Part shown: one piece after another, positions 1 through 41,048 of the stretch
Layout of the letters: the number at the start of each line of letters is the position of its first letter
Numbering within the stretch: position 1 is the stretch's first letter
Assembly: GCA_030528485.1 (NCBI GenBank)
Contig: JAUMYU010000014.1
Coordinates: forward strand, 1-41,048
Direction of reading: 5' to 3'
DNA length: 41,048 bases
Source: Comamonadaceae bacterium
GTDB taxonomy: Bacteria; Pseudomonadota; Gammaproteobacteria; Burkholderiales; Burkholderiaceae_C
The notes under the pieces: generated by a model
Databases searched by the model: none
What the model was told of the DNA's origin: nothing
Seen by the model: only the letters and a program-made list of their open reading frames with translations
Program-made: the position numbers and the translations under genes

Positions 1-966
1 ATTGGCATTGGCGGCAGCCTCGCCGTCGCCTTCCGGCAGCGCCTGCACCATGCAGCCTTGCAGGCTTTGCGCATAAACGGGCCAGACGGCTTGCGGCGCG
101 GCCAGCGTCACCAGCCCCGCGCCCGCGCGCTGGGCCGCCTGCGCCGCCAGCCGCGCCGCGCCTGTGAGCGTGGCGCCGCCCCACACCAGCACATGGCCGC
201 GCTGGTATTTGTGGCTTTCCGGCCCCGGCTGCGGCAGGGCGTGGCGCCACAGCGCGGGGGTGTTGAGCCAGGTGGTCAGCGGCGGCTCCAGGGTTTTGAG
301 CACGCGCTCGGGGATGCCAATGTCGGCCAGCACCAGCTCGCCGCATAACTTGCGCCCCGGCAGCAGCCAGTGCCCGGGCTTGGCGCGAAAAAAAGTCACC
401 GTCAGCATGGCTTGCACCACAGGGGCGGTTTCATCGGCCGGGGGAGCGCCCGTCGCGCCATCGAGGCCGCTGGGCACGTCCACCGCGCACACGGGCAGGC
501 CGCTGGCGTTGAGCGCCTGCACCAGCGCTGCGGCCTGCCCGTCCAGCGGGCGGCACAGGCCCGCGCCGAACAGGGCGTCGATGGCGATGTCGCATGCAGC
601 GGGGTCGAATGCCGCGGCAGCCTCCGTCGCGCCTTGCCATTGGCTGGCGGCCCAAGCGGCGTCGCCGCGCAGCTTGGCCATCTCGCCCAGCAGGAACAGC
701 CGCACCGGCCAGCCACGCTGGCGCAGCCACTGCGCGGCGACAAAACCATCGCCGCCGTTGTTGCCTGGCCCGCACAATACGGCCACGCGGCAAGGCTGCC
801 AGCGCCTGGCAACGGCCAGCGCCACGGCCTCGCCCGCGCGGGCCATCAAGGCCACACCGGGCACGCCCGAGGCGATGGCGGCGGCATCGGCCTGGGCCAT
901 TTGGGCCGGGGTCAGCAGTGCCTGCACACCTTGCCCCAGGGGGGAAATGCAATGGCTATCCAGCAT
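1..966 (-). CDS. nnr: Bifunctional NAD(P)H-hydrate epimerase / ADP-dependent dehydratase, 5' part (cut by window edge)
   Basis: Repairs damaged NAD(P)H: the N-terminal YjeF domain epimerises NAD(P)HX and the C-terminal carbohydrate-kinase-like domain dehydrates it. The minus frame is open from an ATG at 966 to the window edge (322 residues; the family has about 500). The start is preceded by GAAAGGA. Seen in the protein: GPGNNGGDG at residues 66-74 (YjeF nucleotide-binding loop), VDVPSGLDG further on, and then the start of the dehydratase domain (KYQRGHVLVWGG, GAARLAAQAAQRAGAG). The rest lies outside the window. Several long open frames on both strands overlap it but only this frame shows conserved motifs. 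The order of domains and the motifs make the call firm; only the C-terminal catalytic part is unseen. Confidence 0.9.
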   Translation of the reverse strand, partial: MLDSHCISPLGQGVQALLTPAQMAQADAAAIASGVPGVALMARAGEAVALAVARRWQPCRVAVLCGPGNNGGDGFVAAQWLRQRGWPVRLFLLGEMAKLRGDAAWAASQWQGATEAAAAFDPAACDIAIDALFGAGLCRPLDGQAAALVQALNASGLPVCAVDVPSGLDGATGAPPADETAPVVQAMLTVTFFRAKPGHWLLPGRKLCGELVLADIGIPERVLKTLEPPLTTWLNTPALWRHALPQPGPESHKYQRGHVLVWGGATLTGAARLAAQAAQRAGAGLVTLAAPQAVWPVYAQSLQGCMVQALPEGDGEAAANAN

Positions 967-1057
967 GGCAATGTCCTTTCGGTACTTGTTAAAGCCTGGG
1001 CGCTTTTTGCTACGATGGCCCGGCTTTGTTTTACGCCTTTCTGCAATCGATTATTGA

Positions 1058-1642
1058 ATGGCTCTCATGCTGCTTTACAAAATCCTGGCTTTTTTGCTCA
1101 ACACCGCCATCGGCATTTTGGTGGGCGCACTGCTGCTGCGCATTTACATGCAAGGCATGCGCCTGAGCTTTTCCAATCCTCTGGGGCAACTGGTGCTAGG
1201 CTTTACCGATTGGCTGCTGCTGCCGCTGCGCAAACGGCACAGCGCTTTGCGCCCCAAGGGCCGCTGGGACTGGGTGGCGCTGTTCATCGCGCTGTTGCTG
1301 TGCATTGTCAAAGTGGCGCTGCTGCGGGCCATGCTCCAGCCCTGGTCGCTGAGCGCGTCCATCGTGCAAGGCTTTTTTGAGCTGGCCACCAGCGCCGCCG
1401 GGCTGGCGGTAGCTGTGGTGCTGGCTTATGTCGTACTGTCCTGGATCGCGCCCCAGCATTGGTTGCATAGCCTGCTGGCGCGCATGTGCACCCCGTTGCT
1501 GCAACCTCTGCAACGCAGGCTGCCGGCCTTGGGCGGCATCGACTTTGCGCCCATGCTGGCCGTCATGGCGCTGTATATCGTGCTGATGGTGCTGGAGCAC
1601 ATCGAGGCCGAAATCCTCGTGCGGCACCTGCCCTTGCCCTGA
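1058..1642 (+). CDS. YggT family inner-membrane protein
   Basis: A 194-residue, very hydrophobic protein with two copies of the YggT repeat: LLRIYMQGMRLSFSNP near residue 27 and VLSWIAPQHWLHSLLARM near residue 125, each followed by a Pro-Leu-rich stretch (PLRKR, PLLQPLQRRLP). Four or five membrane segments are visible. The family's molecular role is not settled; members have been linked to osmotic stress and cell-envelope functions. It begins 92 bases from the divergent epimerase/dehydratase gene. An in-frame ATG three codons downstream (1067) is an equally possible start, since neither has a clear ribosome binding site. Confidence 0.85.
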   Translation: MALMLLYKILAFLLNTAIGILVGALLLRIYMQGMRLSFSNPLGQLVLGFTDWLLLPLRKRHSALRPKGRWDWVALFIALLLCIVKVALLRAMLQPWSLSASIVQGFFELATSAAGLAVAVVLAYVVLSWIAPQHWLHSLLARMCTPLLQPLQRRLPALGGIDFAPMLAVMALYIVLMVLEHIEAEILVRHLPLP

Positions 1643-1720
1643 TCGGCCCCACAATTTCGCTTCCGCCCTGGCCGCGCAGCCGGGGCTTTTGCTTTTCTCT
1701 GTTCCCAGAAAGAACCCCAC

Positions 1721-2137
1721 ATGCAATTTCTGCACACCATGCTGCGCGTCGGCAATCTGCAACGCTCCATCGACTTCTACACCCAAGTCATGGGCATGCA
1801 GTTGCTGCGCACCTCCGAGAACCCCGAATACCGCTACACGCTGGCTTTTCTCGGCTTTGAAGGCGGCAACCCGGCCCAGGCCGAGCTGGAGCTGACGTAC
1901 AACTGGGGCACCGAGAGCTACGAAATGGGCACGGCCTACGGCCACATTGCCCTGGGCGTGCCCGATGCCTACGCCGCCTGCGAACGCATCCGCCAGGCGG
2001 GCGGCAAGATCACGCGCGAGCCAGGCCCCGTCAAAGGCGGTACCACCGTGATCGCCTTCGTCGAGGATCCCGATGGCTACAAGGTGGAGCTGATCGAGCG
2101 CAAAAACGCCCAAGCCGCTGGCGGAGGCTTGCGATGA
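1721..2137 (+). CDS. gloA: Lactoylglutathione lyase (glyoxalase I)
   Basis: Converts the methylglyoxal-glutathione hemithioacetal to S-lactoylglutathione in the cytosol. The 138-residue protein has the family's length and all four metal ligands in the expected places: His5, Glu57, His75 and Glu123. The motifs [16 protein letters not shown] and [14 protein letters not shown] are typical. The lack of the long inserts of zinc-type enzymes suggests the nickel/cobalt-type bacterial class (inference). GAAAGAA lies a few bases before the ATG. Its stop overlaps the pdxH start by four bases (ATGA), so the two are probably translationally coupled. Confidence 0.96.
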
Positions 2138-2814
2138 ATCCCCCAACCACCGACAGCGCCACACCCGGCATTGACTTGCCCTCCATGCGCGAAAACTACG
2201 CACTGGGCGAACTCTGCGAGCAGCAAGCCAGCGCCGATCCCCACGCCTTGTTTACCGCCTGGCTGGCCGAAGCGGTGCAGCACGGCGTGCCAGAGGCCAA
2301 CGCCATGACGCTGGCCACCGTCGGCAGCGATATGCGCCCCAGCCTGCGCGTCGTGCTGCTCAAGGGGCACGACGAAAAAGGGCTGGTGTGGTTCACCAAT
2401 TACCAAAGCCGCAAAGGACTGGAACTGGCAGGCAACCCCTGCGCCGCCTTGCAGTTTTTCTGGCTGCCCCTGCAACGCACCGTGCGCATTGAAGGCCGCG
2501 TGACGCCCACTACCGAAGCCGAGAGCGAGGCGTACTTCCATTCCCGCCCGCTGGCCTCGCGCCTGGGGGCCGTCGTCAGCCCGCAAAGCCGCCCCATCGA
2601 AGGCCGCGCCGTGCTGGAACAAGCCTATGCCCGCCTGCAAGCCAGTCTGCCCCCCGGCGCTGACCCCGAGCGCCCGCCGCATTGGGGCGGTTACCGCCTC
2701 CTTCCCGAGCGTTGGGAATTCTGGCAAGGCCGCGCCAGCCGCCTGCACGACCGCCTGCTCTACAGCCGCGCCGATGCCCAAAGCCCGTGGTTGCGCGAGC
2801 GGCTGGCGCCGTGA
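2134..2814 (+). CDS. pdxH: Pyridoxine/pyridoxamine 5'-phosphate oxidase
   Basis: FMN-dependent oxidase that makes pyridoxal 5'-phosphate, the last step of vitamin B6 synthesis and salvage. The 226 residues match the family. The N-terminal split-barrel FMN-binding region contains [19 protein letters not shown] and [17 protein letters not shown]. The C-terminal dimerisation/active-site part has [19 protein letters not shown], the hallmark RLHDRLLY, and ends WLRERLAP. The start overlaps the end of gloA in an ATGA, indicating a two-gene unit; fis follows after 57 bases. Confidence 0.97.
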
Positions 2815-2871
2815 CGCGGTGGCTGCGCTATAGTCGCCGCCTTTTTGCCACTTACCCCGCCCGTAACCATC

Positions 2872-3126
2872 ATGCCCCTCAGTATCGACGAATGCGTTCG
2901 AATCAACCTGCAGCAATACTTTGCAGACTTGGGCGGGCAAGACCCCGCCAACGTCTATGCCATGGTGATTCACTTGGTGGAGCGCCCCGTGCTGGAAGAA
3001 GTCATGCAGCGCGCACAGCACAACCAATCCCGCGCCGCCCAGTGGCTGGGGCTGAACCGCAACACCTTGCGCAAAAAGCTGCAAGCGCACGGCCTGCTGG
3101 ATGCCGATGCGCAAACGCCTTCCTGA
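2872..3126 (+). CDS. fis: Fis-family nucleoid protein
   Basis: An 84-residue DNA-bending, global regulatory protein. The C-terminal helix-turn-helix is clear: NQSRAAQWLGLNRNTLRKKL at residues 51-70. The N-terminal half supplies the dimerisation helices (VYAMVIHLVERPVLEEVM). I chose the ATG at 2872 because it gives the family's length; an in-frame ATG at 2845 would add nine residues. A -10-like TATAGT lies at 2829-2834 but no good Shine-Dalgarno is seen. In many betaproteobacteria fis sits with dusB and purH; here it lies between pdxH and a NUDIX gene, which is unusual. Confidence 0.9.
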   Translation: MPLSIDECVRINLQQYFADLGGQDPANVYAMVIHLVERPVLEEVMQRAQHNQSRAAQWLGLNRNTLRKKLQAHGLLDADAQTPS

Positions 3127-3135
3127 GTTCTTGCC

Positions 3136-4128
3136 ATGCCCATGACCTGCCCCGCTTCATCCTGCGCTCCTGACGCCACTTTGCCATCGGCCAGCATCAT
3201 CGTCATGCGGGAAGCGCCCCATGCCAACGCACACGGTGATGCCTACGGCGCCAGCGGCATTGAAGTCTTGCTGATGGAACGCGCCAGCCAGGCGCGCAAT
3301 TTCGGCGGCGCATTAGTCTTTCCAGGCGGCAAGGTCGAACCCGGGGACGATGCCATCGCCCTGCAAAGCGGCTTTACCGAGCAATGGCCCCAACTGATGC
3401 CGCGCCTGCCGCAAGACCCACAGACGCCCGGCAAGCAGGCGCTGGCCAGCCTGTACGGTGCGGCCTTGCGCGAAACCCTGGAAGAAGCCGGCCTGCTCTG
3501 GCTGGCAACGGCCAGCCCTGCCGACGACGCGACCGCTCCAGCAGCGGCCTTCCCCGCCCCTGCCAATGCGCTGGCCGCAGCGCGGGGCGCGCTGGCGCAA
3601 GGGCAAACCTGGGATGCCGCCCTGAGCGCACTGCGTGCGGCAGCGCCAGCGGCTACGCCCTACGCCCCTAGCGTGCAAGCCTTGCGGCCGTTTTCACGCT
3701 GGATCACGCCCAAAATCACCAATATGAGCGCCAAACGCTTTGATACGTGGTTTTTCCTCGCCTCTCTGCCGCCAGGCCAACAGGCCAGCGCCGATGGCAG
3801 CGAGGCCCAGCACCTGCTATGGGCCTCGCCACGCCAATTGCTGACGCGCTACGCGCAGGGCGAAATCCTGCTGGCGCCGCCGCAAATCATGACCCTGGCG
3901 CACCTGTGCCGCTTCGCCGACAGCGCCAGCCTATCGGCCTACGCCAGCCAGCAGCCCATCCATCCGATTGAGCCGGTCAGCATCGACCAGGAAGGCCAGC
4001 GCATCGTGTGCTTCCCCGGCGATCCGTTGCACGAACAAACACAGCCCCGCACCCCTGGCCCCACGCGACTGGTGCTGCGCAACAAGCGCTTTGAGCCTGA
4101 GCAGGGCTTTGAAGCGTTGTTGGCTTAG
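3136..4128 (+). CDS. NUDIX hydrolase with split Nudix box (NUDT19-like layout)
   Basis: A 330-residue NUDIX-fold protein. The Nudix box appears in two parts: GGALVFPGGKVEPGD near residues 56-70 and RETLEEAGLLWL near residues 112-123, separated by roughly 40 extra residues. The catalytic REtLEEaG part is intact. A similar insertion is known in eukaryotic NUDT19-type enzymes and their bacterial relatives, some of which hydrolyse CoA derivatives, so a CoA or nucleotide-diphosphate pyrophosphatase role is an inference. A second conserved-looking region is FSRWITPKITNMSAKRFDTWFF, which usually shapes the substrate pocket. It starts 9 bases after fis and may be co-transcribed with it. Confidence 0.8.
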   Translation: MPMTCPASSCAPDATLPSASIIVMREAPHANAHGDAYGASGIEVLLMERASQARNFGGALVFPGGKVEPGDDAIALQSGFTEQWPQLMPRLPQDPQTPGKQALASLYGAALRETLEEAGLLWLATASPADDATAPAAAFPAPANALAAARGALAQGQTWDAALSALRAAAPAATPYAPSVQALRPFSRWITPKITNMSAKRFDTWFFLASLPPGQQASADGSEAQHLLWASPRQLLTRYAQGEILLAPPQIMTLAHLCRFADSASLSAYASQQPIHPIEPVSIDQEGQRIVCFPGDPLHEQTQPRTPGPTRLVLRNKRFEPEQGFEALLA

Positions 4129-4203
4129 CTTAGATGTGTGGTCCCGCTTTGCTACGACGGCAGACCGCCCCAATCCGCTTTCTTGCCCACCGCACAGGGA
4201 TTT

Positions 4204-4809
4204 CTAACCGGTTCTTACCCATACCTTCCGCACTCCACATTTGCCGTTGATATGGATGGCATTTCCCGTGGATTCGATAGCGCCATATACCTCGCTTTTT
4301 TGCAAAACCCTCTCATAGAGGACATCACCGGCGAGGCTGGCCAGCAAAACATAGTATTTCGCAGTTGCCGCCCTTGACCGGATCAAAACAAGCAGGTATT
4401 TCCCGCTCCCGGAAAAACCAACTTGCCACCCTCTGCCCTGAAAAACCCCGGGGAGGGGCCTTGCGATGCGCTCATATCCATCCACTGCAATTTTCAAATA
4501 CCCATCAGCCGTTAAAGAAAATGCCTGATTGGCAAAAACGGCTTTTTCACCCGTATTGAAAACAGCATCAAACCCTTGCAGTTTGCGATCGGCGCCAGCC
4601 CACGCAATATCTCTGCATGGCGCATTGATGGTAACTTCTTCAATATATCGCTGATCCAAAAAGCCCGTAAATGCTTCTGCTTCCCTGACGAGCGCCGCAC
4701 TGTCTTGACTGGCGCCAGCAACCCCGTACCCCAAATCGCAAGCGGCCACTATCCAGGCGAAAAAAGGAATACACAGAATATTCCGCAAAGTCTTTGCAGA
4801 AAAATCCAT
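4204..4809 (-). CDS. Hypothetical lipoprotein, AT-richer than its neighbours
   Basis: I do not recognise the family. The 201-residue product has a lipoprotein signal: hydrophobic residues 10-20 followed by VAAC with Cys24 as the acylation site. The mature part is small, with a possible second cysteine pair (near APCRDIAW and GKCGVRKVW). The start at 4809 is supported by GGAGGGG five bases upstream; the upstream in-frame ATG at 4821 overlaps that ribosome binding site and is unlikely. It follows the DUF3325 gene on the same strand but is separated from it by a 12-bp-arm hairpin. Base composition is clearly lower in GC than the flanking operon, hinting at separate ancestry. Confidence 0.65.
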   Translation of the reverse strand: MDFSAKTLRNILCIPFFAWIVAACDLGYGVAGASQDSAALVREAEAFTGFLDQRYIEEVTINAPCRDIAWAGADRKLQGFDAVFNTGEKAVFANQAFSLTADGYLKIAVDGYERIARPLPGVFQGRGWQVGFSGSGKYLLVLIRSRAATAKYYVLLASLAGDVLYERVLQKSEVYGAIESTGNAIHINGKCGVRKVWVRTG

Positions 4810-4822
4810 CAACCCCTCCAAA

Positions 4823-4866
4823 AATCAAAAATCCCCAAACCCAATAGATATTGAGGATTTTTGATT
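4823..4866 (-). terminator. Hairpin between the DUF3325 gene and the lipoprotein gene
   Basis: Perfect 12-bp inverted repeat (AATCAAAAATCC at 4823-4834 and its complement at 4855-4866), directly abutting the DUF3325 stop codon. Read on the minus strand it is followed by TTTGG. The stem is AT-rich, so it could be a weak terminator or an mRNA-stabilising hairpin. Confidence 0.5.
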
Positions 4867-5229
4867 CTATAAAAACCACCGCAATACCAACGGCCCGAGC
4901 GCCCCCAACACGCTGGCGGCTATGCCCCAGAGAAGAAAGCGGTTGGCCTGGCGGGGCGCGTAGGTCAGCAACAGCCCCAAAGCCAGCGCAGCGAAAGTCA
5001 TTAAACCCAGCCCAATCAGCACGGCCAGCGCGGGCGGCCAGTAACTCAGGCAAAGCAGCCCTGCCAGCGCCAACCCTGCTGCGCCCTGCCCCGTGCGACG
5101 GCCAGGGCCGCCTAGCCAGGGGCTGGGGGCGAAATCGTCGCGGTGGCGTTCCATGGCGCTGGCCAGCAGCACACAGCCTGTAAAGCTCAAAGCCCACACC
5201 AGTGGCATGCCATGCCAGGCGTTGTTCAT
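4867..5229 (-). CDS. DUF3325-like small membrane protein
   Basis: A 120-residue protein with three hydrophobic segments (around GMPLVWALSFTGCVLLASAM, the LALAGLLCLSYWPPALAVLIG region and the C-terminal FLLWGIAASVLGALGPLV). AMERHRDDF after the first segment and LLTYAPRQANRF after the third resemble DUF3325 proteins, which commonly accompany PepSY proteins in iron-siderophore loci; the role is unknown. AAAAGGAGC precedes the ATG at 5229, which supports this start over the longer frame from 5283. It follows the PepSY gene by 37 bases, so co-transcription is likely. Confidence 0.65.
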   Translation of the reverse strand: MNNAWHGMPLVWALSFTGCVLLASAMERHRDDFAPSPWLGGPGRRTGQGAAGLALAGLLCLSYWPPALAVLIGLGLMTFAALALGLLLTYAPRQANRFLLWGIAASVLGALGPLVLRWFL

Positions 5230-5266
5230 GCGATTTGCTCCTTTTCTCGTTGGCTTGCGCCTGTTC

Positions 5267-6997
5267 TCACCCCTGGGAAACACGGGCGGCCTGGCCTGCG
5301 GCCGGGTGGCTGGCAGCCGTGCCCGCTGCTGCGCCCTGGCGCTGCCTGGCTTTCACCGGCTGCGCCTGGGCGCGGCGCAGCCACCAGAGAACGGCGCCGC
5401 AAGCTGCTGCCATCAGCAGCGCCACGGCATCCACACTCGCCACGCTCCACTGCTGGCGCGCCAAGGCGGCAGGCAGGGCTGCGCCGCCCGTCAACGGGTT
5501 GAGCAGGGGCAGCACAGCCCATAACCCGGCGGCGAACGCCATTTGCTCTTGCCACGCGCGGCGGTGGCTGCGCAGCCAGGGATGCAGGGCGCACAGCAGC
5601 CAGAGCAGGAAAAAGCCACGTATTTCCCACAAGGCACGATCGGCCAGGGCAGCGGGCAGCAAGCGGTTGAACCAGAAGTAGCTGGCCACTGCCACGCACA
5701 GCCCGGCGATGGCGGCAACGTTGAGCCGCTCGACCAGCCGATGCCCGCGCGGGGTGTAGCCCTGCTTGGCGCGCTGGGGCAGGCGTTTAACGACCCAGAG
5801 CACCATGCCGCTGGCCACCATCAGGCTGCCCAACAGGCCGGAGAGAAACAGCAGCCAGCGCACGGCTGGTTCGGCGAAGCGGCCCAGGTGGGTCGTCACC
5901 AGGACGTTGTAGGTGGCGCGCACCCAGGAAGGCTGGGCCGCAGGGGGCGCTGGCAACGCCGCGCCGCTGGCATCAAAGCGCAGGCGGCGCGCATCGCCGC
6001 GTTCGCTGAGATGGTCGCCGCCGCCTTCGCGCAGCTCGACCGTGGCTTTGGGCGAATAAGGGGCCTGAATGGTGATGCGGCCCACGCCATGCCGGGGCCA
6101 TTGCGCCTGGGCGTGCTGAATCAGCTCTTGCAACCTGGCCTCGCCCACGGCGGGATGGCTTGGGCGGTGCGCTGGCTCGCTGGCGTCGTCTGCTGCCGCG
6201 CGGCCTGGGCGGCTTGCGGGCGGGGCATTGGCCGCGCGGGCGCCAGACGGGCGGGTGTTGCCGGCAGCGGCGGTGAGGCCGCTCGATTCCATGAAATACG
6301 CCATGCGATCGCCACGGTACACCGCATCGGCAGGCCACGGCATGAGCGTGTTGGCCAGCAACAGCAACCCGCTGAGGGTGATGACGAAATGAAACGGCAA
6401 GGCCAGCACGGCGCTGGCGTTGTGCGCGTCCAGCCAGGATCGCTGGCCTTTGCCGGGGCGGAAGGTGAAAAAGTCGCTGAAGATTTTCTTGTGCGTGATG
6501 ACGCCGCTGATGATGGCCACGAACATCATCATGCTGGCGATGCCAATGAGCCAGCGCGTCCAGGCGCGCGGCAGGCCATGCAACTCGAAGTGGAAACGGT
6601 AGAAAAAACTGCCCCCGCGCGTCTGGCGCGGCGTCAGCGGCTCGCCCGTGGCGGCGTCCAGATAGCGGGTCACTTGCCCTGCCCGCCCGGACGGTTCGCG
6701 CCAGCTCACGGCCAGCGCCGTCTGGCGGGCGCTGGGCAAGGCAATCGTCCAGCTATCGGCCTGCGGGGCCAGGCGCTGCAAGGCTTGCAAGGCGTTCGCC
6801 GCGGCTTGCACGGGCGGCGTGGCAGGCGATGAAGCGTGCAGCTCGGGCCGCATCCAATCGTCGATCTCGCTGCGCATAAAGCTGAACGTACCCGTCAGAA
6901 AGATGGCAAACAGCAGCCACCCCAGCAGCAAACTGCTCCAGGTGTGCAGCCAGGACATGGCCTGGCGCAGGCCCTCGGGCTTTCCATCCGGCCTCAT
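5267..6997 (-). CDS. PepSY-associated transmembrane protein of an iron-uptake type operon
   Basis: A 576-residue inner-membrane protein. The first segment is typical of the PepSY_TM family (SWLHTWSSLLLGWLLFAIF followed by TGTFSFMRSEIDDWMRPEL). A periplasmic region with PepSY-like sequence follows, then WLIGIASMMMFVAIISGVIT and HKKIFSDFFTFRPGKGQRSW, more periplasmic sequence, and a C-terminal cluster of membrane segments. Such proteins occur beside TonB-dependent siderophore receptors and are proposed to act in periplasmic ferric-siderophore reduction; that role is inference here. The ATG at 6997 overlaps the upstream gene's stop (ATGA); longer frames reaching 7372 run through that upstream gene and are rejected. 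Confidence 0.85.
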   Translation of the reverse strand: MRPDGKPEGLRQAMSWLHTWSSLLLGWLLFAIFLTGTFSFMRSEIDDWMRPELHASSPATPPVQAAANALQALQRLAPQADSWTIALPSARQTALAVSWREPSGRAGQVTRYLDAATGEPLTPRQTRGGSFFYRFHFELHGLPRAWTRWLIGIASMMMFVAIISGVITHKKIFSDFFTFRPGKGQRSWLDAHNASAVLALPFHFVITLSGLLLLANTLMPWPADAVYRGDRMAYFMESSGLTAAAGNTRPSGARAANAPPASRPGRAAADDASEPAHRPSHPAVGEARLQELIQHAQAQWPRHGVGRITIQAPYSPKATVELREGGGDHLSERGDARRLRFDASGAALPAPPAAQPSWVRATYNVLVTTHLGRFAEPAVRWLLFLSGLLGSLMVASGMVLWVVKRLPQRAKQGYTPRGHRLVERLNVAAIAGLCVAVASYFWFNRLLPAALADRALWEIRGFFLLWLLCALHPWLRSHRRAWQEQMAFAAGLWAVLPLLNPLTGGAALPAALARQQWSVASVDAVALLMAAACGAVLWWLRRAQAQPVKARQRQGAAAGTAASHPAAGQAARVSQG

Positions 6998-7338
6998 GCA
7001 GCGCCCCCCCAGGTTTGCGCCCACCACAACAGCCCGGCGCAAACCAGCACGCCCGCGCCCGCGCCGCGCCAGACGCGCCAACCGCTGGCGCTGGCGAAGG
7101 CCCACAGCACCACACCGGCATGCAAGAGGAACGCCAGCATGGTTGCCAGGGTGACGGCATCGGCGCGGTGCATGCCCAGCTTGGGCAGCAGCAGCGCCAG
7201 CCATGAAGCGGCCAAGCTCGCCAAAGCGTAGCCCAGGCCCACGCCTGCCAGCGCGCGCGCGGCCACGGCCAGTCGGTAACGCCCGGGCAGCGCGGGGGCC
7301 GCGGGGGGAGGTGCAGAGGATGAAGGCTTGCCTGCCAT
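6994..7338 (-). CDS. DUF3649-like small membrane protein, first gene of PepSY operon
   Basis: A 114-residue protein with a Ser/Pro/Ala-rich N-terminus and three membrane segments; ALAGVGLGYALASLAASWLA, then MHRADAVTLATMLAFLLHAG and VVLWAFAS match the DUF3649 pattern. Proteins of this type precede PepSY proteins in iron-regulated operons; the function is unknown. The start at 7338 is chosen because the conserved region begins shortly after it; the frame stays open to 7512 but the extension has no family resemblance. The stop overlaps the PepSY start by four bases. Confidence 0.65.
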   Translation of the reverse strand: MAGKPSSSAPPPAAPALPGRYRLAVAARALAGVGLGYALASLAASWLALLLPKLGMHRADAVTLATMLAFLLHAGVVLWAFASASGWRVWRGAGAGVLVCAGLLWWAQTWGGAA

Positions 7339-7539
7339 AGTAGGTGTTTTGCTTGCCGCCCCCTTGGCGCAATAGCTAACGCAATGGTCAATGCAATGGC
7401 CAGCGCCGTGACCTGCAACCAAGGCCAGCCCGCCGCTATACGGAGGCAGAAGCAAGCTGCGACTGCCCAATACAGGGCGCAGGGATTTGCAAAGGAAATC
7501 GACGCTCGCCACAGGAGCGCCAAAGGATCAGCCGGGACG

Positions 7540-7570
7540 AAAAAAGCGTTTCAGCGTCACAGGCTGAAAC
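7540..7570 (-). terminator. Intrinsic-terminator-like hairpin upstream of the PepSY operon
   Basis: Eight-bp inverted repeat GTTTCAGC (7548-7555) / GCTGAAAC (7563-7570) with a 7-base loop; on the minus strand it is followed after two bases by six T (7540-7545). It may terminate dacB, or act as an attenuator if the PepSY operon starts at the Fur-like site just upstream. Confidence 0.6.
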
Positions 7571-7586
7571 GATTGCTTGCAATGAT

Positions 7587-7603
7587 ATAAGAATTGTTCT
7601 TAT
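7587..7603 (-). promoter_or_regulatory. Fur-box-like palindrome
   Basis: ATAAGAA-CAA-TTCTTAT (minus strand), a 7-bp-arm palindrome in AT-rich DNA 249 bases before the first gene of the PepSY operon. It matches about 12 of 19 positions of the classical Fur consensus and resembles the AATAAGAA/TTCTTATT style of Fur sites in beta- and gammaproteobacteria. The neighbouring gene families make iron regulation plausible. Confidence 0.55.
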
Positions 7604-7661
7604 TCGCCCTAACTTTCAGGAAATTTTTTTAGCCTGCACCGATCTGCAAAATTCCGAAAAA

Positions 7662-7732
7662 ACAAATCAAAAGAAAATCAATTCCAATACAATCATGCCA
7701 AAACAAGGATATTTTTTATCCTTTTGATTTGT
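7662..7732 (+). repeat. Intergenic palindromic repeat, copy A (best inverted repeats)
   Basis: A 71-bp AT-rich element with perfect 12-bp terminal inverted repeats ACAAATCAAAAG (7662-7673) and the complement at 7721-7732, with core ATCATGCCAAAACAAGG. It ends 11 bases from the dacB stop. The same layout recurs at 10256, 13329, 14885, 20995, 23456 and 37560. Confidence 0.85.
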
Positions 7733-7743
7733 AAAATTCCCTC

Positions 7744-9291
7744 TCAATCCTGCGCCACCCAATCGATCAAGGAATCAAAAGCCGCCCCCCGCACCGCCGC
7801 GGCATTGGGATGGTTCACAAACGCCACCAGCACATAGCGCCGCCCGCTATGGCCGTGCACGTAGCCTGCAATGGCGTTGACGTCGCGCAGCGAACCCGTC
7901 TTGATATGCGCCGAGCCGGAAGCCCGGCTGCGCCGCATCGTGCCATCCACTCCCACGGCGGGCATGGAGGAGAGCAGCTCCGGCATCACGGGCGAATGCC
8001 AGGCGTTTTGCAGCATGCGCCCCAGCGCGTGCGCCGTCACCCGCGCCGTGCGGCTCAGGCCCGAACCGTTGTCCATCACCAGGCTGGCGCGCGGATTGCC
8101 AATGCGCCGCTCCCACCACTGCAACACATTGGCCTGCGCATCACTTGGGCGCATATTGCGGCCCTGCCCGCCCACGCCCGCCAGCGCCAGGAACACGTGG
8201 TCGGCCATTACGTTGTTGCTGTATTTGTTCACATCGCGCACGATTTCGGGCAGCGACAGCGAAGCCTCCACAATCATCGGCCGCAGCGCCGCAGGCGTCA
8301 CGCCCGCATGCACGCGCCCCGTCAGGCTGCCGCCCAGCGCGCGCCACATGCCCTCCACCGCCTTGTTGGCAAACGCCTCCGGGTCGGGGTAAGCCACCGG
8401 CCAGTTCAGCTCGCCGCAAGCGGCCGGATAGCTGCCCGCAAAGCGCCAGCGATCTGGCTCGCTCACATCCAGGCGCAGCCCCTGGCGCCAACTGGCCGGG
8501 CAGGTTTTCGCGCTGGTGGCAAGCGCCACCGTCGCAGGCACCTCCAATTGCGCCATGGGCGGCGAGATTTGCACATGGGCCACACCCTTGCCCCTATCGG
8601 GCACAAACCGCATGACCACCGATTTGAAGTTGATGAGCAGGCCATCGGGCGCGGCGTTGTAGGGCCGCAGCGGCTCGTCATCGAACGCCGCCGCATCGTG
8701 CGGGGGCAGCTCGAACACGCTGCGATCAAGCACGATGTCGCCCACGATCACCTGCACGCCGCGCTGCTGCAACTGCCGCAGCAGCAGCCACAGCCGCTCC
8801 ATCACCAACTTCGGATCGCCCCCGCCCTGGATATAGACGTTGCCGCGCAAGCTGCCGTTGTCGATCACGCCATCGGTGTAAATGCGCGTGCGCCAGGTGT
8901 AAGCCGGGCCGAGCTGATCGAGCGCCGCATACGTCGTCACCAGCTTCATCGTCGAGGCCGGACTCATCAAATGATCGGCGCGATGCGTCACGCGCGGCTT
9001 GCCATCGCCATCGGCCGGGGCCACCCAAACCGACACCGCATCCTGCGGAATATTCGCCTTGGCCAGCGCAGCGGCAAAGCCCCTGGGCAACGCCGCCTGC
9101 GCCACAGCCGCCATTGAAGCCGTCACTGTTGGGGCCGTCGCCGCCTGCGCGCGGCCCTGCGCCAGCGCCGCCCAAGGCCAGGCGCAGGCCAGCAGCGCCA
9201 GCGCCGCCGCCACGGCTGGGGCCGCGCCCCGGCCCGCAAAAGGAATCACGCTACACTGCCCGGCCCATTTTTTTACAAACAACATACACAC
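7744..9291 (-). CDS. dacB: D-alanyl-D-alanine carboxypeptidase/endopeptidase (PBP4 type)
   Basis: Periplasmic penicillin-binding protein that trims and cleaves peptidoglycan cross-links. The 515-residue frame has an N-terminal signal sequence (AVAAALALLACAWPWAALAQ), then all three active-site motifs: STMK at residues 113-116 (nucleophile Ser113), SNN within KYSNNVMADH, and KTG within HIKTGSLRDVNAIAGYVHG. The long region between SxxK and SxN is the class C insert. The start is uncertain: a GTG at 9291, an ATG at 9285 and a further in-frame GTG close to the signal sequence are all possible, and no clear ribosome binding site decides. Divergent from tsaB. Confidence 0.93.
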   Translation of the reverse strand: MCMLFVKKWAGQCSVIPFAGRGAAPAVAAALALLACAWPWAALAQGRAQAATAPTVTASMAAVAQAALPRGFAAALAKANIPQDAVSVWVAPADGDGKPRVTHRADHLMSPASTMKLVTTYAALDQLGPAYTWRTRIYTDGVIDNGSLRGNVYIQGGGDPKLVMERLWLLLRQLQQRGVQVIVGDIVLDRSVFELPPHDAAAFDDEPLRPYNAAPDGLLINFKSVVMRFVPDRGKGVAHVQISPPMAQLEVPATVALATSAKTCPASWRQGLRLDVSEPDRWRFAGSYPAACGELNWPVAYPDPEAFANKAVEGMWRALGGSLTGRVHAGVTPAALRPMIVEASLSLPEIVRDVNKYSNNVMADHVFLALAGVGGQGRNMRPSDAQANVLQWWERRIGNPRASLVMDNGSGLSRTARVTAHALGRMLQNAWHSPVMPELLSSMPAVGVDGTMRRSRASGSAHIKTGSLRDVNAIAGYVHGHSGRRYVLVAFVNHPNAAAVRGAAFDSLIDWVAQD

Positions 9292-9483
9292 GGCTTTGGC
9301 TCACTCAGGTTCAACATACAAGCCTTCTGCGGGCACGCCTTGGCGCTGCGCATCGCTTGTCACATCTTGCAGCACAATCATAGCCTTGTCGTGCATTCTT
9401 CATCCTGGCGCGAGCAGCCAACAGCGTTGAGCAGGCGCTGCATGCGCCAACCGGCCGCCCGGCCCCCTGCCCACTCCCCTGCC

Positions 9484-10206
9484 ATGCGCCTTCTCGCCTT
9501 CGACACCAGTACCGATCAGCTCTCTGTCGCCGTGCAAAACGGCTCCGTGCAGTTGCATGTCGAACAGGCGGGCGGGCCGCAAGCCTCGCGCCAGCTCTTG
9601 CCCCAAGCACTGGCCTTGCTGGAGCAAGCGGGCCTATGCCTGCGCGCGCTCGATGCCATTGTTTATGGCTGCGGCCCCGGCGCTTTCACGGGCCTGCGCA
9701 CCGCATGCGCCGCCGCGCAGGGCCTGGCCTGGGGCGCGCAATTGCAGGCGCTGCCGGTCGATTCGCTGCTGGCCATCGCCGAGCACGCCCGCCTGGAGAT
9801 GGGCGCGCAGCGCATCATGGCCGTGCTGGATGCCCGCATGCACGAGGTGTACGCCGCGCCGCTGCGCTGGCAGCCCGCGCCCGCCTCCCCTGTGCCTGGC
9901 CATTGGGTACGCGAAGCCCCCATCCGCGCGCTGGCGCCGGCAGAGCTGCATGTGCCCGACGGCTACGTCCTGGCCGGCAACGCGCTGGAGGTGTACCCCG
10001 ATGCCCTGCGCGGCAAGGCCGGCCAATCCTTCTTCGCGCGCCCCAGCGCCCGCGCCATGCTGTCGCTGGCGCCCGGCCTGATCGCCCGCGGCCTGCTGCA
10101 AGCGCCCGCTGCGGTGGCGCCGCTGTACGTGCGCGACAAAGTGGCCCAAACCACCGAAGAGCGCGAGCGCGCACGCACGCAAATCCAGGCCCAGACCGGG
10201 CCATAA
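9484..10206 (+). CDS. tsaB: tRNA t6A37 threonylcarbamoyl-transfer subunit TsaB
   Basis: Partner of TsaD and TsaE in making N6-threonylcarbamoyladenosine at position 37 of ANN-decoding tRNAs. The 240-residue protein opens with MRLLAFDTSTDQLSVAV (ASKHA fold strand 1) and has GPGAFTGLR at residues 64-72, AAAQGLAWG, and the C-terminal PLYVRDKVAQTTEER signature. The ATG at 9484 fits the family exactly; the frame is open 48 codons upstream, but that part has no resemblance. rimI, often the next gene in proteobacteria, is absent; a terminator follows immediately. Confidence 0.95.
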   Translation: MRLLAFDTSTDQLSVAVQNGSVQLHVEQAGGPQASRQLLPQALALLEQAGLCLRALDAIVYGCGPGAFTGLRTACAAAQGLAWGAQLQALPVDSLLAIAEHARLEMGAQRIMAVLDARMHEVYAAPLRWQPAPASPVPGHWVREAPIRALAPAELHVPDGYVLAGNALEVYPDALRGKAGQSFFARPSARAMLSLAPGLIARGLLQAPAAVAPLYVRDKVAQTTEERERARTQIQAQTGP

Positions 10207-10207
10207 A

Positions 10208-10238
10208 AAAACCGTGCGCAGGCTGGCCGCACGGTTTT
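10208..10238 (+). terminator. tsaB terminator
   Basis: Perfect 11-bp stem AAAACCGTGCG / CGCACGGTTTT with a 9-base loop, one base after the tsaB stop, the 3' arm ending in four T. A clear intrinsic terminator. Confidence 0.9.
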
Positions 10239-10255
10239 GGGCGCTCACTTGCGCA

Positions 10256-10328
10256 AATTTTTTTAAAGGAAAAACCGCTTCAATACCATCATGCCGAAAC
10301 AGGCGTATTATTTTTCCTATTGATTTAT
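10256..10328 (+). repeat. Intergenic palindromic repeat, copy B
   Basis: Same family as copy A: core TACCATCATGCCGAAACAGG and right end TTTTTCCTATTGATTTAT. The left inverted repeat is degenerate (TTTAAAGGAAAAA). It lies 49 bases after the tsaB stop, behind that gene's terminator. Confidence 0.8.
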
Positions 10329-10381
10329 AAAACACCAACCCGGTGGTGCCAACCACACGCTGCGGGCCAATGCGCGCCAAG

Positions 10382-10414
10382 CGCCTGTCCCGCCCAGTGC
10401 TTTGGGGACAGGCG
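10382..10414 (-). terminator. Hairpin directly after the orphan HTH gene
   Basis: Ten-bp inverted repeat CGCCTGTCCC (10382-10391) / GGGACAGGCG (10405-10414), abutting the stop codon of the minus-strand HTH gene. The T-rich tail (TTTATT) lies on the plus-strand side, so its direction of action is uncertain. Confidence 0.55.
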
Positions 10415-10415
10415 T

Positions 10416-10871
10416 TTATTCCTCGCTGGATGCCGTGCGCTTTTCCGCCACCGGCCTGCGCCAGCCGTGGCGGCGCAGCAAGTTGTATACCGTGGACAGG
10501 GCAATGGTGCGGCCCAGTTTTTTCTCCAGGTCGGCCTTGACCTGGCCCACATCCACCGGCGCGCCCTGACGGGCGCGGTCGAGGTAAGGCTGCAAAATCT
10601 GGCGCTCTTCCGCCTCGCTCATGTGCTGGCGGCGGCGGCCGCCGCGCGTGGGTTGGTCGCCCACCATCTCACCGGCCAGAAAGCGATTGCGCAAGCGGCT
10701 GGCCCAGCCGACCGAGCAACCGATGACCTTGGCCGTCTCCTGCATGTTCAACCCGCAAATCAGCGGCAAGGCCACCGCCTGCGCCTGGCGCAATTGCTCC
10801 ACCGTTTTGGCCTGGGCGATCGCTTCCATGGCGCGCTCAAGCTCACCCGATCCTTTTGCTGTCCTTGGCAT
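10416..10871 (-). CDS. Orphan winged-helix protein, IS630-type transposase N-terminal part
   Basis: A 151-residue protein with two DNA-binding modules: a helix-turn-helix at about residues 45-70 (CGLNMQETAKVIGCSVGWAS) and a winged-helix at about 80-140 (EERQILQPYLDRARQG, LEKKLGRTIALSTVYNLL, RRHGWRR). This is the N-terminal architecture of IS630-family transposases, but the DDE catalytic domain is absent both here and in the flanking DNA, and no insertion-sequence ends are seen. It may be a transposase remnant or a domesticated DNA-binding protein. The ATG at 10871 has GGAG six bases upstream. Confidence 0.7.
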   Translation of the reverse strand: MPRTAKGSGELERAMEAIAQAKTVEQLRQAQAVALPLICGLNMQETAKVIGCSVGWASRLRNRFLAGEMVGDQPTRGGRRRQHMSEAEERQILQPYLDRARQGAPVDVGQVKADLEKKLGRTIALSTVYNLLRRHGWRRPVAEKRTASSEE

Positions 10872-10944
10872 TTCCAACTCCAATGTGCATGAATGAAGCC
10901 AGCATTATTGCTTTTTTGAAATAAAAATCAAACAGATTGAAATC

Positions 10945-10980
10945 CCGAAAACAAAAGGCGCCGGGAAAAGCGCCTTTTGT
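10945..10980 (-). terminator. Terminator of the FetA-like receptor gene
   Basis: Perfect 11-bp stem (ACAAAAGGCGC at 10951-10961, complement at 10970-10980), 8-base loop, followed on the minus strand by TTTTCGGG. Located 60 bases past the receptor's stop. Confidence 0.85.
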
Positions 10981-11039
10981 GTTGTTTCACTGCGCAATGC
11001 CGGCAGCCGTGCCGGGGCCTGCCAAATCAGCCGCCACGA

Positions 11040-12992
11040 TCAGAAGCGGTAGTTGACGCTGACGCGGTACTCGCGTCCTGGCTCTGGCAAGGCATTGTTG
11101 CCCGAGCGCTGGCTGTGGCTGCGGTAGAGCTTGTTGCCCACGTTGTTGATGGCGAAGTTGACATGCAAGCTGTCGTTGCCCAGCGGCATCCAGGTTGCAT
11201 ACAGGTCGTGCACGCCATAGCCGCTGCGGTTCACAGGCGTGCCGCTGCCACGGGTGGCGTTGATGTAGCTGCCCTTCTGGGCGTAACGGCCGCGCCAGCC
11301 CAGCTCCAGATGCGCGGGCTTGAACTGATAGGCCAGGCCGGTGGTCCACTGGCGGCCCATGGGCACGGCGGTGGCCACGGAGTCGTAGGTTGCGCCGTTG
11401 AGCTTGGGCTTGCTGTGCGCCACGCCCAGGCGGGCGGTCAAGCCTTGCCAGCGGTAGCTGCTGCTCAGCTCATAGCCGCGGTTGCGCAGCTCGCCGCTGT
11501 TGCGCACCAGGCGGTAGGCGCAATTGCGGCCCTGGCAGTTCATGCCCTGGAAGTTTTGCAAGTCCTTGATTTTTTGCTGGAAGTAGCTGCCGGAGACAGC
11601 CAGGCCGCCGCTCGTCCAGTCAAAGCCGATCTCGGTGTTTTGCGAACGCTCGGCCTTGAGGTTTTCGGCGTAGCGGATGGGCGTCCTGGCCAGCAGGGCT
11701 TCGTAAAAACGCGGGCTGCGGCTGGCGCGGTTGTGGCTGAGGTTGAACGAGAGGTTGCTGGAGACATCCCAAATCAGCCCCACGCTGGGGTTGATGTTGC
11801 CGTCGGAATGCTTTTGGCCTTCGTTGGAGGTAAGGCTGAAGCGGTCGTAACGCAGGCCGGTGGTCAGCGTCACGGGCGCCAGGTTCCAGATGCCTTCAAC
11901 GTAGAAGCCGGTGTCGGATTTCTCCTGGCTGCCGAGCTTGGCGGCTTGGGCGGCCGTCGAGTCGGCCTCCTGCTTGCGCAAGTTGATGCCGTATTTGACG
12001 CGGTGCTCGCCCACGCGGCTGCTCATGCGCAGGTTGCCCATATTGGTGTTGATATTCACCACGGAGGCCGTTGGCAACGCCCCTGCGCCTTCGCTCTCCT
12101 GCTTGGTGCGCATGCGGCTGGCGTTGGCTTCCAGCGTGTCGATGAAGCCCAGGTTTTTGTGCGTGAAGACCGCCGTGGTGGTGTCCACCGTGCGGTGGCG
12201 GTGCGAGGGGCTGTCGTTGGCGGTATCGAAGAAGAATTCTTCGCGCAGGTTGCGCACGCCAAACTCCTCCTCGCGGCGATGGCTGATGGTGGCGCGGGCG
12301 TCTTGCGAGAAGCTCACACCCGCCTTGGCCAGGAAGCTGCGGCCATCCAGCGCGCTGTTGCCGATCTTGCGGCCGCTGCCGTCTTTGTAGTCCTGATCGT
12401 CCACCCGGTTGAACACCACCAGGCCATCGACCAGGCCGCTTTTGCCATACACGGACAGGCCGCCATTGCGCCCCTTGTTGCTGCTCAGGCCCGCGTTGGT
12501 GCGAAAGCCCACGTTCTGCCCTTCGCGCAGAAGGTCGAGCGCATCCACCGTGGTCGCTTCGATCTTGCCGCTGGTGGCGCCGATGCCGGAGCTGGCCGAG
12601 CCTGTGCCCTTCTCGATGCCGATGATCTTGACCAAGGCGGGATCGAGCATGAAGCGCCCCTGGTGGTGGAAGATTTGCGCGTCGCTGGAGGCATCATCCA
12701 CCACGTAGTCGATCTGGTCCTGGCCCATGCCGCGGATGGTCACCCACTGCGATGCGCCGCGGCCGCCGCCGAACTGCACGGCTGTCTGGTCGGCCAGCAC
12801 TTCCTTCAGATCGGTATCGGTGGTGCGCTCCAAGGCGCGCCAATCTTCCACGGGCGCGGTGGGCGCGGCCTGGCCCTGGACGTTGACGGTGGGCAGCACC
12901 GCATCACTGCCCTGCGCATGGGCAAAGCCCGCTGCCAGCAAAGCGATTTGCAGGGCGCTCAAACGGAAGACGTTGCGTTTCAGCGAAGACAT
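11040..12992 (-). CDS. fetA: TonB-dependent ferric-siderophore receptor, FetA/FrpB type
   Basis: Outer-membrane beta-barrel receptor of 650 residues with a signal peptide ending in AGFAHAQ. The plug closely resembles neisserial FetA/FrpB: FGGGRGASQWVTIRGMGQ, QIFHHQGRFMLDPALVKII, and GTGSASSGIGATSGKIEA followed by TTVDALDLL. In the barrel, VEGIWNLAPVTLTTGLRYDRF, GLAYQFKPAHLELGWRGRYAQK and the C-terminal YRVSVNYRF (terminal Phe) fit. FetA transports ferric enterobactin-like catecholates; the substrate here is not known. The ATG at 12992 has GGAG five bases upstream. The barrel contains one Cys pair (MNCQGRNCAY) that probably forms a loop disulfide. Confidence 0.88.
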   Translation of the reverse strand: MSSLKRNVFRLSALQIALLAAGFAHAQGSDAVLPTVNVQGQAAPTAPVEDWRALERTTDTDLKEVLADQTAVQFGGGRGASQWVTIRGMGQDQIDYVVDDASSDAQIFHHQGRFMLDPALVKIIGIEKGTGSASSGIGATSGKIEATTVDALDLLREGQNVGFRTNAGLSSNKGRNGGLSVYGKSGLVDGLVVFNRVDDQDYKDGSGRKIGNSALDGRSFLAKAGVSFSQDARATISHRREEEFGVRNLREEFFFDTANDSPSHRHRTVDTTTAVFTHKNLGFIDTLEANASRMRTKQESEGAGALPTASVVNINTNMGNLRMSSRVGEHRVKYGINLRKQEADSTAAQAAKLGSQEKSDTGFYVEGIWNLAPVTLTTGLRYDRFSLTSNEGQKHSDGNINPSVGLIWDVSSNLSFNLSHNRASRSPRFYEALLARTPIRYAENLKAERSQNTEIGFDWTSGGLAVSGSYFQQKIKDLQNFQGMNCQGRNCAYRLVRNSGELRNRGYELSSSYRWQGLTARLGVAHSKPKLNGATYDSVATAVPMGRQWTTGLAYQFKPAHLELGWRGRYAQKGSYINATRGSGTPVNRSGYGVHDLYATWMPLGNDSLHVNFAINNVGNKLYRSHSQRSGNNALPEPGREYRVSVNYRF

Positions 12993-13077
12993 GAAAACTC
13001 CTATGCAATCAAAAAGGATGGGAAGACGGGACGGGAGCGGATTCCAGAACCTGCCCCCTGCCGCCATTGCAGGCATG

Positions 13078-13106
13078 AAAAAACCGCCCAATGGCGGAGG
13101 CGGTTT
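13078..13106 (-). terminator. Terminator-like hairpin in the leader of the FetA-like gene
   Basis: Minus strand: AAACCGCC, ten-base loop, GGCGGTTT running into TTTTTT, 86 bases before the receptor ATG. The loop contains a second CCGCC able to pair with the same GGCGG, giving a mutually exclusive smaller hairpin. It may terminate upstream transcription or act as an attenuator. Confidence 0.65.
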
Positions 13107-13328
13107 CGGCAAGTACCCATCCCGGATGAGGATGGCGCGAATGACGAGGGGTGTTCGCCCCGGAAAATCAAAACAATTCGTATTATCGTGACGAAGCGAT
13201 TTTCAAAACGCCCCAACGCCTGTTTTCCGTTTCAGGAGAGCATTTAATTTCACAAACGTTGCCATAGTGCAACATGAAAACGGCTTGCCAGACAATGGCC
13301 TTACGCCTTTCCGGATACGCATTATTAT
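13107..13328. other. Long non-coding leader/intergenic stretch before the FetA-like gene
   Basis: No convincing gene. On the minus strand it holds an AT-rich tract (GATAATACGAATTGTTTTG, about 13171-13189). At 13313-13331 is a second weak Fur-like match with GATAATAATGC (minus strand) at its centre, touching repeat copy C. A 71-codon minus frame (13216-13001) crosses the hairpin and ends just before the receptor's ribosome binding site; it shows no recognisable features. Confidence 0.4.
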
Positions 13329-13396
13329 CAATCAAAGTAAAATTGATTTTAATACCATCATGCCAAAACAAGGTTGTTTTATTTCTTTTGATTTGG
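13329..13396 (+). repeat. Intergenic palindromic repeat, copy C
   Basis: Left end CAATCAAAGTAAAATT, core TACCATCATGCCAAAACAAGG, right end CTTTTGATTTGG. It lies four bases from the stop codon of the minus-strand CNNM-type gene, which has no other visible terminator close by. Confidence 0.85.
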
Positions 13397-13400
13397 AAAA

Positions 13401-14693
13401 TCAAGGTTCCGGCAAGCGCGTGACCAGCACCTGGTCGATGCGGTAGCTGTCCACGTCCATCACTTCAAACTTGTAGCCTGCCCAATTCACCGAATCGGTG
13501 CGCCGGGGGATGCGCCGCAACATGACCATGAGAAAGCCCGCCAGCGTGTCGTAATCCTCAAAGTGCGGGAACTCACCGATCTGCAACGCATGCACCACAT
13601 CCTCGATCGGGGTAATGCCGTCAATCAGCCAGGAGTTTTCATCGCGCTGCACGATGAGCTCCTCATGGTCGGGGCCGATCAAATCGCCCATCACGGTGCT
13701 CATCACATCATTGAGCGTGACCACGCCCACCACCAGGCTGTATTCGTTGACGACGACGGCGAAGTCCTCGCCAGCCTGGCGAAACTGCTCCAGCGTTTCC
13801 GTCAAAGTGAGGCGGTCGGGGATGACCAGCACCTTGTGCACCAGCTTGTCGTCCTGCAAGTTGATGGGCTGGTTGTTGAGCGCGCGCTGGAACAAGTCTT
13901 TCGCATCCACATAGCCAATAACGTGGTCGATATCCCGATCGCACACGGGATAGGTGGAATAAGGCTCCTCGGCAATGCGGGCGCGGATGAGCGCGTCCGT
14001 ATCGTTTTGCAGGAAAAACGCCACTCGGTCGCGCGTGGTCATGGCGCTGGTGACCAGGCGGTTATCCAGATCGAACAGGTTGGCAATCACGCGCTGCTCG
14101 CTCTGCGCCAGCTCGCCCGCTTGCGTGCCGGCCTCGGCCATCGCCAGGATGTCGTCAGAGGTGACGCGCTCATCGCGCTGCGTCGGCAAGCGCAGCAGCT
14201 TGAACAGCAGCGTGCTGGTGCTGCTGTAAAACCACACCAGAGGGCGCAGCACCGTCATGAAAAACTGCATGGGGCGGCACACGCGCATGGCGACTTTCTC
14301 CGGCTCCGCCATGCTCAGCCGCTTGGGCGCGATGTCGGCAAACAGAATGAACAGCGAGGTAATCAGCAGAAACGAGATCACAAACCCCACCGTCGCCGCC
14401 GTGGCCGGGGGTAGCCACCGATCCAGCGCCGTGGTGATGTAGGGGCTGAACGCGCCCTCCCCCACGATGCCGCCCAGCACGGCGATGGCGTTTTGCCCGA
14501 TCTGCACCACCGTGAAATAGTCGCCCGGCTGCTCTTGCATCAGCAGCACACGCTGCGCCTGCACGTTGCCGTCTGCAATAAGCTGGCGCAGGCGAATGCG
14601 GCGCGATGCGGCCAGGGCAATTTCCGCCATGGAAAAAAATCCGCCCGCAACAATCAGGGCGGCAATCAAAAGCAGGCTGTGCTGAACCGTCAT
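13401..14693 (-). CDS. CNNM/CBS-domain transporter (HlyC/CorC family, COG1253)
   Basis: A 430-residue inner-membrane protein with three parts. Residues 1-190 are a CNNM membrane domain (LLIAALIVAGGFFSMAEIALAASRRIRLRQL, three to four helices). A CBS pair follows, starting MTTRDRVAFFLQNDTDALIR and continuing with GYVDAKDLFQRAL and FAVVVNEYSLVVGVVTLNDV. A C-terminal CorC_HlyC domain ends it (DENSWLIDGITPIEDV, GFLMVMLRRIP). Relatives move or regulate Mg2+/Co2+; 'hemolysin' labels are historical. The start at 14693 places the first helix as in relatives; the frame continues to 14735 but that extension is basic and unlike the family. No clear Shine-Dalgarno. Confidence 0.88.
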   Translation of the reverse strand: MTVQHSLLLIAALIVAGGFFSMAEIALAASRRIRLRQLIADGNVQAQRVLLMQEQPGDYFTVVQIGQNAIAVLGGIVGEGAFSPYITTALDRWLPPATAATVGFVISFLLITSLFILFADIAPKRLSMAEPEKVAMRVCRPMQFFMTVLRPLVWFYSSTSTLLFKLLRLPTQRDERVTSDDILAMAEAGTQAGELAQSEQRVIANLFDLDNRLVTSAMTTRDRVAFFLQNDTDALIRARIAEEPYSTYPVCDRDIDHVIGYVDAKDLFQRALNNQPINLQDDKLVHKVLVIPDRLTLTETLEQFRQAGEDFAVVVNEYSLVVGVVTLNDVMSTVMGDLIGPDHEELIVQRDENSWLIDGITPIEDVVHALQIGEFPHFEDYDTLAGFLMVMLRRIPRRTDSVNWAGYKFEVMDVDSYRIDQVLVTRLPEP

Positions 14694-14884
14694 GGCACTG
14701 TGGGGCAGCCACACGCGCTTGCGGCGCGCCGGCATGCATCATCAAGTCGGTTTCGAGTGGAATAGGCCCACGATGATAAGAGGCTTACGCTGGAGACTCG
14801 CTGCGCAGGCTGACAAAGCCGCGGGAACAAACACCCGCCCGGCGACCTTGCCTCCGGCCATGCGCCCCTCAGGCGCCCCAATCT
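14694..14884. other. Intergenic stretch upstream of the CNNM gene
   Basis: No gene seen. Read on the minus strand it can form several short GC-rich hairpins (for example GCGCC-TGAGG-GGCGC and GCGGG-TGTTTGTT-CCCGC), so a structured leader is possible. I could not match it to a known riboswitch. Confidence 0.3.
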
Positions 14885-14954
14885 ACAAACCAAAAGAAAC
14901 AAATCAATGCCTTTTGGGCATATTGAAAGGAAACCGAATTTTCCTTAGGTTTGC
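14885..14954 (-). repeat. Intergenic palindromic repeat, copy G (degenerate)
   Basis: Minus-strand orientation. Ends ACAAACCAAAAG and GCAAACCTAAGGAAAA (as read inwards) preserve the inverted-repeat pattern; the core has lost several bases (CAATATGCCCAAAAGG). It lies ten bases from the rhlE stop codon. Confidence 0.65.
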
Positions 14955-14964
14955 AAATCCACCA

Positions 14965-16866
14965 TCACCCCCCATGCCGACGGCCGCCAATGGCCAGCCC
15001 GCTGTGCTGCAAGGGGGAAATGCCCCCTGGCCCGCGGTTCTTGTTGCGGTTGCCGCCTTTGTTGCGGCGGCCGCGCTCGGCCATGCTGTCCACACTGGTG
15101 CGCATGGGGTCTGGCTGTCGCCCGCTGTCGCCCCGGTACGCAGGCGCCAGCGAAATGCCCGTTTGGGTGCCCAGGTGGGCATCGGCGCGCAGCATGGGAT
15201 CGCGCGGGCGTTGCTCCCGCTGGCTGCCCCGCCCTGTTTTATTGGGTTTGGGCGGGCGTGCACCCTGCGGCTTGGCATATCCGGCCGATGGGCCGTGGCC
15301 GCGCGATGCGGCAGCTTTTTGGCCGCCCTCCGCCCCTGGCGCGCTATCGCTGCGTTGCGTGCGGCTGCGCCCCCCGGCGCGGAAACGGTTGCGGCGCTTC
15401 AGGGGCTTGCCGTCCACATCCAGCGGGCGCGGGCCGGGGTTGAATGCGCCTTCACCCTGTGGGGCCGAAGCCGATGCCACGTCGCCTTCCGTGGCGCCTC
15501 CCATTGCGGCAGCCCCTTGGGCACGCGCCGGCTTGTCCTGCTCTTGCGCTTTGTGCTCCGGCCCTTTCTTGCGGCTGCCCTGGGCCACGCGCTTGCTTTG
15601 GATGCGCTCCATCATCTCTTTGCGCGCGGCTTTGGCCGCCGCTTGCATGACTTCCCGGCTCGGCGGCTTGCCCGCCCCGCCCCACAGCGTCTGGCGGCCC
15701 ATGGCAATCGGCTCGGCCACTTCGTCTTCCGGCGGCGCGAACTCGGGCATCAGCTCCACGGGGATTTCCTGCTTGGTAAAGCGCTCAATCTCCATCATGA
15801 AGCCTTCTTCATCCAGGCACACCAGGCTGATGGCATGGCCTTCATTGCCCGCTCGGCCCGTGCGCCCGATGCGGTGCACGTAATCTTCCGGCACATTGGG
15901 GATTTCGTAATTCACCACGTGCGGCAGCTCATCGATATCGATGCCGCGCGCGGCAATATCCGTGGCCACCAGGACCCGCAAATCCCCCTCTTTGAAACTG
16001 GAAAGCGCCTGGGTGCGGGCCGATTGACTTTTATTGCCATGCAGGGCCATTGCGCTGACGCCGTTTCTATTCAGGAATTCAGCCACATGGTTGGCGCCAA
16101 ATTTGGTGCGCGTGAATACCAGCACCTGATTCCAGTTGCGCGAGGTGATGATGTGCAGCAAGGCCGCTTTTTTCTGCTGCCGGCCTACCGGGCAAATGAC
16201 TTGGCTGATGCGCTGCACCGTCGTATTGGGCGGGGTGACCTGGATGTGCTGCGGATTTTTCAGAAAGCTGTTGGCCAGCTTGCGGATTTCATCGCTGAAA
16301 GTCGCCGAAAACAGCAGCGATTGCTTGTCATCGGGCAGCACCGCCAAGACTTTGCGCACATCGTGGATAAAGCCCATATCCAGCATGCGATCGGCCTCGT
16401 CAAGCACGAGGTAGCGCACGGCGCCGAGATCCACATACCCTTGACTGTGCAAATCCAGCAGGCGGCCCGGCGTTGCCACAAGGATATCGACGCCTTTGGC
16501 AATGGCATTGATTTGTGGCGTCATGCCCACGCCGCCGAAAACCACAACGGAGGTCAGCGCCAAATGCTTGGCGTAGGCGGTGATGTTGTCGTTGATTTGC
16601 GCCGCCAGCTCCCGCGTGGGCGTAAGGATGAGCGCCCGCGGCGCCCGTCCCTCTTGCCGGCCTTGGTCAGCCTGGCTGAGCAATTGCAACAAAGGCAGCG
16701 TAAACGCGGCGGTTTTTCCCGTGCCGGTCTGCGCGCCAGCGAGCAAATCGTGACCGGCCAAAATCAACGGGATGGATTGAGCCTGGATGGGGGTGGGCTG
16801 AACGTAGCCCAGCACTGTCACGGCAGAAACGATGTCGGCCGACAGATTCAAGGATTCAAAAGTCAC
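14965..16866 (-). CDS. rhlE: DEAD-box RNA helicase, RhlE type
   Basis: ATP-dependent RNA unwinding in ribosome assembly and RNA decay. A 633-residue protein with all helicase motifs: Q motif ([11 protein letters not shown]), AQTGTGKT at 45-52, [40 protein letters not shown] and [10 protein letters not shown]. After about residue 390 comes a long basic, Gly/Arg/Lys-rich low-complexity tail (for example [42 protein letters not shown]) typical of RhlE RNA-binding tails. The start is a GTG at 16866; no strong ribosome binding site. The tail's high-GC reverse strand produces long spurious open frames. Confidence 0.94.
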
Positions 16867-17210
16867 TGTAGTTTGATGGGCGTCCTGGCAAGCAAAACGC
16901 CGTCCACTTGGTTTCGCCCACGCCCGCTGTTTGCAATATGAAGCAAGGCGCTCAGTCTGGGCATCGTGCGTTGTTGATTAGAATTGTGCAGTGGCGCTTG
17001 GCCCTCAACGCTGCGAATCAAAGGCTTTGGGTGACTGAAACCCAAAACGCGCGCATTTTGGCACAAGATGCCGCGCATACTGCCATTTACTCCCCATGGG
17101 CTGCCCCCACGAGGCCAGAGAATGCAGGCACTGTCGCAAAGATGCTGCACCGCGCCCTTTCCGAAAGCAGCCCGCACGCTTATTCAACACCCACCCCTCT
17201 GAAAGACCAG
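16867..17210. other. Intergenic stretch between rhlE and ettA
   Basis: Divergent promoter region for rhlE (minus) and ettA (plus). A plus-strand frame is open through it into ettA but has no family resemblance. A 7-bp-arm hairpin (TTTGGGT...ACCCAAA, about 17027-17047) is present without a T tract. No other structure recognised. Confidence 0.35.
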
Positions 17211-18872
17211 ATGGCTCAATACGTCTATTCGATGAACCGTGTCAGTAAAACGGTTCCCCCCAAACGCCAAATCCTCAAGGATATTTCCCTGAGCTTTTTC
17301 CCCGGCGCCAAAATTGGCGTGCTGGGCCTGAATGGCTCGGGCAAGTCCAGCCTCTTGAAAATCATGGCTGGCCTGGACAAAGAAATTGAAGGCGAAGCCT
17401 TGCCAATGCCTGGCCTGAAAATCGGCTATTTGCCGCAAGAGCCGCAATTGGCGCCCGAGCAAACCGTGCGCGAATGCGTGGAAGAAGCCATGGGCGAGGT
17501 CATCTCCGCCCGCGCCGAGCTGGAGAAGGTGTACGCCGCCTACGCCGAACCCGACGCCGACTTCGACGCCCTTGCCGCAGAGCAGGCCCGGCTGGAGGCC
17601 ATCATCGCTACTGCGGGCACGGATTCCGAACACCAGTTGGAAATCGCCGCCGACGCCCTGCGCCTGCCCCCCTGGGATGCGGTGGTTGGTCATCTCTCCG
17701 GCGGGGAAAAGCGGCGCGTGGCGCTGTGCCGCCTGCTGCTGTCCAAGCCCGACATGCTGCTGCTGGATGAACCCACCAACCACCTGGACGCCGAAAGCGT
17801 GGACTGGCTGGAGCAGTTCCTCCAGCGTTTCCCTGGCACCGTCGTCGCCATTACCCACGACCGCTACTTCCTCGACAACGCCGCCGAGTGGATTCTGGAG
17901 CTCGACCGCGGCCACGGCATCCCCTACAAAGGCAACTACAGCGAGTGGCTGACCCAGAAACAAGCCCGCCTGGAGGCCGAGCAAAAAGGCGAGGAAGCCC
18001 GCGCCAAAGCCCTGAAGAAAGAGCTGGAATGGGTGCGCCAGAACGCCAAGGGCCGCCAGGCCAAGAGCAAAGCCCGCATCGCCCGCTTCGAGGAGCTGTC
18101 CGACTACGAATACCAAAAACGCAACGAAACCCAGGAAATCTTCATCCCGGTGGCAGAGCGGCTGGGCAGCAAAGTCATTGAATTCAAGAACGTCAGCAAG
18201 TCTTTTGGCGACCGCCTGCTGATCGATAACCTGAGCATGAACATCCCCGCCGGGGCCATCGTTGGCATCATCGGCCCTAACGGCGCTGGCAAATCCACGC
18301 TGTTCAAGCTCATCGCCGGACGTGAAACGCCCGATAGCGGCACGGTCGATATCGGCCCCACCGTGCAAATCGCTTACGTCGATCAATCCCGTGACGACCT
18401 CTCCAACGACAAAACCGTTTGGGAAGACATTTCCGGCGGGCTGGATATTGTGACTGTTGGTAAATTCCAAATGCCCAGCCGCGCTTATGCAGGCCGATTC
18501 AACTTCAACGGGGGCGACCAGCAGAAAAAAGTGGGCAATCTCTCCGGCGGCGAGCGAGGCAGGCTACACTTGGCGAAAACACTGCTGACAGGCGGTAACG
18601 TTTTGTTGCTTGACGAGCCTTCAAACGACCTGGACGTTGAAACCCTGCGCGCCCTGGAAGATGCCTTGCTGGAATACGCAGGCACGGTGCTGGTCATCAG
18701 CCATGACCGCTGGTTCCTGGACCGCATTGCCACCCACATCCTGGCCGCCGAAGGCGATAGCCAATGGGTCTTCTTCGACGGGAACTACCAGGAGTACGAG
18801 GCCGACAAACGCAAGCGCCTGGGTGAAGAAGCTGCACAACCAAAACGCATGCGCTTCAAGGCACTGAAATAA
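17211..18872 (+). CDS. ettA: Energy-dependent translational throttle protein EttA (ABC-F)
   Basis: Soluble twin-ATPase ABC-F protein that binds the ribosomal E site and gates entry into elongation according to the ATP/ADP ratio. The 553 residues match the EttA subfamily. Seen in order: Walker A GLNGSGKSS at 39-47, LSGGEKRRVALCRLLLSKP with LLLDEPTNHLDAESV, the P-site-tRNA interaction linker (EWVRQNAKGRQAKSKARIARFEEL), a second Walker A IGPNGAGKSTLFKL, and LSGGERGRLHLAK with LLLDEPSNDLDVETL. There is no membrane domain. The start at 17211 (MAQYVYSMNRVSK) fits the family; the longer frame from 16908 is unlike it. A strong terminator follows. Confidence 0.96.
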   Translation: MAQYVYSMNRVSKTVPPKRQILKDISLSFFPGAKIGVLGLNGSGKSSLLKIMAGLDKEIEGEALPMPGLKIGYLPQEPQLAPEQTVRECVEEAMGEVISARAELEKVYAAYAEPDADFDALAAEQARLEAIIATAGTDSEHQLEIAADALRLPPWDAVVGHLSGGEKRRVALCRLLLSKPDMLLLDEPTNHLDAESVDWLEQFLQRFPGTVVAITHDRYFLDNAAEWILELDRGHGIPYKGNYSEWLTQKQARLEAEQKGEEARAKALKKELEWVRQNAKGRQAKSKARIARFEELSDYEYQKRNETQEIFIPVAERLGSKVIEFKNVSKSFGDRLLIDNLSMNIPAGAIVGIIGPNGAGKSTLFKLIAGRETPDSGTVDIGPTVQIAYVDQSRDDLSNDKTVWEDISGGLDIVTVGKFQMPSRAYAGRFNFNGGDQQKKVGNLSGGERGRLHLAKTLLTGGNVLLLDEPSNDLDVETLRALEDALLEYAGTVLVISHDRWFLDRIATHILAAEGDSQWVFFDGNYQEYEADKRKRLGEEAAQPKRMRFKALK

Positions 18873-18874
18873 AC

Positions 18875-18896
18875 AAGGGGCTTCAAGCCCCTTTTT
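18875..18896 (+). terminator. ettA terminator
   Basis: Near-perfect stem AAGGGGCTT / AAGCCCCTT followed by T, starting two bases after the ettA stop. The T tract ends only 15 bases before the next gene's ATG. Confidence 0.85.
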
Positions 18897-18911
18897 CCGG
18901 GGAGATGAAAG

Positions 18912-20969
18912 ATGGAACAGCTTGAGGCCAACTGGACTACTTTCAAGAAAGGGGTCATCGCCGCTTTGAGAGAGAGCGGCGCCACGGTGCGGCGCATCCT
19001 CAAGGAAGCGCATGCGCGCATTGCGCAAAACCAGGATCCAACCCTGGGGCAAATCGGCCCCGTGTTGATGCAGCAAAGCCTGTACTTTTTGCAGAAAAAC
19101 CAAGATGAGTGGGAGCGCGCCTATCCCGCTTATCTGCTCAACGCTTTCTCCGAAGTCGTTGACTTCGACCCCTTCCAGGACGATGACGACATCACCTCCA
19201 GCCTGGGCGGCTTAGGCGCTGGCAACGATTTGTCCATCCAGACAAAAAGCGACTTATTGCACCTGCGCAACGCGCTGGAGTCGGCTGTGAGCCATAGCCT
19301 CAATCAACTGGACGGCCTGGTCAGCGCAGCGCGCGGCTACAGCTACATCCACCCCAACCGCAATCCCATGCGGCCCGAGAATTACCTGCTGGCGGCACAG
19401 AAAATGATTTACGCCAGCCAGGGCGAGGATGCCGTCAAGTCGCTGGCGCTCAAGAGCTTTGTTGCGGTTCTGCCCACTTATCTGGCGCGCACATACATGC
19501 TGGTCGCCAACAAAATGTCCGAGGCCGGGGTAGAAGCGGTACAAAAACGCAATACCAGTTTTGGCGCTTTGACGACAGGGTTTGGCAACATGTCTTACCT
19601 GAATACAGGCATCAACACCAACTCCGAGGATCTGCTCACCAAAGAAGAGCTGTTGCGCACTCTGGGCGATCAAGCCCACCTCTACGTGCTCAACAAACCC
19701 GCCCAGCCACCCCAGCCCGAACACATGGACGCACTCCATCTGCCAGAAGCGGATTTTGCTCTGACCCAGCCAGGCCGCGCCAGCAAGTCGGCTGCACCCG
19801 TTCCCCAGCCAGAGCCGGAAGCTTTGGATCTGCAAACCCTGGTGATCCATCTGGTCAAAGACACGTCCCATCTGCCCACCCTGAAAAAAATCGTCGCCCA
19901 ATGGATGCCCGCGTTGCGCGCCCTGGTGCAAAACGACCCGGCCTTTTTGCGCAGCGCCGCGCACCCCGCGCGCGCCTTCCTCGGCGAAGTGCGCACCAAA
20001 GCCAAACAGTTCGCCAGCGAACAAGCCCCTGGCTGCCAGGACTTTTTGCAACGCGTGCAAACCATCTCGCACACCGCCCGCCTTGCCCAGGCGCGCTCCA
20101 CCGAGGCCTTTCAGTGGGCCAGCGAACAGCTTTTGAATACGCCGCGTCCGTCTGCCACGGCTTCCGCCCCGGGCACTGGCACGGAGATCAATGCCGACGC
20201 GCTTTTGAAAAAAGTCATTGACCGAATCAGTGTCGCGCCGCTCTATACCGCAGCGCATCCGCGTGTGCGTGCATTCTTGAGCGGCCCCTGGGCCAAGGTC
20301 ATTGCCAAGTCTTTGCTGCGCCACGCCAGAGACTCCGGCGAATCCTTCGCCGATGAAGATGCGCTGATCGCACGCGATCCCAAAGGCTATCTGCGCCTGG
20401 TCAACCTGTTGCTGCTGAGCGTGCAGGCAGAGAACTTCCGCCACCCAGCCCCGGAATTGCTGCGCTCGGTCAAAGACATGCATGAGCAACTGCGCGTGGG
20501 CTTGCTCAGCGTGGGCCTCTCGGCAGAGCAGGTCGAACCGGCGGTGAGCAAACTCAAAGACCTGCACCGCCAAGCCATCCAGGAAGCGACGGCCGAATCG
20601 CCGCAGGACGGCGGGGTACAGATCCTCTACGCTTCGCCCGAAGGCCAGGCCATCGACATCGGACAGCCCCGCGCGGCAGCAGCGCCTGCCGCCACGCCAT
20701 CCGCCCGCATGGCCGTGCCCAGGCTGACAGAGCCGCCTGAGGAATCGTCCGGCGATCCCAAGAGCAAAGATGCCAGCGGCCCGGATTTGCCACCCATGCA
20801 GGTTGGCGCCTGGTTCTTTCTCGGTGAGAGCGGCTTGCGCACCCAACTGTCCTGGGCCAGCCCCGATGAAGGCATCTTCATGTTCACTTCACCAGACGGC
20901 TTCAGCCAGACCATGACCCGCAGACGGCTGCTGCAATTGCAGGAAAGCGGCCAGCTTCGCCCCGAGTAG
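18912..20969 (+). CDS. DUF1631 family protein
   Basis: A 685-residue cytoplasmic protein of unknown function. Recognition rests mainly on the C-terminus, where VGAWFFLGESGLRTQLSWAS, GIFMFTSPDG and QTMTRRRLLQLQESGQL match the DUF1631 pattern, a small beta-barrel-like end module. The N-terminal half has NPMRPENYLLAAQKMIYASQ and an acidic linker near residues 70-85. The middle is helical and carries Pro/Ala-rich linkers (AQPPQPEHM, PVPQPEPEA). The Shine-Dalgarno GGGGAG lies seven bases from the ATG. Because ettA's terminator sits just ahead, transcription must come from a promoter inside ettA or by read-through. Confidence 0.75.
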   Translation: MEQLEANWTTFKKGVIAALRESGATVRRILKEAHARIAQNQDPTLGQIGPVLMQQSLYFLQKNQDEWERAYPAYLLNAFSEVVDFDPFQDDDDITSSLGGLGAGNDLSIQTKSDLLHLRNALESAVSHSLNQLDGLVSAARGYSYIHPNRNPMRPENYLLAAQKMIYASQGEDAVKSLALKSFVAVLPTYLARTYMLVANKMSEAGVEAVQKRNTSFGALTTGFGNMSYLNTGINTNSEDLLTKEELLRTLGDQAHLYVLNKPAQPPQPEHMDALHLPEADFALTQPGRASKSAAPVPQPEPEALDLQTLVIHLVKDTSHLPTLKKIVAQWMPALRALVQNDPAFLRSAAHPARAFLGEVRTKAKQFASEQAPGCQDFLQRVQTISHTARLAQARSTEAFQWASEQLLNTPRPSATASAPGTGTEINADALLKKVIDRISVAPLYTAAHPRVRAFLSGPWAKVIAKSLLRHARDSGESFADEDALIARDPKGYLRLVNLLLLSVQAENFRHPAPELLRSVKDMHEQLRVGLLSVGLSAEQVEPAVSKLKDLHRQAIQEATAESPQDGGVQILYASPEGQAIDIGQPRAAAAPAATPSARMAVPRLTEPPEESSGDPKSKDASGPDLPPMQVGAWFFLGESGLRTQLSWASPDEGIFMFTSPDGFSQTMTRRRLLQLQESGQLRPE

Positions 20970-20994
20970 CCGAGGCTACAGCATCCAAAAAATT

Positions 20995-21065
20995 ACATAT
21001 CAAGGGAAAATCGATATCAATAGCAACATACCGAATCAAGCATATTATTTTTCCTTTTGATTTGC
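20995..21065 (+). repeat. Intergenic palindromic repeat, copy D
   Basis: Left end ACATATCAAGGGAAAAT, core CAACATACCGAATCAAGC, right end TTTTTCCTTTTGATTTGC. It lies 25 bases after the stop of the DUF1631 gene. Confidence 0.8.
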
Positions 21066-21153
21066 AAAATAAAGCGCCTTCGCATGATAGGCAGCCCACA
21101 TCCCAGCGCACTTTCGTGAATCGGCATATGCCTGCCAGGCATGAGCGCCAGCA

Positions 21154-21159
21154 TATAGT
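21154..21159 (+). promoter_or_regulatory. -10-like TATAGT just before relA
   Basis: TATAGT ends eight bases before the relA ATG; no Shine-Dalgarno lies between. If used, transcription would start at or next to the ATG. The -35 position (CCTGCC) is poor. Confidence 0.35.
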
Positions 21160-21167
21160 CCAAGCCC

Positions 21168-23441
21168 ATGAACCGTCTTGTTGCCGAATCTTCTGAGCTT
21201 GCCCGATCAGCCCAAACAGCCCTCACGGCTGGCTGCGCCGACGATGCGCAAGCCCCTCAGCCACCGGCGTTCAGCGTTGCCACCCATTTGCTGCCGCAGC
21301 AAACAGGCATGCTCGGGCGCGCCCGCGCCTTTGCCGAGCCGCTGCTGACCGACGAGACTTTGCGCAGCGGCGAAAACGCGCTGGCCCATGCCGATGCCGT
21401 CGCCGCCATCTTGCGCGACATCGGCGGCTCCGAGGCCATGCAGGCCGTCACCTATCTGATTTACGCCTCTTTCCACCTCAGCCACCCGCAAGAGGCCATT
21501 GCGCGGCGCTTTGGCGAAACCTACGCCACGCTGGCGCTGGAAACCTCACGCCTGATGCACGTGCAAAGCCAGGCGCGCAGCGGCCCGGGCGTTTACAAAA
21601 AAGGCGATGCCAAGGTCGAGCAAGCCGAAACCGTGCGCAAGATGCTGCTGGCCTTCTCGCGCGATTTGCGCGTGGTGCTCATCCGCCTGGCCTCGCGCCT
21701 GCAAACCCTGCGCCACCACGCCAGCAGCAAGACGCCGATCGATCCCATCCTCGCGCAGGAAAGCCTCTACGTCTTCGCCCCGCTGGCCAACCGCCTGGGC
21801 GTCTGGCAACTCAAGTGGGAGCTCGAAGACCTCGCCTTTCGCTTTCTCGAGCCCGAGACCTACCGCAGTGTGGCCAACCAGCTCGACGAAAAGCGCCGCG
21901 AACGCGAGCAGTACATGCAAAGCCTGTGCGCGCTCATCCGCGGCCAGCTCACCGAGCGCGGCATTGCCGCCACCGTGCAGGGGCGGCCCAAGCACATCTA
22001 CAGCATCGTCAAGAAGATGCGCGGCAAGTCGCTGAGCTTCGACCAGCTCTACGACCTGCGCGCCGTGCGCATCATCGTGCCCACCGTGCAAGCCTGCTAC
22101 GAAACCCTGGACTGGGTGCACTCGCGCTTTACCCAGATCGCCGCCGAGTTTGACGACTACATCGCCCGCCCCAAGCCCAACGGCTACCAATCGCTGCACA
22201 CCGTGGTGCGCGATGCGCAAGGCCGCGCCGTGGAAGTGCAAATCCGCACCCAGGCCATGCACGACCACGCCGAAACCGGCGTCGCCGCCCACTGGGCCTA
22301 CAAGGAAGCGGGCGCCAAAGGCTACGCGGGCGTTTCCGCCAGCGGCGACTACGACGCCAAAATCGCCGTGCTGCGCCAACTGCTGGCCTGGGAGCGCGAG
22401 TTCGCCGACAGCGACGAAGTGCGCGCCCTGGGCCTGTTTGACGACCGCATCTACGTCCTCACGCCCGACGCCAGCATCGTCGAGCTGCCCCGTGGCGCCA
22501 CCCCGGTGGACTTTGCCTACACCGTCCACACCAGCCTGGGTCACCGCTGCCGCGGCGCCAAAATCGATGGCGCCATGGTCGCGCTCAACACCCCGCTGGA
22601 AAACGGCCAAACCGTCGAAATCACCGCCGTCAAGGAAGGCGGCCCCTCGCGCGACTGGCTCAACAAAGAGCTGGGCTATTTGCAAAGCTCACGCGCGCGC
22701 AGCAAAGTGCGCGCCTGGTTCAACGCCCAGGCCCTGGCGCAAACCATCGCCAAAGGGCGCGAAATCGTCGAAAAAGTCCTGCAACGCGAAGGCAAAACCG
22801 CCCTCAAGCTCGAAGACATCGCCGCACAACTGGGTTTCAAATCCACCGACGCCTTTTTTGAAGTCGTCGGCAAGGACGAATTCTCCCTGCGCACCCTCGA
22901 AGTGCTGCTGCACCCCGAACCCGCGCCCGAGCCCGCTGCGGCCGACGACGTCGTCGTGCGCAAGCCGCGCAGCAGCGGCGCTGGCGGCAAAGTCCTCGTC
23001 GTGGGCATGGATTCGCTCATGACCCACCTGGCCAAGTGCTGCATGCCCGCCCCGCCGGACGCCATCGGCGGCTTCATCACGCGCGGCAAAGGCGTGGGCA
23101 TCCACCGCCACGACTGCCCCAACTTCCAGAAAATGCTGGCTACCACGCCCGAGCGCGTCATCGACGTGCAGTGGAGCCAAAGCGCGGGCGCCGAAAGCGC
23201 CCGCAACGTCTATCCCGTGGACATCCTGCTCGAAGCGCACGACCGCCAGGGCCTGCTGCGCGATATCTCCGACGTGCTCGCGCGCGAGCGCACCAACGTC
23301 ATCGGCGTGCAAACGCGCAGCCACCGCAACCACAGCGCCACCATGACCTTCACCATCGAAGTGCCCAACGCCACCCACCTGCAAGCCGTGCTCGCCGCCG
23401 TCGCCCAGGTGCCGGGCGTGCGCACCGCGCGGCGCAAGTGA
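21168..23441 (+). CDS. relA: (p)ppGpp synthetase RelA (monofunctional)
   Basis: Ribosome-associated stringent-response alarmone synthetase, 757 residues. The N-terminal HD-like domain lacks the His-Asp hydrolase pair (for example ALAHADAVAAIL, then YLIYASFHLSHPQEAI), as in RelA. The synthetase domain has GRPKHIYSIVKKMRGKSLSF and Glu327-x-Asp329-Asp330, the ExDD signature that separates RelA from bifunctional SpoT/Rel (RxKD), followed by YIARPKPNGYQSLHTVV. A TGS domain is near residues 425-490 (IYVLTPDASIVELPRGATPV), a zinc-finger-like Cys pair at AKCCMPAPPD, and an ACT domain at the C-terminus (DRQGLLRDISDVLARERTNV). The -10-like box is discussed separately. Confidence 0.96.
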   Translation: MNRLVAESSELARSAQTALTAGCADDAQAPQPPAFSVATHLLPQQTGMLGRARAFAEPLLTDETLRSGENALAHADAVAAILRDIGGSEAMQAVTYLIYASFHLSHPQEAIARRFGETYATLALETSRLMHVQSQARSGPGVYKKGDAKVEQAETVRKMLLAFSRDLRVVLIRLASRLQTLRHHASSKTPIDPILAQESLYVFAPLANRLGVWQLKWELEDLAFRFLEPETYRSVANQLDEKRREREQYMQSLCALIRGQLTERGIAATVQGRPKHIYSIVKKMRGKSLSFDQLYDLRAVRIIVPTVQACYETLDWVHSRFTQIAAEFDDYIARPKPNGYQSLHTVVRDAQGRAVEVQIRTQAMHDHAETGVAAHWAYKEAGAKGYAGVSASGDYDAKIAVLRQLLAWEREFADSDEVRALGLFDDRIYVLTPDASIVELPRGATPVDFAYTVHTSLGHRCRGAKIDGAMVALNTPLENGQTVEITAVKEGGPSRDWLNKELGYLQSSRARSKVRAWFNAQALAQTIAKGREIVEKVLQREGKTALKLEDIAAQLGFKSTDAFFEVVGKDEFSLRTLEVLLHPEPAPEPAAADDVVVRKPRSSGAGGKVLVVGMDSLMTHLAKCCMPAPPDAIGGFITRGKGVGIHRHDCPNFQKMLATTPERVIDVQWSQSAGAESARNVYPVDILLEAHDRQGLLRDISDVLARERTNVIGVQTRSHRNHSATMTFTIEVPNATHLQAVLAAVAQVPGVRTARRK

Positions 23442-23455
23442 CTTTACCCATATTT

Positions 23456-23524
23456 CAATCAAAGTAAAAATCATTTTATACCCATCACGCCAAAACAAGC
23501 GAATTTCGTTTCTTTTTGATTTGT
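23456..23524 (+). repeat. Intergenic palindromic repeat, copy E
   Basis: Left end CAATCAAAGTAAAAATC, core CCCATCACGCCAAAACAAGC, right end CTTTTTGATTTGT. It lies 14 bases after the relA stop, where no conventional GC-rich terminator is visible. Confidence 0.85.
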
Positions 23525-23680
23525 AAAATGGCACTCGGAAGTGATTTCCCGCGCTTTCCCGCCCCTTTCCATTGAAAACCTTTGCCAGCGCCCGTATCTG
23601 GGCCGCTGGTGTGTTGGCCCTCCAGGCATGATGGGCGCGCCAACGCACACCCGCTTCAACCCCCTCATAAAGGCCGATTC

Positions 23681-25723
23681 GTGACCTCCGCCAACCCGCT
23701 GCTCTCCATCACCGATCTCCCCGCTTTCGATCAAATCCGCCCCGAACACGTTGGCCCCGCCATCGCCGCCCTGCTGGCCGATGCCGACGCCGCCTTGAGC
23801 ACCGTCACCGCGCCCGACTTCCCTGCCGACTGGCAGGCCCTCTCCAAAGTGCTGGATGTCGCCACCGAGCGGCTCTCCAAATCCTGGGGCGTCATCAACC
23901 ACCTCAGCGCCGTGGCCGACAGCCCCGAGCTGCGCCAGGCCCATAACGAAGCCCTGCCCCTGGTCACCGCGTTCTGGACGCGCCTGGGCGCCAGCGAAGC
24001 CCTGTTCGCCAAGTACCAGCAAATCGACCCCGCCAGCCTGAACGCCGAACAGCGCCGCGCCCTCGAACTGGCCCTGCGCGGCTTCGTGCTCTCCGGCGCG
24101 CAACTGCAAGGCGCCCAGCGCGAACGCTTTGCCCAAATCCAGGAGCGCCTGGCCGCCCTGCAACAAAAATTCAGCGAAAACGTGCTGGACGCCACCGACG
24201 CCTACCACTACGACGCCAGCGCCCAAGAAGTGCGCGGCCTGCCCGAAGACGTGCTGCAAGCCACCGCCACCACCGCCCAGGCCGCTGGCGTAGCCGGGCG
24301 CCACCGCCTCACCCTCAAAATGCCCGTCTATCTGCCCGTGCTGCAATACGCGCAAGACCGCGCCCTGCGCGAGCGGCTCTTTCATGCCAACGCCATCCGC
24401 GCCTCCGATCTCGCCCCGGCCGAGCAGCAACACCTGGACAACAGCGCCGTCATCGACGAAATCCTGCGCCTGCGCGCGGAAGAAGCCCAGCTTCTGGGCT
24501 ACCCCGATTACGCCGAGCTTTCCCTCGCCCCCAAAATGGCCGACTCCGGCGCCCAGGTCGTGGACTTTCTGCGCGACCTCGCCCGCCGCGCGCGCCCCTA
24601 CGCAGAAAAAGACGCCGCCGACCTGCGCGCCTACGCCCGCGAGCATTTGCAACTGGACGATCCCCAGCCCTGGGACTGGACCTTCATCTCCGAAAAGCTC
24701 AAAGAAGCCCGCTACAGCTTCAGCGATCAGGAGATCAAGCCCTACTTCCAGGCCCCCAAAGTCATCGAAGGGCTGTTTGCCATCGTGCAAAAGCTCTTCA
24801 ACGTCACCATCCTGCCCGATCAAACCCCCGTCTGGCACCCCGCCGTCCAGTTCTTCCGCATCGAGCGCGACGCTCAACTCATCGGCCAGTTCTACCTCGA
24901 CCAGCCCGCCCGAGCCGGCAAGCGCGGCGGCGCCTGGATGGACGACATGCGCGGGCGCTGGCTACGCCCCGACACCGGCCAATTGCAAACCCCGGTGGCC
25001 TACCTCGTCTGCAACTTTGCCGCAGGCGCCGACGGCCAGCCCGCCCTGCTCACACACGACGACGTCATCACCCTCTTTCACGAATTCGGCCACGGCCTGC
25101 ACCACATGCTCACCCAGGTCAACGAGCGCGACGTCTCCGGCATCAGCGGCGTGGAGTGGGACGCCGTCGAACTGCCCAGCCAGTTCATGGAAAACTTCTG
25201 CTGGGAATGGCCCGTGCTGCAAGACATGACTGCCCACATCGAAACCGGCGAGCCGCTGCCGCGCGCGCTCTACGACAAGATGCTGGCTGCCAAAAACTAC
25301 CAAAGCGGCATGCAAACCCTGCGCCAGGTCGAATTCGCGCTGTTCGACATGCTGTTGCACCAGGCGCCAGAGCCTCAGGTGCTGCCCCTGCTGGCGCAAG
25401 TGCGCGCCGAAGTCAGCGTGCTGCCCGCTGCACCCTACAGCCGCACGCCCCACGCCTTCTCCCACATCTTTGCAGGCGGCTACGCCGCAGGCTATTACAG
25501 CTACAAATGGGCCGAAGTCCTCAGCGCCGACGCCTACGCCGCCTTTGAAGAAGAAGCCCCCGAACCCGGCCGCCCCAGCCCCCAAACCGGCCTGCGTTAC
25601 CTGCAATCCATCCTCGAAGCCGGCGGCAGCCGCCCCGCCATGGAATCCTTCAAAGCCTTCCGCGGCCGGGAGCCCGAACTCGACGCCCTACTGCGCCATC
25701 AAGGCATGGCCGAGCCCGCTTGA
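23681..25723 (+). CDS. prlC: Oligopeptidase A (M3 metallopeptidase)
   Basis: Cytosolic zinc endopeptidase that degrades short peptides, including cleaved signal peptides. The 680-residue product matches the family. The zinc motif HEFGH is at residues 467-471 (THDDVITLFHEFGHGLHHML), with the third-ligand region GVEWDAVELPSQFMENF about 25 residues later and the C-terminal HIFAGGYAAGYYSYKWAEVL signature. The start is a GTG at 23681 preceded by AAAGG; the frame is open upstream to 23582 but that part is not conserved. It could also be labelled opdA; its relation to dipeptidyl carboxypeptidase (dcp) is close but the length and GVEWDAVELPSQ pattern favour oligopeptidase A. Confidence 0.93.
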   Translation: MTSANPLLSITDLPAFDQIRPEHVGPAIAALLADADAALSTVTAPDFPADWQALSKVLDVATERLSKSWGVINHLSAVADSPELRQAHNEALPLVTAFWTRLGASEALFAKYQQIDPASLNAEQRRALELALRGFVLSGAQLQGAQRERFAQIQERLAALQQKFSENVLDATDAYHYDASAQEVRGLPEDVLQATATTAQAAGVAGRHRLTLKMPVYLPVLQYAQDRALRERLFHANAIRASDLAPAEQQHLDNSAVIDEILRLRAEEAQLLGYPDYAELSLAPKMADSGAQVVDFLRDLARRARPYAEKDAADLRAYAREHLQLDDPQPWDWTFISEKLKEARYSFSDQEIKPYFQAPKVIEGLFAIVQKLFNVTILPDQTPVWHPAVQFFRIERDAQLIGQFYLDQPARAGKRGGAWMDDMRGRWLRPDTGQLQTPVAYLVCNFAAGADGQPALLTHDDVITLFHEFGHGLHHMLTQVNERDVSGISGVEWDAVELPSQFMENFCWEWPVLQDMTAHIETGEPLPRALYDKMLAAKNYQSGMQTLRQVEFALFDMLLHQAPEPQVLPLLAQVRAEVSVLPAAPYSRTPHAFSHIFAGGYAAGYYSYKWAEVLSADAYAAFEEEAPEPGRPSPQTGLRYLQSILEAGGSRPAMESFKAFRGREPELDALLRHQGMAEPA

Positions 25724-25775
25724 GCCACATTAACAGCCTGCTTATTACTTATTGGCCATTTCCCATTGGAGATTG

Positions 25776-25800
25776 CCTGCCTTCAACATCGGCAGGTTTT
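25776..25800 (+). terminator. prlC terminator
   Basis: CCTGCC, nine-base loop, GGCAGG, then TTTT; 53 bases past the prlC stop. Confidence 0.65.
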
Positions 25801-25826
25801 GAAAAAGGGCATTGAAAAGGGCCTTA

Positions 25827-25862
25827 AAAAAGGGACTGGAGTTGGCACTCCAGTCCCTTTTT
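25827..25862. terminator. Strong bidirectional terminator between prlC and the glutaredoxin-like gene
   Basis: Perfect 16-bp stem (AAAAAGGGACTGGAGT / complement) with a 4-base loop TGGC; A and T tracts on both sides let it serve both convergent genes. Confidence 0.92.
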
Positions 25863-25900
25863 GTTTTTCAAGCCATCGGGCTCGTTTTTGAAAACAGTTT

Positions 25901-26515
25901 TCAAAAACGAATACCCGTCGGATTGGAAGAATCCAAATTCGGCACATCAGGCAGCCCATCCGCCGATGCAGGCACAGCCTCCTTCTGAGCTTGCTTTTGC
26001 AAAACAGCCAATGGCTCCGCCTTCGGCGCTTGATATCCCTCTGGCAACAACGAAGTCACCGGATAACCCGCTGCGTTCAAATATTGCTCCCATTGCGACT
26101 CATTGAACCCACGCAGGGCTTGCCGTCCAATTGTCAAATGCGGCAAAGAGGCAATCCCTTTCCCCTCCAAGACATGTTGGTCTTCTGCTGTAGTAATCGT
26201 GTACTCCTTGAAAGGAATTCCTCTTTGGCTCAGCACCTTCCGCCCTTGTGCGCAAGGCGCGCAATCGGTCGAAGAAAACAAAACCACAGGGTAGCGCCGC
26301 ACCGCTTTTTGCAATGCTTCAGGGAAGCCGGCATCCGCCAATGAAGCATCTTTCTCCTTTTTCACTAAAGCCGCGCCAGGCGTTAAAGCCCGGTCCGAAT
26401 ACATGACGGTGCCCGATGCCGTTTTGCTACGATAAACTTCCTGCGCCATCGCCTGTGAAAAAAATGCAGTGCAAACCATGCCCAAGCATGCTGAAAAGAC
26501 GCTTGAATTTCTCAT
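25901..26515 (-). CDS. Exported glutaredoxin-like protein with DUF4124-type N-terminus
   Basis: A 204-residue secreted/periplasmic thiol protein. The signal peptide ends near QAMAQ (residue 25). A short DUF4124-like segment follows (VYRSKTASGTVMYSDRAL), then a glutaredoxin-like fold: PVVLFSSTDCAPCAQG with the redox pair Cys85-Ala-Pro-Cys88, and SLPHLTIG carrying the cis-proline. The C-terminal 50 residues are a Lys/Ala/Pro-rich tail. GGAGGAG precedes the ATG at 26515, so the longer frame from 26563 is rejected. Last gene of a probable three-gene unit with the small membrane protein and the MFS gene. The substrate is unknown. Confidence 0.8.
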   Translation of the reverse strand: MRNSSVFSACLGMVCTAFFSQAMAQEVYRSKTASGTVMYSDRALTPGAALVKKEKDASLADAGFPEALQKAVRRYPVVLFSSTDCAPCAQGRKVLSQRGIPFKEYTITTAEDQHVLEGKGIASLPHLTIGRQALRGFNESQWEQYLNAAGYPVTSLLPEGYQAPKAEPLAVLQKQAQKEAVPASADGLPDVPNLDSSNPTGIRF

Positions 26516-26534
26516 ACCCACTCCTCCAAAAAGA

Positions 26535-26669
26535 TTAAAAACACGCCCACAACTGCTCCGCAAACCGGAGCATCAAATCCCGATCGACATAAAGCCCGAA
26601 AACCAATAACAGCAAAACAAAGACCGCAGCACCCACACCCCATTTCTTCAGCAATTTTTTATCCATCAT
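26535..26669 (-). CDS. Small single-span membrane protein, 44 residues (unannotated-size ORF)
   Basis: Begins MMDKKLLKKWGVGAAV and has one clear hydrophobic span (VFVLLLLVFGLYV) followed by DRDLMLRFAEQLWACF and a TAA stop. The basic N-terminus suggests N-in topology. GGAGGGAAGC lies directly ahead of the ATG, a strong ribosome binding site. It sits 15 bases after the MFS stop and 19 bases before the glutaredoxin-like start, on the same strand, which argues for real translation within that operon. The second ATG (26666) is an alternative start. Family not recognised. Confidence 0.7.
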   Translation of the reverse strand: MMDKKLLKKWGVGAAVFVLLLLVFGLYVDRDLMLRFAEQLWACF

Positions 26670-26684
26670 GCTTCCCTCCACCGC

Positions 26685-27911
26685 TCAAGCAGCCTGAATC
26701 CGAGAAACTCTGTGCACGGGTTTTTCATCAATCGGCAAGTTCATCAAGGTGGCAAACACTCCCAACGCAATCGCAATATACCAGACCACATCGTAACTGC
26801 CCGTAGAGTCATAGAGGTAACCGCCCAGCCAAACCCCCAAAAAGCTGCCAATCTGATGGCTTAGAAAAACAATCCCCGCCAGCATCGACAAATGCCGCAC
26901 TCCAAACATCTGCGCCACAATCGCATTGGTGGGCGGCACTGTGGATAGCCAAAGCATCCCCATCACTGCCGAAAAAATATAAACGCTGGCCGAGCTGATC
27001 GGCACCATCAAAAATATGCCAATCACAACCGCGCGCGCACTGTAAATAAACGCCAAAATTTTACGGCGGGCAATCGTTTGCCCCAGCCAGCCCGCAATGT
27101 AAGACCCCACCACATTAAAAAGGCCAATCAAGGCCAGCGAATAAGTGGCCACATGCGCAGGCATTTGCATGTCTTTCAAATAGCTTGGCATATGCACCCC
27201 AATAAACACCACTTGAAAGCCGCATACAAAATATCCGGCCGTCAGCATCAAAAAACTGCGATATGTAAACGCCTCATGCAAAGCCTCTTTCACCGTTTGC
27301 TCCTGCCCACCGAAAAGTGCCGATGATTTTCTGGAATGCACACCCGGCTCACGCAATCCCAGCGCCAGGGGAATAATCGCCAAAACCACCATGGCCAAAA
27401 CCACCAGCGCATCTTGCCAGCCCAGCACATCAATCAGTTTTCCCTCTACAGGCAACATGAGAAACTGGCCAAAAGAACCTGCTGCAGCCGTCACGCCCAT
27501 CGCCCAGGATCGTTTCTCCACAGCAATTTGACGGCCGATCACCCCATAAATCACGGCATACGTCGTGCACGATTGCGCCAACCCCAACAGCACACCCGCG
27601 AACAGAGAAAAAAGCAAAGGAGTGGGCGCATAGGCCATCCCCCATAACCCCACCCCATAACTCAGCGCACCCACGCACAAAACACGAAAAGCGCCATAAC
27701 GATCTGCGGCCATACCAGCCAAAACGCCAAAAAATCCCCAAGCCAAATTCTGGATAGCCAGTGCAATGGAAAAATCCTGGCGCGACCAATCCATTTCCAT
27801 GGTGATAGGCAACAGCCACAAGCCAAAACCGTGACGCACCCCCATAGACAGAGTGACAACCATTGCGCCACAGAGCAAGACCTGTGTTATCGATAAACGT
27901 CGATCCATCAT
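26685..27911 (-). CDS. MFS transporter, monocarboxylate/oxalate-formate antiporter-like
   Basis: A 408-residue, 12-span major facilitator. The sequence MEMDWSRQDFSIALAIQNLAW, then GVLAGMAADRYGAFRVL (motif A region between spans 2 and 3), and the C-half RHLSMLAGIVFLSHQIGSFLG are typical of the MCT/OFA-like group (COG2223); the solute is not predictable. The start is 27911 (or the adjacent ATG at 27908). An upstream ATG at 27971 lies inside the preceding gene's terminator and is rejected. Followed within 20 bases by the small membrane protein and then the glutaredoxin-like gene. Confidence 0.82.
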   Translation of the reverse strand: MMDRRLSITQVLLCGAMVVTLSMGVRHGFGLWLLPITMEMDWSRQDFSIALAIQNLAWGFFGVLAGMAADRYGAFRVLCVGALSYGVGLWGMAYAPTPLLFSLFAGVLLGLAQSCTTYAVIYGVIGRQIAVEKRSWAMGVTAAAGSFGQFLMLPVEGKLIDVLGWQDALVVLAMVVLAIIPLALGLREPGVHSRKSSALFGGQEQTVKEALHEAFTYRSFLMLTAGYFVCGFQVVFIGVHMPSYLKDMQMPAHVATYSLALIGLFNVVGSYIAGWLGQTIARRKILAFIYSARAVVIGIFLMVPISSASVYIFSAVMGMLWLSTVPPTNAIVAQMFGVRHLSMLAGIVFLSHQIGSFLGVWLGGYLYDSTGSYDVVWYIAIALGVFATLMNLPIDEKPVHRVSRIQAA

Positions 27912-27937
27912 AATTCCCAAACTACTCTTTCCCAATG

Positions 27938-27969
27938 AAAAAAGCTGCTCGTTTTTCAACAAGCAGCTC
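27938..27969 (-). terminator. Terminator of the Ig-like lipoprotein gene
   Basis: Minus strand: AGCTGCT, loop, AGCAGCT running into TTTTTT; 22 bases past the lipoprotein stop and only 27 bases ahead of the MFS start. Confidence 0.75.
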
Positions 27970-27989
27970 ATTTCAGAAAATTAAGAGCT

Positions 27990-29753
27990 TTATTTTAACT
28001 CGCAGTCCTCAATGCCATCGGGTTGATCAGGCTCAGTAACTCTGACGCGAATCACTTGATTTTTTGTTATGCCTGCTGAAGTAACTCGAATTGTCAGATC
28101 ATACATCTTGTCTTCATATTTTGTTGGCGTTACCTCAGGAGGCTTGCCTTGTTCTCCCGGCTTGCTTTGCCCCTTGGTGCAAGCGAGCAACCAGCGCTTA
28201 ATATCTGTACCTTTCGCGGAAAGCTTCGCTTTTTCCTTGTCAAAAGTCAAGAATTCATGAATTTTTCTTTCTTCCGAAGACTCTGGAACGGAATCCCATG
28301 TGTAACGACCATCACCACCTGCTCCCGTGAACAGATACACAAAATCAGACCCCACTACGGCTGGCGACTTCAACTCACACACATCAGTCCCGTTCCCACA
28401 TTCCGCAATGTGCGGCGTGAAAGGCGACTCCTCAATGGAAATAACTGCCGATCCCGTTGCAACCTGGTTACTACGCCACGGCGCATATTTATTGGTGCTA
28501 TCCACCACAGCCACCATGAAAGTGTGATCTTTCACCAAGCGAGTAGGCACGCCACTGATCACGCCATTGGGTTTCAAAGTCAAACCATCCGGCAACGTGC
28601 TGCCATTAATCAGACGCCAGTTATGAGGCGGCAAACCAGATCCGTTCAGGGTAAGCGCCCCCATGAATGGCTGCATGTAATACCCTTTCAATTTCTGATC
28701 TGGAAGAATCGAAAGCGGCGGAATGAAAGAAGGCGGCGGCTCATGCAACGCATACACCACGATGAGATTGCTGACAGGCTCCACAATGCCATTGGACACA
28801 TTGTTATCCGCGCGGTCTGCAATAAACTCAATCAGAATCGGGCCTTCATATTGGCCACTCGTCACGGAGAAAGTCGCCAAACCGTTGATTGTAGAAACAG
28901 CAATCGTCGAACCTGTACCCCCCGAAACGGTTGGACCGACGCCCCTCAATTTCGCCACTCGGCTGGCATCGTTGTAACTGCCCACAATACGCGCATAAAG
29001 GTTATTCACCCCAGCAGGCGGATTAGCAACAGGCTGATCCAGGTCATTCCAGACTTTGACATTCAGCAGCAATTGCGTATTGTTTTGCGAACCCTGGGTA
29101 TGCAAATACCCTACATCACCCGTACTCGTGCTCTCGATATAGTTCACCGAGGGGCTTGTGTTATTTGCCTCCCTGGGGCCTACACGGATCTTCGTCGCCG
29201 CTGTACGCACCTGATTATCCCGAGGGTCGGTATACGAGCACGAAACCGTCGCTTCGCCTGCTGTTGCATCTCTTCCATGGAAATGGAAAGTCGCTATCCC
29301 TCCAAACGAGGGCAGCGCAATCGAGCGGAAAGCACCCGGCACCTTCACTTTCTCCCCATTCCCAACATCCACCTCAACCTGGTGCTCCTCCTTGCCATCC
29401 AGGTAATAAAGCGTTCCCACCTCTATCCCTGCCCCATCCAAGGAGCAGGAAAAAACATTTTCGTCCCCGGAGGATGGAATAAAGCGACCGTCCACCTTCG
29501 CTTCAACCGTCAAAGACGTCGTATAGGGAGAGTTCCTTCCTCTTCCACTGTAGTTCCAAATCACACCCGGCTGGAGTTTTGCCAGATTCAACGGCAGCTC
29601 GGACTTTTCTGCACGCAGAAAAATCTCCGTCTTGGATGTATTCCCGCCGCCTGGGCCACTTCCCCCGCTTCCTCCGCCGCCGCCGCAGGCTGCCATAAGC
29701 GCAACTGCCGGTAATGCAGCAAACATCCAATGAGAAAATACCTTTTTTTTCAC
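27990..29753 (-). CDS. Large lipoprotein with putative Ig-like domain, downstream of pilQ
   Basis: A 587-residue exported lipoprotein: signal sequence, lipobox LMAAC with Cys23, then a Gly-rich tether (CGGGGGSGGSGPGGG). The C-terminal half contains LPDGLTLKPNGVISGVPTRL, the signature of a putative Ig/cadherin-like (He_PIG) repeat. Several scattered Cys pairs (FSCSLDGAG, VSCSYTDP, AECGNGTDVCELK, LACTKGQ, EDCELK) suggest disulfides in the periplasm or on the surface. The start is a GTG at 29753 with AAGGAG upstream. It follows pilQ by 31 bases on the same strand, so it is probably the last gene of the pil operon; a link to type IV pilus or secretin function is inference. Confidence 0.75.
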   Translation of the reverse strand: MKKKVFSHWMFAALPAVALMAACGGGGGSGGSGPGGGNTSKTEIFLRAEKSELPLNLAKLQPGVIWNYSGRGRNSPYTTSLTVEAKVDGRFIPSSGDENVFSCSLDGAGIEVGTLYYLDGKEEHQVEVDVGNGEKVKVPGAFRSIALPSFGGIATFHFHGRDATAGEATVSCSYTDPRDNQVRTAATKIRVGPREANNTSPSVNYIESTSTGDVGYLHTQGSQNNTQLLLNVKVWNDLDQPVANPPAGVNNLYARIVGSYNDASRVAKLRGVGPTVSGGTGSTIAVSTINGLATFSVTSGQYEGPILIEFIADRADNNVSNGIVEPVSNLIVVYALHEPPPSFIPPLSILPDQKLKGYYMQPFMGALTLNGSGLPPHNWRLINGSTLPDGLTLKPNGVISGVPTRLVKDHTFMVAVVDSTNKYAPWRSNQVATGSAVISIEESPFTPHIAECGNGTDVCELKSPAVVGSDFVYLFTGAGGDGRYTWDSVPESSEERKIHEFLTFDKEKAKLSAKGTDIKRWLLACTKGQSKPGEQGKPPEVTPTKYEDKMYDLTIRVTSAGITKNQVIRVRVTEPDQPDGIEDCELK

Positions 29754-29784
29754 CTTCTTACTCCTTAATTTATTCCATGCTGAC

Positions 29785-31893
29785 TTATCGGCGCATCGAA
29801 TTCTGTTCTGTCACAATTTTAGGCGTAATAAACACAAGCAACTCGCTTTTGCTTGCACTACGTTCCTTGCGCTTAAACAAATTCCCTGCAATTGGCAAGT
29901 CTCCCAAGAAAGGCACTTTATTTTCCAAAACTGTTTCATCCAGTTCAAAAATACCGCCAATAACGACTGTCCCGCCATTTTCAACCAGGACTTCCGTATT
30001 CACTCTCCTGGTATCAATAGCACCTTGACCGTGCGCAGAGAGATTATCTTTTTTCACCAATAATTTCAGTATGACGTTACCCTCAGGCGTAATCTGAGGC
30101 GTCACTTCCAGACTGAGGACAGCTTTTCTGAACTCGACTGTTGTACCGCCACTGGGAGAGGAGGTAGCATACGGAAGCTCCGTCCCCTGCTCTATGTAAG
30201 CCTTTACCTGATCGCTGGTTACTACTCGTGGGCTGGAAATCACCCGCCCTTCACCAGTAGATTCCAAAGCCGAAATCTCCAAATTTAAGAACCTGTTAGC
30301 TGCCGAGTTGAAAACGGAAAGCGCAAAGCTCGCCGCACTGGTAGAGCCGATAGCGTTCGCACCGAGATCAAAGAACTGTCCCGCTGCCGTCGTGCCATTT
30401 GCAGCGCCAGAGCCTACGAGCACATTCCCATAGGTGCCACCAAAAACAGCCCGGTTGCCGCCTCCCAAATGATAACCACCATCGCCTCCGCGCTCAGCTC
30501 GCTGATCTGACATGCCCAGCCGAACCCCGAGATTTCTCCCGAAGCTGTCATTGGCCTGGACAATACGCGCCTCAATCAGCACTTGCCTTACAGGAATATC
30601 CCAATCAGCAACGAGTTTCACCACTTCCTCCAATTTGGAGGGCGTATCCGTCACAAAAAGCTGATTGGTGCGTGGCTCCGCAATCGCGGATCCGCGCTCC
30701 GTCAAAAACCGGGCATTTTGAGAACCCTTGTTTCCTTGATCTTGCGTTTGTGTCAACTGCTCTGCGATTTTCTCTGCTCTCGCATAGTTAAGCTGAAAGC
30801 TTTGGGTTCGCAGCGGTTCCAATTTCTCCAAAGCCAAACGCGCCTCGTGATCTTTTTGTCTTCTTTCGTTTAACTCATCTTTAGGAGCAACCCACAAAAC
30901 ATTCCCATTTTTTTCGTAACCCAACTCCTTGGAATTCAAAATAACATCCAGGGCCTGATCCCAAGGAACATCTTGCAAACGAAGTGTCAGCGATCCGTTT
31001 ACGGAGTCCGCAACAACAATATTGAAATTGGTAAAATCCGCTATTACCGAAAGAAGCGATCTGATATCAACATTTTGAAAGTTCAAAGAAAGCTTTTCAC
31101 CAGAAAAGCCAACTCCGGGCGTCAACTTCCCTGGATCAGGAATAACTTTATGCACTTCCAGGACATATTGATTACCGACCTGGTAAGAGCTTTGACTCCA
31201 TTCACCCTCAACTTCAATTTCAACAACAGTCGATTTATTCGTTTGTTTTGGCCGAATATATTTTACAGGCGTACCAAAATCAGCCACATCCAAATAATTT
31301 TTAAAACTATCCGAGAGCGATACATTGGGTATTTCAAGAATAATTCTTTTACCTTCTTGGCGGACATCGACACCCACGCTATCGTTGGGCAAGTCCAACA
31401 GTACCCGCCCAACGCCATTCATGCCACGCCGGAAATCGATTTTTTCTATTGCGGCCGCTCGTGATGGAGAGCTTGACTTCACAGCTCCCGCTGAGTAATG
31501 GACAGACGGCGCATCACCGAGCTGCACCGTCACTATATTTCCAGACTTATGGATTTGATAAGAGCCGATTTCCCGCAAACTCAAGACAACCCTAGAGCGA
31601 TCCCCGGCCTCAACCGCATTAATCGATCGCAAATTCCCTTGATTTACCTCAACATGCTTGCGACCAGCAACAACCCCAACCCCGGGAAAATCCAAGGAAA
31701 TTCGTGCAGGGGACTGCACCAGAAATGCCACGGGATCAAAATCAATTGGCTCATTCAGCTCAATTTGAACGACCTCGCGCCCATTCTGGTGCATTCCATT
31801 GATAGAAACAATATCTGCTGCCCATGAAGCAACACTAAAACACGAAAAAAATCCCAAAAATATGGAATTCGCAAGCAAAGAACGCTGTTTCAT
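29785..31893 (-). CDS. pilQ: Type IV pilus secretin PilQ
   Basis: Outer-membrane secretin through which type IV pili are extruded. 702 residues with signal peptide (ending SVASWAAD). Two AMIN domains follow (about 30-115 and 150-235; VVQIELNEPIDFDPVAFLVQ, RVLLDLPNDSVGVDVRQEG). Next is an STN/N0 domain (LSLNFQNVDIRSLLSVIADF, QDVPWDQALDVILNSKEL) and an N1/NolW region (RTQSFQLNYARAEKIAEQL). The secretin core has RQVLIEARIVQANDSFGRNL and ends VPFLGDLPIAGNLFKRKE and ELLVFITPKIV. The ATG at 31893 has AAGGAG upstream. GC is markedly lower than in the housekeeping genes around. Confidence 0.96.
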   Translation of the reverse strand: MKQRSLLANSIFLGFFSCFSVASWAADIVSINGMHQNGREVVQIELNEPIDFDPVAFLVQSPARISLDFPGVGVVAGRKHVEVNQGNLRSINAVEAGDRSRVVLSLREIGSYQIHKSGNIVTVQLGDAPSVHYSAGAVKSSSPSRAAAIEKIDFRRGMNGVGRVLLDLPNDSVGVDVRQEGKRIILEIPNVSLSDSFKNYLDVADFGTPVKYIRPKQTNKSTVVEIEVEGEWSQSSYQVGNQYVLEVHKVIPDPGKLTPGVGFSGEKLSLNFQNVDIRSLLSVIADFTNFNIVVADSVNGSLTLRLQDVPWDQALDVILNSKELGYEKNGNVLWVAPKDELNERRQKDHEARLALEKLEPLRTQSFQLNYARAEKIAEQLTQTQDQGNKGSQNARFLTERGSAIAEPRTNQLFVTDTPSKLEEVVKLVADWDIPVRQVLIEARIVQANDSFGRNLGVRLGMSDQRAERGGDGGYHLGGGNRAVFGGTYGNVLVGSGAANGTTAAGQFFDLGANAIGSTSAASFALSVFNSAANRFLNLEISALESTGEGRVISSPRVVTSDQVKAYIEQGTELPYATSSPSGGTTVEFRKAVLSLEVTPQITPEGNVILKLLVKKDNLSAHGQGAIDTRRVNTEVLVENGGTVVIGGIFELDETVLENKVPFLGDLPIAGNLFKRKERSASKSELLVFITPKIVTEQNSMRR

Positions 31894-31906
31894 CTTGTAA
31901 TCTCCT

Positions 31907-32434
31907 TCACTCTTGCAGCTCAAGCACCGTCGAACGTTCCACCCATTCACCAGTGGCATCTTGCACCACTTCCGTTAAATCAATGCGAGTCTCCAAAATT
32001 TTCTCAATCTTCCCAAAATTTTGACCAATGTAATTTCCCGCCACTACTTGATAAAGATGCCTATCCACTTCAAGCACGGCCGTTGGGCGACCCGATTTCT
32101 CCAAAAATCCTACCATCTTTATGGTATCAATTGGATAGGCCTCCAAGGGCTCCCTGCGCCGCTTATCATGGATATCCATTAAGTTAGCGCCCCCTTTCTT
32201 GGCATCCGCAAATACCCTGGCAAGCTTTTCGAAGGCGAAAGGATCCTCTGCACTCCCCCTCTCATACGAAAGCGGATAAAAAACACCGGGTTCTTGCAAT
32301 GGCGCAATTTTGGGAATCGCCTTGCTTTTTTCCTGAGCCATCCAAGCTGCAACTTCGTCCTGCCGGGAACTCATGCAACCGAGCAAATTGGCACACACTC
32401 CAAAGAGCACAAAAAATCTAATTCCATTTCTCAT
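31907..32434 (-). CDS. pilP: Type IV pilus assembly lipoprotein PilP
   Basis: Inner-membrane-anchored lipoprotein that joins the PilNO alignment subcomplex to PilQ. 175 residues, lipobox NLLGC with Cys20, a Pro-rich periplasmic linker, and the PilP beta domain (PIDTIKMVGFLEKSGRPTAV, VAGNYIGQNFGKIEKI). The start overlaps the pilO stop (ATGA), and pilQ begins 13 bases later. Confidence 0.94.
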   Translation of the reverse strand: MRNGIRFFVLFGVCANLLGCMSSRQDEVAAWMAQEKSKAIPKIAPLQEPGVFYPLSYERGSAEDPFAFEKLARVFADAKKGGANLMDIHDKRRREPLEAYPIDTIKMVGFLEKSGRPTAVLEVDRHLYQVVAGNYIGQNFGKIEKILETRIDLTEVVQDATGEWVERSTVLELQE

Positions 32435-33075
32435 TTTTTGCCTCCTTTATTATTTTTCGCCTTGGCCTGTTCAATTTGCTCATCGGGACTCAAGTACCGA
32501 TACGTCTTCGCCACCGCCTTCATCGTAAGACGGTCATTGGAAATATCCTTAGAATCTTTAGTCACATGCATATTACCTATGGTAACGATACGAGACAAGT
32601 GCGCAATATCTGAAGCGAACTCACCAATCGCATCATAAGTCCCTGTGACGATAATATCAATCGGCTGCTCACCATAATAGTCCTTAATTTGAAACGCTCC
32701 AGGCTTAAACAACTCAAAATGCAAACCGCGCCCAATGCCAGCCTGGTTGATATCGGATAGCAATGCATCCATTTCCGCCTTGTTGGGGAGCTGCTTTTCC
32801 AACAAGCTGACGTACTGGATGGCTTGTTCTTTTTGCTTCTTCAATGCCTCCAAATTAATCGCTTTTTTATAGTCACGAGAGAATTCCGACCTTAATGCTG
32901 CTTCCTTTGCTTGCGCAGCCTCCAATTCCTCCTTAAAAGAAGTGAGGTAAAAAAACCAGGCAAGTACAGCAACAGCGATAGCAATCGCAATGAACAAGAC
33001 AATTCTTGGCAAAATAGGCCATAGCCACGGATCCCGACCACTGGCTTGTCGAAATTGAGATGCCCAATCTTTCAT
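32431..33075 (-). CDS. pilO: Type IV pilus inner-membrane protein PilO
   Basis: Bitopic protein pairing with PilN in the alignment subcomplex. 214 residues: cytoplasmic N-tail, membrane span at about 24-44 (RIVLFIAIAIAVAVLAWFFYL), coiled coil (EELEAAQAKEAALRSEF) and ferredoxin-like periplasmic domain (LLSDINQAGIGRGLHFELF, TGTYDAIGEFASDIAHL). GGAGGG before the ATG at 33075 decides the start over the TTG at 33090. Confidence 0.94.
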   Translation of the reverse strand: MKDWASQFRQASGRDPWLWPILPRIVLFIAIAIAVAVLAWFFYLTSFKEELEAAQAKEAALRSEFSRDYKKAINLEALKKQKEQAIQYVSLLEKQLPNKAEMDALLSDINQAGIGRGLHFELFKPGAFQIKDYYGEQPIDIIVTGTYDAIGEFASDIAHLSRIVTIGNMHVTKDSKDISNDRLTMKAVAKTYRYLSPDEQIEQAKAKNNKGGKK

Positions 33076-33090
33076 ACGCCCTCCTGCCAA

Positions 33091-33687
33091 TTATTTGATA
33101 GGCACATTGTTATCATCTTCCTCTACCCCCGCCTTATCCAAACGGAAGTTCATTGCATATCCATAAACTTGCCTTTTCCTGCCTCCACCCAAATCGATAT
33201 CGGTCGCTTTTGTCTCAATGAGTTGCGCCCTGGAATCCCACGGCATATTCTTATCAATATTTCTCAGCAAATCCGAAACCGTTTGGTTGGATTGCGCCAT
33301 GCCCTGCAAGGCGACCTGTTTATCCGTCTTGTTTAAAGACGTGACATAGGAGCCATTGGGAACCTCCTTGATGACATGATTCATCAAGTCAACAGGCAAA
33401 TTCCGCTCCGACTGCAAATTCTCGACCGCTTGCTGCCGCGCTTTCAGGGCGGCAATTTCCGCTTCAATATTATTAACCTCTTTAATTTGCACTTTCAGGC
33501 GCGCATTCTCCTGCTCAATCATTCGATTGGCACTTTCCTGATCGGAAATCAAGACCTGAAAATAGGAATAAATAACACCTGCAATCCCCAGCCCGGCAAG
33601 CACAGAAAGGGCCGCGGACAGCATGAACTTTTCTTTTCGCGCTTTCTTCGCCGCCTCACGGTGCGGCAACAAATTTATCCTGATCAT
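33091..33687 (-). CDS. pilN: Type IV pilus inner-membrane protein PilN
   Basis: 198 residues. The N-terminal INLLPHR motif (4-10) docks into PilM; a membrane span at about 22-43 and a coiled coil (NRMIEQENARLKVQIKEVNN) lead to the periplasmic domain. The ATG overlaps the pilM stop by four bases; pilO starts 15 bases downstream. Confidence 0.95.
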   Translation of the reverse strand: MIRINLLPHREAAKKARKEKFMLSAALSVLAGLGIAGVIYSYFQVLISDQESANRMIEQENARLKVQIKEVNNIEAEIAALKARQQAVENLQSERNLPVDLMNHVIKEVPNGSYVTSLNKTDKQVALQGMAQSNQTVSDLLRNIDKNMPWDSRAQLIETKATDIDLGGGRKRQVYGYAMNFRLDKAGVEEDDNNVPIK

Positions 33688-34763
33688 TCCTCAAACCTCC
33701 GCAATGCAAGGCCGCAAGCCGTCAAGTAACTCGGCGCTTCTCGCATGACGGATTTCATGCGAACCCCTCCTCCCATTTCCATCCCTTCAAATGGGCTTGC
33801 TATTTGACATGCCGTTTCAGTAGCCTGCGTGACGGCAGCGGCCAAGCCGTTAACTATAGCCGTACCACCTGCCAACAATATGCGATCAACTGAATTATAT
33901 GGAGAGCTGGTAAAGAAAAATTGCAACGCCCGGCTAATCTCCTGCGTCAGACTATTGACGTAAGGCCGCAGCACGGCATTTGCATAGTCTTCCGGCATTT
34001 CACCTGCACGCTTTTTATTCTCCGCCTCTTCAAAGGAAATTCCGTAATGCCTTGCAATGGATTGCGTCAATTGCGCCCCGCCAAAAGACTGATCGCGCTC
34101 AAAAAGAATCTCCTCTCCTTGAAGAATCATCAAAGTGCTATTCGATGCGCCAATTTCAAACAAAGCCACAATGGGCTGCTCTGACGTTCTGGGCCACGCC
34201 TTGGCCAAACGCATTACCGCCAACCTTGAAGCAAAAGACTCGACATCAAGAATGACCGCTTTCAGGCCAGCAGCTTCTGCCAAGCCCTGCCGATCCTCAA
34301 CTTTATCTTTTCGTGAAGCGGCAATTAATATTTCAACATCATCGCTTGAATTTTTTGATGGGCCAATTTCACAAAAATCCAGGCTGACCTCATCCAAAGA
34401 AAACGGAATATAGTGGCTCGCTTCCGATTCAACCTGAATCTCCAATTCCTCTTCGGAAAGGCCGGCAGGCAATATGATTTTTCGTGTAATAACAGCCGAA
34501 GGAGGCAAAGCCAACGCAACCTGCTTCGTACGCGAACCACTTTTTTTCACGACCCTTCGCAAGGCATCTGCCACCTCATCGAAATTTTCGATGTTTCCCT
34601 CATTCACCCACCCCTTTTCCAAGCGCTCAATAGCCGCCCTTTCAAGGGTCAATTTGCCATCGCGTGCACTGCTAAGCTCAACAAGCTTGATACTGGAAGC
34701 GCTGATGTCAATACCTACCAATGGCGTTTGCCTTGGGGCAAACAAAGATCTCGCGGAGACCAC
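33684..34763 (-). CDS. pilM: Type IV pilus ATPase-fold protein PilM
   Basis: Actin-like cytoplasmic protein at the base of the alignment complex; it binds PilN's N-terminal motif. Features: VGIDISASSIKLVELS near the start (phosphate-1 loop), VALFEIGASNSTLMIL, and RILLAGGTAIVNGLAAAV. I place the start at the GTG at 34763 (MVSARSLFAPRQTPL), because it gives the family's usual 359-residue length and has AAAGG six bases ahead. A longer frame extends to 34820 through other GTG and ATG codons. First gene of pilMNOPQ, divergent from mrcA, a common arrangement in beta- and gammaproteobacteria. Confidence 0.92.
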   Translation of the reverse strand: MVSARSLFAPRQTPLVGIDISASSIKLVELSSARDGKLTLERAAIERLEKGWVNEGNIENFDEVADALRRVVKKSGSRTKQVALALPPSAVITRKIILPAGLSEEELEIQVESEASHYIPFSLDEVSLDFCEIGPSKNSSDDVEILIAASRKDKVEDRQGLAEAAGLKAVILDVESFASRLAVMRLAKAWPRTSEQPIVALFEIGASNSTLMILQGEEILFERDQSFGGAQLTQSIARHYGISFEEAENKKRAGEMPEDYANAVLRPYVNSLTQEISRALQFFFTSSPYNSVDRILLAGGTAIVNGLAAAVTQATETACQIASPFEGMEMGGGVRMKSVMREAPSYLTACGLALRRFEE

Positions 34764-35013
34764 ATCCAACCTTTCTTGCACTGTTAAATAGCGCAACAAA
34801 ATGTACAACTTGACACGCATCCTAGCAGCATGTTTTTTTGCTGAAAAGAGGAAGCATGCGCGCTTATTTCGCTCCTGTTGTCAAAAGCACACGTGATTGT
34901 CATTATTCTGTCTGATGCACAATGTGCTGTATCCTCAGCTCCCCTAAGTTTTTGTATTTTCATAACAAATTTTGACAGTTGCCCGACCGCGGGCGGCGGT
35001 GCATTGCAAATCC

Positions 35014-37455
35014 ATGGTTTCTCAGCGCAACAGCAGTGGGCGTAAGCGCCCACCCAACATGGCGAACAACACATCTGCTGACAGTAGGGGAGACCACTCT
35101 CAGCCGCGCAAGCGAAGTTCCTTGATTGTCCGCGTTTTTGGCTGGTGTTTAGGCTTGATGGTTGCTGGCGCCGTGGCGGCCGTGGCCGTTGCAGTTGTGG
35201 TAGTCGCCACGATCTACCCCAAGCTGCCAGACGTTTCTGATCTGGCCGACTATCGCCCCAAGCTGCCATTGCGGGTCTATTCGGCAGAAGGCGCTTTGAT
35301 TGGTGAGTTTGGCGAGGAGCGCCGCAAGCTCACTCCCATCGAAGACATCCCCGATGTCATGAAAAATGCCATTCTGGCAGCAGAGGACGCGCGTTTTTTC
35401 CAGCATAACGGCATTGACTACCGAGGCATCATCCGGGCCGCCTTGGCCAATTTGCGCGATTTGCGCAGCCAGGGGGCCTCGACCATCTCCATGCAAGTCG
35501 CCCGCAATATGTACCTTTCGCCTGAGCGGACGTTTACGCGCAAGCTCTACGAGGTGCTGCTGACGATGAAGCTGGAGCACATGCTCTCCAAGAACGAAAT
35601 CCTGGAGATTTACATGAACCAGATCTTCCTGGGCAACCGCGCTTATGGCTTTTCCGCAGCGGCAGAAACGTACTTTGGCAAGCCGCTGAAAGAGGTCAGC
35701 ATCGCGGAAGCGGCCATGCTGGCCGGCCTGCCTGTTGCACCATCCGAGTTCAATCCCATCCGCCGCCCTGAGCGCGCCCGCATTCGCCAACTGCACATCA
35801 TCAACCGCATGGTGGACAACGGCTTTATCACCGCAGATGAAGCCGTGCAGGCGCGCAAAGAAGCCAAGGCGATGAACGTGCGCCGCACGCTGGACAACTT
35901 CCCCGTTCGTGCGGAGTACGTCGCTGAAATGGTGCGCAAATCCATGTTCGAACGCTATGGCGAGGAGGCCTACACCCGCGGCCTGAACGTTTACACCACC
36001 ATCCAGCTCTCGGACCAGGAGGCCGCCTATAGAGCCTTGCGCACGGGCATCATGAATTACGAGAAACGGCAGCATTACCGCGGCCCGGAAAATTTCGTCA
36101 ACCTGCCTGATGACCCGGAAAAACGCGAAGCGGTGATTGACAACGCCCTCTCCGCCCACCCCGACAACGGGGAAATTTTTTCTGCCGTGGTTCTGAAAGC
36201 CAACCGCCAAAAAGTGGAAGTCGCGCGCGCGGATGGCTCCCGTTTGGAAATCACGGGCCTGGGGCTGCGCGCCGTTCAATCCGGCCTGGCCGAAAAAGCC
36301 CCCGCCAACATCAAGATTCGCCCTGGCGCCATCGTGCGCATCATGCAAACCGCCAAGGGCGAATGGGAGATTACCCAACTGCCCGAAGTGGAAGGCGCTT
36401 TCGTCGCGATGGAGCCTGCCACTGGCGCCATTCGCGCACTGGTGGGCGGCTTCGATTTCAACAACCGCAAGTTCAACCACGTCACCCAAGCCTGGCGCCA
36501 GCCCGGTTCGGCTTTCAAGCCCTTCATCTATTCGGCGGCGCTGGAAAAAGGCTATATGCCCGCCACCCTCATTGCCGACACGCCCATGTACTTTGGCAGC
36601 TCCGTCACGGGCGGCAAGCCCTGGGAGCCGCGCAATTACGATCGCCGCTTTGAAGGCCCGATCACCATGCGCACGGCCCTGGCCCGCTCACGCAATATTC
36701 CGACGGTGCGGCTGATTCAAACCGTTGGCGCCAAAAACGCCCAGCAGTGGGTGACCCGTTTTGGCTTCGACGCCCAGCGCGTTCAGCCTGTGCTGCCCAT
36801 GGCCCTGGGCGCTGTCGAGGTCACCCCGCTGCAAATGGTGGCGGCTTACAGCATTTTTGCCAATGGCGGGCACAGGGTGGAACCGTGGCTGATTGAACGG
36901 GTGACCGACCACCGCGGGCGCGTGCTCTCGCACACCCAGCCCAGCCCTCTTGACGAGACGCCCCAGGCCATCGACCCGCGCAATGCCTTCATCACCAGCA
37001 GCCTGTTGCAGGAAGTCACCCGCTCTGGCACGGGTGCGAAAGCGCGCGCCGCGCTCAAACGCCCCGATATTTACGGCAAGACGGGCACTACCAACGATGC
37101 CCACGATGCCTGGTTTGCGGGCTTTCAGCCCTCCATGGCCGCTGTCGCGTGGGTGGGCTATGACAACCCGCGCGACCTGGGCAGCAAAGAAACAGGCGGC
37201 GGCTTGGCATTGCCCATTTGGGTGCAATTCATGCAACACGCCCTCAAAGACACGCCTGTCAGTGAACTCAAAGCCCCCAAAGGCGTTTCGCGCGAAGGGA
37301 GCGATTGGGCGTACAACGAGTTCACCCGCGGCCGTGGCGTAGCCAGCCTTGGCATGGAAAGCTATTACGCAGAATCCAGCGCCAGCTCTGCGGGCAGCCA
37401 TACCCCGCCCAGCAGTGCAGAGCGCGCCCAGATTCTGGATTTGTTCCAAAACTGA
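35014..37455 (+). CDS. mrcA: Penicillin-binding protein 1A (bifunctional class A)
   Basis: Inner-membrane peptidoglycan polymerase. About 813 residues: cytoplasmic basic tail, one membrane span (LGLMVAGAVAAVAVAVVVVA), a glycosyltransferase domain with EDARFFQHNGIDYRGIIRA and GASTISMQVARNMYL, then a transpeptidase domain. The latter has PGSAFKPFIYSAAL (SxxK nucleophile), SRN in ALARSRNIPTV and YGKTGTTNDAHDAWF (KTG). An OB-like insertion lies between the two domains. The start is unsettled: ATG 35014 or ATG 35059 (798 residues), with a 7-bp hairpin (35036-35053) between them; a TTG at 34972 is less likely. Divergent from pilM, as in many relatives. Confidence 0.93.
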   Translation: MVSQRNSSGRKRPPNMANNTSADSRGDHSQPRKRSSLIVRVFGWCLGLMVAGAVAAVAVAVVVVATIYPKLPDVSDLADYRPKLPLRVYSAEGALIGEFGEERRKLTPIEDIPDVMKNAILAAEDARFFQHNGIDYRGIIRAALANLRDLRSQGASTISMQVARNMYLSPERTFTRKLYEVLLTMKLEHMLSKNEILEIYMNQIFLGNRAYGFSAAAETYFGKPLKEVSIAEAAMLAGLPVAPSEFNPIRRPERARIRQLHIINRMVDNGFITADEAVQARKEAKAMNVRRTLDNFPVRAEYVAEMVRKSMFERYGEEAYTRGLNVYTTIQLSDQEAAYRALRTGIMNYEKRQHYRGPENFVNLPDDPEKREAVIDNALSAHPDNGEIFSAVVLKANRQKVEVARADGSRLEITGLGLRAVQSGLAEKAPANIKIRPGAIVRIMQTAKGEWEITQLPEVEGAFVAMEPATGAIRALVGGFDFNNRKFNHVTQAWRQPGSAFKPFIYSAALEKGYMPATLIADTPMYFGSSVTGGKPWEPRNYDRRFEGPITMRTALARSRNIPTVRLIQTVGAKNAQQWVTRFGFDAQRVQPVLPMALGAVEVTPLQMVAAYSIFANGGHRVEPWLIERVTDHRGRVLSHTQPSPLDETPQAIDPRNAFITSSLLQEVTRSGTGAKARAALKRPDIYGKTGTTNDAHDAWFAGFQPSMAAVAWVGYDNPRDLGSKETGGGLALPIWVQFMQHALKDTPVSELKAPKGVSREGSDWAYNEFTRGRGVASLGMESYYAESSASSAGSHTPPSSAERAQILDLFQN

Positions 37456-37788
37456 GCAAAGCGCCTGTCCACGATCTCCACGCGACGGGCCATGAAGCGG
37501 ATGGGGCGCGCCCGGCGGCGTTGCGAGCGCACGGCACGCCCCAAAGCACTTAAAAAAATACAAATCAAAAAGAAACAAAATAACCTTATTTCGGCAATCC
37601 TGTATTGAAGTGATTTTTATTTTGATATAAAAATAATACACACAAGCGATGCGCAATGCAGCGTCGCGGCCAGGTACAGCTTTCAGGTTTGATGGTACAA
37701 AACGCCACCCAAGCTGGCGGCAACCTGCCTTGCTTCTTGCCCCCTCGGCCTTTGCCCAGGGGGCCTTCTTCCGAACCTTCTTCACACC
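37456..37788. other. Intergenic stretch between mrcA and cphA
   Basis: No gene seen. It contains repeat copy F in its middle and a GC-rich hairpin GCCCCCT / AGGGGGC (37739-37764) that ends 24 bases before the cphA start. The first 100 bases are GC-rich with no recognised structure; no clear mrcA terminator was found. Confidence 0.45.
37560..37629 (-). repeat. Intergenic palindromic repeat, copy F (inverted orientation)
   Basis: Minus-strand orientation: right-type end ACAAATCAAAAAGAAAC at 37560, core (minus strand) CAATACAGGATTGCCGAAAT, left-type end TATATCAAAATAAAAATCAC. It lies 104 bases after the mrcA stop. Confidence 0.8.
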
Positions 37789-40377
37789 ATGCAAACCCTG
37801 CGCATCCGCGCTCTGCGCGGCCCTAATTTGTGGAGCCGTAAGACGGCCATCCTGGTCAACGTGCAATGTTCGCCCCAGGAGTGCGATATCGCCCAACTGC
37901 CGGGCTTTGCAGCCCGGCTGCGCGCCTTGTTTCCCGCCGTGGGCACCCCGACGAGCGAGGATGGCAGCCCCGTCTCCCTGGCCCATGTGCTGCAATTTGC
38001 CGCGGCGGTGCTGCAACAGGAAGCGGGCGTGGCCATCGGCTTTTCGCGCACCGTGCCTACCTCCGAGGCCGGGGTGTTTCAAGTGATCGTGGAATACAAG
38101 GAAGAAGACGTTGGCCGCCAGGCCGTCAGCGATGCACTGGCGCTGATCGACGCCGCCTTGCATGAGCGCCCCTTTGATGCCGCCGCCGCCATCGCCGCGC
38201 TGCGCGAGAAAGACGAGCACGAGCGCCTGGGCCCGAGCACCGGCTCCATCGCCCAGGCCGCACTGGCGCGCGGCATCCCCATGCGGCGGCTCACGCGCGG
38301 CTCCATGGTGCAATTTGGCTGGGGCTCGCGCCAGCGCCGCATCCAGGCTGCTGAAGTCGATGCCACCAGCACCGTGGCCGAATCCATCGCCCAGGACAAG
38401 GAGCTGACCAAAAAGCTGCTGATGGCCGCAGGCGTGCCCGTGCCCTTTGGCCGCCCCGTACACAGCCTGGAGCAGGCCCGCCAGGTCGCACAAGAGCTGG
38501 GCTGGCCGGTGGTCGCCAAGCCGCAGGATGGCAACCAGGGCAAAGGCGTGACGGTCAACATCAACACCCCCGCCGAACTGGAGGCGGCCTACCACGCCGC
38601 CGCCCATTACGGCGTGGTGATGGTGGAGAAATACCTGCCCGGGCAGGACTACCGCCTGCTGGTGGTGGGCAACCGCCTGGCCGCCGCCGCGCGGCGCGAA
38701 CCGCCGCAAGTCATCGGCGATGGCGAGCACACCGTGCGCGAGCTGGTGGGCATCGTCAACCTCGACCCGCGCCGCAGCGACGGGCATGCGACCTCGCTCA
38801 CGCGCATCCGCCTCGACGACATCGCCCTGGGCCAGCTTGAATTGCAGCAGCTCACGCCCGATTCCATCCCCGAGCCAGGCCGCAAAGTCGTGCTGCGCCA
38901 CAACGCCAACCTCAGCACCGGCGGCTCGGCCACCGACGTCACCGACTCGGTACACCCCGCCGTGGCCGCCAGCGCCGTGGCCGCTGCGCAAATGGTCGGG
39001 CTGGATATTTGCGGCGTCGATGTCGTCTGCGAAAGCGTGGAGCGCCCGCTGGAAGACCAATCGGGCGGCGTGGTCGAAGTCAACGCCGCGCCCGGCCTGC
39101 GCATGCACCTGGCCCCCTCCTACGGCCAGCCGCGCCCCATTGGCAAATACGTGGTGGACATGCTGTTTGAAAAAGGCAATGACGGGCGCATCCCCGTCGT
39201 CACCGTCACCGGCACCAACGGCAAAACCACCACCGCCCGCCTGCTGGCGCATTTGCTGATGGCGCACGGCCTGAGCACCGGCATGACCAATACCGACGGC
39301 ATCTACATCAACGGCCACCAGATCGAAAGCGGCGATTGCAGCGGCCCGCGCAGCGCCCGCAATGTGCTGTTTCACCCCGAGGTGGACGCCGCCGTGCTCG
39401 AAGTCGCGCGCGGGGGCATCCTGCGCGAAGGGCTGGGCTTTGACCAAAGCCAGGTGGCCGTGGTCACCAACATTGGCGAGGGCGATCACCTGGGCCTGAA
39501 CTACATCGACACCGTGGAGGAGCTGGCCCAGGTCAAGGCCGTGACGGTGCGCAACGTCGCCCCCAAAGGCTACGCCGTGCTCAACGCGGAAGACCCGCTC
39601 GTGGCCGCCATGGCCAGCACCACGCCCGCCCGCGTCATCTACTTCGCCATGGACAAACACCACCCCGTGCTGGCCACGCACCGCTCGCAGGGGCGGCGCA
39701 GCGTGTTCGTCGAGGGCGATGCCATCGTCGCCACCGAAGGCACCTGGCGCGACAGCATCCCGCTGGCCGACATCCCCATCACCCACCACGGCCGCATCGG
39801 CTTTCAGGTGCAAAACGTCATGGCCGCCGTCGCCGCCGCCTGGGCGCTGGGCCTGCCAGCGGAAACCATCCGCCGCGGCCTGGCCAGCTTCATGAACGAC
39901 AGCGACAACGCCCCCGGGCGCTTCAACACCCTGCACATTCGGGGCGCCACCGTGGTGGCCGATTACGGCCACAACCCCGATGCCATGCGCGCGCTGGTGC
40001 AAGTCGTGCAGGCCACGCCCGCAGGCAAGCGCGTGCTGGTCATCAGCGCCGCGGGCGACCGGCGCGATGAAGACATCCGCGCACAAACAGCCATTCTCTC
40101 CAGCGCCTTTGATGAAGCCATCCTCTACCAGGACGCCGCCCAGCGCGGCCGCGCCGATGGCGAAGTGCTGCGCCTGCTGCGCGAAGGCTTCGAGCGCGCC
40201 AGCGCCAACGGCAACTCCCGCACCCGCCACGTGCAGGAAGTGCGCGGCGAAATGCCCGCCATCGACACCGCCATCGCCCGCTTGCAACCGGGGGATTTCT
40301 GCCTCGTGCTCGTTGACCAGGTGGAACAAGCCCTGGCCCACCTGCGCCGCCTGGCGCAGCAACCCGCCACAGCGTGA
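37789..40377 (+). CDS. cphA: Cyanophycin synthetase
   Basis: Makes the storage polymer cyanophycin by adding Asp to the chain and Arg to the Asp side chain, using ATP. 862 residues with the three-part family architecture. The N-terminal domain has KTAILVNVQCSPQECDIAQL. The central ATP-grasp region has QFGWGSRQRRIQAAEVDATS, then WPVVAKPQDGNQGKGVTVNI and GGVVEVNAAPGLRMHLAPSY. The C-terminal Mur-ligase domain has VTVTGTNGKTTTARLLAHLL, DNAPGRFNTL and VADYGHNPDAMRALVQVV. No cyanophycinase or second cphA gene lies in the window. The start ATG at 37789 lacks a clear ribosome binding site but fits the family. Confidence 0.95.
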   Translation: MQTLRIRALRGPNLWSRKTAILVNVQCSPQECDIAQLPGFAARLRALFPAVGTPTSEDGSPVSLAHVLQFAAAVLQQEAGVAIGFSRTVPTSEAGVFQVIVEYKEEDVGRQAVSDALALIDAALHERPFDAAAAIAALREKDEHERLGPSTGSIAQAALARGIPMRRLTRGSMVQFGWGSRQRRIQAAEVDATSTVAESIAQDKELTKKLLMAAGVPVPFGRPVHSLEQARQVAQELGWPVVAKPQDGNQGKGVTVNINTPAELEAAYHAAAHYGVVMVEKYLPGQDYRLLVVGNRLAAAARREPPQVIGDGEHTVRELVGIVNLDPRRSDGHATSLTRIRLDDIALGQLELQQLTPDSIPEPGRKVVLRHNANLSTGGSATDVTDSVHPAVAASAVAAAQMVGLDICGVDVVCESVERPLEDQSGGVVEVNAAPGLRMHLAPSYGQPRPIGKYVVDMLFEKGNDGRIPVVTVTGTNGKTTTARLLAHLLMAHGLSTGMTNTDGIYINGHQIESGDCSGPRSARNVLFHPEVDAAVLEVARGGILREGLGFDQSQVAVVTNIGEGDHLGLNYIDTVEELAQVKAVTVRNVAPKGYAVLNAEDPLVAAMASTTPARVIYFAMDKHHPVLATHRSQGRRSVFVEGDAIVATEGTWRDSIPLADIPITHHGRIGFQVQNVMAAVAAAWALGLPAETIRRGLASFMNDSDNAPGRFNTLHIRGATVVADYGHNPDAMRALVQVVQATPAGKRVLVISAAGDRRDEDIRAQTAILSSAFDEAILYQDAAQRGRADGEVLRLLREGFERASANGNSRTRHVQEVRGEMPAIDTAIARLQPGDFCLVLVDQVEQALAHLRRLAQQPATA

Positions 40378-40465
40378 GCGTGAGCTTGTACCGCACCGCT
40401 GACGCCACCCGCGACACCAACTAAACCCACCGACTCGCTCCCCCTACCAGCCGATAATCGCTCCC

Positions 40466-40933
40466 ATGACTGCATTGACCCTCACCGCCGCCCAGCGCCG
40501 CGAACTGCGCGCCCAGGCCCACCACCTCAACCCCGTCGTCCTCATCGGCGCCGAGGGCTTGACCGCCTCCGTCATGAAAGAAGTCGCCGCTGCGCTGGAT
40601 GCGCACGGCCTGATCAAAGTGCGCGTATTCAGCGACGAACGCGCCACCCGCGACGCCTTTGCGCAGGAGATTTGCCAAAGCCTCAGCGCCGCCGCCGTGC
40701 AACACATCGGCAAGCTGCTGGTGCTCTGGCGCCCGCCCGCGCCCAAGGCCAAAGCCGCCAGCCAGGGCAAAGCGCCGGTGCAAGTCAAAGTCGTCAAACC
40801 CGCCAAGCGCCCCGGCCAAAAGCCCGAAATCAAACACCTGCGCGTGCTGGGCAACCAGCGCCTGACCGCAGGCGGCAACATCAAGAAAGCCAAGCCGCGC
40901 CAAGCCTCGGCCAAAAAACAATCGCTGGATTAA
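40466..40933 (+). CDS. yhbY: YhbY/CRM-domain RNA-binding protein
   Basis: Binds pre-50S ribosomal particles in relatives. The CRM domain covers residues 1-95: LTAAQRRELRAQAHHLNPVV, LIGAEGLTASVMKEVAAALD, HGLIKVRVF, HIGKLLVLWRPP. A long basic tail of about 60 residues follows (KAASQGKAPVQVKVVKPAKR, GNIKKAKPRQ), longer than in E. coli YhbY. A -10-like GATAAT (40453-40458) ends seven bases before the ATG and no Shine-Dalgarno is seen. Confidence 0.9.
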   Translation: MTALTLTAAQRRELRAQAHHLNPVVLIGAEGLTASVMKEVAAALDAHGLIKVRVFSDERATRDAFAQEICQSLSAAAVQHIGKLLVLWRPPAPKAKAASQGKAPVQVKVVKPAKRPGQKPEIKHLRVLGNQRLTAGGNIKKAKPRQASAKKQSLD

Positions 40934-41017
40934 CCGCCAGGGCGCGCACCCTGACGCTCCCTCAACGCGCGCGCCACGCACACGCTGCCCTGCCGCCCGC
41001 GCCACACGCCTGAAACC

Positions 41018-41048
41018 ATGCCCAACGCCCTCGCCGCTGCACCCGCCT
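41018..41048 (+). CDS. Possible start of a further gene (cut by window edge)
   Basis: An ATG at 41018 opens ten codons (MPNALAAAPA) to the window end. There is too little to assign a family or to be sure it is coding. Confidence 0.2.
   Translation, partial: MPNALAAAPA

Follow-up and report, generated by a model that had tools for sequence, protein, structure and literature searches.

Repeats scattered through bacterial genomes are commonly classed as MITE relics; in the family described here, two sister species show copy by copy which letters have been kept. A 1993 paper by Boccard and Prentki reportedly places, in its title, RIB/RIP elements at the 3' ends of transcription units. An excerpt of PMC2817692 also contains a statement on IHF and these elements (BIME-1), which occur in E. 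coli. As far as such excerpts describe them, they share with the present family a central protein site (putative here) between two inverted arms and a position at the 3' ends of transcription units (here, 76 of 107 copies in codirectional gaps within 30 bp of the upstream stop codon), but their REP arms with GTAG heads are absent here, as is any RAYT match. The IHF consensus, WATCAANNNNTTR, was present in 1 of 182 copies compared to 2.4 expected, and was thus not enriched.

ERIC sequences are imperfect palindromes of about 127 bp with divergent copies. In enterobacteria they form an intergenic MITE-type repeat with inverted ends, present in 30 to 711 copies per genome, with extra sites in some E. 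coli strains (excerpt of PMC10969869). The present family resembles ERIC in its intergenic placement, inverted ends and divergent copies, but differs in length and sequence and occurs in another bacterial class, and no empty site was found for it. Correia elements are also placed intergenically. These elements of Neisseria (NEMIS) are described as IS630-derived MITEs (excerpt of PMC2817692), with evidence of mobilisation according to the title of PMC2649163, whereas no mobility was seen in the present family. BRE, a dispersed and usually intergenic repeat of 75-91 bp in Betaproteobacteria including Comamonadaceae, has a high GC content (averaging 69% in Bordetella), with at most 29 copies per genome in variable tandem number (excerpt of PMC3110155). 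Going by this description, the present family is set apart from BRE, being AT-rich, mostly single and present in at least 150 copies.

The family in the window and in related genomes

The existence of a seven-copy family was confirmed in the window (the whole stretch of 41,048 nucleotides analysed), with all positions and strands as given in the original prediction: a profile built from the seven copies recovered the same seven and no others in the window, with bit scores of 36-66. No Rfam covariance model matched the window at its gathering score. A gap of 6 bp separates the end of copy A (7662-7737, plus strand) from the stop codon of a minus-strand gene (7744-9285). Copy B, refined to 10265-10332 (plus strand) with a degenerate left arm starting at about 10256, lies in a convergent gap between gene ends at 10206 (plus) and 10416 (minus). 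Copy C (13325-13401, plus) adjoins the stop codon of paeA (13401-14735, minus; NF052568), and copy D (14881-14957, minus) lies 7 bp behind that of an rhlE-like helicase gene (14965-16866, minus). Copy E (20992-21070, plus) follows the plus-strand gene 18912-20969 at a distance of 22 bp and precedes a relA-type gene, while copy F (23452-23530, plus) is located 10 bp behind the stop of that relA-type gene (23441) and precedes an oligopeptidase-A-type gene. Copy G (37559-37629, minus) is located 103 bp behind the stop of a PBP1A-type gene (37455) and precedes a cyanophycin synthetase gene.

Searching the genome of the window (G000, an incomplete assembly) with copy A alone, all 40 scored places matched (300 candidates in the first look), and with a 51-copy profile, obtained from a 55-copy alignment by dropping the four copies below 40 bits, all 150 scored places matched with E-values of 1e-20 to 2e-14 (1465 first-look candidates). 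In G009, a close relative representing a sister species, the profile search also matched all 150 scored candidates. The copy number is therefore at least 150 in each of these two genomes, far beyond the expectation for chance similarity among AT-rich spacers. Tandem pairs were rare (7 among 207 copies). The eight other congeners possessed 0-2 copies each, and both copies of one of them (G005) lie within DNA recently shared with G000 or G009. No match was found in other genera among 399 genomes of the family, with few candidates scored per genome, nor at 80 named relA-type loci at an E-value of 0.05, in viral contigs searched with one exact pattern, or in plasmids and phages searched with copy A in distant mode.

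Modular architecture and placement relative to genes

The element is about 77 bp long and AT-rich, and comprises three modules: a left arm close to CAAATCAAARGAAAA, an asymmetric core close to ATGCCRAAACAAGG, and a right arm close to TTTCCTTTTGATTTGTAAAA, inverted relative to the left arm. Within the core GCC, the CC is invariant in all 55 aligned copies and the G is present in 52, so that similarity is not confined to A/T runs. The terminal inverted repeats expected of a MITE were present in imperfect form, as predicted; the perfect 12-bp repeat belongs to copy A, and RNAalifold predicted 0 consensus pairs over the 51 copies. The copies differ appreciably from one another: copy A matches its best paralogue at 90% over 88 bases, and an alignment of 55 copies together with their flanks has a mean identity of 62%. 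Flanks are W-rich and the boundary is not fixed; a target-site duplication could not be demonstrated for want of an empty site.

Spacing between modules was rigid. Among 211 core matches, the right arm followed at 24-25 bp in 149 of the 150 cores with a right-arm match, and the left arm was located at 28-30 bp in 147 of the 149 cores with a left-arm match. A minority class carries about 10 additional bp in the left spacer, the left arm being at 41-43 bp in 12 of 216 matches and at 31-33 bp in 197; this class represented 5 of 186 matches at a stricter threshold and could be a single subfamily by descent.

The predicted intergenic placement was supported. Genes were called with a finder covering the low-GC pil region, and low-scoring spurious ORFs were filtered out. 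In the context counts, which excluded copies below 30 bits (25 of 207), copies were present in 43 of 78 convergent, 98 of 267 codirectional and 14 of 83 divergent gaps, the last being avoided. In codirectional gaps, the median distance between the upstream stop codon and the copy was 14 bp, and the 76 of 107 copies within 30 bp of that stop compare to 38.2 expected under uniform placement; the 3'-end placement is judged here from gene calls. Orientation relative to genes was balanced (56:51), with equal scores both ways. The asymmetric core is thus kept equally well in both transcriptional orientations, which argues for recognition as DNA.

Conservation between sister species and alternative readings

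All seven window copies (A-G) had an orthologue in G009. More broadly, every testable site was filled, with 41 of 41 testable G000 copies found in G009 (112 sampled) and 40 of 40 testable G009 copies found in G000 (110 sampled), so that an active MITE with clean empty sites was rejected. In relatives, orthologous 3' ends yielded no clean empty site, as synteny and intergenic DNA differ there. Across the 41 ortholog pairs, substitution dropped from 0.342 in variable columns to 0.029 in conserved columns (Spearman -0.76, 77 columns), the column classes being defined on 55 G000 copies of which some are also members of the pairs. In columns conserved at 0.9 or more, 78 substitutions were counted compared to 169.5 expected at the local intergenic rate (Poisson p = 3e-15), and indel events per substitution were depleted in elements (0.048 compared to 0.178; p = 8e-8). 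Paired compensating indels within elements were about as frequent as in the null (7 of 29 same-length pairs compared to 6.2). Taken as a whole, the element is no better conserved than the intergenic DNA next to it (mean identity 0.878 compared to 0.881), since its variable interior columns change 2-3 times faster (0.28-0.30, compared to 0.123 for intergenic DNA and 0.093 for fourfold sites). An old, vertically maintained family had been proposed from the divergence between copies; this is supported, but the divergence is not plain age, since it is concentrated in some columns while others are held.

These data bear directly on whether the copies are neutral remains of an ancient MITE burst, their conserved columns being mere ancestral sequence. 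Inverted ends, intergenic placement and a high copy number in two sister species only would fit such an origin, and purifying selection against insertions can account for the avoidance of promoters. However, all columns should then decay alike after the species split, which they do not, indels are depleted, and no empty site was found in the 41 and 40 reciprocal comparisons. Outside detected elements, 19 arm matches were found in 1.18 Mb sampled, compared to 8 in a reversed-sequence control; the seven places read were mostly variant elements, and no autonomous parent with the same ends was recognised around the 19 matches in this sample. One inverted arm pair, 3.6 kb apart in locus L232, encloses genes, among which no transposase was recognised by eye. 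Neutral debris is accordingly disfavoured and we regard it as rather improbable, while the family may have originated in a MITE burst, perhaps in the ancestor shared by both species. Spread by a RAYT transposase, as in the REP/BIME family proper, would also produce abundant extragenic palindromes at gene ends, but Y1_Tnp (PF01797) had no match in either G000 (incomplete assembly) or G009 and matched in 5 of the 8 other congeners, the consensus lacks a GTAG head, the combination of a GT(A/G)G head and a short palindrome was not found, and copies are not near identical; this reading is hardly credible.

The position a median of 14 bp behind the upstream stop codon in codirectional gaps would also suit an element acting in RNA, through an arm hairpin at the mRNA 3' end serving as a terminator, mRNA-stabilising or processing site; the arms being inverted, either direction would work. 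Outer arms paired better within the same copy than when swapped between copies, in G000 (-8.96 compared to -8.23, sd 0.24, 101 copies) as in G009 (-7.74 compared to -6.78, sd 0.24, 93 copies); in neither genome did any of 60 shuffles reach the same-copy value. With copies masked, terminators consisting of a GC hairpin plus T were rarer at codirectional ends with a copy (19 of 109) than at those without (50 of 148; p = 0.004), although short gaps have less room for element and terminator together, and the difference in convergent gaps was not significant (32 of 89 compared to 30 of 61; p = 0.13). Without masking and under another energy rule, ends with and without a copy scored alike (fraction at or below -8 of 0.49 of 89 and 0.40 of 96 in G000, and 0.42 of 107 and 0.44 of 115 in G009), suggesting that a terminator-like hairpin may reside in some of the copies; together with the better same-copy pairing, this indicates that a transcribed hairpin may matter. 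Against this stand the absence of consensus pairs, the 45 column pairs with the strongest mutual information, in which the arms show no clear covariation, an inner hairpin not above shuffles in G000 or G009, and whole halves significant in G009 only. Moreover, the core is asymmetric while both orientations are equally frequent and equally scored, and a 40-nt loop would not need rigid spacing. Action in RNA therefore appears unlikely, though it is the strongest of the alternatives.

A replication-polar signal (Chi- or KOPS-like), oriented by the fork, was suggested by the best 150 G009 copies, whose plus strand lies on the C-rich strand in 83 of 114 cases (p = 1e-6; contig-sign permutation p = 0.0016 over 11 contigs), counted on sampled contigs above the skew limit, which C2 and C4, among others, did not reach. 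Neighbouring copies also shared orientation (77 of 127 in G009, 63.1 expected; 57 of 82 in G000, 41.3 expected). A first attempt that used only the skew of 20-kb stretches found no significant correlation. However, the bias is score-dependent, being reversed in weak copies (7 of 23) and reduced to 110 of 190 over all score bins. Mutation at variable columns is strand-asymmetric (C, 0.259 compared to 0.167, for copies of at least 20 bits on contigs other than C2) and raises the scores of one orientation, so that ascertainment can explain much of the bias. Polarity, strong in top scores but to a good extent explained in this way, was rejected as very improbable. In conserved columns, C showed no asymmetry by replication strand (0.134 compared to 0.130; p = 0.73), which favours a DNA-site reading. 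G differed slightly there (0.098 compared to 0.115; p = 0.046), and this counts against that reading.

Proposed function

Location, occurrence in either orientation, orthologous conservation, constraint on arms and core, and rigid spacing were all established by computation. These fixed landmarks, together with the places shared by both species, point to a working DNA site rather than to decaying mobile-element litter. We give about even chances to a reading in which the copies are three-module, double-stranded DNA sites of about 77 bp, passed on vertically and kept by selection, which lie at gene 3' ends and are RIB/BIME-like in character. A putative lineage-specific DNA-binding protein would grip the arms and core on one helix face, and the resulting complexes would mark the ends of transcription units. 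Such marks would probably act as two-way transcription boundaries or as topological anchors (supercoiling, nucleoid), like RIB/BIME in E. coli.

More tentatively, the copies may form a lineage-specific, genome-wide network of several hundred operators of about 77 bp for a putative architectural or roadblock protein with helical phasing. This network would have assumed the role of marking gene 3' ends in a small clade, its interior spacers changing at a higher rate than synonymous sites while the arms, the core and their spacing are maintained. If the constraint measured over 41 loci is valid family-wide, it implies that a genome-scale function was gained within one genus, and if a protein binds, the element would mark 3' ends or the nucleoid in a novel way. 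Two rich genomes and congeners nearly devoid of the element offer a ready comparison.

The fast evolution of the variable interior columns is left unexplained by the DNA-site model and counts against it. When gene conversion was tested, the centres of paralogues were slightly closer than column shuffles (7.47 compared to 8.47, and 8.73 compared to 9.93), as were the arms, and in that set every pair of centres differed at 4 or more of 34 columns.

Copy number and distribution of the repeat

From sequence comparison, the AT-rich intergenic element appears to be a repeat at the 3' ends of genes that is inherited vertically, maintained by selection and acts at the level of DNA. All seven window copies (A-G) of the original prediction were present at their predicted positions, and a profile built from them matched exactly those seven in the window. 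A second profile (R1), built from 51 aligned copies, was used for a genome scan and matched 150 of 150 scored candidates in both the window's genome (G000; 2.36 Mb, 132 contigs including the window as C94, 80.5% complete) and a close relative (G009), giving a copy number of at least 150 in each. Identity between the two genomes was 95% in a test stretch of 4.6 kb and 91-95% in five window blocks. At E 1e-3, 207 copies were found in G009 stretches totalling 835 kb, picked mostly for holding copies, and copy density was 7 in 41 kb in the window and 8 in 40 kb in its G009 counterpart. Together, these counts suggest several hundred copies per genome in both.

Among 60 relatives, G000 included, five had matches at E 1e-3. 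At the genus level, five of ten genomes matched at E 1e-4, with only 2, 1 and 1 copies in the congeners G005, G007 and G008, respectively. A family-level survey (399 genomes, 141 genera, E 1e-5) found matches only within the host genus, in three genomes; its filters were stricter, with 11 candidates scored per genome, and weak or rare copies may escape it. No match to the element was obtained in the viral contigs, plasmids and phages searched, nor in 80 named relA loci. Among the matches listed, the window RelA-type protein was 60-68% identical to these loci (best segment), whose names are mostly those of Comamonadaceae genera (e.g. Acidovorax, Simplicispira, Comamonas, Polaromonas). The host therefore probably belongs to this family. 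A limited literature search, covering parts of PMC3110155, PMC2817692 and PMC10969869, did not find the family, which cannot show it to be unpublished.

Of the segments that hold the two strong G005 copies (contig C18; stretches L042 and L046), one matches G000 at 98% and G009 at 88%, and the other matches them at 91% and 94%, respectively. As the relA- and prlC-type genes of G005 matched at 82%, below these copy-bearing segments (88-98%), the copies show signs of having been carried along in recent exchange between congeners, the direction of which is inferred. The right part of L042 was common to G007 at 98%, and its left part at 79%. The context of the G008 copy carried no clear sign of transfer. 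Weak right-half matches in apparently the same gene context in G007 (C6:314782, L043) and G005 (C12:69847, L142) may come from a distantly related element.

Inheritance and column-by-column constraint

The family had been likened to mobile MITEs, for which clean empty sites would be expected, and none were found: all 41 testable G000 copies (both flanks within fetched G009 DNA; 112 distinct copies sampled) were filled in G009 in the same orientation, and all 40 testable G009 copies (110 sampled) were filled in G000. The proposal of an old, vertically maintained family was borne out as regards vertical inheritance, all testable copies being orthologous. Paralogues were star-like, with a mean pairwise identity of 62% and a maximum of 82% (97 columns, flanks included); copy A (7662..7737, plus strand) and its best paralogue were 90% identical over 88 bases. 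Beside one orthologous element, the DNA of G009 was longer than that of G000 by ~1.4 kb (L173:4839-6313, copy at 6235; gap 1473).

Across the 41 ortholog pairs, whole-element identity was 0.878, compared to 0.881 in neighbouring intergenic DNA and 0.963 in coding sequence. Per-column rates fell with conservation, the least conserved columns having a rate of 0.342 and the most conserved one of 0.029 (Spearman -0.76, 77 columns). Relative to expectations derived from intergenic base-and-neighbour rates, columns conserved at ≥0.97 had 14 substitutions (61.0 expected), those at 0.90-0.97 had 64 (108.5 expected) and those below 0.5 had 83 (31.0 expected). Fourfold synonymous sites differed at 0.093 (979/10,528, 52 genes), and by these measured rates the most conserved columns evolve more slowly than both the intergenic and fourfold yardsticks. 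Elements had 0.048 indel events per substitution, compared with 0.178 for intergenic DNA (p = 8e-8).

Variable arm columns (0.12-0.14) were close to the intergenic rate, while variable spacer and core columns (0.28-0.30) exceeded the intergenic and fourfold rates, the latter about threefold; copy F (23452..23530, plus strand), behind the relA-type gene, compared with L146, exemplifies this fast interior. Substitutions were clustered (136 adjacent vs 86.9 expected), and the fast interior could stem from local hypermutation or from exchange between copies. The rate for C at variable columns was 0.259 in one orientation and 0.167 in the other, a replication strand asymmetry that was absent for C at conserved columns (0.134 vs 0.130), which further supports selection; G at conserved columns differed slightly between strands (0.098 vs 0.115; p = 0.046).

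Placement at gene ends

Context was scored in 42 G009 stretches with ORF-scorer gene predictions, for the 182 of 207 copies scoring ≥30. Of these, 107 lay in codirectional gaps, 50 in convergent and 14 in divergent ones, while 7 were at edges and 4 fell inside predicted ORFs. Codirectional copies lay a median of 14 bp from the upstream stop, and 76 of the 107 were no more than 30 bp away from it, against 38.2 expected under a uniform distribution. Among gaps of at least 80 bp, a copy occupied 43/78 convergent, 98/267 codirectional and 14/83 divergent ones (divergent vs convergent, p = 5e-7). Copies split 56:51 between the two orientations relative to genes and scored equally in both.

With copies masked, GC-hairpin-plus-T terminators were found at 19/109 codirectional ends with a copy and 50/148 without (p = 0.004), and at 32/89 and 30/61 convergent ends, respectively (p = 0.13), a deficit weakened by lack of room and by orthologous ends being counted twice. 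With copies unmasked and another energy rule, ends with and without a copy scored alike, so some copies may themselves form terminator-like hairpins.

Among the top 150 G009 copies, orientation tended to be common within a contig, and 83 of the 114 on clear-skew contigs had their plus strand on the C-rich strand. As this bias fell with score (9/11, 43/62, 34/56, 17/38 and 7/23, high to low) and accompanied strand-asymmetric mutation, it is not claimed as a polar signal; some residual bias may exist.

Arm geometry and nature of the site

RNAalifold predicted no consensus RNA pair. Same-copy outer arms paired better than swapped-copy arms by 0.7-1.0 kcal/mol (3-4 standard deviations), indicating that some hairpin potential is kept; for whole halves the same-copy advantage was confined to G009, and the inner hairpin showed none in either genome. 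Separate searches with the arm and core profiles gave 211 core matches; the core-right arm distance was 24-25 bp in 149/150 matches and the left arm-core distance 28-30 bp in 147/149. Given this fixed spacing, the asymmetric core and equal scores in both transcriptional orientations, the simplest reading of the element is as a double-stranded DNA site. It could act as a protein-bound boundary or topological anchor. RIB/BIME elements are the closest in function; the tests established membership in none of the families compared. IHF was rejected as partner (site in 1/182 copies, 2.4 expected). RAYT had no match in G009 or the 80.5% complete G000 and matched in 5 of the 8 other congeners.

Shorter modules and looser thresholds gave 252 core-plus-right matches: 197 had a left arm at 31-33, 12 had one at 41-43, 7 had one at another distance and 36 had none. 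The long-left-spacer class, offset by about one helical turn (~10 bp), thus comprised 12/216 located left arms, and 5/186 under stricter thresholds (L232:12340-12480, L240:11070-11190, L177:16864, L172:12494, L168:16043 and others). Helical phasing is only suggested, as members of the class may form one subfamily through common descent; two of 11 listed copies form one orthologous pair. Seven tandem pairs within 60 bp occurred among the 207 copies, including same-orientation copies 15-16 bp apart at L164:1788-1956, L170:5751-5917, L171:10047-10216 and L240:19839-19999.

In the window, four minus-strand genes at 26685-34820 (MFS transporter, hypothetical, secretin, pilM) had 47-51% G+C, compared to 66-69% in three other genes measured, and were perhaps acquired or slowly ameliorated.
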